NCBI RefSeq assembly: GCF_964355755.1
Contig: NC_092670.1
Coordinates: 16,987,201 to 17,051,200 of the forward strand
Reading direction: 5' to 3'
DNA: 64,000 nt
Source of the DNA: Antedon mediterranea
Lineage: Eukaryota > Echinodermata > Crinoidea > Comatulida > Antedonidae
Shown here: positions 1 through 64,000 of the stretch, piece by piece
How positions within the stretch are numbered: position 1 is the first letter of the stretch
Layout: the number at the start of each line of letters is the position of its first letter
The notes under the pieces: generated by a model
Database searches by the model: none
What the model saw: the letters and a program-made list of their open reading frames with translations, nothing else
Told to the model about the DNA's origin: nothing
Program-made: the position numbers and the translations under genes

Positions 1-1136
1 AATTTTATCTTTTCGTATGGTAAGCTCCCCTCAGTAGAGCAATACTATTGTTGGTATCCAGTACCAACACCTGACTATTGGTTTGTGTAATTTTCCATAT
101 CCTAATAGCCAATCCTTGATATTAATCTTGATTTTTAATAATTAAATACACTACAAACAATACAGCTATTGTCTTTATTTTGGTATAGTACAATTTCCGA
201 AATAAAAATTGACTGAAAACAAGAATTCTGCGTAATTCTTAGAGATTTTAGGTGTGTCATTTAAATGTTGTACATTAGTATAGACACACTGTATGTGTTA
301 CTATACTGATCTTTAGTTTTTTCTCGCACCAGTACTAAAATTATATCTTTAACTTTTAGTTGATTTGTTGAATCTGAAGCAGACAGGGTTAAAGCTTATT
401 GATAACCTAACTTTAAGGATTTACTTAAACTACCACAATACCAGTGAAGATTAACTTTTGCTACCTGCTTAATAAGCACCTTATCATTGCTTAGCAACCG
501 TTTGCCCTCTAGCTGACAACATGGTCGGAATTCTATAACAAAATATAATTATGGTGAGTTTGTTTTTTTTTTAATATTTAGTTTAACAAAAATGGCTCTA
601 AGCATTTTAAATACAAATCCATTACTAAATCTTATTTCTCTTATTGAATGTAAAAATGTTACATTCAATAAGATAAATATAAATTCTTTGTAAATTTGTA
701 GAAATTGTTTTTGCTGAATAGAAATTCTAAGAGTCATTAACAATTTTTCATAAACCAAATGTTAAAGTAGAATAAAAATATTTACAAAGCACAAAAATTA
801 AAAGGAGGGGGCGTGGGAGCGAAGCATGCTAGGTGAGGAAATCTGATTTGAATAATGCGAATGATTATACAGGTGGGCTAATAACAGGTGGTTGCTAACA
901 GGTGACTCTGAATATTTTTTACTGTTATACTAATGTTGTGAATTTCCTCCAGATACTGCAGCAAAACATTCCCCTGACAGTATTTTTTTAATGCTAGTTT
1001 AAACTTTGGTACATTTTGACTGATGTTGTTTTTAGAGCACAAATTCAGCAGAAATACAGTCAATATAACAATTATATTCTTTAAACTGTTTATTCAGCTT
1101 TTTCAGCAGAAGGCTGGTCCATAGATCATGTTAGGG
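1..1136. other. Intergenic, no gene seen
   Basis: Only short, AT-rich reading frames without recognisable domains occur here. The one structured item is a small perfect hairpin at 640-672: arms of 14 bp (CTTATTGAATGTAA and its complement) around a 5-nt loop. I see no exon-like segment. Confidence 0.6.
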
Positions 1137-1307
1137 AAAGGCCAATTTACACAGTAGATTGCATAGCTTTGTTCCACATACAATCTGTATCTATCCTTAG
1201 CGGAAACTGCCGGTCCACTACGCGCTTTGTATAAATGGTCGTAAGAAATAACATAAGCTTCTATATTTGTATTACCGTTACTGCTCGTCTGTGTAAATTG
1301 GCCTTTT
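1137..1307. mobile_element. MITE, AAGGCCAATTTACACAG family, copy 1
   Basis: Terminal inverted repeats AAAGGCCAATTTACACAG at the left and CTGTGTAAATTGGCCTTTT at the right bound a 171-bp segment with no coding capacity. A second copy with the same ends and the same subterminal stretch (ACCGTTACTGCTCGTCTGTG here, a close variant there) lies at 23993-24139. Two dispersed copies sharing both ends support a non-autonomous DNA transposon family. The superfamily is not determined. Confidence 0.7.
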
Positions 1308-2789
1308 TAATTTGTTTTGGAGAAAATTTTAGATTGTGAGAAGGTGTGATAACTGGCTTAGGTATGACTCTTGTAATCGCTTCTTCTGGGTGGTCTGATA
1401 TTTGATTTATGCTGATATCTTTCCTATTCTTCCTTTTTTCCTCCTTATCGAGGAAGTGATACATAACCTTTGACCTGATAGGAGTATAGTACTTAGAATT
1501 AACCAAAACAATTCCTTGTTATTGTTTTTAATAGTAAATACTATATATAATACAAACTACACATTCAAGTGCTACAGACAGTGATGTATAACCAATTATG
1601 TACTGTACGCATATTGATAATATTGGTATACTGTAAATGTATGCATTTTATGTCATAGTTTGAGCAACCAAACCAATCTAGTAATTACTATCACATGAGG
1701 GTAAACTTGAATCACATGCTATAATAGTGGTATGGAAAAAATAACCGATTTAATATTTTCAGGGTTGTTTAGTGTTTTAAAATGTGTATTTATTAAAATC
1801 AAAGATGATATTAGCAAATTACAAGCATTTGATTTTAGGCAATTTAAATAAATCCATTACTCTAGATTGGTTTTGATTCAATACAAAATCAATGAAATAA
1901 TAATTTATCAAGAAAGTAAATTTACCATATCCTTTAAATGACCTATGACCTATGCATATTGTGTTGGTCATTTGTGACCTATAATCCACCAAAACTGTGT
2001 TAAGGAATTAGGTAAGAAAGTACATCCCAATGTCCTCACATTTGCGACAACCAATGTCAGATCAACTGATGTGTCGTTGGTCGTCGTCTGGACTAAGAAT
2101 TCGTAAAACTTGTTGAGGTGGGAAGCATGGACACACGTCTGAATGTCCCCGCATGCGCAAAATAAATTAACATGACTAGTTCCTAAAGTCCTACAGGGCC
2201 GTAGCCAGGATCTGTCAAGGGGGGGTTCGGACACTAAATATTTGGGTCAAACCCACCCCCCCCCCCACTCCCCCAGCCTGATGCGAAGCGAATTTTGTTA
2301 AATGACACCCCTAGATGGCCGGAAAAGACACTCTCGTGCAGCATGCTATATAACCAATGAGCAAAAAGATCATACTTTTTTCCTCCTCCTCAAACACGTC
2401 GATAATTTAAATGACGATAACTATTTGTTGCCGTATGTTAGATGCGCGTGCTCTGTGCGGAACCGCCGATTGTTTGATCATTTACTCCGTATTTTGTTTT
2501 GCGTTCAAGTTCAATGCGAACGTATATCTAGGAGCAGCCCAGAAAAAATCACACTGGGTGAAGGCAAATGCTATTTGCTAGCTCTATCTATAATATTTAT
2601 TTACAGCAATTTGTTGAGGAATATAAATATGTAAATAGGTGATATTGATACATTTTAGTACGTATCGGCTGGTGGTCTAGAAAAAAATAATCGTATGCCA
2701 TAATGTGAACTACAGTACTTGATACCATAGATATTATAGTGTAAAATATTAATATTCACTATAATCCTCTATGATACATTATACTTCAT

Positions 2790-3613
2790 GGGCCCTGTTT
2801 CTGCTGCCAACTAAATACCGTATATTATACGGTATTTTTTGAATACCGTATATATACGGTATATTTTTGGCAGCAGAAACTGCGCTCATAAAAAAAATAC
2901 CGTATTTTGTATACCGTATTTTCCCCACAAAATTTGTGGATAAAATACGGTATTTACAAATTTATACCGTATTTGTTGTACCCGTTTCTGCTGCCAATAA
3001 AAAATACCGTATTTTTTTTTTACATGACAAAAGGTCAACATTCGTGTTTTTATTTTCTGTCGCTGTCAGCTGTTTTACACACGTGTATATATATATTCGG
3101 CGAAAATGTGGAGCGAAGACGTCACAGTTTTACTAAATAAATTTGTGTGGGGAAGCTAAAATGTCTGGCCAACTAAAAGGTAATAAAAGGGACAACCACA
3201 TTTATAAAGACATTTCTAAAATAAAAAAGCACGAGTATGGAATAGACTTGTCTCCAAAGCAAGTAAACTCAAAGCTGAAGAGCCTGCGAAAGCAGTACAA
3301 CATTGCAAAATACAATAACTCGGGGAGGGAACGAATTAATTGTCCCCATTACGATGTTTCTGTGCTCTCACAACATCTCTATCACTAGGGCTAGGCTGTT
3401 GAAAGTGAGACGTAAAACTTCCTTTATTGCGACTTTTAATTATCGATCAAATAAATGAATGGCAATTTGGGTAAAAAAGATGAAATTTAACACGACCACC
3501 CAAGAAGTATTGTTAGCAGAAACGGGGTACTAAAAAATACGGTATAAAAAATACCGTATTTTATACCGTATTTTTATACCGTATTTTGAGCAGTTGCAGC
3601 AGAAACAGGCCCA
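2790..3613. mobile_element. Palindrome-array DNA transposon with Myb/SANT remnant
   Basis: Ends read GGGCCCTGTTTCTGCTGCC on the left and GCAGCAGAAACAGGCCC on the right. Additional inverted copies of the GTTTCTGCTGCC motif occur inside (about 2867, 2981 and 3514), giving a layered inverted-repeat structure. The subterminal zones hold 13 copies of the nonamer ATACCGTAT in one or other orientation: nine in 2815-3012 and four in 3534-3590. Between them lies a frameshifted Myb/SANT-like ORF (3106-3388, +). The end sequences resemble PIF/Harbinger-type elements, but the target duplication is not clear in this copy. Related copies lie at 6391-7889 and from 63164. Confidence 0.7.
3106..3388 (+). pseudogene. 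Myb/SANT-like DNA-binding ORF, frameshifted
   Basis: ATG at 3106 opens WSEDVTVLLNKFVW, the tryptophan-led first helix of a Myb/SANT-like (trihelix/MADF-type) domain. The frame then stops, but the frame starting at 3143 continues as GEAKMSGQLKG, NKRDNHIYKDIS and SPKQVNSKLKSLRKQY, the second and third helices. About one base has therefore been lost or gained near 3140. The family binds DNA, and in PIF/Harbinger transposons a Myb-like partner protein recognises the subterminal DNA. Only about 90 codons are readable and nothing resembling a DDE transposase accompanies it. A homologous remnant is on the minus strand at 63507-63692. Probably dead in this copy. Confidence 0.65.
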
Positions 3614-4091
3614 TAGTCACACATAAATACTGATGTACGTCGGAAGGCTATATACTTTATGCATGCTGCCTGACTGCCAGTGATTATTACTAAACAATTA
3701 TAGGTACGCAGTTGTCTGGCGGTGTCCTTTGTACGAATCGTTCGTGCGCCAGCTGAGCTCGCTATGAGACGCGTCAATATCATGTTACATGCAGGGACCA
3801 AACATTTATTTTTCAGGTTAAAATCGGCAATTCATTTGCAGCTTTTAGAAATTTACAGACACGTATCACTAGTTGACGCTCATACAGAGAAGAAGGTTCA
3901 CGAACAAGTTTACGAATTTTTCAATTTACAAACAACTTTTTGTACTGTGGGGCACGTATTTGGAGGATTTTTGGAGATGAGGGTGAGGTATTGGGCATGT
4001 CGGGGATGGGGGTTTGCAGTTGGTTAAGGGGGGTTCGCTGTAAAGGGGGGGTTCGCCCGAACCATAAAAATCCCCCCTGGCTACGGGCCTG

Positions 4092-6390
4092 TCCTATGTT
4101 GTTGCAAATCAAAATCTCTTTAATATAAATTAAATAGTTGATAGCCGGGTCAATGGATCCTTATCAATGCTACATCATTTAAGGCTGATTGCTCCTGTGA
4201 CTTCCTCTTGTGTCCAATCTAACTCCCGGACTTAAAATTGTATGAGATTATGATTAAGCCAACAAAAGTTTGATAGTGAAGTTTGATCATCCTTGAAATA
4301 TGTTTTACTGTACTTTAATTTTAATGCGTTCCAACAGTTAAAACAATAATTTGTGACATTAGCAATATATCGATTTTCCTGAAAGTCTATAAGAATGATC
4401 TATAATCTTTTGCAAAAAAAACTTTAAAACTGTGGATGTTATCGTGTATACAAACAAACTAAGCGAAACATTTGCTAAGTAAAAATCTTTTACACTATAC
4501 CTCACCTTGTATATACTTTAACAAGCAATTTTTTTGTTAGTAAGTTTATAGAAATCTTAAGTGGTCCCTTGCATAAAGTTCAACTCAAGTTTAATCTATG
4601 GTACCTGACATTATAGTATTTTAATCCATTTTGTTCTTATGTTGTAAACACCGAAAATGAGTCAGTCAAGATCAGATATGATTCATTCTACCCGTTTCTA
4701 TTTTTAAACCAGGGAACTACTTCATCGTAATGTTAATGATGAGTTAATACCAATTATTACTTTTTTAATGACGTCAAACTAACATCTTGACATCATCAAC
4801 AATTTGAATTCAATAGCAAACGCAACAGATAGTATAAGTCACTTCCTTTTGAACCCATTGGTAGAATCCTAGTTGTCGCCAGCCAGCCATACTTCGGACA
4901 TTTCCAGTTTTTTCCATATCCTTTGCAAGCCACAATAATTTGAGTTATTTACATTATTGGTCATCAGTGCTAATTGGTCATCAGTGTTAAAATACATTCA
5001 AGGTGAAAATATGAAAACAAAAACAATTTCAACTGTATAACACAAAAATAGTGCCAATACACAGTACGTAGTATAGGTCTAATGAAAGTGAATATAAAGA
5101 AATTTAGAAATCAATGCATTGTAAATTTTAATAAATAATAAATGTAACTAGTAACTTGTTCTAAATTATAACTATATTAGTAATTCTTCCATGATTATAA
5201 AAAGGATACCAAACATTATGAATTAAATACTATATTATTATTATTAAACACTAAATATTAAATAATATTATTAAATAGGCCTATTGTTACAAAATAATGT
5301 AATAATTTTTTTAAAAAGATCATGAAAATGACACACCGTCAGAACTTAGCAAATTAGAGTAAATATGTTACCATAAATAAAATAAAGGAGTGGACTTTCT
5401 GTGTTGCAGACGTTCTTGGGCACCTGTTGTTTTTGTTTATATATGTGTTGGTATTTTGACAACATGACCAAACGTACTATACATAATAATTGACCATACC
5501 ACACACTTTCTTCTCCTCCCTCCCTGCTGGCATTTGGTTGGTGGATTTATTCAGTATCTATTCAACTCGGCTCATGAAAATATTCTCCCCATTCAACTCA
5601 TAAACAGTTATTGTAGAATGAAATGACAGGAGTCATGAGGCCAAGAGGTTAACAGGGCCGTTGAAAACCATAAATTTGGCACAGGTTCAAGACTGGTAAA
5701 CCATTAGTTGGATAAAGAAACGAGTGTACAAATCTGGCCTGTGTGCACTTTACAAATACAGTGCATCTTAGGGAAGAGTGAGGGGTTGTACAAATATACT
5801 GTATTGCGTAGTGCAGTAGTTTAGTCAGCTTAGAAAAGTGAAAAGTGCTATATAAGCAATTTATTATGTTATATAACATTTTAAAAAGATATTAGTACAA
5901 TTAATTTCACTTTCAACCTGCATATCCTACTATAGTGCACTATGTTAATAGGGAAATGACTTATATGTCTTATGACTTGTTTATTGCTGTAAAAAAAAAG
6001 TATGACAACTACAAGAAATGAGTTTTAATCAATCAATTTGAGGACGTGAATAATAGTTGTTTATGTTTTCAAATTGTGTTCAAAATATTTACCACCATGG
6101 AATAACTAATTCTAGTATATTTAATCACAGCTTTTACAGCTTTTAAATATATATGTAGCTTTGAAATAAAATCTGCTAAATTTTATCTGTGTGTTTGAAA
6201 TAAAATGATAAAAAAATGTTTTTTCTTTAAAGGAAGCAAACCAACAGGTAGTAGATGCTTTAATAAATGGACATTGGTAACTTAATATACTGTACTATAA
6301 TAATATCAACTTTGTTTCAAAACGGATGCAGCAATTAAATCACCAGATTGATGTTTTTCACAAGGCCGTTAATTATTTAAAAACTATTTA
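4092..6390. other. Intergenic, no gene seen
   Basis: AT-rich sequence with scattered stop codons in all frames. The longest frame (5649-5879, minus) has no domain I recognise. One TAGGCCTA palindrome lies at 5276. No element boundaries are evident. Confidence 0.55.
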
Positions 6391-7889
6391 GGGCCTGTTT
6401 CTGCTGAGCAGAAATAATCGATTATTAACCGTTTATTTTTTTAATTATTTTTGGGCAGCAGAGACGGCGCAAAATAAAATAACCGATTAAAAATAACCGA
6501 TTAAAAACACTCAATCCATTGCGTGTTTTAATCGATTATTTCTTGTTTTAACCGATTATTTCGGAGCAGTTTTGAGCTGCAACACAAATAGCGATTATTG
6601 ACCCCACTTTGACCTCTAGAGTATGGCAAACTCATTCACGTCACAAAGCATGCTGTTTATTTGCGCGATATCGACGACGATCAGCAAAACAACGATCGCG
6701 ATGTAGACCGAATAACAATCAAATGTTAAAGCCCCCTTCCCTACGTTTTTTAGATATAATTTAAGATCACAAACTATATTTAATGTAAAAATAATACTAT
6801 ATGGTCCTATTGCGATAACTAACGGTTAAAAATGTGAAAAATAAGTCGATTCTAATAATTATAGCGGCCCGCTATAAATCCCAAAATGCATTGCGCGCGG
6901 ATTGATATTTTTGTTTTTCACCTGTAATTCGCCCACTTTTTGATCGATCGTGAGGCCAAAACAAATGGAAGACTCCTAACTTTTCAGCGAAAATACCGGG
7001 TTTTCCCCAATTTGTATCAACGGAGTCTGGCAAAAATAGAAAGACAATTAATGCAGCAACTATACAACGTCAGGCTAGGTATATAGCTAGCGTATGATGT
7101 TCGTACGTTACCGATGTTTACCAGCTAGGCCTACAAAACTAAGCCTAGCTAGGCTAGGCCTAAGACCGTCCACGAGAGGTCGATCGCCGCGAGCTACTTA
7201 GGTAGTGCATTGTTTCTCACTTTTTATCATAATTTACCATAAAACGTACATTTAAGACAAGGAATGACATGGTTTAATGTTTTTAAAGTGATACATATGT
7301 ATTATTTTCCAAAAAACGTCCAAAATTGCAGGGAAGGGGTCTTTAAACATTTGATTTTTATTATTTTGTGGGGGAGAATTATACCGAGAGACTCCAGGAT
7401 TCTGTGTTACAAGTACACCGTTACATCCCACCATTCCAGGCTAACGATGTTTTACATCCTTTTTTAGGCCTGTTGTCTGTTGACTTGTTTCGGTAGAAAT
7501 ATATGGCCGAAGGTAGAACCAACGAACGGCGAAACAAACTTTTCTCGCCGACGTGTCCTTAATATAACATCATTATTCTGTTGTATGTGGTACGGTAGTA
7601 GGCCTACTGTAGATGTTTATTTTACAAATAATATAGCTTTACGTAAGAGTAATTTTTAATCCTACATGTGAGAGTTTTAGGCAGCGATATAGGATGTAAA
7701 CAAACCAACTCTCATCGGCCTTTCATAACTTGAACTGCGCTGTGGGGAATGATAACGTGATTTTAAAAACCGATTACCTGAATAACCGATTAAAGTCGTA
7801 GCAATTTTCAAATGCAACGCGATTATTTTTGTGGTTTGCGGTGACTGGAAAAAATGGATTATTTTGATTTTTTCTGCAGAAACAGACCC
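6391..7889. mobile_element. Palindrome-array transposon, ACCGATTA subfamily
   Basis: The left end GGGCCTGTTTCTGCTG and the right end CTGCAGAAACAGACCC form terminal inverted repeats, flanked on both sides by TTA (6388-6390 and 7890-7892), the target-site duplication expected for PIF/Harbinger elements. As in 2790-3613, an inverted GGCAGCAGAGAC motif lies inside the left end. Instead of ATACCGTAT, the subterminal zones carry AACCGATTA five times, plus related ATCGATTA and GCGATTATT words, at about 6415-6600 and 7765-7870. The roughly 1.1-kb interior has no recognisable protein-coding remnant. Confidence 0.7.
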
Positions 7890-7892
7890 TTA

Positions 7893-9296
7893 GAAATGCA
7901 TTTACAGTACTTATGATTCAAAAACTATTTACAAAAAAACAACTGATACAACTTAAAAAATAAAAGTTTCAATGAACTGCATAAATGCATAATACTTATA
8001 GATAGAATAGCTAATACTATATCACTCTCTAAGTTGTCTCTATTTTTTTGAGAGGTTAAGTTTAAGAACACACAATATTACACTGCAATAAGAAGCTGAA
8101 ACTATAAAATACCAAGAGATATCTTGACCAAGTACTTTATGATGATTACAATAATCATTATAAAGAATTATGTATAGCGCCCTCATTTTCTATAAACTTT
8201 TTCTCATAGGTGTTGAACTTAGGTAGAGTAAGATATCACCATTGAAGACCTAATATTTTAAATGCATCCTTATTTTAAACATATTTAACCAAAAGTAAAT
8301 AAATTATTTGTGCTTATATGTTTCTATTGGATTTATTATGATGTTGTATACATAAAAAATAAAATCAAAATTTCATAATAGAAATACACAGATATTTTTA
8401 CTATTTTTCTTTATATAAATACCAAGAGCCATTTAGCATGTTTTTTCTTCGAATAATTTACAAATAAAAATGCTACCCGAGGATATGGAAGATATAATAT
8501 TATCATATCCAACTGTGGGGCTTCTCTAATCATATATATATCTTTCATTATCTGGACCAAGACTAAGATATATTATATATTAAGATATGCTAAGCTCATA
8601 TTCCAATGTTATTGAATCAGGGACTGTGTCAAAATTCTATACACTTTCTTCCAGATCAAAACAATTCATAAATATTTAACTTAATATTATAGATATAAGC
8701 ACAGTTATTGTGTGAATAAAATCCAGAAAAATATTTGTTGATATTAAACATTTATTTTTTTATCCTATTTTTTTAAAAGATGATAAAAAAAAAAATATAG
8801 CTTGAGGGGAAAGTGATTAATTAGAGATAGTGTGAAGTTTTGTGATAGTAGTGTTGCCGAGAGCAGCATAATGTTTACCTCTGGCAGTCTAGTAATCGTT
8901 ATCTAGGGCAAGTTATCTAGATAATTCCTGTTAGTTACTATGTAGTTGTCTCTGAGCTTGTCAGTGAAACTTATATTGCCAAAGGATGTCGTGGGCCGTA
9001 TGGTGTTCAAGAGTTTTCCAAAGGCACCCCTAGAGAATAGCAGTGTTATTGGTAAATAAGCCTACTACTAGTCAAGCTCAGACTCAGATTTTTTTTACAG
9101 ATTTATGGAAAAAAGAACTTTGCTTGAATTTTTATAATGTTCTGTAAAATAAAAACTACAGAATAATAAACATACTAAATGATCAAAATTGCTGTTTTAT
9201 GGTGAATTTTCTTTTAAATAGTTAGACATTTTCATCACCAATTATACAACTTTAAAGTGTATCATTTCCACCATTACACATCATATGATTGTGTAT
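7893..9296. other. Intergenic, no gene seen
   Basis: Very AT-rich with no open frame of note and no paired repeat ends found. Confidence 0.5.
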
Positions 9297-9428
9297 GTTA
9301 TGAAAGCTATATTTTTGTTGAATTTCATTGGTTTGAATTCGTTATGAAAGCTATATTTTTGTTGAATTTCATTGGTTTGAATTCGTTATGAAAGCTATAT
9401 TTTTGTTGAATTTCATTGGTTTGAATTC
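9297..9428. repeat. 44-bp tandem repeat, 3 copies
   Basis: Three head-to-tail copies of a 44-bp unit starting TTATGAAAGCTATATTTTTG and ending with GGTTTGAATTC. The copies are identical as far as I can read, so the expansion is recent. The unit is not a multiple of three and has no coding sense. Confidence 0.9.
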
Positions 9429-11047
9429 TGGCCAATTTTTTTTTTGGCTAGATCACTTCTTGATTTAAAGCCAATGCTTAGTTATAAAATTTAAAGCAAG
9501 ACATGGGAATTGAGATTTTAGAAATTTGATGATGTGTTATCGTTGGAATGTCTGTTATTCCACACAAGAAAAACTTCTTAATGGCTATTTCCATTAAAAG
9601 CACATTTTGGTCGGTTTTCTTTTCACATTAAAAAGTACAGAACGTATCTCAACTGGGCGTGTGATTTAGCACACTTGTTTTAATCCATTTAACCTGTACT
9701 TATTGATAAAGTTCTACCACGTTTTTTTTTATGTTGATCTTACTGTACTACCAGTTATTCAAGCGGTAAACTTTAAAGAGTTTTCATTAACAGGATATGG
9801 CAGCACTATTTTTATGGTTAATCATTTATGATAACCTTTAAATAATTGGTGACTCTAATGTCATACCTTTGCTATAGTACCCTAATCTCAACCCAATGTA
9901 ACATATTCCGTTTTATCAGGCTCTCCCTATTTACCCTTTGAATGCCACCAGTCTGTAGTATTTCTCACCACCTGTTTAATTGCCCCTATTTGACCATAAA
10001 ACAAGAATGTCTACAACATAGTCATTTTATATGTTCACTTGACTTCAGCTCTTGCATCAAACCTCCATCCTATCAAAAACATTAGTTTTGTAGGCCTATA
10101 TCCAGTGGTTTTCCTGCATTTTTTTTATTTAAAAATTTGTTTAAAGAAATAAATTTGCCTATTTTCACCTCCCTGGAACTGCCCCTGCATATCTCCATTT
10201 GCAATTAGTCAGTAAATTTGTCATTATTAATGGCAAGGACATTTTATGTATTTGCTCTCCTTCCCTAGCACACCTTTAACACATCTAATATAACATTAAC
10301 CTGTCATTCACAGTCAAGTATAGAGTTGCCACACATGTTATTTTAATCCAATTTGAATCAATAGCAACAAATTATTAACATTCAAGGAGGCTGTTAATTT
10401 TAATTACTTGTTTACCTTGATCTTCTTACTGTTGCCTATAAACTGCTTAAAAATGTTTGTAGCTGAGCTGAATTTTAAGTAAAGACCTATTACAATTAGC
10501 TGCCTTACCCAGACTGACCTGACCACTTGCTTAAATTAAGGCCAAAATGTAGTCTTGTTTTAGACATAACATTTCTAAAATTTTAAGTTTAGTGAGAGCC
10601 TGTGCTTATCATCTTAGCATGAGATTGAACCAGGGTCTTCATTACAAGAAATAATACCTTTTAAAGAAATGCTAAAAAAAGACCAAAGTTTAGAATGTTG
10701 ATGGATAAAAACTAGGCCGGTTAAAAATGTGGCGATGCTTTTTTATCTGGATAATTTGTTTTATTTGCACTGGCAACCTTTTCTTCCCAGGGAGTAGTGC
10801 AGTGTTAGTAGAGGTACTACCAATGTACTATATAAATTAGGTCTCTGTTTCATAGTTTTGTATTTAAAATCAAGGAAAAGACTTCTCTCCTTTAATAGCC
10901 CCTGATTAGGGGTTGACCTTAGTATTAAAACATATACGGTATTGCTCCATGTTCGTTCCACCGGAAGATGTCCTTTTAATAGAGGTGTCCCCTGAATGGA
11001 GGTCTTCTACTGATTGACTAATAGAGGCCCAAGAATAGCCAATAAAA
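9429..11047. other. Intergenic, no gene seen
   Basis: No coding evidence. The stretch 10750-11000 has slightly higher GC and a 66-codon minus-strand frame (10761-10961) without recognisable domains; it may be part of an old repeat. Confidence 0.5.
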
Positions 11048-11229
11048 CACAGTAAATTCTCCCAATACTGGACACCCTTAGGTTGGTTTTCCCGACATTC
11101 TTGTATTCATAATGTCATTTTAATAGTAAAAAAGGATTTTTAACCTTTTGACTTCAACAATCAAGAAAAGTCTGGTTTTTGGAAATGTTTCCGGTTTTCA
11201 GAGAGTCCGGTATTAGGAGAGTCTACTGT
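11048..11229. mobile_element. MITE with ACAGTA termini
   Basis: The left end ACAGTAAATTCTCCCAATAC and the complement of the right end, ACAGTAGACTCTCCTAATAC, form imperfect inverted repeats of about 25 bp that continue as TGGAC and CGGAC. The 182-bp interior is non-coding. CAGTA-type ends next to TA suggest a Tc1/mariner-derived MITE; this assignment is an inference. Confidence 0.6.
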
Positions 11230-12861
11230 ATTATTGTTGCATTATTACTATTACAGTTTAAAGGAGGCCATAAGCCAATTGGTAGTAGCCAGTTAGGCTA
11301 TTGATTTGATTACAAATCTTCGTACTCTTGGTCAATTTTTTGTCATCAAAAATCAAATTGCACACTTGACAACATTCAATCAAACACAATTCCAAATCAT
11401 CTGTTTAATGAATCAATAAATAAACATATACAAGTGTTTGATATTAATACTTGAAAACTAAATAGTAGGTAATCTGTCACTTGTTAGCTTTCTCTCACCT
11501 TACTAGGCGCCTAACCGTTACTTTCCAAAGATAATCAAGCACTCAAATGCAAACAGTCACACTTAATAAAGTGGTTTTATCAGTAGTTAGTCTTCATTTG
11601 GACATACATGATTCCAGTTTAGTTTTATGATTGTCTGATGACCAATCGTCCTGGCATTTTTTAAAATTCCCTATTTTCTATGGCAACAGGTTGCTTTGTT
11701 ATATACTTTTACTCACTGTAGATTTCCAAGAATCTAGTTTTCTAATACCTGTAGAAGGTTGTTCTTAAAAGATTTTAATTTAATTGTTTTTCTAAAAATG
11801 AATCCCAGCATATATCTTTAGTGGACTAGTTAAAATGATGAATAATAATAATTTTTCATTGTTTATCATATTTTTTTTAAATGTTGCTAAACAAAAGGTC
11901 TTAATTGAGGAGTCAATAAAATTTAAGGAACTTTTTTAGTTCCGGTTAACATGCTGAAAGTTGAAGCCGTGAAGCTAATAATTGTGTCAACTATTGCGTG
12001 CTGAATCATAAAGTTTTATTAGGGCTGCTGTGAAATTAATATAAACCCACAGATTGAAAAGCCCAGCCATCTTGCCCCTATCATTATTAAGTGTATATTG
12101 AAGCTATTAATTTGGCTGTTTATTTCTAGGAAAATTTATTATGAAGTTAAATAGGGTAATTGGTTTGATTTTGAAATGAAAACAGTTGCAAAAGGCATGC
12201 TTTTAACATTATAAGTAACAAATTTAATGTTTGAACTGGACATTAATTTAAGATGATTAAAAATGTTTTTAAAACAGATACTTTTGTTTGCTACTATAAG
12301 TAGGGAAAGAAATATCAGTGGCTATAAGATTACATAGTTGGCCCTACTATTTTTGTTAAATCTTTTTTTATCCAAACACAATTTGTAAGTTGGTAATGTT
12401 GTACATTTACAATAGGCAATTTTACATATATTTTATCTGATTTAGCCTACTGTTGCTCAATATTATGGTTCAATTTTCAATTCAATTTTGTCATAACATA
12501 AAATCAAATTATCTAATTATATAACCATTATAATGACAACTTTAACAAGATAAATTAAAAGTAAAAACAGATTAATAGAAACAATCCCTGTTACTTAGTT
12601 TGTAATAAATCAAAATCTTTTATTATCATTAAAATATCAATACAATTGAATCTTGGTGAAGGTACACAACCCGTATCAACCAAGCAAATTAAATAAATAC
12701 AGATTAAAAGCAGAGCTAAATTGGTTGAGTATGTATTACAGAAGGCTTAATAGATATAATTTGATTCTGATTTGCTATAATATCACCAATTACAGATGAT
12801 TATTATACTATTAAGTACAAATACTTCAAGGAAATTAAGTTGAATTAATTTTACTGTCGTA
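11230..12861. other. Intergenic, no gene seen
   Basis: AT-rich, with no open frame above about 60 codons and no paired repeat ends detected. Confidence 0.5.
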
Positions 12862-13104
12862 TTATTTAAGTCTTGAAATTGCTTCAATGAAAACGTTTTT
12901 TCAATACCTTTTAATTTCATCATTATTATCATCTTTATATAAACGTAAATGTAAACTTTAAAAAAAGACCGAATTTAAATAAACTCATCTTACTTAACGA
13001 CAACTTATTTAGGTCTTGAAATTGCTTCAATAAAACTGTTTTCCAATACCTTTTAATTTCATCATTATCATCTTTATATAAGCTTTATAAATGTAAACTT
13101 TTTA
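12862..13104. repeat. Diverged direct duplication, two ~100-bp copies
   Basis: 12862-12962 and 13006-13104 share a long run beginning TTATTTAAGTCTTGAAATTG (TTATTTAGGTCTTGAAATTG in the second) and continuing through CCTTTTAATTTCATCATTAT to the shared ATGTAAACTTT. The offset is about 144 bp. Several substitutions and small indels show an old tandem duplication. Confidence 0.8.
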
Positions 13105-13499
13105 TAAAAATGTCATGACAAAAATGATAATGATGTAAGGTCAATTTGTTGCCTAATCCAGTGCAATTTCATGACCCTCTTTATCCTGAGCCTCAAGGGA
13201 GACGCCAAGCCTCAATTCTTTGCACTTGCTCAGCTTACAGTAAAAAGTTTTTATGTGGTCATTGGCCTGAGTTTATCCAGACATATTATAATATTGTTAC
13301 CACTTTGTAATAAATGCTTACATTTTAAAAAGATATTTTAAGAATTATTTTAGAAATATAACTAGAAATGTATTGATGTTGAGACATAGGTTTAACCTTA
13401 TAACGTTATGATAATGTTTGAGTTTTTCTTCTTTTCATGCTCTCTATAGTTTGTATTTTATAATGAGCTTGAAAATTTTTTTTATATTTATACTGGGTA

Positions 13500-13735
13500 A
13501 CCTCTTCAGTCAAAGACTGGTCTCCCAGAGGGCCCAGTTGGTGATCAGTGGCTGTGATGTACTAATACACCGGGGTAACCCCCTACTCGTCTCGAAAGAT
13601 GTACTAGGTTCTTTAAAGTGCACACGAGCTAGATGTGTACACTGGACCTACGGTTTATAGTCCTTATCCGAGAAGACTCGTTCTACCACCAGAACCATGG
13701 AGTGAGTGAGCCTCGAACCCCTGCCGATGTTGAAC
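13500..13735 (+). repeat. Unclassified GC-richer interspersed repeat
   Basis: A sharply bounded, GC-richer block in AT-rich DNA that includes TATAGTCCTTATCCGAGAAG and a CCTCGAACCCCTGCC stretch. The complement of the latter resembles a pol III B box (GGTTCGAGG). I read it as an interspersed repeat, possibly SINE-like. No second copy is present in this window, so the call rests on composition and the B-box-like word. Confidence 0.35.
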
Positions 13736-15004
13736 ATACAAATGAACAGACACTATGGGAAGAAGAGCATTCTTGTCACAATAGAAACCACATATCGCTG
13801 CACTTATATGATCATTGTGACTAACAATAGTATTTGATTAAGACACTATTAAATATTTATATATCATTGAATATTGGTCAGAGTCAAGGATTCTAAAACA
13901 TACAATATAGAAGTCAATGTTCTAGCTATTGGGCTTAAATGACAAGGTTACAATAATACTATGTATTATATAGTATTTATAGTATATAGAAAGTAATACA
14001 TGCTGGTGCCTACTGACTCCTATTAGATTTATAGTATTAATGTGTATTATTCTTTTGATTCTTATATTGTGTTGCTATTCTTTAAAAACTAAACATTGCT
14101 GTACACAAAGTCAATAACGGGCATTGTTGTTGTGCCACACTCCTCAATTCTTACATAAAGTTATTCACACTGGTTATTATATTATATAATAGTAATAACA
14201 CCACAAAAGCCTGAATAAATCTCCAAATTCAAAGCCCATTCTTCGAATGTCTATTCGGGAGTATTGGAGATCCCTTGATAACTTAACTATTCAACTGATT
14301 TATCCAACAAAAACTTTAAAAGGCGTTTAGGGACAATTCACTCTAAACAATAGATAACAAAGCTACAGATTCGTTGACGTTGGTGCTTTGTTTACAATTC
14401 AAACAAAAATAAACTTCAAACTTCACCGCCAAAGAAACTTCCTAAAAAGATCTTTCTGACAAGTTAAGCTACGTAAAAAGGGAATAAAAATATTAAATAT
14501 TTGCTCAAAACACTGTTTGCTCTTTATATTAATTTGTTCTCATTTTTAAATCTAATAAAAATAATTGCTAAATCATGTGTTATGATCAAAATTATCAATA
14601 ACAATTGGAAATTTAGTACAATAAAACAATAGTTTAGTGTGTAAAAGTGGTTATCAGAACTAGAACATGTTGCAGACATATCTTGTTCCCATTAATTTGT
14701 AGAGTTTGTTTTTTTAGGGTTAAAAGTTGTGCCTAATATTAAAAATCTGTAACCAATTTTATACTTATTTGTCTGTTACAATTTTAAGCAGTAAAACCTA
14801 TGTCTACACTTCAGTTCACCCAGTATTAGCACTTAAGTTCACCTGTTAAAACATCATCAGTTCCTACAATAAAAACATATGAAATCAATTTCCTCTTTTG
14901 TGGTGTAAGACCTGGCCATCGCAAAGTCTGTGCTAAGTAGTTAATCTTTTTCTAATACTTAATAAGGTACATCTGATCCAAAGCACGCCAGTGTGTAGGC
15001 TAAA
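13736..15004. other. Intergenic, no gene seen
   Basis: No open frame or repeat structure I can support. Confidence 0.5.
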
Positions 15005-15310
15005 AATGCAATTGAAGCAGACTACTTATTATTTAATGGAATACATCTGAACAGGAGAACATAATGAGCAGACGACGACTCTGCAACGCAATTGAAGCAG
15101 ACAACTTATTATTGAATGAAAAACATCTAAACAGGAGAACATGAATGAGCAGACGACTAATTTAAGCAGACGACTTATTTTTTAATGGAATATATCTAAA
15201 CACCAGAACATGAATGAGCAGACGACAACTAATTTAAGCAGACGACTTTTTAGATACATACTGAAGTGCATTATACAGGAGCACACCAATAAGCAGACGA
15301 CATAAATCAT
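15005..15310. repeat. Degenerate tandem repeat, ~70-80-bp units, ~4 copies
   Basis: Units begin near 15010, 15090, 15160 and 15232. Each carries ATTGAAGCAGAC or ATTTAAGCAGAC, then ACTTATTNTTNAATGNAA, AACAGGAGAACAT and GAGCAGACGAC. Unit length drifts (about 80, 70 and 72 bp) and the last copy is the most diverged, so the array is old. Confidence 0.8.
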
Positions 15311-16016
15311 CGCAATGTAATAGATGATCAGCAGAGGAACATGTTTTTTTTTTGGTACCACATAACTTGTTATGAACAAAATGGTAACATTTCCATAACC
15401 GTTCCATATTAAACCCACCTGTTTATCTCCTCATTTCCTTCGTGATTTTAGTTCATGGTTTATCATCCCCCACTCCCTCTACAGTCAAAGGATAAAAATA
15501 TGCAATTGAGGAGTGTGATTTCCTTGTCATGTTATGATAGATGGCAGGCAGAATATTTCTGAACTTTACATTAGGGGTTCAACAATGATTCTGATTTCCC
15601 GAAATAATATAGTGACATAAAAGCATATCTACTTCATTGTATTTGCATGTTCTTGCCTTGCAAATTTGAAAAATAGTGGGAAGATGAAGAGTTATTTTAA
15701 ATATGTATGGGTGAAAGGGTTACACGTCAAAGGTCACAAACATTATAAAATCATTTCCAACATGGTGATGATGATGGTTGTGAGATTACAAGCATTTAAT
15801 AACACTAAAGTCTAGTTTTTTTTTACGTTGGCCACTTGTTTGATTTTTTTTCTTATGATCATTTTTCTTTTCACATACTATATATTATAGTTTGTTTTAA
15901 TAAATATCATTCAATTCAAATATTTTCAGTGACACAAATTATGAATACTGTAAATAATGAATAAAGGTAATTCTTGAAAATGATTGAAATGTTGAATTAT
16001 CAAAATGTGTGATTGT
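15311..16016. other. Intergenic, no gene seen
   Basis: No feature found apart from short homopolymer runs. Confidence 0.5.
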
Positions 16017-16180
16017 CAGTGGCGTAACAGCTATGAGCGCTCACTGGCTAAACCCAGGGCCCTGGAACAATATGGGTGCCCAGAGGAAAAATCAGGCTAA
16101 AAATGCCCGAGGCATTCAGTGTTGGAGGGCCACTAAGGGTTCCTAAACCAGGGGCCTCAGGCCTCTACGTTACACCATTA
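16017..16180. mobile_element. Short hAT-type MITE
   Basis: The left end CAGTGGCGTAAC is mirrored at the right by GTTACACCATTA, matching at 9 of 12 positions. The interior is GC-richer, contains runs such as CCCAGGGCCCTGG and AGGGGCCTCAGGCCTC, and has no coding capacity. CAGTGGCGTA-type ends are characteristic of many hAT MITEs. The target duplication is not clear. Confidence 0.55.
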
Positions 16181-17320
16181 CACTCCCTTGTTTTATTTTA
16201 ATCTGAAATTATTCAGTGGATATTCTGATATTATGCAATAGTACTAATATCTTTGGATAGATGCCACACAATAAAAAGGTGAAATTTAAATACCGGTACC
16301 TAAAATCAAATTGAAACCTTGGAAAATGATTGTAAACATTTAGAAAATTTGTTAAGTGTGATAATAATAAAGTGAATATAATTGTCTTATTTTAGTACTT
16401 GTCAAGCATTTGAACGTTTACTGTCACTCACCACCGGATATTCCCATTGGTCAGTCACTACCACTGATGGGTCATTGCTCCTTATTTTTCCAATCAAACA
16501 CCGCACTCATCTCTCAATTTATACTTTTCATTGTCGTTTCACTCATTTCGTTCATAAACTGGTTATTTTATTGAGTAGTAAAACTATTTATTCATTTTGG
16601 TGACATGTACAGTATTTTATATTGTTATTGTAAGTGTGTACTTAGCTTAGAGTACTACGCCGGCCGTTATTCAGAATTAAATTAGTTTCTAGTTAGTTAG
16701 TTTGTAGTTTAAATAATTGTGTAGTAGTTCAATATAGGTTTAGATAATTTGTTGAACTATCATAGTTCCACAATTCAATTGCTATTCAAACGTCAAAACA
16801 ACTTGTTATAGAAGGTTATACATTAATGATTAACTCTGAACAGAAAAAAACACATGTTAAAGCAATAGTTTAAAGGAATCACAACAATTATAATCTACCA
16901 TACTAGAAATTTTGCATTAAATTGATTTGATTCGTTTAAAATATTATGTGAAAAACTAACTGACCTTTAGTGATTCTTACCTTTAGTGATTAAAAGAGGC
17001 TGTGAGCTTAATGCTCGTAATAAAACTGTGAAATTCCTCATACAAAACTTAATTTACTGTATTGTTTTACTTAAATTACCTGATCAGCATGCATGTGTAA
17101 ACACACATTAAAAGTTTAAATGGTACATGAGCACATTTAGTATTTACTGTAATAAAATTCAGTAAACTCAGAGTTGTGTTTTTGACAAGATATCATATTT
17201 CTGTTTGACCGATTTTTAAAACTTATCCTTCCAAGAAATGCTGCATAAATATTTCCAAAAATATTGTTTTTGAAAGAATTTTCAAAATAGTCATGACTTT
17301 GATCAAACAAGTAGTCTAAC
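16181..17320. other. Intergenic, no gene seen
   Basis: The frame at 16382-16603 (+, 73 codons) has no recognisable domain. No repeat boundaries found. Confidence 0.5.
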
Positions 17321-17322
17321 TA

Positions 17323-18230
17323 AGACCCTATTTACACTTCATCGACGATTTATTAGCCGGCCCGAAGTCGGCCCGACGCCGGCTTTCTTTTTAGCCCGCA
17401 ATGTGTTTACACTTGCCCAAAAAGCCGGCCTCGGACCCCTACTATTGTGTTTACACTTTCTCTCAAGGAAGAGTGCTCGATGATACGATTTCGCTACATT
17501 CACGTCATATCCGCTCATGTGCGTCTTAAAAAGTTAATAATAATATTATTAAGCGTTGTCGATCTACACTAGGCCTATCAACTTTATCAAAAAAGAATCA
17601 AATAACGGTATTTAATATGGATCAAAACAATTGTATTATTGCTTTACTACTAATGTTTTCGTCTCGTTTTCTAAAGAATAGTAATAGATCAATCTTCGAT
17701 CGATGACAAACAATGCCGTTCAACGAAGCGTAACCAACAGAAATAACATAGCGTTTTCAGCCTATTTTCGGAGGACAAGTTACTTAACAATTCGTAACTC
17801 CTCAACGGACAGTCGTATGGACAAAATTTTTACTGTAAAATGTTCTTTAAAGATTAGCCTATATTAGCCTACACCACAGTTTATAAGCATAGGCGCCGCA
17901 TGGTGTCCTGAAATCCCCTGAAAACGCTATGTTATTTCTGTTGGTTACGCTTTGTTGCACCGCATTGTTTGTCATCGATCGAAGATGTCTTCGTTTCGTG
18001 AAAAAGACGTATACTTCACAATTTAATTTCAATGAAGAATTTCCGATTCATCAGCAATAAGTTTCGTAAACTTAAAGCTATAGTTGACCCAGAACGTTCA
18101 TTTTATGACCGCGAGTGTTTACACTGTACGAAGTGCCGGTCCGAAGCCCGCAATTGCCGGCCCGAAGCCTCAAAATTGTGCCGGCTCGGTTGTTCCCAGA
18201 GTGCTAAAAGCTAAAGTTTAAATGGGGTCT
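17323..18230. mobile_element. Fold-back DNA element with long internal palindrome
   Basis: Terminal inverted repeats AGACCCTATTTACACTTCA and, at the other end, AGACCCCATTTAAACTTTA, flanked by TA on both sides. Subterminal GCCGGCCCGAAG-type words recur on both sides (about 17355-17440 and 18135-18190). Inside, 17693-17760 and 17918-17985 form a near-perfect 68-bp inverted repeat separated by about 157 bp. There is no coding region; the 60-codon frame at 18032 is chance or remnant. Probably a non-autonomous element; superfamily uncertain. Confidence 0.7.
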
Positions 18231-18310
18231 TAAGCTCGGTCTACACTATCAAACTAGTTTGACAAAAAAAGTGTGATGTTCCCAATGATATGCCCAAGAC
18301 AGAGCTTAAG
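18231..18310. mobile_element. Short copy of the CTACACTATCAAACT MITE family
   Basis: Begins TAAGCTCGGTCTACACTATC, continues AAACTAGTTTGAC and ends GACAGAGCTTAAG. It is much shorter than the 160-bp copies at 45858 and 59441 and directly abuts the fold-back element, so it is truncated internally. Confidence 0.65.
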
Positions 18311-19164
18311 AATCAAATAAACATAGTGCTTTGGTATAGGTTTAGATAATCTGTAGAAAAATATTAGGATCAAAATGTGAAAACTATTTATCTATATAAA
18401 TTGAATGTGTAAACCACATGCTGGGGCACCTTTTGATTCACCTTTATACATTCAGCTACAGTATGTTATGTTATTGTTTTTTAGACCAATTTCTTTGTGA
18501 CAGCTGAGTGCTGTGTTAGGTAATTCCCTGCTATATTCTCTACATCACAAACATTTAATGGATGGGTAACCTGTTTCTTTTCATTATTTATTTCCTCTCA
18601 AGTAATTTTAGTCTAATATTTTAGTTTAGTTTTTTTTAAACATATCAAATATACATACAGTAATAAACATTAGGAAATGACATTTGCTTCAAAATTTGCA
18701 CAATTGATGTAGGCCTGTACTTACCAGTAGCTATCAAAATGTGTAGACCTATATCTTAAAACCAAGCATATTAAAATTCACACGCACATGATGATCAGCA
18801 GAGATTGAGATGAAAACAAAACAAGATGGTGAAATTCTTTGATGTGACACCGACTACAGATCATCTAGGGTCGGTTAATCTATAAATCACAGATGGTGGG
18901 AAAGTGGGACACACCTTACAGAACGATCAACCTGGGAACCATAGGCTGCAGTGTGAACTGTGGTGATGAAACCAGTGCACTTGTTTTAATTTTATACCAC
19001 CTTTCATTCATTCTAAAGTAAACTCAATTTATATCCAAATGGTTTGTTGAAATTGAAGTAATAAATTAATTACCATTTAGTAAAAATTGTAATTCTGTTC
19101 AATGAAATAAAAGTTTAATACATATTAAGATGAAATTGAGATTGAAAAACCGCCAAGGCATTTA
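18311..19164. other. Intergenic, no gene seen
   Basis: AT-rich sequence without supportable features. Confidence 0.5.
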
Positions 19165-19200
<36 letters not shown>

Positions 19201-19202
19201 TT
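19165..19202. repeat. (TA)n microsatellite
   Basis: A TA dinucleotide run, preceded by TTTATTTA units and followed by a T run. Confidence 0.9.
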
Positions 19203-19204
19203 TT

Positions 19205-19436
19205 AGATTCAATTTTGATGATTGTTTTAATTTGATGCCTCACAATTTTTAAATTTGTATATCTTTGTATTTTGATTGTTCAAGTGCAGTATATGGAGAG
19301 CCATCTCGATAGTGCTTTGCACTCATGGCAATCCTCAGGGTGCTGCACTGCTGTCTTTTTGTCATGTATTTTTGTGCCTGAAAATTAAATAAAATAAAAA
19401 AATAAATAAAAATAAAATTATAATTCCAAAACGGTA
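19205..19436 (+). mobile_element. Probable LINE 3' end with A-rich tail
   Basis: The block includes AGAGCCATCTCGATAGTGC and CTCAGGGTGCTGCACTGC, and ends in a long AATAAAATAAA-type simple tail (about 19385-19425). A unique-looking block followed by an A-rich simple repeat is typical of the 3' end of a retroposed non-LTR element. No coding part remains, so the class is uncertain. Confidence 0.4.
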
Positions 19437-19484
19437 TATAGTAATATTATATTTTATTAGTATTACAAACTTTTACTGTAATAT

Positions 19485-19837
19485 TTAAAGATGTATTGTC
19501 CCCCAAAATCATGAAAAATAAAGATTTTTTAAATCGGACTTTGAATAGGCCATTTTGCAGTTTTAATGAAGTTGTTCACTTCCATAAGAAAAAAAACGGG
19601 GGGAAAAAATTATTTCACCTATAAAAAGACAAAATAAACAGTTAAATTACCCAAAAACTCATTGTCTTCCAGACAATTTGACCATTTTTTGCTTTAAATT
19701 ACATTTTTCTCAGGTAAATAAATTTTTTTCAGACCAAATTTTTTGTGAGAGTGAATAACTATTATGTGACATTAAAATAACATATTCAACAAAAAAATTT
19801 AAAAAAATATTTTTTTAGGGGGACAATATATCTTTAA
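19485..19837. mobile_element. MITE with TTAA ends, GTATTGTCCCCC family, copy 1
   Basis: Inverted repeats TTAAAGATGTATTGTCCCCC (left) and, read inward from the right, TTAAAGATATATTGTCCCCC differ at one position. TTAA at each extremity fits the target duplication of piggyBac- or Kolobok-type elements. The interior shares GACTTTGAATAGG, TTTGCTTTAAATTACA and ATTATGTGACATTAAAAT with the copy at 55617-55940. Non-coding. Confidence 0.8.
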
Positions 19838-21596
19838 CTTTTGTCTTACATTATTTTGTGAAATAATTTGTTGTAAACCAAACGTTTTTGGTATGTCAGG
19901 ACAGTCGAATAAAGTTTTTAACAAAATGTATGCCATAAATAATGACAAAATATTCTAAGAAACGTATATAAATAAATGGGAGTTTTCTACACAGAGGACA
20001 AGGCTATTTTAGGAAGTCTATGAATATCAATAATTATATCAATGTCTATAAATATCATGTCTCACCATGTGACATACCTTGATCTACATGCAACTTGTAA
20101 AGAAAATGGAGCAATAATAATTGTATGTGTAAATGTATCATCGTATATATTTAAATAGACAGTTTAATATCATTGAATCAAATATTCACATTCTCACACC
20201 GAGGCCTGTGTATATATAGCATAAAATCTATTTATAGTTTCTATTTAATATTCATATAGATATTTTTTACAGCCTTGCTTTGTGTTTTATTTTTTCATAA
20301 TTTATACAAGGTTGATTCAGGGAAGTAGTGCTATGAACACCCCTTGATAGATAAAATTAATATGAACTACTAAAAAATGTCATATTGATATTAACAAACA
20401 ATAACACATATTACTACACAAAGAACTCCTTTTTAATATCCTATTTTTAACAGACTATTATATATATATATTATATTATATGTTAGCGTTAGCGCTTTCC
20501 TGGATCTGCCCCTGTTAATGCACCTTTTTAGATTCTATTTTAAAACTTTTTAAAAATGTCTTCAAATTATTAATTTTTTGGGAATAATTTTGCAACATTT
20601 GTTTAAATATAGGACACTGTAACGGTGCCAGCCTTCCTGTGTCATCCAAGGTTAGAAAGACACCCACGTGAAGAGGTATGTAATGTTTGTGATAAAATCA
20701 TTAATACAAATAAAATTTAATTATAAATGCTTGAATTTAATTCAATGCAAATTGGTGGTTTATTTTTAGCTTGGAAAACAATAGAAATGTCTGTATCAAT
20801 CATGTATTTTTAGGTTTATCTGATCAGAAGACGTTTTTAGTCCCTTGACACATTTTTAGTAGAACTAATAAAATGAAAGAATCGAGACCTACATACTGTT
20901 ACCATGGTAATAGCACACCCTTTACTTGGTTAGACTAGGATAGGGAGACAAGAAGGCGGATATAAAATTAAGTTAAACAAAATTTAAGAATACATTGTCA
21001 TTGTGATCTACCCATAGGCCTTAAGACATTACATGTGGTCCACGAATGTCTTTAAAATTAGTGTTTAATTACCGTGCCATTGGTCGGTTGCGGAACCTGT
21101 TGCACCACCATTAGCAAGGAATATCAAATTGTTTTATTTCCAAAAAAAGCCGTGACAATTCAAAGGGTTTGGAGACATTCGATGACTATAACAAGAAAAA
21201 TCATCTGCGTTTGTTGATGCAAGCTGGTAAGCGAGAGGATAAAACGAGCAAGCAACATGAGAGTAAAGTAATTATCGTTTTCAAAGAGAGAAGAATAACA
21301 AACCATGGTTTGTTCCCGGGGCAAACACAGATTAATCGTTGCTGATGATTTGTCATTTAGGAACAGCCAATCACCATCTGATAATCATTGTTTTCACAGT
21401 TTGTCAGAACGTAAAATGTTGTTAATTGAGGATTGGTTTCTGAATATCGGTGTTTGATTTGCGGCGCGTGCATTGCAAGTATAACTAATTAACTATCAAT
21501 CGTGTAATTACTCTGCTTGACGCCTACAAGGAGTCTGCAAGTGTGAATCACCACTGGATTTACCTTCAAATCTCCTATTAACTGTTAGTGTACATT
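19838..21596. other. Intergenic, no gene seen
   Basis: No exon-like sequence. A palindromic GTTACCATGGTAAT word at 20898-20911 resembles an RFX-type X-box but stands alone. Confidence 0.45.
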
Positions 21597-21652
21597 TATT
21601 TAATTAGCATACATACTGTATTTAATTAGCATACATACTATATTTAATTAGC
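21597..21652. repeat. 22-bp repeat with TAATTA cores, ~2.5-3 copies
   Basis: TATTTAATTAGCATACATACT is repeated head to tail; the third copy diverges after TTTAATTAGC. Each unit carries a TAATTA homeodomain-type core, giving three evenly spaced sites. Confidence 0.75.
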
Positions 21653-22389
21653 GCAAAGTGTAAAATGACATCTTATAATAATTTTCTATTTTATCGTTAT
21701 TCTTTCTCTGATATCATTCATTTGAAAATATAGGGAAAATGCAGCAGTTTTGAGTACAAACTAAATCAAATGGGTTATTTGACAAAATTAAAAGAATTAT
21801 ATATTAAGTATGTGGCTTTTAAATATTTATTAATTTTTTTTACTTGATTACCAAAAAACAGTTTTATGAAAACATTTTTATTAATAAAAACGGCTGATAA
21901 ATCTGAATTCGGTTATTTGAAAGTGGCGAAATTGTTCCCTGATTACACAAATTAATATCAATGAGAATTGGTTTGCAAAAACTAGAACAGTTAACAGTAA
22001 TCAGCAGTGGTGTTTGTCCAATGATAAAAGTACTAATATGTGTAATTCTTTTTCTGTGTATGTGTTTAATTCATTCAAATACATTGAAACTTCTAATCAC
22101 ACTCCATTGCTATTGGTTCCTTTTTTCAACTTGATGCGTTGTTGTATGTGTTTTCATCATCTGTGTTATTCCATCTCAAAAGCCATATATGGTTATTGGT
22201 CGTATAGCATGTAAATGATATAGCTATCGTTCTAATTTTTTTATGGATAGTATTTAGAGATTCAAGCATAATGTTACATATTAACTGGTAGTTGTGTAAT
22301 ATGTGGTAAGATGAGAAAGTAGTGTACTTATTAATTAGTCTGTCAAACTCTCTTTAAAATAAAGTCCCTGGATGAATTATGTGTCATCA

Positions 22390-22715
22390 TGCTACAGGTA
22401 AGAATTGACCTCATAGCCTCCGACGGAGACTTCCACTGTTCACAGTACCCTCTACTTGCGGCTAATCAAAAATTGATGTCGCGATTATTGCTGACCATTG
22501 TCACGAACCGTGTATGCGGTTCCGGGCGGCACATGAGAAGTCGTGGTTTATCAAGGTGTGTCACTGTGTTCGTCTTCTGCTGGTTTCGTTAGGGGAAACG
22601 ATCGTTCCAAAGGTGCCTAGAGCGGTGAACTTTTCCTTAGCCTGGGCTCCTAGGGAGCTTAAAGGGTTGACTTTCGCCCACAAGGCATATCCAACAGTGT
22701 AGTTGGTAATCGTTT
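22390..22715. other. Unexplained GC-rich block
   Basis: A GC-richer segment in AT-rich surroundings, with TATGCGGTTCCGGGCGGC and CCTAGAGCGGTGAAC among its words. All three forward frames and the minus frame (22561-22803) are open for only 60-80 codons and match no domain I know. It may be an old repeat or a non-coding conserved segment. Confidence 0.35.
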
Positions 22716-23992
22716 CTTGCAAGTAGATTTTACTTGTACTAATGGGTACCTCTTGTGTCAACAGTATCTGTATAACCAACTGTGTACAATGACCCCAAAA
22801 CACTTATTTATCTTATCACATCTAAAAAACTGAAGTATGAGCCCACTATTATATCTAATTTCCAGTACAAACTCAATTAACTTTGTTGATACATATTTAT
22901 GGTAAATCTTGTAGTAAAGCCTAAATCTTGCAGCTTGAACTGTTGTGATTTTGCAAAATTGCGAAATATTTAATAAGTGCTTTAGCTCTTAACTACCAAG
23001 TACTTGGACTCCATGTTTTACCTCAAGCCATTACATTAATCCAATATTGTTTATTAGTACATACAGTATGTATGTATTTACTATTTAAACATTTTTAATC
23101 CAATGTATATACATACTATTATTGCATCTATATTTCCTATTGTACATTAGAGTATACAAATTATTGTATACTCTTTTTCACAGTCAACAAGCTGACTGTG
23201 ACGACCATTCGTACATTCATCTCACCTTAATAACATAGAAATAATAATAACGCTGAATTGAATAAATGAAATTATATTTCTGTTTCCGCTATTCATCTGT
23301 TCTTCATTGCCTATGGCATAATAGAAGTTCTATTTTGGGTTTTTGAAGTTTACAAAATTGTATTGAAGGAAGGTACAAAGACACAGAATGAATGCCTTGC
23401 AGACATCCATCACAAACAACTGTTGACACATAAGGTTTGCACAAGTGTGTAGGTAACTAATATGGAATGCCCGCACTTACAAAATCACAACATACCATTA
23501 ACTTAATTTAATCAATAGTAAATCAGCTTTAGTATTTTAATCACTGAAATTAGAATCAATTATGGTATGTCTACTTGAGTTTCTTTTTCGCTTGTGTGAC
23601 TTGACTACTGTATAGCGTAATATTTCTCTACTAGTATTCATTTTACTGATGTATTTGCCAGGTATGGATAATTTGCAAAGAGAATTTCATATGTATATAA
23701 CATTTTCTAGACATACTGGAGACCAGTTTTTGGTTTTTTTGATTGTATGATATTATTTTAATATTCAAAGTATTTCCGGTTTGGTTCTTTTTTGGTGGTT
23801 AATATTTAGGTATGTCATTATTATTTATTTGTATATATTAAAGACATGGTTACAGTCAGGACATGATACAGAATAAACATTCTCTTCCTTCTGGTCATGT
23901 GACTGGTCTCGAGGACCAGGAAAAGAAACCATTCCAAACACAAACTGTACCACCGACAACCACAAAAACAGAAAATCAATATCATGTGTCTG
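22716..23992. other. Intergenic, no gene seen
   Basis: AT-rich sequence with no supportable features. Confidence 0.5.
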
Positions 23993-24139
23993 TTAAGGCC
24001 ATTTTACAGAGATGAATGGTAACGGTAATTAAAATATAGAATCTATATTATTCCTTATTACCATTTATACACAACTCGGAGCGGACGGGAGTTCTCTACC
24101 TACTGTATCGTTACCGCTCGTCTGTGTAAATTTGCCTAT
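23993..24139. mobile_element. MITE, AAGGCCAATTTACACAG family, copy 2
   Basis: TTAAGGCCATTTTACAGAG at the left and CTGTGTAAATTTGCCT at the right match the ends of the element at 1137-1307, and the subterminal CGTTACCGCTCGTCTGTG corresponds to its CCGTTACTGCTCGTCTGTG. Non-coding, with a slightly shorter interior. Confidence 0.7.
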
Positions 24140-27100
24140 AAAATGGTATGATTCACTATAGTTTGTGGGGCTTAACACATAACTCTGGGCTTAGTTCCAC
24201 CAATATAGAAGCACTGAATCCCAACTCAGAACTTAAAGCACTGGTATATATACTTAAGCCTCAGGAAACATTTGATTTACCCCATTCTATAGTACTATAA
24301 TACAAGTATGTCTCTATATGGATTTGGTTTAAGTCTATGAATCGGAAATAAGTACAATGAAAGATATATATTTGTATTCATATTTTAATGATGTGGTTCG
24401 ATGTAATTGGTATTAAGTAACTACCACTGTCACCATTATAATTTGCCAATTGTCAATTGTCATCATGAATGATAATGTACTCTATTTTTGTAATTTTTAA
24501 ACTATTTTTACATTACCGTAGTTTCCCTTTTTTTCAGATAATCATTATAATAAATGTTCAATTTATTATAGCGGAAAATTCAGGGTGCCTCTAAACGCTG
24601 AACAATCAACAGGGAAAAAAGATAAAAAAGATAAACAAATTATGACTTTTTAAACTGTAGACTTTCCTTTATTATATATTAAATTTTCAAAACCCTTTTA
24701 CTCCTTAGACATCGCGGCACCACAGAATAGAGTAGTGAAAAACAGAACAAAAGGTTTTTAGTTAGCCGTTACTTCATAAAAGGTTTATCTCGCATCATTT
24801 CGTTACCTGTGTCTTTAATCGTAACCTGTTGTGTCCTGAATAAACATTTCATTTGTATCCTGAACAATGAACACAAAAGAGGTAGTTATGGTTTTGTATA
24901 ATTTGTTGGACAAAAGAATACAATAGGGACAATGGCGATTAAATCACCCCCTTTCATTGCATTATGGGGACGAAAAGTAAGTGTTTACCCTGGTATACGA
25001 TAGCTATTATACCGTTTTTAACTGGTAATTCATGGAGACAATAAAGTTGTGAAAAGAATCAATTTAGGAAGAGGCTAGACTTAATAGCTAAAGGGGATTA
25101 TCGCAGGAGAACAGTCTCTCCATAAATGTATAAATTTATATATTTCCTTATAGATATTAAGTAGGGCATTTATTACCCTTAGTCGTATGCCCTGGGGTGG
25201 ATGCAGGATTTGTGGTCCGAGGTGCATGTCTTCAGAACCACAGCTCCCTGAGAACATGAACCTTTATTGGTCACCTCAGAAAATGCACACTTACACCTTA
25301 AAACTTGTTATATACTGTGTATACTAATGTTCAGTGGGTTCAACAATGTATGCGTTCAAAATAGCGTTGGTCCATTTGCCAACCAAGTAAAAATTGCAAA
25401 TGTAGGCCTACTTGCTGTCTGAGTAATGTGTAATCTATAAACAGAAAAGAATAAAAATAATACAGTTTTTAAATTTATAGCATGTTTCAAACACTATGCT
25501 ACTATACTAACATAGATAAAATTGTTTACTCAGAATTAAGGCATTAATTAATGAATTAATATATACTTATATTAAAGTAAGATTTGTACTCTGGAAATAC
25601 AATAATAAATTGAGCGGGGTGGCCAAGAGAAAATGCTGACGCATTATGACTGCTTTGGACGTGCAGCAGATTCAGTCATACCAAGCAGAAAGAATGAATA
25701 AAATTAACTTAAATCCGCAACAAAACTTTTGGATTGAAATTGATACTTATTCATTGAAAGTTCTGCGCTGTTGAGCGTTGAGTTAAATTAACACCAATAT
25801 AAAGTTTGGTTCTGAAGGCTATTCGGGTACAAATCAATACAGATACGTGTTTACCTATACTATTTGCGTCTCGTTTTTCCAGTCAATTTGATCTCTAAAC
25901 GACATTTCACGTCAGTAATGATTGAAAATACATCAGAGTGTTTTGCAAACGGAGTATTTCTACAGATGCGGTTCTAAGGTATGCAACGTGAATAAAAATT
26001 AATAACTGTATTTATTGACATTGTTCTGAGGAGCAACTCTACAAAGGTTAGATTAAATGAGCGTAAAATCCTATTTGAAAGAGCTTTTTTAGTTCCGCTT
26101 GGATATTCACCTGTAAGTTAGTTAATTATCTGTAGAATCATAAAGTGTGACGAAAGTTCTGTTTATCTTTCCAGTGATGTACATCTAAGTTTTGTTACTG
26201 TTCAATGTCAACGGTAATTATGCCCAAAGTGAAACTGGTGCGGTTACAGTAAGTTTTTCCTCCAAAGACCTCATTTAGACTTTAGGCCAGAAAATGATAA
26301 ATATAAATGCTCTGGTGCTCTGGGTTGATGGAGCTGCCCAAATTTAGACACCCTTAGCTAGTTTCCAAATGAGTTGGACCAGCCTAAACACAGTATATGT
26401 GTCCAATGGCAATTCTCAGTGAAGTAAATGAATAGTAAATAGTAATATGGCCTTGCACGGCCTTGACGAAAAAGTCAAGTTCTCCATGTTGAAATAAAGC
26501 ATTTATTATTATTATTATTATTATTGGAACCATAGTTTTATAACAAATTGGACAAACTTTTTCAAAACTTTTTTGTAAGTTTGTCCCATGTATGTACTCC
26601 CTATACACAATTTTTTCCTGCAGCAAGTATTTCAAGATAGAAGAAAATTCCATTTAATATAAATGAATTTTGTAGGTATGTAAAATATAATAAAAGATCA
26701 CTCATTGCTAAATGCCTGTTTACACCATGCACTAGTGTGATGAGTGATGTTCACGGCTTTGATCAATTTTAAAATATTACAATAACGTCCTAAAGCTAGT
26801 TTACATTAAAAAAATTAAGCAGATATATTGATATTTGTAATAATAATTCAGAATTAAATGCGCCAATTAGACTGGTTGTCTCGTGCCAAGCAAATTAACA
26901 AGGTATGTTGAATAATCGAAATTCAATTTATTAAACGTTTACCCATATTTTGAACAAAAAGATCTCTGCAATAACATTAGCATTGATCAGCTAAATGATG
27001 GATTTGATAAGTGTTAATTTTGTGTACCTCAGGTCTTTAATTAAGTATTTGTTTCTTTAAGGCCTTTTTGTCATAACCATTTGTTCATTGGTGACAAGTT

Positions 27101-28043
27101 ATATCAAGCAGTAAGTTGTTCAATTTGTTTTTCAATTATGGAATTTGTTTATTTGATTTAGCTCATTTTTTTTTAATTTTGCAACTTTTACTTCAATATT
27201 TGTGGTGCCATACTTAGTAAGAACAATACAGTAGCACAGATTTTGTCCTGAGATTTTGTGTGATATTGAACATTGTCACAATTTATTTATCTACTTTGTA
27301 AAAGTTGTTCATACAAATTCCATTGCAGATCTCAATAAGTCTTTCTTCTCTTCTCTATACCATCTATATTAAACAATGATATTTCCTGAATTAAACCTGT
27401 TTCAATGTCAAAACCTTTATTTTTAACCTTTTTTTAGTTTGTTGCTTATTAAGCAATATGATTGAACATTGACACAATTATTTGTCTTTGTGTCTATTTA
27501 AAATACTTTTTGGTAATTTGCCATGACAAGGTAAAATTTTTAACCAGAATTTGTAAATACCTTATCAATTCATCAGCACCCTTGAGAATAAAAATCATAA
27601 AATATTGAAGTAGTACAGATTCCATTGCTGTTTATCAGGGGAGGTAAGGCCACTAGGGTGATGGTAAACGAGGAATGAATTGTAGCCTGGTTTATTGTGA
27701 CTGCTAGCTAGCTTGTGCCACAACCCCACGTGGGCTCAAGAGTATCCCACAATATCTTGATTCGGTAATGCTTTTCAGTTGCATCTAGCCTAACCTAGGT
27801 CACTAACACCAACTGTGTCATTCCCAATTTAGGAGCAGGCAGATCGATCTAGATTTCAGTGTAATTATAATAAATTACCATTTTGTTAAGAATTTTTACC
27901 AAAGAGTAATAATTTACGAAATCACCTGGAATGTATTTAATAAAGAAGTAGTTGTAAATCCAGATACTTAATAAGTCAAAATTATAGTTAACAGATATAA
28001 AAAGCGTCTGTGGATTTGACGTCCTTCTTGCTCCCTCGATTAC
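24140..28043. other. Intergenic, no gene seen
   Basis: Contains a (TTA)n microsatellite at about 26502-26525 that follows a GGCCTTGCACGGCCTTGAC block; this resembles the 3' tail of a retroposed element, but I could not define its start. No coding sequence recognised. Confidence 0.45.
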
Positions 28044-28044
28044 T

Positions 28045-28178
28045 TCGCGTGTGCCGTATATGCAATTCTTTAATTAACAGGAATTTTCCATGATGAAAGA
28101 AGTTTGCAAAGTTATAAATTTGTAGTTTAGTTGCGTGTGCCAAAGATGTAGTTCTTTAATTAACAGGAATTTACCAAG
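28045..28178. repeat. Short direct duplication
   Basis: TTCTTTAATTAACAGGAATT follows a GCGTGTGCC word in both halves (28045-28093 and 28132-28178), offset about 87 bp. A small old tandem duplication. Confidence 0.6.
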
Positions 28179-28524
28179 TTTACTAAGCAATAATTCAGCT
28201 TTAAGTGGATGAATAGAAACATTATGTTAGTGTGACTTGGAATGTTGCTGTTGGCCAAGCATTTTACAAAAGGAATATAAATCTATACTATACTTTAAGA
28301 TGGATAATAACTTCCTATTAAAGTTCATGGAAATTATTTGTGGATTTATAGGCACTTGTACAGATCTAGGAAGTCATGTTTTAACGGTAAAACCGCAACA
28401 TTTCGCAAGCCCAAACAAACCCCTCTTTTGCCCGAAGTGCCCTTTCAACTAGAAACCAGCAACGAAAGTAATGGTAAATAGGCCTAACTATCCTATCTTA
28501 TGACTATTTGTTTTTCCTTTTTCT

Positions 28525-28567
28525 GGAAAGATGAACCCTCTATAAAATTCCTGGCTACGGGCTTGTT
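28525..28567. mobile_element. Solitary end of the hAT-like family
   Basis: CCTGGCTACGGGCTTG matches the right end of the element at 2194-4091 (CCTGGCTACGGGCCTG), with a GAACCCTC word just inside where that element has GAACC. No partner end was found nearby. Confidence 0.5.
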
Positions 28568-29709
28568 TTATAACAGGTTCAAAGAATAGATGATAGTTCC
28601 TTAGTGATAAGGAATCAAAGGAGAGATGTTGGTTCATTTTTTTCTTTTTATGGAATATTCAGGTTGATTCTATATTATTCGTACAGTATTTGCTTAATGT
28701 ATACAGTATTTATCTTGTATTTTTTTGTCTTTTATTATACAGTAGTTTTTGACAATTCAATTCTTGATGTATATTGGTTGTTGTTGATCAGAAATAGCAA
28801 AATGAGGAACCCAATTAATCAGTCTGTTTTGTTAAACTACCTGTATTATTTGTTTTAAATTAACCTATTTTTACGAATGAAGTTTGGCGGCATGACAAAG
28901 GTTCATAGTTCAATAAATGTTGATATAATTTTTGCATTTGCATCTGATTAACTAAAGTCATAAGGTAATGGCTGAGTACTAGGCCCCCAACCCTTGAAAC
29001 ATCATCAATGGGACATCATGCAAATAAAACTAACAGACCGTCCTAGTAGGAAGTCTGGTATAGAGGATCGCCAGGTAATTCGTTGAAATCACAGCGGTAC
29101 ATCACCTCCAACTTGCCGATCGTTACTCCCAATGAGTTGAATCTTATTTCCTGCTGCCGGCCTAGTTTTTATAACCCAGCAAACGGTCCACGTAACACCG
29201 TTGTTTTTAATCAAAACATAGCCCTGGCTTGGATACCTATCAGAAAAGGTAGGCTCTCCACTGATGCCTGGATTTTCTGACAGTGTTGGATAGATATCAG
29301 GTTACACTGTCAAGAACGTTACCTTGTTTTTATATGGTGGAATATTAACATTGCATTTGAGTGTCTTTTGATTTGCCATAGGCACGTTTCTCACAATTAG
29401 CCTTAACATTGCCGGGTAGATCAAGTAACTTAATGTGTGGTACTTAAACCCAAAATAAAAACATTTAACTTTGAAAATTGAAACAATTAATTTAGTTTCG
29501 TAAACTGGTGTTTTCTTTGATGGAAACTAATTATTTCAAAGTTGATATAAAATAGTATTTGACCTTTTGTTTGGTTTTCAATTTCAAACATAAATATTAG
29601 AATAACTGAAATTTCATCTTGGTAACAGATAAGGTGATACGATTTTGTAATTCTTTTACTTCACATATAAAAACAGTCCGTAGTTCAAACTAATTTTATT
29701 CTTTTCTGT
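28568..29709. other. Intergenic, no gene seen
   Basis: Includes a GC-richer block at 29040-29285 (65-codon frame at 29083, +) with no recognisable domain, possibly a repeat. Confidence 0.45.
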
Positions 29710-29856
29710 AAAGCCTCGTCTTCACTATCAAACTTTATGTGACATATGTGACATATATGGACATGATGATGTCATATCAGTGCCATATTTGGGCATATCA
29801 CTAGCATATTTGGGCACACATTTTCTGTCAAATTTAATAGTGTAAACAGAGCTTTA
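29710..29856. mobile_element. CTACACTATCAAACT MITE family, diverged copy
   Basis: AAAGCCTCGTCTTCACTATC at the left and TAGTGTAAACAGAGCTTTA at the right match the family ends with several substitutions. The inside retains CATATATGGACATGATGATG and ATATTTGGGCATATCAC. One of six copies in the window. Confidence 0.7.
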
Positions 29857-30736
29857 AACATATTATGTTTTTAGGAAGGAAGTGTACAAAACAAATTGTG
29901 GTAGTCGATATTCTAAGTATTTGTAGACTTAATGATTTTGAAAGATTTTCCCGATAAGATATTCAAGGAATTATTAAAATAATAATCGTGTGATGGATTT
30001 TTTCCAGGTGGAATGATGATGTAGTAACAGAGGGGTAATGACTTACAATTCATACTAGCTTCCTATTCTCAAAGAACTGTTTGTATTTATTATTTTCGAT
30101 AAACCGTCAGTGGCACAATACTATGGAAATATCAAGATATATCACTTTCCCTCCTTAAATCCTATAGTATGAGTACCTTTTCTCTGATAAAGCATATAAT
30201 AGTCATGTAGCCATGAGAAATAAAGTGGTCCAGGTTTCGCAAGGAATATTCTATATTCAAGCCAATGGGTTGTCAAAGGCCTCTGTGAAAAAGAGAAAAT
30301 CTTACTGTACTGGGGGATACGGCCCTGCATATAATGGTAGTTTAATATAATATAATAGTACAATAACATTGGTATAACTGTAATGACGTCAAAATAAGTC
30401 CCTTGTTAGACAACATAATATTTATGATATCATACTAATGTTGTATTATAAAACCCCACTCAAACACACACCAATTCCCACAGTAAAACATCCCATGATT
30501 CCTGCCTCCTGATGTGTAAGACCGTGCAGATGGTACGTCACACATTGACCTGGTTTATGCTGTAAAGTCTGGTATAATGTTCTTATTAACAGCAGGTACA
30601 GGTGTTAAACCTTTTGATATCACAGCTATATAGGCCCACTATATCACCTGTATGTAATGTACATTATCTGTACTATTACATATTTATATAAAAGATACAG
30701 AAGAAACTGGCAGGATGGTTTATCCTTTAAATGATT
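29857..30736. other. Intergenic, no gene seen
   Basis: AT-rich sequence with no supportable features. Confidence 0.5.
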
Positions 30737-31013
30737 ATAATATTCGTTCTTATATAGCGCTTATTGCACAATGCTTCTGAGTGCTTCACAATATTACCCA
30801 GGTCATTTTTTTTAATCAAACTCATTTGGAAACATACTTCCATAATGCAGTATAGTATTAGTAATCAGTGCAAAGTTGTGTCTTGATCTAACTGGGTACC
30901 CATTTATACACCTGGGTGGAGAGAGGCAAAAGTAAGTGTCTTGCCTAAGGATACAAGAAATGCGGCAAGAGTTGGATTCGAACGTCCAACACACTGAGCC
31001 ACAAGCCCAGTTT
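30737..31013 (-). mobile_element. tRNA-derived SINE, copy 1
   Basis: Read on the minus strand, a tRNA-like head carries an A-box-like GTGGCTCAGTGTG and a B box GTTCGAATCC. It is followed by a body with CCTCTCTCCACCCAGGTG, GGGTACCCAGTTAGATCAAG and ACAACTTTGCACTGATTAC, ending in AAGCGCTATATAAG. The element at 53460-53768 shares all these blocks on the plus strand, so they belong to one SINE family. Non-coding; the head is not a functional tRNA. Confidence 0.85.
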
Positions 31014-31236
31014 AATATCTGTATGTATGAATACTTCTGAAGTTCTATTAGTAAAAACATTTCTTTATCTGTTGTTTTGTCATTTAGATTATTTCCTATT
31101 GGATAATAGTTCTCTTCATTAATGGTGTGACTGTTACAAATTTAAATGATTGATACTGATAGATGACAATAGATACCATTTACTTTAACATGGAAAAATA
31201 AAGTACTGTCCTTATTTCTCCACGATTGACAACTAA

Positions 31237-32311
31237 GGCCCTGTTCAGACCCATGGCGTTAGACCGTTTTAGCGTACGACGCTAAAAGAATGTGTGTCTG
31301 AACAGTTGGGGATTAGCGTACAACGCGTCGTACAACGGTTGTAGCGTTGTAGTGGAAAACGGTTGATAGTACCGTTTTAGCGTACGACGCTACTGTAAGT
31401 CAACGTTGTATCCAATCAGAACGTTTCCTGTTATGACGCGAAACAAGGTTTGACCTAGGCTGACATCTTGTATCGTCAATGTGTGAGATGGATTTCAATA
31501 ACAAAAAGGCCAGAATAAATAAGGCCTAACTACACTACAAATACAACTGTTACAAAGGCTACAAACTATTATCAACTGATTACCATTATATTTTCTAACA
31601 AATGACATAAATACATGCACCTTGTATTTCAACATAGGGACTACGATCCCATCCGCTTTTAGGCCTAGCTAGGCCTAGAGCCATTCAGGCATTTCATTCA
31701 AGCTAAAAACTAGCGTGGGACATCAAGTCACTCATTCATACAAGGCAGACTAGACTGGACAAGTTTAATGCTGAAAACCCCCTAACTCCTAAAAAAATCA
31801 GTAAACAAACAAGGGGAGCTGTGTCCCTTTTATTAGCAAGTTAAGGGTTATTTTCAACCGACTGGACTGGGTGGGAATATATATCTTTGACTGGACTGGA
31901 TAGACTAATCACAATCATATTTTTCTTCATCATTACGAGGCCTGCTTTATTTTCGTAGCACAAGAGCCTGGGGAAAATGTTTTTTACTACAAAATAAAAA
32001 CAATTGAAACAGAAATTTGGCTTTACTATATTTTTCTTAAATAAATTCTGAGGTATGTTTTATTTACGGCAAATGTTGTCATAATTGTAGGGCTGAGATC
32101 TAGGCCTATATACAGTGGAAATGATGAAAACACGTGGGTAAGAGCACATGAATATGCAACTAGAAACAACCTGGATGACGTACTTCCGTTGTAACAATAA
32201 TCGTACGCTATGGGTCTGAACACCTCGTTTTTTTCTCTGCGGTTTGTAACGTGACCTTGATAGTAACGTTGTACGCTAAAACGGTCTAACGCCATGGGTC
32301 TGAACAGGGCC
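31237..32311. mobile_element. Non-autonomous PIF/Harbinger-type element
   Basis: GGCCCTGTTCAGACCCATGG begins a perfect inverted repeat of about 40 bp that runs through CGTTAGACCGTTTTAGCGTAC; its complement ends at 32311. TAA flanks both sides (31234-31236 and 32312-32314), matching the TWA target duplication of PIF/Harbinger. The near-identical ends indicate fairly recent activity. The 1-kb interior has only an 89-codon frame (32026-32295, minus) without recognisable domains, so no transposase is encoded. Confidence 0.85.
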
Positions 32312-32314
32312 TAA

Positions 32315-33410
32315 ATATATGTTATCATACTGTGTTATCTGGCAATTGGGCTGAGTTGTTGCACTTTCAAAAGGTTCAATTTTAAGCTGACTTTTTATAC
32401 ACTTGATCTAAATCAATAATTTACCTTATTGTTATTGAGAAATAAAGAAGATAACATGCTTTGTGTTCATTCACCCATACCAAGTATTTCCTCTATTATT
32501 GACCTGAACCTAGATTTGCATACCTTGTCAATTTATACTTGTATTTTGTAGGCTACTTTTGACAATTATTTATATTATTTGTTTATTTATGTTCTGTTAT
32601 AAATATCTAGTTTTATAAAGTTCAAACGTAAAGTTAAAAGTACCCTATAATGAATTTCTGAATTTTGTAAAATATTCACAGATGATCTTGTAGGAAAGAA
32701 GTTATTTGTCTTCTCCAGTCTAGTTTTGGCAAAAAACCCCAAAGAAATTGTGGTGCCAGTTAAGACATTCCCTTACATTTTTCTCCATATTCAAAGGTTT
32801 ACCAAAAAATCATGTGAGAATTGATCCTTATCTAAGTATTGTCACCTACTATCAAATAAAAACGAGTGACCGCAGTGCCAGTTTAAGCACTCTGTAAGGT
32901 AGATCTTATTAAGTTTTCCGGTTGTCTTTGAATTAGTTCCTGCTTAACACTTTACCTGTTCACTTTAGACTGGTTGACAGTTACTTAACTGAAACAATGC
33001 AAGTAAGAACATGCTTCCTGATTTGAAAAATATATTTGTTTTCTATATACAGTATTTCTACACAAAGTACTTCTTTGATAGATAATTAGTTAAACCTGTT
33101 TAGTAATTAGATATAATACAGTATAATATATATAGACTCACTGTAATACATAATTGACATTTTGTTGTCAGCTCCAGGATGTTGAAGGTTTTACCTTATC
33201 GCACCTGACTCTGATCCTGTGTTTCCCGAATCAAACCACTTCTAACTTCCTTCATATCATTCTCCTTCCTTCATCTTTTCCTTGTTCAGTTTTTACGTCT
33301 CATTGGTTCCCACGCTGGTCATTTTTGTGTCCTTGGGTAAAGTAATGTATTTATGTTGTCTAAAGTTTGTTGTTTAGGGTCACATACAGTGGAGTAATGC
33401 ACAGGGCAAA
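32315..33410. other. Intergenic, no gene seen
   Basis: Ordinary AT-rich sequence up to the sharp left edge of the minisatellite; no feature supported. Confidence 0.5.
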
Positions 33411-34679
33411 TATAAGACCCCTGGATTACAACTCCTAAGAGACTCTCCAACGCTGGGTATAAGACCCCTGGATTACAACTCCTAAGAGACTCTCCAACGC
33501 TGGGTGTAAGACCCCTGGATTACAACTCCTAAGAGACTCTCCAACGCTGGGTATAAGACCCCTGGATTACAACTCCTAAGAGACTCTCCAACGCTGGGTA
33601 TAAGACCCCTGGATTACAACTCCTAAGAGACTCTCCAACGCTGGGCATAAGACCCCTGGATTACAACTCCTAAGAGACTCTCCAACGCTGGGCATAAGAC
33701 ACCTGGATTACAACTCCTAAGAGACTCTCCAACGCTGGGTATAAGACCCCTGGATTACAACTCCTAAGAGACTCTCCAACGCTGGGTATAAGACCCCTGG
33801 ATTACAACTCCTAAGAGACTCTCCAACGCTGGGTATAAGACCCCTGGATTACAACTCCTAAGAGACTCTCCAACGCTGGGTATAAGACCCCTGGATTACA
33901 ACTCTTAAGAGACTCTCCAACGCTGGGTATAAGACCCCTGGATTACAACTCCTAAGAGACTCTCCAACGCTGGGTATAAGACCCCTGGATTACAACTCCT
34001 AAGAGACTCTCCAACGCTGGGTATAAGACCCCTGGATTACAACTCCTAAGAGACTCTCCAACGCTGGGTATAAGACCCCTGGATTACAACTCCTAAGAGA
34101 CTCTCCAACGCTGGGTATAAGACCCCTGGATTACAACTCCTAAGAGACTCTCCAACGCTGGGTATAAGACCCCTGGATTACAACTCTTAAGAGACTCTCC
34201 AACGCTGGGTATAAGACCCCTGGATTACAACTCCTAAGAGACTCTCCAACGCTGGGTATAAGACCCCTGGATTACAACTCCTAAGAGACTCTCCAACGCT
34301 GGGTATAAGACCCCTGGATTACAACTCCTAAGAGACTCTCCAACGCTGGGTATAAGACCCCTGGATTACAACTCCTAAGAGACTCTCCAACGCTGGGTAT
34401 AAGACCCCTGGATTACAACTCCTAAGAGACTCTCCAACGCTGGGTATAAGACCCCTGGATTACAACTCCTAAGAGACTCTCCAACGCTGGGTATAAGACC
34501 CCTGGATTACAACTCCTAAGAGACTCTCCAACGCTGGGTATAAGACCCCTGGATTATAACTCCTAAGAGACTCTCCAACGCTGGGTATAAGACCCCTGGA
34601 TTACAACTCCTAAGAGACTCTCCAACGCTGGGTATAAGACCCCTGGATTACAACTCCTAAGAGACTCTCCAACGCTGGG
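33411..34679. repeat. 47-bp minisatellite, 27 exact-length copies
   Basis: The unit starts TATAAGACCCCTGGATTAC, continues AACTCCTAAGAGACTC and ends TCCAACGCTGGG. The array length of 1,269 bp is exactly 27 x 47, with no insertions or deletions. Only a handful of substitutions occur: TGTAAG in copy 3; CATAAG in copies 6 and 7, with an ACACC change in 7; CTTAAG in copies 11 and 17; TTATAAC in copy 25. The two CTTAAG variants lie exactly six units apart, which suggests block duplication. Period 47 excludes a continuous reading frame. Confidence 0.98.
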
Positions 34680-34741
34680 TAGTTGTATTGGACTGCTCAT
34701 ACTCTGGGACCCTTTAAGATCTCATAGCTATTACGCTACTA

Positions 34742-34906
34742 AGTACAAATACTATGGTATGTGTGTGTACATCATTTTATTTTGCCGATATACAAAACTA
34801 CTTTACTTTATTCTGTATTGTATTTTTATTTGATTTGGTTAACGCAAAGGTTATGGCCTGTAATATAGGCATCACATGTGATACACAGTATTATAGTAGT
34901 TGCCTA
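34742..34906. repeat. Interspersed repeat shared with 36763-36893
   Basis: Shares AGTACAAATAC, TTTTGCCGATATACAAAACT, TTATGGCCTGTAATA and AGGCATCA with a segment at 36763-36893, in the same orientation. Here it lies 62 bp right of the minisatellite; there it sits inside a MITE. Confidence 0.75.
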
Positions 34907-35805
34907 TAATGATGCTGTACAAATAATGCAGTATGTGGTGATATAGTACAGAGTATCAGGTGTTCAATGGATATTATTAAACTGAGTTATTCCATTATTT
35001 GTAATTTTGATAATATCTTATAGTGCTTTTATTGACAATGTACAACCTTGAGGTATCTATAGTTATGGATAAATAATTGTACCAATGTCAAAGTCTTACT
35101 AGTATAGCTTCAAATGCTGAGTCTAAACTCAAATAGGTGGTCTTATCAATTAGTTATAGTACTGGTAGATAGGTAGTCCCCTTAATTTCAGTTACAGAGC
35201 TAACAACTTTATCACCCTTAATACTAATAATAGACTTGCATAGGCCTAAAGTTGAAACTTAAAAACTTTACTTTAGAAACTAATCAATTACATAATAGAC
35301 ATTTCCTTCCATTATTTAACTTACAGCATTTTATTTTTTATTTTCCTGTAATTCAAATTGACCTTTTTATTGCCTATTTGAAGAGCCGCCATTTATTACC
35401 ATGGTGACATTGGAGGACCATCAATGCCACTTACAACTATTATTATTCTATTCTTTAAATATAGAACTTTTGACTTCTACTTTTAGACAGATTTTTATCA
35501 TATCCTTTCAGTTTCCAATCCTTGAACTATGTGTTTTTATATTTCTCAGTACAATGTATAAACATGTACAGGCATTAGAAAAAATTCCAAACCAACCCGC
35601 GAAATACAAATTATATTAATTAATATATATAGATCCAAAAGCAAATTACTGAAAAAATGACAATGGTTAGCGTATCAGTGGCTGAATCTCAATGGCGATA
35701 CAAAGTAAAATAAGTAAAAAGCTATATTGTTTGAAGGTTTGCATGGCAAAATCAAATGTTGATATAAAGTTTGCGAGACACCCTGTATATTAGTTCTGAA
35801 GTTGA
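34907..35805. other. Intergenic, no gene seen
   Basis: The 72-codon frame at 35401-35619 (+) has no recognisable domain. Otherwise AT-rich sequence. Confidence 0.5.
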
Positions 35806-35910
35806 AGTTCTCGAAGTTTTGATCAATATGCTTGATCGTCCTCAGGAGTGAGAACTATAATCAAAACAAAATATTGCACAGCTTTCAGGCAACACCCTTC
35901 ATCAGTGCAA
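35806..35910 (-). ncRNA. Two decayed hammerhead-ribozyme-like motifs
   Basis: On the minus strand, 35910-35874 reads as stem TTGCA, CTGATGA, an AGG/CCT hairpin, GAAAGCT, G and the closing TGCAA. 35856-35806 reads as stem AGTTCTC, CTGAGGA, a GATCAA/TTGATC hairpin, AAAAC, TTC and the closing GAGAACT. Both follow the hammerhead order (CUGANGA, stem II, GAAA, minimal stem III, cleavage base, stem I) known from Penelope-like retroelements. Each carries core changes expected to abolish cleavage (G at position 17; G12 changed to A). Likely the terminus of a dead Penelope-like element; no reverse transcriptase is seen. Confidence 0.45.
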
Positions 35911-36743
35911 TAATAATAATATATAATGTTAGCAACAAAAAAAAGTTGATTGTAACTCATTAATTTAATTTAAATTATTAATTAGGTATGTGAATACTAA
36001 CAATATGTGAAATAGCATCCCCTGTGACCCGCCTAATCCGTTCCTAATAACATAACTTTCTCATGGGTTTAGATTATTAACCCTCATTGGCTGCAATATT
36101 CAATATCATATTAAAAGGATGAAGATAAAAACAAAAACGATTGACTGATTTCCTTATAAAAATTAATTGATCTTAAAAACAGTAAACACACTTGGTCTGG
36201 TAAGTTTGAATGGGAAAGTAATCACGTTTAATTTATTTACTTCTTTGTATCATTGAATAGAGTCATCATACCTTAATGGATACTCTAACCAATTAGAGTG
36301 TATGAACACCCACCGTACCGCCTCAACAATACACAAATTTATTTAGTTACATTTTTGTTTGCTTTACAGAGTGGAATTTTAGCATTTGTTTGAAACGTCA
36401 ACCAGCTAAAGAATGAAAATCAGAATACGTTAAAATCTATTTGTTCGCTTGTGAATACCGATTGCATGCCTGAACGTGCGTTCAATCAAATACCGTTATA
36501 TTGCTTTGTTCTGCCATTGTTCTTTCATTCTTTGAGGAAATAATGTAAAATAATAAAATGGTACAACTGTTTCACACCTCACTAATCAACTTTGTATCTT
36601 GTTTTGTAAATTAAATAAAGTTATTAATTTTACCTTGAAGGCTACTCTTCTAATGTTATAAAGATGCAACGTGGGGAGATTGCCAACAGGTGTGTTACAT
36701 ATAAACTTGCATAAGGCAACCCAAATAATGCATTAGTTTGTGC
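35911..36743. other. Intergenic, no gene seen
   Basis: AT-rich sequence with no supportable features. Confidence 0.5.
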
Positions 36744-37014
36744 TAAGCTCTGTCTGCACTGAGTACAAATACAATGTGTGTGTGTATATCATTTTCTTTT
36801 GCCGATATACAAAACTACTACTTTACTCTGGGTTTAGGGTTATGGCCTGTAATACAGGCATCAGATGTGGTACACAGTAGTATTATAGAAGTTGCCAAGC
36901 ACTGTCAGCACTAGCAAACAAGTGATATGCATAACTATGGTAGTGATATGACATCATCATTTCCATGGGCATGTGCTATCATATCACATAAAGTTTGATA
37001 GTGTAGACAGAGCC
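36744..37014. mobile_element. CTACACTATCAAACT MITE with internal foreign segment
   Basis: TAAGCTCTGTCTGCACT at the left and TTTGATAGTGTAGACAGAGCC at the right are the family ends. Most of the left interior (36763-36893) is replaced by the segment also found at 34742-34906; the right half keeps the usual GTGATATGACATCATCAT. Either that repeat inserted into the MITE or the MITE captured it. Confidence 0.7.
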
Positions 37015-37600
37015 AGAATTGTTATCTTTATTTCATGTATTGTAAATGTATGTATTATATTTTATTTCATGTTTGATGATTATTGTCAATGTTGAATTGG
37101 TGCCTGATTTTTATTTTTGTTGCACTTTGTATGTCAAAATGTTTTTCATGTTGCAAACTTACCTACAGTACTTATTTTTCATGTTGCAATACTGTATTAG
37201 TATGCCAAAATGTAGCACCTAATTTTAGTTTATGTTGTTGTGGTTATATATTTTATTTTTGAGGCACTAAGTATGTCAGGATGTAATATATTTTTTTTTT
37301 ATGTTTCAGCACATACTTATTTTTCATGTTGTAGTAACTATGCACAAATGTATTACATACTTTATTTTCCATGGTTATGTTGTATGTGGTAATGATTGTA
37401 ATTAAAATGCTCACAAACTCTATAAATGTTTTTGATTGTTTTTTTGTTGATTATAATATAATATAGATTCAACCAAAGAATGTGTTTCAAAAGAATGACC
37501 AATCTGTAATTGTTGAAAGTTTATCTGAAATTTGAAAAAGACTTTATAAAAGTAAAATTATGATAATGCAATTTGCAACTATTCGATATCATGATTTCAA
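37015..37600. other. Degenerate AT-rich repeats, no gene
   Basis: A loose series of related words (TATTTTTCATGTTGCA, GTATGTCAAAATGT, GTATGTCAGGATGT) recurs through 37080-37380, suggesting an old, decayed tandem array. No coding sequence. Confidence 0.45.
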
Positions 37601-37865
37601 GATCTTTTTTTACCATCCCAAAATCAATGGTACATCCTGACATATGCAGCGCCCTATTCCATAAGGTAAAAGTGTTGCAGACAAATCTGCAGATTGCTTA
37701 TTCTTGGATTCATTGCAACTATTATAGACTTGCATGGAAAATATTTAATTAGGATCTTTTTTTATCATCCCAAAATCAATGGTACGTATGCCGCACCCAT
37801 TCCATAAAGCTAAAAGTGTAAACATTTGCAGACTGCTATTGCTGCTATATATTCTTGGATTCACT
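37601..37865. repeat. Direct duplication, offset 152 bp
   Basis: GATCTTTTTTTACCATCCC, CAAAATCAATGGTAC, CATTCCATAA-like and ATTCTTGGATTCA words occur in the same order in 37601-37713 and 37753-37864, with substitutions and small indels between the copies. Confidence 0.8.
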
Positions 37866-39629
37866 GTGATTTTCCTTTCCTTGAAGTCCTAGGTATCTAC
37901 ATATTTATGATAGTACAGTAATAGTAATCAGAGCATGACTTGAATAATAAGGATGATGCAGACAAATATAGCGCCAACAAAAATCCAAGTCTACTAAAGT
38001 AGGCGGTAGTCTTTTAAATGTCATAAAAGGAAAAAAACTGTTTCGGAAGTTTGTTATTAGCTCTTTGTATGATATATCCTTTTGTATAATTTTATACCAT
38101 GCGTGAATTTCATTCAAAGAGTTTTTTATTTTATTCATATTCATAATAGATATTATTGCTTTATTTTTCCCATTTTTCCTTTGTGTGTTTGTTCAGACTT
38201 TGAAGTTTCACTTGCCTTCCGCTCATTGAAAAAAATTAATTTTATTGCCAGAAGAAACAAACAAAAAATACAATAATACAGTAGTATGTATAACAGTTGT
38301 TGTGGGAGCAGGCGATTGTTAAGTTGTTTGTCTATTAATAATGATATATTTATGAAACTACACTTTTACAATGGTGGCACACGTTCATACACGGTATGAG
38401 AATCATGGGAAAGATATAGGGAAGTAGCGGTGGGAAGGTGCTGAGATTTCATTGTTCTATCATTTGGTTTATATAGTGTTTGTTGAAATCTGGAGATGAG
38501 AATTAGAATGTTCCGTCGGTAATCCATGCAGAATCATAATCAAGACATGTCTTGGTTTTCTTTAAAAAAATCATTTCTGTCATTACAATGTCATTGTCAG
38601 AGTTCGTCAAGTCATTTTTTTAGTGTATTGTGGTCCATAGCACAATTCATCACCATATTCCCTCGCATCTTATCGTAACAACTTTGAACAGATAAAAGAA
38701 ACAAACACTTGAAACAAATTAATTTTTGTTTTAAATTATAATTTACCATGCTGTATGATACAAATGGTCATCAGATCACCTGACCAACCATACAATTTGC
38801 ATAATATTATGCTTTTCTAAAAAAATTATAAAACACGACAAACAATGTTTTATTTACAAAACTAGACAAAATATTATATAAACTTATTTAAACACTTTAG
38901 AGTGTTTGAAGTTAGAATGTTTTTTATAAGAAATCAGAATGTTACATATGGAATGACATTTATCCCTTAAAAAATTAAATTATGATGTTTACTCTATTTA
39001 TAAAAAAACTCAAGTATAAAAAAAGTTTAATCATCTTTTATAAAATTACTTACAAATAGACTTAAAGAATATTTGCATAAATTATTGATGTTTAAACATA
39101 CAAAAATATCTGATTTTAATTATTGGAAGACAAGTGCCACATATAGTTTTTATATAAAAATATCAAATTTATATATTTGTGTGCTTTTTGGAATATAATA
39201 CTTGGTTGTTAGCAGTTTGTTCTATTTTCTCAAAGGGGATTTACATCCATGAGACAACTAATAATTGTACTTTCATCATCTAGTTGCAGATGAAAACAGT
39301 GCCAACAAAACTTGTGCATAGTTAATATTTCAGAAATTAATGTACTATAATATATAAGAGAACTGTGGATCAAGGTGATATAATTACCCTACCAAAATAA
39401 TATTTAGAAAACACCCCTTGGTCCCATAAAATTATTTCTATAATACTGTATCCTAAAAATAGATCTTTTTAAACCACCCTCTTTTAAATCTCAAACTTAT
39501 ATAAATATTTACATGTGAGGAAATTTACAGTGTACTTATATTAAAAACTTTTATACATATTTATGTTTATAATTATATACAATTTGTACAAGTTTTGCAT
39601 AATTAATGTTCATTGGCCTATACAGATTA
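37866..39629 (-). other. 3' flank and probable 3' UTR of SoxE
   Basis: Extremely AT-rich sequence immediately downstream of the SoxE stop. A possible polyadenylation signal (AATAAA on the minus strand) lies at 38849-38854; if used, the 3' UTR would be about 780 nt. The segment 38338-38400 has a near copy at 55280-55346. No other gene is recognised. Confidence 0.4.
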
Positions 39630-40551
39630 TTAAGATCTGGCCATTGCTGCGTAATTATCCCACGTTCTGTCCTGAAGAATTGGTCCAACAGAATTTGCGT
39701 CGGCAACCTCCATATACCGCTGTGACCTCTGGAACTGAAACATGCTAGGCAATGGTGTTGTCTGTGCAGTATGTGATTGGTAAAAGTTGTTATGCTGGGG
39801 ACTGTTCTGTCCGTAGTTGAAGTTAGAAGACTGATAATCAAACTGGTTTGCATTTTGGAGTGTGAAGTCATAGGCTTGTTGTTGATGTTCTGGTGAGCTC
39901 ATGTTATCGTATGATGTTGCTTGATTGGTACTAACCATCTCATGGTGTGGTGATTGATGGTTAGGACTGCTAAGATTCAGGGGTGAGCTTGATTCCTGAT
40001 TTCTGTTGATCCAGTTTTGTCCCTGCCTTGTTGAAGTGTTAGTACTTGTGAGAACTGTGTATGCTGTAGAGCTGTAAGGAGGTGGTGTAGACTTTGAGAC
40101 GGCCGTCATGCTTGAGTTCAGGTTAGCACTTGCCATTGAGTTAGCAGATGGAAGATACATTGAAAGTTCGCTGGGCTCAACAAAGTCGGCCATATGTGGT
40201 ACTGGAAAATCCATAACGTTTGATATGCGATCGTATTTTGCCCGTTTCATTGGCGGCATTTCAGGATCAATTTTTGGGGTGGTTGGTGGTGTTGGTGGTC
40301 CATGTTGCCCTGGGGCAGATGATTTTGTACCTCTGTATGGTAGTTCAATACTATCATTGGTATCTGGTACTAAGTTCTTAAAAATGCTTGGGTTGAGATG
40401 ATGATGAGATGAGTCTGGTGGACAACCATTCTTAACTGGCTTATTTCTGCGTCTTGGTTGATATTTATAATCAGGGTATTTCTTCTTGTGTTCCAATCGA
40501 AGACGATCAGCTTCGACAACAAAAGGTTTCTTTTCTTTTTCAGAAAGACTC
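39630..40551 (-). CDS. SoxE coding exon 2
   Basis: The acceptor is TTGCAG at 40557-40552. The exon resumes [20 protein letters not shown], completing the HMG box, followed by the basic [12 protein letters not shown] nuclear-localisation region and the whole C-terminal half, ending MARS before the TAA at 39632-39630. Runs such as [17 protein letters not shown] and [13 protein letters not shown] make the tail low-complexity. Confidence 0.95.
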
Positions 40552-41369
40552 CTGCAAGATAGAATAGTTGTGTATGATTAGCTAAATGTTACATTGTTTG
40601 TTTATTGTACATTGAAATAGTTTATAAAATACGGTTTTGTTGAATATACTTGTAAAAAGTAAATAGCCGATGGATTAGTAAAATAACGTTCATTGGTTAT
40701 TGACTTTCATTTTTGTGCTTCAGGTGAATCAATCTGTAGAGGTGTTACAGTGAACAATAGTTTGTCCAGTTGATTCAACATTTCAAGATTATAAATGCAG
40801 TAGAGAAAAGTTTTATTTGCATAACCTAGATGTACTCCCAGTAAAAAGACCTAACCAAAATTAAAAGTCAGTGAACTGATATATTATATTCTTGCAAAAA
40901 TAATAAATGAAAGAAACATTTACAGTTACTATTATACTAACCATTCATGGATGGTTTGCAAAAGCATCATAATGCATGTTCAAATTAAAGTAAAATTAAG
41001 AAAAGAAGAAAAATATATTTACCTCCAAAGACGTCCGAGTGTTTTACTGAGTTCAGCATTGTGTAGATTTGGATACTGATCTGCAAGACGTTTTCTGGCT
41101 GCCTGAGCCCACACCATAAATGCATTCATAGGTCGCTTAATATGTGGCTTAGATTTTCCATCTTTACCTCCGTGTTTTGTTGGCATTGTTACCAAGCTCC
41201 AATCGTAGCCTTCAAGTACCTGTGACACTGCATCCCGAATACTGTCTTTCTGTTCCCCATCTGATGACTCGTCACTTACACTACCAGGAGTGCTCGGACC
41301 ATCGCTACCAATTGACATTGAACGTTCTGTTAAACTTAGTTCCAACTCTTTCTCATCGGTTAAACTCAT
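39630..41369 (-). CDS. SoxE HMG-box transcription factor (Sox8/9/10 class)
   Basis: Join of 41369-41023 and 40551-39630 on the minus strand, 422 residues. SoxE proteins bind ACAAT-type sites in the nucleus and control neural-crest, skeletal and gonadal programmes in vertebrates; invertebrates usually have one. The sequence shows the SoxE dimerisation region (about 42-64, [17 protein letters not shown]), the HMG box (about 75-150, with [20 protein letters not shown]), a PPTPPTTPK motif at 201-209 and an SNVMDFPV to LSMYLP stretch (226-249) that corresponds to the central conserved SoxE region. The tail is Ser/Gln/Asn-rich and lacks the vertebrate C-terminal activation sequence. The single intron (40552-41022, GT-AG, phase 2) interrupts the HMG box at the position used in vertebrate SOX8/9/10; the second vertebrate intron is absent. 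The protein is slightly shorter than the human paralogues (about 446-509). LMF1 lies divergently about 16 kb away. Confidence 0.95.
41023..41369 (-). CDS. SoxE coding exon 1
   Basis: Starts at ATG 41369 and encodes residues 1-115 plus two bases of R116. It holds an acidic, Ser-rich N terminus, the dimerisation region and the first two-thirds of the HMG box, ending at [10 protein letters not shown]. The donor reads GAG then GTAAAT. The start is chosen because it is the first ATG in frame and an N terminus of about 45 residues before the dimerisation region is normal for invertebrate SoxE. Confidence 0.95.
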
Positions 41370-41482
41370 CTTGAAGAAGTGTTTATAAAGTATAGTCCAA
41401 AAAAAAAAGCTGTATGACTTAAAAGTGTCTTACTCCAGCCAACGTTTATCTAGCTTGTTAACTAATTCCAAAATATTTTACA

Positions 41483-41491
41483 CTTTATATA
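41483..41491 (-). promoter_or_regulatory. TATA box of SoxE
   Basis: TATATAAAG on the minus strand, 114 bp upstream of the SoxE ATG, would place the transcription start near 41450-41460 and give a short 5' UTR of about 90 nt. Confidence 0.6.
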
Positions 41492-41536
41492 GGAAATAGT
41501 ACTACGGCCCTCCCCTATTCTGATATCACTGTTTTG

Positions 41537-41541
41537 ATTGG
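41537..41541 (-). promoter_or_regulatory. CCAAT box of SoxE
   Basis: CCAAT within CCAACCAATCAAAAC on the minus strand, about 45 bp upstream of the TATA box, which is the usual spacing for NF-Y sites in TATA promoters. Confidence 0.5.
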
Positions 41542-41545
41542 TTGG

Positions 41546-42379
41546 AATGTGTCACTTCTCGTTGTCGGTGACTCAACAAGACTGTACAACTTCAAAAGAG
41601 AGTTGCCCTGGGGAATGCTAGCGCGAAACTAGACTTAAGCCTATGTATACTTAATTGGTTTAGGTAATAATTAATAATGTACAAAATATATAAAGAAAAG
41701 TTAAAGTGGCTAAAAACATATACAAATGTACAGTTTTTAACCCCAATAGTTTAGAATGGAAAAGTAAACTAAACTGATTTCAGATTGATTCCTACCGATG
41801 AGTCATCTGTCTGACTCGTTTACGTGACGTCAGAAGTAGTTGTATAGTGGTGCATTTGCGTCTTTTTGTTTTCAACTCTGATACAGTAAATAAGAAATGA
41901 TATTTATCCAGAGTGTGTAGGTTTGTCTCAAACATTACACAGCAGTTTATAACACTGGCTTCTCTTCTATATAATTGTTGTTTACTTGTTTGTTGTTTTG
42001 CCAAATGTATGATTAAGAGCCTAATACAGGTTATTACTATATGATGACGTTGTTTTGGGCTAATTAATACGAGGATGGTGTGGGGTTGTTACTGGAATAC
42101 AGGTTGTTTGCTAACTTACTGTTATGTAACTGTCAAAAGTAACTAGGAATTCGAGCATTTAAAAGTAAAACCAGACATTTCCTTGTGATCTGTGCAAAGG
42201 GTCCGGGTTAAACATTGGCAGTAAGCAACATTTTAGGTAGGCCTATAGTATGAATAGTGTGAATGTACGACCATGCCGAACTAGAAACTTCAAAGCTTTG
42301 AAATTCTGATAAATTATAAGTTTGGTATATAGTGTAAGGAAGAACTGTGGGGCTCATATGTTATGTTTAACTTAAAGGG
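41546..42379. other. SoxE upstream region, no gene
   Basis: No coding sequence. The 70-codon minus frame (41792-42004) has no recognised domain. A TAGGCCTA palindrome lies at 42238. Confidence 0.45.
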
Positions 42380-42539
42380 GTGTGGATGCGTATTAGCCCT
42401 ACCTTGTTGCTTGGTGTTTTTCAAATTGGCATCCATACGAGTCTCGTCAGCCGCACCTTTTGGGCATCAGTTGTAATACGCCACACCTCGTGTTTCAACT
42501 ACGTTACGTGGTTTTTGGGGCTGGGCATAAAATCCACAC
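42380..42539. mobile_element. Possible MITE with GTGTGGAT ends
   Basis: GTGTGGATGCGTATTAGCCC at the left and GGGCATAAAATCCACAC at the right are partly complementary: 8 bp perfect, then a GCCC match after a gap. The interior is GC-richer than its surroundings and non-coding. Only one copy is present, so the call is tentative. Confidence 0.4.
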
Positions 42540-45157
42540 GGTCAGATAGTCCTAATCCTATAAACAGTGCACTATTTTCTCGACTATTTTTTAATTTATT
42601 AATTAAATTCCTTAAAATATATTTAAAATAATTTATAACTGCCATGCAAAAGTCCTGATTGCTTTCCAAATAAATTGATGTTGCTTTAAATTTATGCTTA
42701 ATTACATACTGTAGGCCACATTTGTTGATAGATTCATAGGCTTAAGAAACGGTCTGACGATTGATAGAGAACGGTATAAAGACGGTTAAATAACGATAAC
42801 GTGACTACTTCGTTGAATCCAGGTTTAGCGGTCATTTTAATGTCGTAAATGTAAAAATCTGTGATGGTCACACTCACAGAGGTCAACATTTATGGATTGA
42901 AAACTACTTTTTTCGATTGTAGCAAAGAATGGATGGGTAAACCGTGTTAATGTTGTAAGTTCAAACTAACATATTCTGTTTGTTCTCAATGTATTAATTA
43001 ACTTTTCATTAACCATCATGGAGTTATAAAATTTCTAAAAACTCCATGCATTGACGCAGTGTTTGCTGTGTAGGCCTACAACTGCCCTGACAAACTTCAT
43101 TTTTATTGTAATGAAATTCAATACGTCGATTTTATTTATAATACGGATTTAAAGTTTACTGTGGCAAAAGGCCCATGTCAACTTTCAAGCCTTTTTTTAG
43201 GCCTTAAAAGTTCAAATGTCACACTGGGCATCGTGCCAATTCTTTTGGACTTTTAGAAAAAAATAACGCCCTCTATAACATGTGGGATAAAGCCAAAGAT
43301 CTTTGATAACACCTATTAAAAAATGTTAATATCAATATCACTATTGTAAAAATGATTGCCAAAATACTATATAATTACTGTTGCATCCTTTTCTATGACT
43401 ACGATAGATACGACAATATTTACCACGCTATTTCGAATTCCAAATTCGAGTGTGGTAGGCCTACTATAGGCATATTTTACATTCGTATCGTATCTATAAT
43501 ATGATTTGGTGACATTACAACATTTTTATGATCGCAAGATTAAATCTATTGTCTTTACTACTTTATGAAACCATGCAAATGGATAAGCATTTATACCGAT
43601 AATATATTGTCAAATTTACTTGAAATATTTTAATATAAATATTAATCAAAATAGGCCTATAGAATTAGAGAAGAAATGAAATGTTTATAAATGTAATAAA
43701 ATTAATTAATTCTTAGACGTATGTAATTTAGCCCGCGTATGTTAACATTAGGTCGTTGGAGTTTAGTTAACATTCGCCACGAAATGGAATTATCCGGTTG
43801 TAAAATGTTACAATTTGTCACGTTTTGGCGGTATTTTTGTTTATATTCCGAGTAGTCGGTTTCTCTCGTTCTCAGGCTATTCTGATGAAATATGGATAAT
43901 TTCATTACCCCTTTGAGGGTACATTGATTCAATAGATGTTTGATTTACTCATTGAACTGCTCTTTATATCAACGTGTTTGACACTAACTATACCCATAAG
44001 GGTAGTGGAAGGGTCCTAAGCGTCTGTTCTTTTCGGTGTACGTCGGACCTTCAGGATGACAGAGGCTGTTGCGGTTGAGTTGTTGATACGGGTGGTCTAA
44101 AAATGTATGGGTGGTTTAAAATTAAATACAAAAACTCATTTTTTTTATGCCATTATATTTATTATGACCTTTACTATTCAATTGTTTTGTAATATTGATT
44201 GTGGTATACAGTTTTGTTTAAAGACTGTATATTAGATACAGTAGCGAAATTATTGCTTTATGATAATGCTTTTTATGGTGAATTAGGTATGTCGGAACAT
44301 CTATCATTTAGGCATACGGTTAATTAACATAAAATCACTTTACTATTTAACACGTCATTAGTTTCTCATTAATCTGTCTTTATCACGTGACTACTTCAAT
44401 CAGACCGCCGGGTCTTAATCCGATATAAATCGTTCTGACAAGAGATAAGTATAATCGCTATTTAAATGTTCTCAACATGAAGCCATGATACTTTTAAATC
44501 CGGTAATAAAATAATTACACTATTGTCACATGCTGTGTTCACTATTTCACCAATCTATTTTATTTATCATGTTTCAAAAGTATTACTTTTGTTAATGTTA
44601 TTTTTTTTATATCTTGTACTGTACATAATTTAGTTTAAGTTTCCTTGTACTGTAAATAGGCCTATCATTTTATCTCTAACTTCTATTTTATTTTATTTAC
44701 TCTTCATTCAAGAAGTGTGCCACTGTCTAAAAGTGTAGCTTCCAAATAAATTATTATTATTATATTGATATGGCCATTGTATCCGGATCGGTGCGTGTTT
44801 CGCTCTAATCCCACTTAACGTATTATTAGGATACGTGCTGATATAATTACGTAATACGTGGTGGTCATCTGTACTTTTTATGGCGGTAGCTTTAAGGTCC
44901 AGTCGTGGTCGGTACCCGGGTCGGTATTAATCACACCGAGTTTCCTCCATGATCGCACAATATTGTGAGTGAGTGAGTGAGTGAGTGGCATACAGCTTTA
45001 CTGTACATCTATCGACACATCTGAAATATTCATAGTTAGTTAATGAGTGTGATCCATCCAGCAATTGCTGATCATTAGGGATCCTTAGAGGTTCACAAGA
45101 CAAACGTAATACACAATTTTTTAGATGCTCTACATTAACAAAGTCTTATTACAAGTC
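42540..45157. other. Intergenic between SoxE and LMF1, no gene
   Basis: TAGGCCTA palindromes are unusually dense here (43071, 43456, 43652, 44657). Short simple repeats occur at 44751-44764 (ATT) and 44966-44988 (GAGT). No exon-like sequence is recognised. Confidence 0.45.
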
Positions 45158-45276
45158 TTTGGGAGTGGAGTAATTTTGTCCTTGGAAAAAATCCTGACAT
45201 GTGTCAGGACTTGAACCCAGGACCCTGGAGTGGTAGCCAAGCATCATAACCACCAAGTCACAACTCCACTCCAAAT
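45158..45276 (-). mobile_element. tRNA-like sequence inside an inverted repeat
   Basis: On the minus strand, an A-box-like TGACTTGGTGGT (45260-45249) and a good B box GGGTTCAAGTCC (45218-45207) are spaced as in a tRNA or tRNA-derived SINE head. The unit is bounded by the inverted pair TTTGGGAGTGGAGT (45158-45171) and ACTCCACTCCAAA (45264-45276). It does not fold as a proper tRNA: the acceptor arm does not close next to the T arm. Most likely a SINE or tRNA-derived element. Confidence 0.55.
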
Positions 45277-45857
45277 AAGAAAGATTAGAATGCAAACGAC
45301 GTGTTATATCTATTTTAATTTACAACTTTGTCATAAAAAAAACCGGTAAAACGGTAAAAAAATCTTTTACTGGCCTCGTCGTCAAATATATTATTCAAAA
45401 TATAATTATATATATTATATTTTAACTATAACCTGATCCAAATCATTGTGCAAATTGTATGCCTAATATTATTAACATTTGTAGAAAAATGGAATTAACA
45501 TAAATATCATTTCCATGTAAATCACCAACTTGTTCATGGATATCGATATTGTAACCCAATGTTTCCTGATTCCGTAGAATTGGGTTTGCAAAATCCAACG
45601 AAACCTAAATGTACTACTGTACTGGAACGTGTCATATTATTATTAACCGGACAATTAAAAATCCTCGTACCAAGACGAGGGTCATGCAACTGTGGTTTAT
45701 GTTTGTGTCGCGATCATCGAAATCCGTAATTATGATGTCATCAATAATAGGTGCATTGTTTTTTTTTTCGATCGTTAAAAGGGTATTTTTCAAGATTATG
45801 TAATTTATCATAATGTTTTATTTATAAATTATAGTGCGCAAATTCCAACAATAGAAT

Positions 45858-46022
45858 TAAAGCTCTGTCTATACACTATCAAACTAGTTTGACAAAAAAG
45901 TGTGATGTGGTCAAATGGTAGTGATATGCTTAAATATGGTAGTGATATGACATCATCATGTCCATATACGGGAACATCTCATTTTTCTGACACATTAAGT
46001 TTGAAAGTGTAGACAGAGCTTT
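45858..46022. mobile_element. CTACACTATCAAACT MITE family, full-length copy
   Basis: Ends TAAAGCTCTGTCTA and TAGACAGAGCTTTA are perfect inverted repeats. The interior carries ACTATCAAACTAGTTTGAC, two GGTAGTGATATG words and a GACATCATCATGTCCATAT stretch shared with 59441-59600 and 50571-50690. Non-coding, about 165 bp. Confidence 0.85.
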
Positions 46023-46765
46023 ACAATCAATATTCAGCTTAATTACAATTTGACGAATAAAATATTTTACAGTTTTGATCTTTTGAATTTAAAATAAACA
46101 CAGGACGATAGGTAGACAGAATACAATTTATAAATACGTTCAAATAGTTTCAATACCTGATATTCTAGTAAAACTCTCCACTTTGAGCTAAGTATTGGCT
46201 GTAATACTAATTTTATGTAAATTTCTTGCTGATTGTTTAGTTTGAGTGTGTAGTATAGACCTATTTTTGTGACTAAGTTGACCGTGTAAATCTAGTAAAA
46301 CGAGGTCACTTTTTTTTACGAACCGATACATTTAGTACCATTGACACTTTTATAATGTTTTCTCCAAATAAACACACCTTTTCAAATTGACATTTTATTC
46401 GGTGTTTAGTATTTTGATGACAGACCCGAGCGTTTTCACATGTGTTTTAAACGCGTCAGCAAGTTTTGAACCAAAATAAATGACGTATATTCACAGTCGT
46501 ATTTCGTAACAATCTATATTCTTTATTACTAATTAGTGACTGTTTCCTGTTTTTAATTTACGAGAATCAAACCACGGAATGTAACTAGTTGCCAAATGGG
46601 AAAGAATAGTTTTGATAGCATTAAACTGGAAGTATTATAAACATTATAAATAGCACTCATATTCAGCGGAAGTGATTCTGTATTTTCCAGTGTTGATTTT
46701 TGTTTACTGCAGTAATCATGTTCTATACTATTTTATTTCCTCATTTCTGAAATATACTATGTTTT

Positions 46766-46804
46766 ATTCTTGTTGATGATCAAATAAAGATCGAAACGTC
46801 GAAT
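46766..46804 (+). ncRNA. Hammerhead-ribozyme-like remnant
   Basis: Reads ATTC, TTGATGA, a short GATC/GATC region, GAAAC, GTC, then GAAT complementary to the opening ATTC. The GAAAC-GTC part and stem I match the minimal hammerheads of Penelope-like elements, but the first core base is T instead of C and stem II is shortened. Inactive remnant, if it is one. Confidence 0.35.
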
Positions 46805-47544
46805 CATGGCTTCGCTCGTTTTTTTATGCTTAAAGGAAATCATGACTATGACAAATGATACTCGGAGGTCAAACTTTGTAAATAAGCGATATACAAATTA
46901 CAATTTGATATGCCAGGGTTTTGCCGTGGACCCATTCCTAATTTATAGGTCCACGGTCATTTAAATCCGCACTACAGTAATTCCTCCATTCAATTCAATG
47001 ATTAGCAAAAGTTATTGCCGATATCTCAGCATTTGTTTATTTTAGAACACCCGCAATAGTTTCTAGTTGTCGCCAATTGAGTGGGCCGGAAATAGCACCT
47101 TTATATCCCTCATTGACCATCAAAGTGTCTCCGCACCGGAAACGCTTTTGCAGCCTTTGAAGTTGAGCTGACCACCGTAGGCCTAGCAATGCATCTCTTT
47201 CGTTTCCCCACCCATAAATGCATAATAGGCGTAATTTCAACCGATGTACAAAGTATGTCTGACAATCTAGGCCTACGCTTTCGGTTTTAGAGAGACGGTG
47301 GATCAATGCTTTTTTAATGTTTCAAGTGACGTCATCAACACAAAGGTATTAAGTTTAAATAATACGTGATATCTCGGAGTTCGACCAGATTTTCCTATTT
47401 GAATTAAAATAACCGATTTCTCACTTGCAAAATTGAATAGACCTTAACTACCTTACACCGACGCATGGAAAACGAAAGAAAACAAAGTTTGTTTAATAAT
47501 GAAAATGTTTTTAAAATTGAGTGAGTGGGTTTGTTCCAATTTTG
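46805..47544. other. Intergenic, one unexplained open frame
   Basis: The minus frame 47037-47306 (89 codons) lies in GC-richer DNA but has no recognisable domain, splice context or neighbour support, so it is not called a gene. Confidence 0.4.
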
Positions 47545-47925
47545 AATTAAGGGGGTGTAAAATTAAAAATATGATCTACAGAAAAACATGAAAAATAAGA
47601 TGTTACAATTACAGTGTGTAGTTTTAATAAATTTATGGCATTCAATTTTGCCAAAAAAAAAAAGATTTCGCTTATAAAAAAGACAAAATATACAATTACA
47701 ATTACATTTAACAAAACAAAACATTGACTTTCAGTAGGCCTAATAGACTTCCATTTGACTATCTTTTAATTAATAATTATTTTATATTAGGCCTGCCATG
47801 TAAATATTTTTTCTCCATCCAATTTGTGATCAAAGTGAATAAAATAACTTATGTGAAACTAAAATGGCTTATTCAAGAATTCTTTTTAAAAATTATTTTT
47901 TTCAGAGGGACAATATATCCTTTAA
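47545..47925. mobile_element. MITE with TTAA end, GTATTGTCCCCC family, decayed copy
   Basis: The right end GAGGGACAATATATCC followed by TTTAA matches the family. Inside are AACATGAAAAATAA, AAAAGACAAAATA and TATGTGAAACTAAAATGG, corresponding to the same blocks in the copies at 19485 and 55617. The left inverted repeat is not recognisable. Confidence 0.6.
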
Positions 47926-50570
47926 AAAGTAAGTAAATGGAAGCGTTGGAGGAAATATAGGTGAATATCGTGAAGGTTCGATTCACTCCGCCGATTCCGT
48001 CAATGTTTACTTCCGATCATAGAAACCGTGACACACACACACTTTATTATTCGCCCACCTGTTACGCCGGAACAAAATGTTTCTGTAACCAGTAAAGGAT
48101 ACAGAAATTGAAATATTAATAGTATAATCATGGAGAAATAATTATTATTACTCTATGGTATAATGTTGAATTGAATAAATGAATACCTGAATAAATTGTG
48201 TAAAGTTCTAACCGTGCCATATCATTAATAATAGATACCGGCCGGTGTTTTTGTTCAAATACCTACATTGCATTTGGGTACTGCGGTACCGTACCCTGGG
48301 ACATAAACGTTTTGATTAAAAATTAGCGACTCGATTTATTGTGTAATGGGTTGCCGTAAATATGTATAAATGCTTGGTGATATTGGCTTTTTCCTTCATC
48401 AAACTTCAGACTAACTTATACCGGTCTAAAACGCTTTGAAGACGGTGTGAAATCTAGAGGTAAACCTAACCCTATCGACCCAAGAAATCTCGCGAGACTC
48501 TACGATTAATGGTGCTATGGATAGGCCGTCACACAGCAATTGTTGCGTTGTCTTTCACCGCCTGCCCTTCGTAAATCGTCCGGTCTCTCTTGGGGATGTT
48601 TCAAATCTTTTGCAGTAATTTGTTGCAATCGGCGTCATGGTTGGATGAAAGTCGGTCGTTTTAACAGGTAAACTTTGCGGAAAGGTGACACTGAATGGTT
48701 AGACGAAATGTCATATAATGTTTAATGTGAGTACCGACTCGGCATCGGAAGTTTACAGTCATACAAGCTATGCACATTAAGTATCAATAATGTAGCAACT
48801 ATAATTACCCATGTTAATAAATCAAACCAACTTTCTCACAACAGCATTTTCATACCGGTATCATTAAGTTTTTGTTTGATATTAATGTGAAGAGATTTGT
48901 GCTAAGAGATGTAAGGTGGAGGGAAGGGGTTCGATTGGAGTTGTGCAGCGGGTACAATGCTGTGAGCCATTTTTATGATGCAGGAGTGTGTCATTGTTAA
49001 CCTATGACGACTTCGATAAACTATTTTGTGGGATGTGTTTGTGTTGTTATTCTCATCGATTTTACACAGGTGAAGTCGAGTTTAAGTATTTTACCTGTAT
49101 ACAATTTGTCGGGATAAACACCAAAACAACCCATGCTTATTATTAGTTTCTTTATATCAATTATACTTTTGAACAAAGATGGCTAAACATGACATTATAC
49201 CGTTCTTAATATCCTGTTCATTTATTTTGTGTTCTATTATATTTGTAACAATAAATGTTTTCGCTATAGAATAGGGTTAAACATTGTTATTCTCCAGTCT
49301 GACGTTTAAATTGTGAGAGCTATTGTGACGAGTTATTGATAAGATTGTCTACTTAATTTTTACTGCTTTCTTGACAAAAAGGCTTTGACAAGCGGTATAG
49401 TAGTTATTTATGAAATCATTTCCATTCTTGAGTCGCCTTAAGGTATTCTTTGCAGACCGCTTTCAGGAGGATTCATTTATTTTAGACGGGTCCATTTAGA
49501 CGAGTGTCAATCGTTAGTATTCCCGCTTGTTTGTCTTCAGTCTGTTGTTTGTTACAACTTACATTACATGAATGTAGGCTTTTTTTTTTAAAGTAGGACT
49601 GTAGGCCTGTTTTTCTTTTTGGTTAATGTTGATCCAATTGAAAGTACTAAAAATAGTACTTATTTACTATTGGATCAACGAAAAAGTAAAAATTCTCTTC
49701 TATAATATTATGAAAAAAAAATGAAATTATTTCAAGATTTTAGGCATGTAGGTCTATAGTTTGTGTTTACTAGGCCTACGACACGGAAAGCATGTGTATA
49801 ATCGTCAGATAGTCGATCATTAGTTGTTGTACATTTCAATTTTAATTTAATACATAATAGCAAAATACATAAAAGAACATTGTGACAGTAATAATAATAA
49901 TAGGCCTACAATATAAACAAATAAAATCATTACCATACGGTAATAAGTCGACCCACTGCACCAATGCCAGATATTCTTAGGCCTATTTTATTTTACCAGG
50001 TATCAGCATTTTCTAAAAATAGATATTAGGCCTTCTGACCTAATTTCTATAATTTTTAAATAAATTGTGTTTTGTTTGTAAGTAGGCCAAATAGGCAGTT
50101 CAGTGATCAAGCAGGCATTGGCATTATATCGAAAAGATCTGCTGAGCACTAGTGTGCCTTTAGGATAGGCACTGAGTGTAGGAATAACTGCATCTAAAAC
50201 TAATAATGTTAATTGAAAGTGAAGTGCGTACAATCAAATTGCAGGCAGGATACCTATGTGGGAGGCAGGTTCAATTGTTAAACCCTGATTATAATCCCTG
50301 TATTTTGACAAGTTAAGTTGTGTCGAAAATTAGAAGCAGAAGTAACAATCAAATCAGAAAATCGGATACAAATTAAATAGCAGTTTAATTCATTCGATCC
50401 GTCTTGATTGGAATGGGTTATGATTAATAATACGACCAGGGAGGCAATACGAATGTTATTTTTGTGAGATGATCACCTTTTACTATTACATCTGGCTACC
50501 AGATGCTACTTCTGCAAAAAAGGTTTTCTAAAGTTTACCATGTGTATAGTTGTAGACCATGTTTCATTTA
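47926..50570. other. Intergenic, candidate regulatory words only
   Basis: Holds a TCTCGCGAGA palindrome at 48488-48497, a 52-nt hairpin at 49628-49679 (arms GTTGATCCAAT and AGTACT) and TAGGCCTA palindromes at 49771, 49901 and 49978. No coding exon recognised. Confidence 0.45.
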
Positions 50571-50690
50571 TTAAGCTCTGTCTACACTATCAAAAATGTG
50601 CCCAAATATAGTAGTGATATAACGTCATCATGTTGATGGGCGCATCACATTTTTTTTGTCACATACAATTTTATAGTGTAGACAGAATTT
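50571..50690. mobile_element. CTACACTATCAAACT MITE family, short copy
   Basis: TTAAGCTCTGTCTACACTAT at the left and ATAGTGTAGACAGAATTT at the right, with CCCAAATATAGTAGTGATAT and GGGCGCATCACATTTTTTTT inside. About 40 bp shorter than full-length copies because the AACTAGTTTGACAAAAA block is missing. Confidence 0.8.
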
Positions 50691-52244
50691 GGACAAAAAT
50701 AGACTGTTTGTTTGCTATAAAAACACACATTTAAGGGCGTTGTTGATTGGATGGGGGATGTTGGTTCGGAAGGAAGGCCATTGATGTCGATAAGTGGGAA
50801 ACTTAACTTGGATTGTTGCATGGTTTTGAAAAGAGGTGATACCATGTTTTGTAATGACTAATAATAATACTAGGCAATATAGAAAGAAACAGTCGGTTAC
50901 ACTAGATACTATACATGTTAATTATCAATGTGATTTAAGTGTCGATTTTCGACAATTGCAATCATATCCTTGTGTATAAGATCGTATACGTAACAGTATA
51001 ACATATATCGCCTTACTCCACAGTGTTGCGATACCGCTGATACGTTTATTCAATATATAGCGCACTATATTGTCCACGCGCTTCCAATCTTATGAATATT
51101 TATGAAGGAAATTAATTGTAAACAATCTTTCGGTAGAGAATAAAGGGTGTTTATCTAATGATGGCTCTTTTTCCGTATCATTAATTGATCCGATTTAAAA
51201 ACCGTAATCACGATACCCTACACGCGCTTGAGGGTTATGTGAGCTCCAATGCGTCATAAGTTTCCATGGCAACGGTAGGCGGTTAATACTCCAGTAATTG
51301 TTGGTAGGCAGTTTAGTAATAATATGATTGTTTCATCATTCTTATTTGTAATATAGGAATTCCCCTTTTCTGCAATTGTTGTTACTAATGATTATATAAA
51401 TAAATTGTTGGAAACTTCTGGTCATTGGTCGTAAATACAATATAAATGCACGGTACCATACCGTAGAGTACGGTACTTCACCTGCTTTCACCTTTATATT
51501 TCGCAGTACTTTTAGGCTATTAACGTGATAAACAAAAATAACACATAGATTAATCATAACAAATAATACAAAATTCTTAATTCATTCATCTCATCAATGT
51601 TCAGATAGGATTCCACAGGTCCTACGTCACTTGTATTGTACAAATTCGGATTTGTATCGTCGCCGCCTTATAGAAGATTTAGATTCCTATATTATGATAG
51701 GTGGTATTAATAATTTATAAGAATGATAGCGGAACTCGGAAGGAAAAATCATATGAGAAAACCGCAATTCAGACTAAGTTTGTGCTTATGTCATATCAAC
51801 ATGTCCCGTACTTAATGTCATCGACCAGGAGAAGTCCCTGGATCAGGCTAAAATACGATATAAATTATAACGGCCTAAAATATGAGAGATCAGTCTCATA
51901 AATAGATGCGTTATGGGGCCGCCGTATACACGTCGTGAGCGAACTCTATACGCACGTAAATGTCGAGTCACGCTCTTTATGGGACGTGCGGACCAGTCTA
52001 TCCAGTATGTTACCGATACATCACATTTATCAAATGAATTATATCAGTGTGTTACAGTAATTTAAAGCGTTATACCGTATCTAGCTAGCCTCATTTGTCC
52101 TTAATCCCACTGAATTAAGTAAATTATGTTCTTTTAAAATAATATTGTACCGTAACAAATTCGCTGATTGTGGTAAAACAGTCGACTATTGGTAGAGTCC
52201 AGGTTAAGACTGTATAACGATTTCCTAGAAGTTGACTGTTCGTT
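50691..52244. other. Intergenic, no gene seen
   Basis: Contains a candidate RFX X-box, GTTTCCATGGCAAC, at 51260-51273, next to a TGCGTCATAAG word. No exon-like sequence. Confidence 0.45.
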
Positions 52245-52358
52245 AAGCTTGGTTCCCGACGCCAAGGAGACGGCCCCAGAACAGCCGTTTATGATTGGTC
52301 AACTCACTTTGATTGCGCCTACGTCGTTGCGATGCGTCCTATAGTGGGAACCAAGCTG
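52245..52358. mobile_element. 114-bp MITE with AGCTTGGTTCCC ends
   Basis: AGCTTGGTTCCCGAC at the left and GTGGGAACCAAGCT at the right form 12-bp perfect inverted repeats. The interior is GC-richer (GCCAAGGAGACGGCCCCAG) and non-coding. Single copy in the window; superfamily not assigned. Confidence 0.65.
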
Positions 52359-53459
52359 TATTCATTGAAAAACACTGTCTGTCTGTAACATCGAAACTAT
52401 AGATCCAACCCACGTATGTATAGCCGCTTCGTTTTACGGCCCACTCTCAAGGAAAAATACCAGATTAAATTGGTTATTTTTGGAGAAAAACAATTTAATG
52501 GCTCTTCCTCTATTAACAATTATTAGTATGGGTGTATGCACAAAACGACCGCCTTTTATGGTAATAAAAATATTGCACCTATTTATATTTTTACATTGTA
52601 ACAATCGAAAGACGAGAGAACCCTGGAAAATCTAAAAATTATGTTGCTAAACGTATGGACTGATGTGTTGATGAGAGAGTGGGTGGTGTGGGTGACGTTC
52701 ATATGTTATGTTGGTATATACTTAAGCATAAACAAAGTTAATTTGACTCGCATTTATTTGAAAAACACAACAATAGGGCCTATAGAAAAGGACATTTCAA
52801 AATATAGTTCATAATCACACCCGACATTAGTTATATCTGACAAACATCTCACCCTCCTACCTGCGTGTCCCAGACAACATACCATTGTTAAATTAAATGT
52901 CTAAACCATACGTTATTATAAGTCCCGGGCAGATGGGAAAGGATGCCAAAAAAAGAAGAAAGATATGTGACCCAGAAGCGACGACGGATAAACTTGTTCA
53001 GTGTCTGTCTAGACGCGTATTACCACCTGCTTTATAAGATTTTTCTTTGCACCCTCCCGTGGACGTGATACTTTACACTGCCTGGATAAATAGATTTACT
53101 AAACTGTATGTCTGTATTCCTCACTATAGGCTTATTGTACCGTCTACAGGTAACGCTAAACCGTAATTAATGACAATTCTTTTACCGAATAATTTATATC
53201 GCACTTCATTTTACTGATTGTTTTAATATAAACATATACAATGCTTGTACAGACACTAAAAGTTTGTTAGGCCAAAATAAAAGAGGGCGCTCTGTAATAG
53301 ATGAAAGACTATTGTTTCATTAAATTGTTTTATTGTCTTAATTCCACAAAGATATCGTGGATATAATGTTCCATTACTAATTCTTCCATGATTTTCATAG
53401 ACTTAAATTTGCCTAATAGTGTACATCCAGATTATTGTTGTGTATGTGTGAATCGGTCA
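52359..53459. other. Intergenic, no gene seen
   Basis: AT-rich sequence with no supportable features. Confidence 0.5.
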
Positions 53460-53768
53460 GTACTACCGGGTGTGTGACGCTGTCTGAGTTGGCCTTTAGA
53501 CTACTGATCGTGAGATCGCGGTTCGAATCCAACTCTGCCACATTGCGTATATCCTTAAGCAAGATACTTTACTTACAGTTGCCTCTCTCCACCCAGGTGT
53601 ATAAATGGGTACCCGGTTAGATCAAGACACAACTTTGCACTGATTACTAGCTGCATTATGGGAGTTATGTTTCCATACGTGTTTGATGCAAAAATGACCG
53701 GGGTAAATGTTCAGCGCTTAGAGGTTTCACAACATTAGGCGCTATATAAATCCAGGATATTATTATTA
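53460..53768 (+). mobile_element. tRNA-derived SINE, copy 2
   Basis: The tRNA-like head has GTCTGAGTTGGCC (A box) and GGTTCGAATCC (B box). The body, with TTGCCTCTCTCCACCCAGGT, GGTTAGATCAAGACACAAC and TTTGCACTGATTACTAG, ends GGCGCTATATAAATCCAGG followed by ATT repeats. The same family as 30737-31013, in opposite orientation; the two copies are clearly diverged, so neither is very young. Confidence 0.9.
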
Positions 53769-55279
53769 CCGACCGAACATTCTGATGAATGTAACTAATG
53801 TAATGGCGTTATGTAACATAGGCTAGCAGAAATGTTATAACCTCACATTGTCAGATATTGTCGTATAACACTGAAAATGTAATACCCGTGATAGGTAATT
53901 GTTCATATATCCCAAACATCAGGGATCCACCAAAGCGCCCGACTTAACGAATTCTTTGACGTCGAGACATAAGTCGTGTAAATTAACTATGAAAATAGAA
54001 CAATTTTGAACTGTACCGTATGCATTCCATGTTGGCGCAAGTTATACAATGTCTAGACTCTTCTTAAAACAAATTGTACTTTAACTCATTCAACTAAACC
54101 CAGACGAATTTAATTGTAAAGTTGTATTGTTATTAAATATATTTTACTCTGGGAATGCGAGTGATAAAGCTATTTTAATTTAGACATGGACCTATATCTC
54201 GAGTCTCTCACAGTTCCTGAATTCTTGCTTTATGTTGTGTATATGTTAATACTCAAAAACACGGCAATTTGTGTAGCCCCTATCGAATATACACCGATAC
54301 CTCTAATCGAAATAGTTCTGCGTTGGTTCCACCCATGATTGAACGCAAGAAGTACGCACAACGCATGAGTTTGACCAATCATCCGACCTTAGTTAACGAA
54401 CGTGAGAATGGTCAGCCTTGGACGACAAATTAAGATTTTAGAAATGTCATTAAAAAAAAACACAATAACGAAAACTGGCGATTAAATTCATCTAGCAGTG
54501 TATAAGATTTAAGAAGTTTTGTTTTGTAAAGATATTATTTCTTATGACATACCAAGAGGAATAAGACGTTGGTTTTGCCGCAGGTATAGGCTGCTATACA
54601 TCATTGTGTATGGCTTAACGTCAATGCTCTAGCCTTAACCTTGGTGTTTTCTAATGGATAAGAGCTATATGTCAATGCTGTAGTACGCAAAGAAAGTACG
54701 AGAAACCAATGACGTCCTTCACAATTATTGTTTTCTAATGTCGTGAAAAATGTAAGACTACAAGTTTTAATCGGATTGGTTTGCAATGATCTTAATCTGA
54801 CAGAACGTACACCTGAGTATTAACATTTCTGAGAAAATCTGATAGGAAATTAGAAATAAACACACACCAATAAAATGTACCGTAGTTAAATGTCCTCTAC
54901 GAAACCCAGTGACAAAATATATTAGGGAAGTGGTACGGTGTATTTCCGATTTCATCGATATCGATTTATGTAGCTGATTTTACATCCGATATCATTTTCC
55001 ATGAACCTCAAAACTCATATCCTTCGATAAGTGACGAGGAAAACAGTCAAATGATATTTAAATTGTAAAAATGCATCAATGGTTAAAAGAAGCCACATAA
55101 TGTAAAGGATAGGTCTAAGTCGAATGCACAATACAATCTATAAAAAAAACACCACATTATTATAGAGCATTCGGCAGAAATCGTCGAAAACTCATTATGA
55201 TCAATACATCAGTACCGATAATACTAAATTATCATTTTCCATACAATAAAGGATCAAACAAGAAATACAATGATGTAGT
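53769..55279. other. Intergenic, no gene seen
   Basis: AT-rich sequence with no supportable features. Confidence 0.5.
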
Positions 55280-55346
55280 TATTATCTATATAATATTTAT
55301 TGAAACTACACTTTTACAACGGTGGCACACGTTTATATACACGGTG
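55280..55346. repeat. Dispersed repeat, near copy at 38338-38400
   Basis: GAAACTACACTTTTACAACG, GTGGCACACGTTTATA and ACACGGTGAG match GAAACTACACTTTTACAATG, GTGGCACACGTTCATA and ACACGGTATGAG at 38338-38400, in the same orientation. The two copies bracket the SoxE gene. Confidence 0.7.
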
Positions 55347-55616
55347 AGTTCTTATAAAATAGACAACAAACAGATACAAAAATAATAATCGATCGCTGTC
55401 GGTCACTGAGATATTCAAATTACAAAAATTAAGCAGTTAATAACTACGAATAATAATTGGCAAAATAGTAATACTGAAGAACTGAAAATAATAATAAATA
55501 GGCCTAAAAATAATTGAAAACAACAACTGAGAAGAATACACAAAACATGTACGTATATATTACCTGTCAACAATCGTTGTTCGCGTATATTATTAGTTAT
55601 CACTATTTGGCGGAAC

Positions 55617-55940
55617 GTATTGTCCCCTGAAAACATGAAAAATGAAGATTAATAAAATCAGACTTTGAATAGGTCAAATAGTTTAACAAAATGAATCAAT
55701 TAATTAACAAACGTAAAACCCGAAAAATGATATATTCTTTAATAAAATGACAAAAGAAACGGTTAAATTCAACCAAAAACCAGCCAATTTGACTATTTTT
55801 TGCTTTAAATTACAGTTTTCAGGTAAAATATTGTTTTTCGATCCAATTTTTGGTAAAAGTGATTAACTATTATGTGACATTAAAATGGTATATTCAACAA
55901 CAACAAATATTTTTTTCAGGGGGACAATACAGTACATCTT
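55617..55940. mobile_element. MITE, GTATTGTCCCCC family, copy 3
   Basis: GTATTGTCCCC at the left and GGGGGACAATAC at the right, with CAGACTTTGAATAGG, TTTGCTTTAAATTACAG and CTATTATGTGACATTAAAAT inside, matching the element at 19485-19837. The outermost bases are eroded. Confidence 0.75.
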
Positions 55941-57323
55941 TCAGCAGTTTTATTTAACATGATTCCCATAGATAATTTATCGCACAATTCTAATCACCGT
56001 GGGCATCTGTTTCTACCAGCCTTTAGGCTTTTCTTTAATCGTGATGGTTTTGATTTTGAGACATGAATTACGTCATACCCAGGTTACTTTACTATATATC
56101 AATCCTGGCCTGTCGGTCAGGACCCAGCACCTCACCAAACACCCGTTGTGATACCGCTAGTCGCTCCCACTACCAAATTACCTGCGCGGCTTGGATGCTA
56201 TAATAAATATTACTGCCGAGGCAAATTTGCCGAGTTAATGGATGTAAAACTCATCATTGTTGTTCCCCTAGACATAACTTGAACTTGATAATGTCTGGGT
56301 TTTATGATCATCCCGACCCTGCTCCGTCTTCCCTGCAGCGTTCTCTACGTGGTGGTACCTGGAAAACCCATCCAATGCAATTGTAATGTTTGTAAAAGTC
56401 AAATAACAAATGTCTGTGTTTGTAATTTTTATTTTGTTGAAGATCAATTAGGTGTAATTTGTAACCATGCTTTGTCTGCTGGGCTTTGTTAAAAACGAAT
56501 AAGGTGGAAACTGTTCCTAAAAATCTTAGGCCTATATGGAATAAGTAATGTATGTTTTAAATAAATATGAATGATAAATAAGTAATAAGTTTAACAACAC
56601 TGAATACGTTTTTCATTTCATCTCATTACTCGAATTCAAAACAATAGGCCTAACATTAAAAACAGTACAGGAATGAATTCAGGGTAGCAAACTAGTAACC
56701 ATATATCAAACTTTTTTTCCATTTAAGGGGATTGCTGACAACATCTCCTTCTTCTTCTCCTCTGTGTGATGTGCCACTATGGTGATCTACCAGAACTCAA
56801 TGATTTTTTGTGTAACAAATTATTCTTGATTCTGTGTCAGAGGTTTAATTTTTACTAGACTCGGAAGTAGTCTTAGGTCTTCATTCAGGACGCTTGACCA
56901 CCTATTCTGGTCAACAAACTCTCAATGGTCCATATAATATCACCACCTATTGTAATTTTATAACTACTTGGTTTTTATTACTATTAATTATCATAATGAA
57001 AGCGATCGGCTACTGTTTGTGAGTAATCTTGTGCCGAATACGTCGTCGGCCGAACGGAACCGACAACGAAGACGCCAATTCCTTGGCGTATTATGTATCG
57101 TGTCTGAATCGAATTAAAATTTAATATTTTATTGACTTTATTATAAAGTTTCTAATAGATATTCCCTTTACGACATATATTATCCAAAATACGACAACTT
57201 TATAACCTTGTTTTTTGTTTTGTAAATTTAAGTTAACCACAAAATTCTTTTTTTTTCTTTCACCGTATTTTTATATTTTTCTTTGAAGATATTACTGAGT
57301 ACTGCTCAGAGGGGGCGCTAGAC
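55941..57323. other. LMF1 upstream region, no other gene
   Basis: No coding exon recognised. The 200 bp before the LMF1 start shift to higher GC. TAGGCCTA palindromes lie at 56527 and 56645. Confidence 0.45.
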
Positions 57324-57431
57324 ATGTTTCTTAAATTTGTTTCTGTTTATTTGTTGTCGAGTCGGGAGTCTCCCCGGCGGCCGGCCTAGCTGCTAGCTCT
57401 CTCTCTCTCTCCCAGCTTCGGTGACCAAAAT
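57324..57431 (+). promoter_or_regulatory. LMF1 leader with uORF and CT tract
   Basis: If transcription starts upstream of 57324, the leader contains an ATG at 57324 opening a 21-codon frame that stops at 57389, before the main ATG. A CT run (about 57397-57412) follows. The 5' end is not defined, so whether the uORF is in the mRNA is unknown. Confidence 0.35.
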
Positions 57432-57636
57432 ATGGAGGGTACGGCGTCCGTGCGACAACGGCCGAGGCCTAGCCACAAAGTTCGATCTGAAAACAACTCG
57501 GAGAATAAAGAAAAACATGATAAAAAAGAAAATAAATTCACAAAGACTATATCTAATAATACAAACATTGAATTGAAGTCTGGTACTTATTGGTTAACCC
57601 GCATCGTATTTCTCCGTTTCCAGGCCTTCATTTATT
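57432..57636 (+). CDS. LMF1 exon 1
   Basis: ATG in good context (AAAATATGG), then a charged, hydrophilic N terminus (residues 1-50, Lys/Asn/Glu-rich, cytosolic in the family) and the start of the first membrane span, GTYWLTRIVFLRFQAFIY. Donor GTAAGT at 57637, phase 1. Confidence 0.93.
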
Positions 57637-60600
57637 GTAAGTTATTATGTATCACACAGGAATCAATTGACTTTTCTCCCCGTAACTAATAATTTGTGAG
57701 AGGAAAGGAAGTGATCATTAGGTCTATATGATTGGATTATTTTTATAAGAAAACTGAAAGAAACAAACTATAATAAATTAGTACTTATTTTTCAGGTGGT
57801 TGGTGGGAGAAGGGGTGGCAGCAGGGGTTAGGATAGGAGGAGGGAAGTAGTTGGGGTGGGGGTTTGTTTGTGTACTACTACTACTAGGCCTAGACTCAGA
57901 GGATACAGTAAAGTTGGCAGTTAATTCTTTCCATTCAGAAATCTTTGCTATGAACTGAGATACATAACATTTTAGTTGGTTCTTTATTTACTCACTTACT
58001 TTTGCAGTTGTTGCATACCTAGTTGCATTGCATCAAAACAAAGAACTCATCGGCAGTAAGGGACTCTTACCGGCAAATTTATACTTAAAGCGCATCAATG
58101 ATCATGTGAACGGAAACATCTGGCAGGGGTTGAACTTTGGTCCAACATTACTATGGTTTACAGACCTGAAGGAAGTTGACTACTGGTTGGATGCCATCGC
58201 ATACAGTGGACTGATGTTGTCTGGTTTTGTCATCATCACTGGATGTTGTAATATGATCATTATGGCTGCCTTATGGATCCTTTACCATTCACTGGTAAAT
58301 GTTGGACAACGATGGTAAGTAAGTTTATATGCTGGTTTTTTACACCATTATATTTCTTTTACAGCAATTGACATTTGAATGGACTCTTTACTTACATTAT
58401 TTTTGTTTCCTTTTTTTTTGTTTAGGTATGGTTTTGGTAAGTTTACATTCTATTACAAACTAAATTATTTAACAATGATCGATTAGCTTACTAATGTGGA
58501 AAGCATTGTCATTGAGTACTGTAATTCTTTTTTTTTTAGGATGGGAGTCCCAGCTGTTGGAGTGTGGATTTCTTGCAATATTTATGTGTCCATTGTTCAC
58601 GCTAAAGCAGGTTCCGAGAAACACCCCTACACCTGTAGTAACTTTGTTTGGATTTCGTTGGCTTATATTTCGCATTATGATTGGAGCTGTAAGTTTTGTT
58701 TGTTTGTTTGTTTATTGATTTTTCACAAATAATAATATATAAAATATTTCTTTATAGATTTTTAAGTATAAATTAGTAAGTACTAATATTAAATTTTACT
58801 TGAAATGCTGTACAATTTTTGAAACATCTAAAATATTTAATATTTTGAATTTTCTAAAACCATTTTCTTGACACAAAAATGCACGTTTGTTGCAAATTGC
58901 ACTACAGATTTTTGAAATATATTTCAGACAGTTCTTTGATAAACTGTTAACATTTGGTTGAAGGAGTTGACATATTTTTTTTACTCTGTAGGGACTAATC
59001 AAGATTCGTGGTGATCAGTGCTGGAGGGATCTTACTTGTATGAATTACCATTATGAAGTAAGATTACTCATATAATGTGAACCCACCTCAAATTTATAAT
59101 AGGAAGGTTTGATTTGCGGTGTGCAAAACCATTGTACCCATGCATGGACATGGGATGTGCTTCCACACTCCTCCTCATGGCAGATTCTAGGTCCAGACAA
59201 CCAGACCAGACCAATAGACATAGGTCCTACAGTAGGTTGTCGCAGAACAAAAGCTTCCTAACAATTTTAGAGGATTATTATTGTGACTTTTAAGAAACCA
59301 TATTTTCTGAAAACTGTATTCGAAACCAGAATTGTTACAGTTCAAAAAGTTTTAAATTCTTTTCTTCTATTCATGCAAAATACATATACATCTGACTCTT
59401 CCAAAAAAACAAACAAATTGGTCCAAATCATGGTTCTTCAGTGTCTGTCTACACTATCAAACTAGTTTGACAAAAACAGTGTGATTTGCCCAAATATGGT
59501 AGTGATATGCTTAAATATGGTAGTGATATGACATCATGTCCATATATGGGCACATCACATTTTTTGTCACATAAAGTTTGATAGTGTAGACAGAGCTTTA
59601 GGAAAGTTGACTGAAAAAAAATCATTTTGATCAAATATGCAGTTTAGTAGCATCAATGATGAAAATAATAGCAAAAAGTAATGTTGAAAATACTTGTTTT
59701 TGAAGTTGAAGTTTTCTATGTTGCCTGTGTGATTTATCACTCATTTTTGTAAAAAAATATGACTTTTATACTTAGTTAAATAATCTAGCATTGAAATGTG
59801 GTGAAGCATATAGCATTTCTACATTATTTATGATAGCAACTTTCATAGAGAAAGTAGGTCTTAGTGTTGTTGCAATGTTGATGTGATTATATTACCGCTA
59901 TTCTGTCATTGCCGTTTACTAAAGATAAAAACTAAATATTGATCGTGTTTTTGTAGACAAAGTTTATATGAAATCATAGTATTAGTAGAATGTTGGCAGA
60001 TACATTTTAAAATACAATCTTTGACTTGAAAGAATAAATCAGATTATCTCATCTCGTCATAAAATACCAGTTAGGTTTGTCAGTTTTACAAATGTTTGTA
60101 TCTAAATTTTTTGTGTTTTTTATAGACACAACCAGTTCCTAATCCCATTAGCTACTATCTGCATCAATGCCCAACTTGGATGCATCAATTTGAAACAGCA
60201 TCAAATCATTTTATTGAACTAGTTGTTCCCTGGTTGCTAATTATTCCTTGGAAACCAACACTGATGATAGGTGGCACTATTCAAATTTTATTTCAGGTAT
60301 GTGCTATAGTCTTAAGAGATTCTAAACATTTAAAGCAATTAAAATTAAAATACAATGAACGTTTATGAGTTAATGCGGAGGATATTCTTATGAGTTGATT
60401 AAAGAGAAGAAGTAGAGCTTAGTTGATGGGACCTTCAGATTGGATGTAAAGCCATTGGTCCTGTGTAGTGCATATAGTGCATGTTAAAGAAATTGATACA
60501 CTTTTTGAAAAGAGTAAGGGATTGTCTCTCGGTGTGCTGATCTGGTGGGCACTGGCTGCCATGTGTCTGTGGAGTGCCTCATCCGAATTTCCGCACTTGA

Positions 60601-62589
60601 GGACCAGAATAAACACCTTTGCCTTTATACCTTTTTAACTGTCCGTCTGTCTGCCTTTCAACAAATGAAAATATTCAAATTAAATGAATAGACCAAATTA
60701 TCTTGTTCTGAAAATAAACTTTTATTAAATTAATCAGCCGTTTTCTACCTTGATATGAATGTCAAAGGATATGCCATGCATTTAAATTTTGCAATCAGAA
60801 ATTGATACACTTTCACTTTTCAGTATATATATATATATCATTATTGCATAAAAAGTTAATATGTTATGTTATATAAAGGTATTAATCCAAAAAAGAAAAT
60901 GGAAATAAACACAATTTCATTCTCTTCACAGATAGTTTTGATAACAAGTGGCAATCTGAGCTTTCTTAATTGGTTGACTATATTGCCGTGTATATGCTTC
61001 TTTGATGATACATTCTTCGCCAAGTTTTTTGCCAATAATCCAAAGGGAGCCAAAGCATACGTGAAGCAAATACAGACAGAATCAAATGAAAGGCATGTTC
61101 ATCAAGGTATTATATGTTGTAGTTTGTGCTGGTAGCCCTTTTACTGTTTGCAGTCTTTTTTCCCCATTGCTCACATTAATTGGACACTGAACTTGTCTGG
61201 CTGCGACAAATACCAACTATGTACATATTCCCCATGGCGCGGTGTCTCTTAAAGAGAAACTGTTTTGTTAAGATACATACATCCGTTGCTTTCTTTTGCT
61301 TTGGTTTATCAAGGTAAAATTAAAATGTTAGAGTTTGTGCTGGTAGCCTTTTTACTGTTTGCAGTCTTTTTTCCCCATTGCTCACATTCATTGTGTTGTT
61401 AGACCAAGGTAATCTAACAACAGGACACTGAACTCGGGTTGCCAAGATAGGAACTCGTAAAAGTCCTTTAATCTTATGTCTGGGTGCGACAAATACCAAC
61501 AGTACTGTACTGTATATATTCTCCATGGCGGTGTCTGTTGAAGGGGTGTGGAACTGATCGTGTCGCAGCCACAGATAAACCCTTTGATCTCCGTAGCTCA
61601 GCATCATGTTGTTAGATTGCTTTGGTTAGAGTTAAACTGTCTAGTTAAGATACATACATTTGTTATCTGCACCTTTTGCTTTTGAAGAATAATAAAAGAA
61701 TGCTTTAAGATAATTAACCCTAGCCTTAGTGGAGGTCATGTAATTGTGTCCACCTGAGAAATAATTTTTCGTTGAGCATTCAATAGAAATACATTTGGGT
61801 AGCGCAAACCACCGGACTGAAGCAGTTTCCTGAAAAAAATAGTTTGTAGTATTAGTTAAGCATTAACACCATTTAAGATATCTCATTACTAAAAGCATAT
61901 GTTTGTTGCATTTTTTTTATACTTGTATTCAAAGAATTTTTAGTCGTTTATTAAATTTATCAAGGTTGTCCGTGTGAATGGCCATTTAATACTTAACAAA
62001 TATGGTGAATAGAACAGACAACCATCTTGTAAGATTTGATTTGAATAATTTGAGGAATAGTTTGAATAACTAGAAGGATTTCAAAGAAATTCATGAGACC
62101 GACATTTGAGACCATTAATATTGTTTCTGAATAGTAGAGATAACTTTGAAAAATTGAAAGTTAAAATAAAAAATAAAATTGTTTATATGAAAAAACCAAG
62201 TAAAATTTTACAGTGTATATATAAGAACTTACAAGCATGTTGTTGCCCAGTATCATAGCAAATTCTGTAAAACAGTGTCACACATCTATCACATGTTGTA
62301 CCTCTCTAATGGAATGTTGATGATTACAGTAGTTTAGGCCTATGGTAAGACATGTGATGGTGTATCACACAATTTGCCAATGATACTGTACAAATTAAAG
62401 ATACTGTTACCAATAATTGTTTTCTATCTTTACAGGTCAATACATTCGCAGCGTGCTACACATTGCCCTCGCTGCCTTAATCACTTACCTCAGTATACCG
62501 GTTGTTAAGAACCTGTTATCTCAGAGGCAAGCTATGAATACGTCTTTTGACCCACTGCGTATTGTCAACACTTATGGAGCTTTTGGAAG
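57432..62589 (+). CDS. Lipase maturation factor 1, 5' part of gene
   Basis: Eight coding exons: 57432-57636, 58008-58314, 58426-58436, 58540-58688, 58992-59057, 60126-60296, 60932-61106 and 62436-62589. All introns are GT-AG and the frame is continuous over 412 codons plus 2 bases. LMF1 is a multi-spanning ER membrane protein needed for folding and dimerisation of lipoprotein, hepatic and endothelial lipases. The protein matches vertebrate LMF1 almost throughout: TYWLTRIVFL, ALHQNKELIG, WESQLLECGFL, FGFRWLIFRIM, GLIKIRGDQCWRDLTCM, NHFIELVVPW, SGNLSFLNWLT and RIVNTYGAFG. Several hydrophobic spans are visible (about 55-77, 132-160, 180-195, 270-300 and 366-386). Human LMF1 has 567 residues, so roughly the last third is missing; its exons lie beyond 62589, none recognised before 64000. 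Confidence 0.95.
58008..58314 (+). CDS. LMF1 exon 2
   Basis: Acceptor TTTTGCAG. Encodes residues 69-170 and most of W171: the end of span 1, the conserved ALHQNKELIGSKGLLP loop and a span around SGFVIITGCCNMIIMAALW. Donor GTAAGT at 58315, phase 2. Confidence 0.95.
58426..58436 (+). CDS. LMF1 exon 3, 11-nt micro-exon
   Basis: GTATGGTTTTG, between acceptor TTTAG and donor GTAAGT, supplies the last base of W171, then Y172, G173, F174 and the first base of G175. Joining exons 2, 3 and 4 gives VGQRWYGFGWESQLLE, which agrees with the conserved family sequence; skipping it would shift the frame. Flanking introns are 111 and 103 nt. Confidence 0.9.
58540..58688 (+). CDS. LMF1 exon 4
   Basis: The acceptor follows a T-tract (TTTTTTTAG). 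Encodes residues 175-224 with WESQLLECGFLAIFM, the CPLFTLKQVPRNTPT loop and FGFRWLIFRIMIGA. Donor GTAAGT, phase 0. A TTTG microsatellite starts just inside the next intron. Confidence 0.95.
58992..59057 (+). CDS. LMF1 exon 5
   Basis: A 66-nt exon, residues 225-246, GLIKIRGDQCWRDLTCMNYH then YE, which is almost invariant in the LMF family (DUF1222 core). Phase 0 at both ends. Confidence 0.95.
59441..59600. mobile_element. CTACACTATCAAACT MITE in LMF1 intron 5
   Basis: Left end TGTCTGTCTACACTATC, right end GATAGTGTAGACAGAGC. The interior is nearly identical to 45858-46022, including the doubled GGTAGTGATATG. The best-preserved copies differ little, so the family was active fairly recently. No effect on splicing is expected, as it lies far from both splice sites. 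Confidence 0.85.
60126..60296 (+). CDS. LMF1 exon 6
   Basis: 57 codons, residues 247-303: TQPVPNPISYYLHQCPTWMH, then the NHFIELVVPWLLIIPW membrane span and MIGGTIQILFQ. Acceptor TTTTATAG, donor GTATGT, phase 0. Confidence 0.95.
60932..61106 (+). CDS. LMF1 exon 7
   Basis: Residues 304-361 and one base of G362: IVLITSGNLSFLNWLTILP, then a more variable loop (FFDDTFFAKFFANNPKG) and HVHQ. Acceptor CTTCACAG, donor GTATTA at 61107, phase 1. The last bases of the exon and its donor are partly copied at about 61307-61316 by an intronic duplication. Confidence 0.93.
61118..61690. repeat. Direct duplication in LMF1 intron 7
   Basis: AGTTTGTGCTGGTAGCC, TTTACTGTTTGCAGTC and TTTTTTCCCCATTGCTCACA occur at 61121-61180 and again at 61332-61389, offset 211 bp. 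Both copies are followed by GGACACTGAACT, TGCGACAAATACCAAC and AAGATACATACAT words. The second copy is about 160 bp longer, with additional sequence around TTGTTAGACCAAGG and TAATCTAACAAC. Confidence 0.85.
62436..62589 (+). CDS. LMF1 exon 8
   Basis: Residues 362-412 plus two bases: QYIRSVLHIALAALITYLS (a membrane span), IPVVKNLLSQRQAMNTSFDP and LRIVNTYGAFG. Acceptor TTTACAG; donor AAG then GTGAAC, phase 2. The trailing AG needs a pyrimidine in the next exon to give the Ser expected after GAFG. This is the last exon visible. Confidence 0.94.
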
Positions 62590-62639
62590 GTGAACAGTTT
62601 TGGTTAACTTTTGATCAAATAAATGTAATATCTATATTT

Positions 62640-62835
62640 CTTATCTCATTCTTAGCACAGATAACTGTGTCCGTACAGCTGATGAGATTTCTCCATGCCT
62701 GGCAATCCTGTGCCAACAGCAACACTGTCCATTCATTTTGTCTTTTGCCTTCCTCGCGATCGTTTACTTTGCATAGCTCCCATTAAAATATCTTGCTCTA
62801 GTGCCCAGTGTCTGGTGATATGTCCAAAGTATTGT
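62640..62835 (-). pseudogene. LINE reverse-transcriptase C-terminal remnant in LMF1 intron 8
   Basis: The minus strand reads QYFGHITRHWALEQDILMG, then RSRGRQKTK, a stop, MDSV, and after a frameshift DCQAWRNLIS. This is the order of the C-terminal signature of many non-LTR retrotransposon reverse transcriptases (FGH..R, LE..I..G, RGR..T.W.D, D...WR). At least one stop and one frameshift make it dead. It is antisense to LMF1. Confidence 0.75.
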
Positions 62836-63163
62836 TATCTCATACAGTAAATAATTAACAATAATACACCAAGTAAAGTGGACAAAGTCTGCACAGACAT
62901 AGAATATTAACTTTTTTGAGATTCACTCACTTTTATTTTATTCTTCACAATTGTTACAATAATCTATATCAATTTTGTTTCATTAGAAAACTATCTCTGC
63001 AGCTTAAAGTTTTGTTTTTGTTTTTCTTATTTTGAGTATTTTACATATATAAAAAGTTAAAGCATTTAAAAAATAGACAAAAGTTATATAAAATATGCAT
63101 CACATACTATAGGTTCACAATTGCCATTACAACATCACAAAATAAAATACACTGTAACACATA
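62836..63163. other. LMF1 intron 8, no feature
   Basis: AT-rich intronic sequence; I looked for the expected next LMF1 exon (residues after GAFG) and did not find it. Confidence 0.5.
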
Positions 63164-64000
63164 GGCCCTGTTTCTGCTGCCAATCCCAAATATACCGTAT
63201 AAATATACCGTATAAATATACCGTATATATACCGTATATGAAATTCGTGCACCGTTTCCGCTGCACATACTTCGTGGGTGGGCTGTAAAAAAAGTTGGCT
63301 TTCATATACCCAAAATGCATTTTGTGAGACGGAAGTATGGATTGACCTAGAGTCTCGTGTAGTGAGGTTACATGACAAAAACAAAACAATGATGGTTTCT
63401 CAAAACGTCTTAGCATTGCTTTCTATTTTAAATCTAATGATCAGAAGTGGCAACGAATTTACATCGCACAAACAATCTAGAAATGTAGAATGGGCATTGA
63501 CTACATTTATGCAAAGAAGACGACGGCGTTTGCCGAGAACTTTGGCGTTATTAAGTCTACCACAAATTCTGCTTTTATTTTGTTTGAGATACTTTTGTAA
63601 ATCTCGGTATCTCTTCTGTTGCCATGTAGTCTCCCCACAACCTTCGCTTCTCTCCACAATTGAATTGCAAAAATAGTTATTTCTTCAGTCCACAGTGATA
63701 TTTTGATCTGTTGCTTGCTTATTATACACGTGTGTGTCAATGCAGCAGAAAAACCAAACAAACGCGTCACGCTCTGTTAGTTTTTGACCTCGTGTCATGG
63801 GCCGGGTCACATATACGGTATATTTTGAGTGCAGCAGAAACGGGGTACGAAATATAAGGTATATTTTGGAATATACCGTATAATATCCACAAACGATGGG
63901 GATATTTATGCGGTATATACCGCATATATATACGGTATATTTTTTATGAGACCCATTTCTGCTGCCAAAAAATATACCGTATATAAAATATACCGTATAT
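63164..64000. mobile_element. Palindrome-array transposon, truncated by window end
   Basis: Starts GGCCCTGTTTCTGCTGCC, like the element at 2790. Four ATACCGTAT words lie at 63187-63240 and five more exact ones, plus degenerate forms, at 63805-64000. Inner inverted motifs ACCGTTTCCGCTGC (63250) and CAGCAGAAACGGGGTAC (about 63830) match the inner motif of 2790-3613. A Myb/SANT-like remnant lies between on the minus strand. The right terminus is outside the window. It sits downstream of LMF1 exon 8, probably within an intron. Confidence 0.7.
63507..63692 (-). pseudogene. Myb/SANT-like DNA-binding ORF remnant
   Basis: From W at 63692-63690, the minus strand reads WTEEITIFAIQLWREAKVV, then GRLHGNRRDTEIYKSIS and KAEFVVDLITPK. 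It aligns with the remnant at 3106-3388 (WSEDVTVLLNKFVW, GQLKGNKRDNHIYKDIS, GIDLSPK), keeping the Trp-led helix 1 and the IYK.IS helix 2. After TPK the frame diverges, and the third helix is disrupted. No in-frame partner such as a transposase is present. Confidence 0.6.

Follow-up and report, generated by a model that had tools for sequence, protein, structure and literature searches.

Does the neighbourhood of the SoxE gene in the crinoid Antedon mediterranea preserve a gene order older than the vertebrate SoxE duplicates, and if so, what has kept the genes together? The duplication of SoxE is central to ideas about the neural crest, the SOX9-KCNJ2 region is a textbook locus for chromatin domains that separate genes, and ancient microsynteny as such is already known. 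A literature search, confined to main text, found no paper reporting a SoxE-LMF1-Kir block and no published invertebrate gene order around SoxE. The main text of PMC6292497, PMC7269912, and PMC8851819 has no mention of SoxE/Sox9 or Sox, of KCNJ, or of LMF1, and the order of genes around SoxE does not appear in excerpts of PMC9894652, PMC5062122, and PMC10525774. Here, we analyse the window (the whole stretch of 64,000 nucleotides on contig C1) together with its surroundings on the same contig.

Identity of the two genes

Table 1. Features of the SoxE-LMF1 region, in window positions
Feature	Position	Strand	Remarks
SoxE exon 1	41023..41369	-	start codon, Sox_N (Pfam 48.1 bits), start of HMG box
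SoxE exon 2	39630..40551	-	end of HMG box (Pfam HMG_box), C-terminal part, stop; GT-AG junction
LMF1 exon 1	57432..57636	+	gene model
LMF1 exon 2	58008..58314	+	gene model
LMF1 exon 3	58426..58436	+	11-base micro-exon; GT-AG on both sides, frame preserved
LMF1 exon 4	58540..58688	+	gene model
LMF1 exon 5	58992..59057	+	gene model
LMF1 exon 6	60126..60296	+	gene model
LMF1 exon 7	60932..61106	+	gene model
LMF1 exon 8	62436..62589	+	final exon within the window
LMF1 exons 9-11	64842-65025, 65445-65557, 66029 to about 66266	+	past the window end
SoxE-LMF1 head-to-head interval	41370..57431		16,062 bases, no gene detected
Inner part of the SoxE 3' flank	1..39629		part of a gene-poor flank of ~71 kb; codon scans, Pfam on 8 ORFs

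The coding sequence of SoxE runs on the minus strand from 41369 to 39630 (ATG to TAA) and consists of two exons that encode 422 aa, the HMG box being interrupted by the intron with its GT-AG junction. When the product was compared with the PDB, the HMG box of SOX9 ranked top with 142.6 bits and SOX17 was the next family with 103.6 bits, among 57 listed sequences that include no SOX8 or SOX10 chain. The N-terminal dimerisation domain Sox_N reaches 48.1 bits (Pfam cut-off 23.1), and HMG_box also lies above its cut-off. The locus thus combines an HMG box close to those of SOX8/9/10 with a Sox_N domain, and its preliminary description as SoxE is borne out. A Sox_N profile search of the assembly returned one match, the SoxE locus itself; this count, like all genome-wide family counts given here, is a lower bound.

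LMF1 starts at the ATG at 57432 on the plus strand and comprises 11 exons with GT-AG junctions that encode 590 aa; since it extends to about 66266, position 62589 marks just the last exon end within the window. Pfam identifies both the LMF1 (227.2 bits) and the LMF1_C domain (180.2 bits) in the product, and a PDB search with a 300-aa part of it found no relative. A second, LMF2-like locus lies on another contig, C7. Compared with human stretches, the gene on C1 gives 61/109 to the C-terminal stretch of LMF1 and 36/99 to that of LMF2, and the piece on C7 gives 26/35 to LMF2 and 16/38 to LMF1. By this comparison the gene on C1 appears nearer to LMF1 than to LMF2, in agreement with its first assignment.

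It is scarcely credible that the Sox gene is not a SoxE or that the LMF gene is actually an LMF2. Such an error would fit the exon-by-exon search with the Pfam LMF1 model, in which the C7 locus came out best (111.9 versus 71.2 bits), but SOX9 leads by 39 bits, Sox_N is present, and each LMF locus is closer to its own human counterpart.

The interval, the flank, and the wider neighbourhood

In the head-to-head interval, a codon-usage scan of 41400-57430 gave a best segment of 12.8, and the longest frame that contains a positive segment measures 98 codons; by the same score the SoxE exons, which contributed codons to the training set, reach 76.8 and 40.3. None of the 14 tested interval ORFs matched Pfam at E 0.05 (41 ORFs score at least 6), and Rfam (gathering scores) and ARAGORN returned nothing in the window. 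Although a short-exon gene or lncRNA could be missed by these scans, they uphold the proposed divergent pair with no gene detected between. Dispersed repeats, as a lower bound, occur in the interval at about 45037-45269, 45855-46023, 52276-52353, 53468-53782, and 55617-55861.

The 3' flank of SoxE is far longer than the 16-kb interval and continues to GTPBP1 at about -31.9 kb. No host gene was found among eight flank ORFs compared with Pfam, where only reverse transcriptase matched; the eight are six of the 45 frames scoring at least 8, a 176-aa reverse-transcriptase part, and a 173-aa frame cut to 120 aa, and the long reverse-transcriptase frame is itself one of the 45. The sequence TAGGCCTA, which is frequent in echinoderms, occurs 28 times in the window, whereas 0.6 occurrences are expected from base composition.

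Within ~220 kb C1 carries, in this order, TMC, TMC, GTPBP1, the ~71-kb gap, SoxE, LMF1, four Kir genes, FAM234, and SUN1/2; LMF1 is encoded on the plus strand and every other gene on the minus strand. The Kir family (PF01007) has four matches in the 354-Mb assembly (seven candidates, all scored), and all four form one array at C1 17.072-17.110 Mb, just past LMF1, on the 5' side and the strand of SoxE; measured between their closest ends, SoxE and the array are separated by about 42 kb, with LMF1 in between. Kir genes 1, 2, and 4 have Kir2 as top PDB match (420.6, 340.7, and 344.8 bits), Kir2.1 or Kir2.2 being best for all three tested with margins over Kir3.2 of 45, 17, and 11 bits, and the third gene is an IRK by Pfam. 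GTPBP1, identified within the SoxE neighbourhood, scores 877 bits against the solved structure of GTP-binding protein 1, and FAM234 (Pfam 3.9e-29) is the sole match to its family found in the genome. SUN1/2 was searched for because human SUN2 is a neighbour of GTPBP1; it lies 95 kb from SoxE and matches SUN1 with 242.3 bits and SUN2 with 217.9 bits in the PDB. The two TMC loci near GTPBP1 come from a genome search with the TMC model (three TMC-like frames chosen by eye had no Pfam match), and the other two TMC matches of the genome lie on C1, 2.6 Mb off. Kir, GTPBP1, FAM234, and TMC came to light by inspection and not by prior prediction. Members of KDELR, Josephin, and Chibby, chosen as 22q13.1 families of the human map, are also found on C1 at distances of 7 to 16 Mb, and one of these families has a second place on C10. 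Across the assembly, profile and sequence matches fall on C1 to C11 of 18 contigs.

Origin of the block

On the human map, SOX8 and LMF1 stand head to head at 16p13.3, presumably with FAM234A at a distance on the SOX8 side, and KCNJ4, GTPBP1, and SUN2 are taken to lie on the SOX10 side. KCNJ2 and KCNJ4 would be on the 5' side and the same strand as their SOX gene, with about 2 Mb presumed between human SOX9 and Kir. A literature search for the SOX10-side neighbourhood found no supporting paper. Set against this human map, the crinoid block looks like the neighbourhoods of SOX8, SOX9, and SOX10 added together. Its human counterparts appear scattered beside these three genes, so that a single ancestral neighbourhood was apparently divided up once the vertebrate genome had duplicated. 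Reading from one invertebrate genome, we put the probability that the SoxE-LMF1-Kir-GTPBP1-FAM234-SUN1/2 block and the vertebrate neighbourhoods share descent from one pre-duplication block at roughly 0.87. The explanation as a whole, an ancestral SoxE neighbourhood predating the two vertebrate genome duplications, is quite likely.

Under shared descent, genome duplication would have copied the block, and the individual SoxE copies would then have retained different subsets: SOX8 may have retained LMF1, plus FAM234A at a distance, SOX9 would have retained KCNJ2 and KCNJ16, and SOX10 probably KCNJ4, GTPBP1, and SUN2. The preliminary description had regarded SOX8 as keeping the ancestral neighbourhood, which stands insofar as LMF1 was retained. 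As sole keeper SOX8 fails, since GTPBP1 and SUN1/2, and Kir genes too, belong to the SOX10 side. Kir genes stay with SOX9 as well (excerpts of PMC9482574).

Published accounts cover part of this picture. Vertebrate Sox8 and Lmf1 are adjacent, as the preliminary description had it, and a single interval contains the 5' regions of both (excerpts of PMC6542586); KCNJ2 and KCNJ16 lie near SOX9 in vertebrates (parts of PMC9482574 and PMC8290416). In teleosts, according to passages of PMC4873142, sox9b is linked to tmc6a, and Lmf1 is also near some sox9a genes, which a simple scheme in which SOX8 kept LMF1 does not explain. It is possible, at somewhat less than even odds, that a compact Kir-LMF1-SoxE block with LMF1 as its hinge was the starting state and that the SOX9-KCNJ2 arrangement, in which a Sox gene and Kir genes occupy neighbouring regulatory domains, predates vertebrates; the SOX9 desert might then have arisen from the loss of LMF1 between the two and expansion of the interval, whereas the SOX8 copy would have lost Kir and retained LMF1.

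Descent might instead be confined to the chromosome, with SoxE, LMF1, and Kir converging independently here and in vertebrates. One 2R paralogy group does unite SOX8/9/10 with KCNJ2/4/12/14 (the SSTR2/3/5 paralogon, excerpts of PMC3560075), and since the three 22q13.1 families are on C1, 7 to 16 Mb off, the pattern is in part explained by linkage at the scale of the chromosome. As an account of the block itself, however, it is improbable: the divergent orientation of SoxE and LMF1 is identical, as is, on the human map given above, the same-strand 5' position of Kir, and the genes would have had to come close independently several times, each time with a probability of about 0.006 even within C1, which by arithmetic is the chance that a random C1 point falls within 120 kb of SoxE.

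Persistence of the block and related systems

Why the inherited block persisted is less clear. Control elements of SoxE may be spread over its flanks, perhaps within the introns of LMF1 and Kir genes that would be bystanders with no regulation of SoxE by them; because of this spread, selection would have disfavoured breaks for as long as no duplicate copies were there to ease the constraint. This proposal we consider possible, at less than even confidence. A count of Sox sites covered six stretches, each compared with 40 dinucleotide shuffles. The SoxE-LMF1 interval contains no Sox dimer sites, strict or loose (the shuffles average 0.2 loose ones), and its single sites number 10, compared with a shuffle mean of 8.65; the SoxE 3' flank contains two loose dimer sites (mean 1.43) and 51 single sites (mean 46.8; 8 of 40 shuffles reach 51). 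The only clear excess of single sites is in the outer right stretch, outside the block (29 versus a mean of 18.8, reached by 0/40 shuffles). The 16-kb interval had been proposed as a prime place for ancient SoxE enhancers; the site counts, which are no measure of non-coding conservation, give no support to this, the gene-poor 3' flank is much longer than the interval, and what has been published on vertebrates speaks rather against the proposal. Conserved non-coding elements number 6 for vertebrate sox8 and 37 for sox9 (excerpts of PMC5524304). The copy with few such elements, sox8, is the one that retained LMF1.

The same homologous block could also have been held by nothing at all, in a lineage that rearranges its chromosomes slowly. 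This explanation shares the descent claim and differs only on why the block persisted, and we regard it as close to an even bet: linkage on C1 reaches well beyond the block (KDELR, Josephin, Chibby, and two TMC matches 2.6 Mb off) and the interval is without Sox-site enrichment, but KDELR, Josephin, and Chibby lie 7 to 16 Mb off, whereas the SoxE set falls within ~220 kb. Co-transcription of SoxE and LMF1 from one bidirectional promoter, suggested by their head-to-head position, is very improbable as the cause of adjacency. With 16,062 bases between the start codons, as opposed to starts within about 1 kb in such pairs, the two genes are unlikely to share a core promoter, and the promoter partner in mouse is Cerox1, not Lmf1.

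A genome with one SoxE and an undivided block suggests what the gene order before duplication was and which copy lost what, and its SoxE-LMF1-Kir stretch permits a direct invertebrate comparison of contacts and enhancers with SOX8, SOX9, and SOX10. As in genomic regulatory blocks and ancient microsyntenic pairs, a developmental transcription factor would have remained beside unrelated genes for a long time; here the linkage is seen in the gene order of one genome. The vertebrate SOX9-KCNJ2/KCNJ16 locus, which forms two neighbouring chromatin domains, likewise has Kir2-type genes near a SoxE gene, but in the crinoid LMF1 intervenes and the gap is ~42 kb, compared with about 2 Mb in human. The SOX8-LMF1 pair of human 16p13.3 and mouse consists of the same neighbours with 5' regions facing one interval (excerpts of PMC6542586), whereas here Kir genes stand beyond LMF1 and SoxE is unduplicated. 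Finally, the 2R paralogon also places SoxE together with Kir2 on a single ancestral chromosome (parts of PMC3560075), but that linkage is of chromosome scale, while the crinoid, in a genome with one SoxE, holds the genes in a block of ~220 kb.

The divergent SoxE–LMF1 pair

A GT-AG intron interrupts the HMG box of SoxE, whose Sox_N and HMG_box domains both score above the Pfam cut-offs. Among solved structures (PDB), two SOX9 chains are the top matches (142.6 and 133.8 bits), followed by SOX17 (103.6 bits). SoxE is single-copy in the genome, because Sox_N was matched once only (n=1, at the SoxE locus) and because the N-terminal domain was covered at just this one of the eight places matched by exon 1.

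The LMF1 product carries both LMF1 domains (Pfam). The genome holds two LMF loci, one on the contig carrying the window (C1) and one on contig C7. When compared with human stretches not drawn from database entries, the C1 product is identical at 61/109 C-terminal positions of LMF1 vs 36/99 of LMF2 and at 80/109 of the middle LMF1 stretch, while the C7 product matches 26/35 positions of LMF2 vs 16/38 of LMF1 and 30/74 of the middle LMF1 stretch. On this sequence comparison, the differing identities make the C1 locus LMF1 and the C7 locus LMF2.

The start codons are divergent with 16,062 bases between them. The preliminary description had proposed head-to-head neighbours with no gene between, and this was borne out: both models were confirmed, and no coding gene was detected in the interval by a codon-usage scan or by Pfam searches of its ORFs (0 matches among 14 tested; 41 ORFs score ≥6). 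The top codon-usage segment in the interval scored 12.8 vs 76.8 and 40.3 for the SoxE exons, whose codons had been used in training. The listing threshold also missed several short LMF1 exons, so that a short-exon gene could escape. Rfam and tRNA scans of the whole window found nothing. A core promoter shared by both genes is unlikely, since the start codons are 16 kb apart.

Dispersed repeats occupy at least about 1.0 kb of the interval (39 of 14,962 candidates scored). A short one at 45855-46023 has matches elsewhere in the genome, and by eye a further copy lies at about 59440-59600, within LMF1 intron 5. TAGGCCTA occurs throughout the window (28 copies vs 0.6 predicted from base composition), and palindrome-like ATACCGTATA repeats were seen by eye at its right end (63140-64000).

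The neighbourhood of SoxE

The Kir (inward-rectifier potassium channel, PF01007) genes form one minus-strand tandem array (83816-123143) beside LMF1, followed on the same strand by FAM234 and then SUN1/2. From TMC to SUN1/2, every gene except LMF1 lies on SoxE's strand; about 71 kb separate GTPBP1 from SoxE.

Features in 264 kb of C1, in window coordinates (negative, left of the window; above 64000, right of it), and the second LMF locus
Feature	Position	Strand	Remarks
SLC10-like frames	about -90 to -80 kb		Pfam SBF in the single piece searched
TMC locus 1	about -74.8 to -74.2 kb	minus	TMC model search of genome
TMC locus 2	about -60.7 to -58.9 kb	minus	TMC model search of genome
GTPBP1	about -31.9 to -41.6 kb	minus	877 bits against solved GTP-binding protein 1
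SoxE	41369..39630	minus	2 exons (41023-41369, 39630-40551), 422 aa
LMF1	57432 to near 66266 (end beyond window)	plus	11 exons, 590 aa
Kir gene 1	83816-85402	minus	
Kir gene 2	100985-102424	minus	
Kir gene 3	105013-106149	minus	
Kir gene 4	121944-123143	minus	
FAM234	about 128.4-134.2 kb	minus	
SUN1/2	about 136.8-143.2 kb	minus	
LMF2-like gene (second LMF locus)	C7:16770600-16781560		

Reverse transcriptase (RVT_1, Pfam) element frames lie in the SoxE 3' flank (-11437 to -9344). By eye, MADF/Myb-like and Harbinger-like frames were recognised between Kir genes 3 and 4, and C2H2 zinc-finger-like (150770-157600) and GalNAc-transferase-like frames (167900-171800) beyond SUN1/2.

Tightness of the linkage

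SUN, Josephin, KDELR, and Chibby were picked in advance as families near SOX10 on the human map. Each of them matched on C1, which makes up 11.7% of the assembly; Josephin also matched at one C10 place, and the four SUN exon matches fall at two places, in the SoxE neighbourhood and on C4. Of these families, SUN alone sits near SoxE, at 95 kb; the other three lie 7 to 16 Mb away. Because all four families are on C1 yet SUN alone is close, both an old chromosome-scale linkage and a far tighter core are present. Kir, GTPBP1, FAM234, and TMC were noticed while reading the flanks and are therefore not predictions. The genome has at least four PF01007 matches (a lower bound), and all four found sit in the array; FAM234 matched once, in the SoxE neighbourhood, and TMC eight times, six at the pair near GTPBP1 and two at one place 2.6 Mb off.

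SoxE control elements scattered across LMF1 and further out may hold bystander genes in place, a regulatory trap that would account for a tight core while other families drifted. Against it count the lack of Sox dimer sites in the SoxE–LMF1 interval and the position, outside the block, of the only clear excess of single Sox-type sites (144000-173990; 29 vs a shuffle mean of 18.8, above 40 of 40 shuffles). The few conserved elements around vertebrate sox8 also weigh against it (sox8 6, sox9 37, and sox10 3; PMC5524304). Slow neutral rearrangement is about as likely. For control elements, the 71-kb SoxE 3' flank is as good a search place as the 16-kb interval.

Comparison with vertebrates

In human, KCNJ4, GTPBP1, and SUN2 presumably lie within about 0.8 Mb of SOX10, and FAM234A about 0.7 Mb from SOX8. 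We further take KCNJ2 to be 5' of SOX9 and KCNJ4 5' of SOX10, each on the strand of its SOX gene. A literature search on the SOX10 side found no paper.

SOX8 and LMF1 5' regions are placed within one 85-kb interval, the human CEROX1-equivalent transcript among LMF1 non-coding transcripts, and in mouse a bidirectional promoter is common to Cerox1 and Sox8 (PMC6542586). The domain adjoining SOX9 is that of KCNJ2 and KCNJ16 (PMC9482574; likewise Kcnj2 and Sox9 in PMC8290416), and the SSTR2/3/5 paralogy group, attributed to ancestral chordate linkage group 15, includes KCNJ2/4/12/14 and SOX8/9/10 (PMC3560075). In teleosts, tmc6a is linked to sox9b and Lmf1 to some sox9a (PMC4873142); the latter link could reflect a remnant of the SoxE block or an independent rearrangement.

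In this comparison of one invertebrate genome with the human map, about 220 kb appear to hold what vertebrates spread around three SOX genes. The simplest account is shared descent with divided loss of one SoxE block, so that the earlier view of SOX8 as keeper of the ancestral neighbourhood is half right: LMF1 was kept by SOX8, Kir by the other copies.
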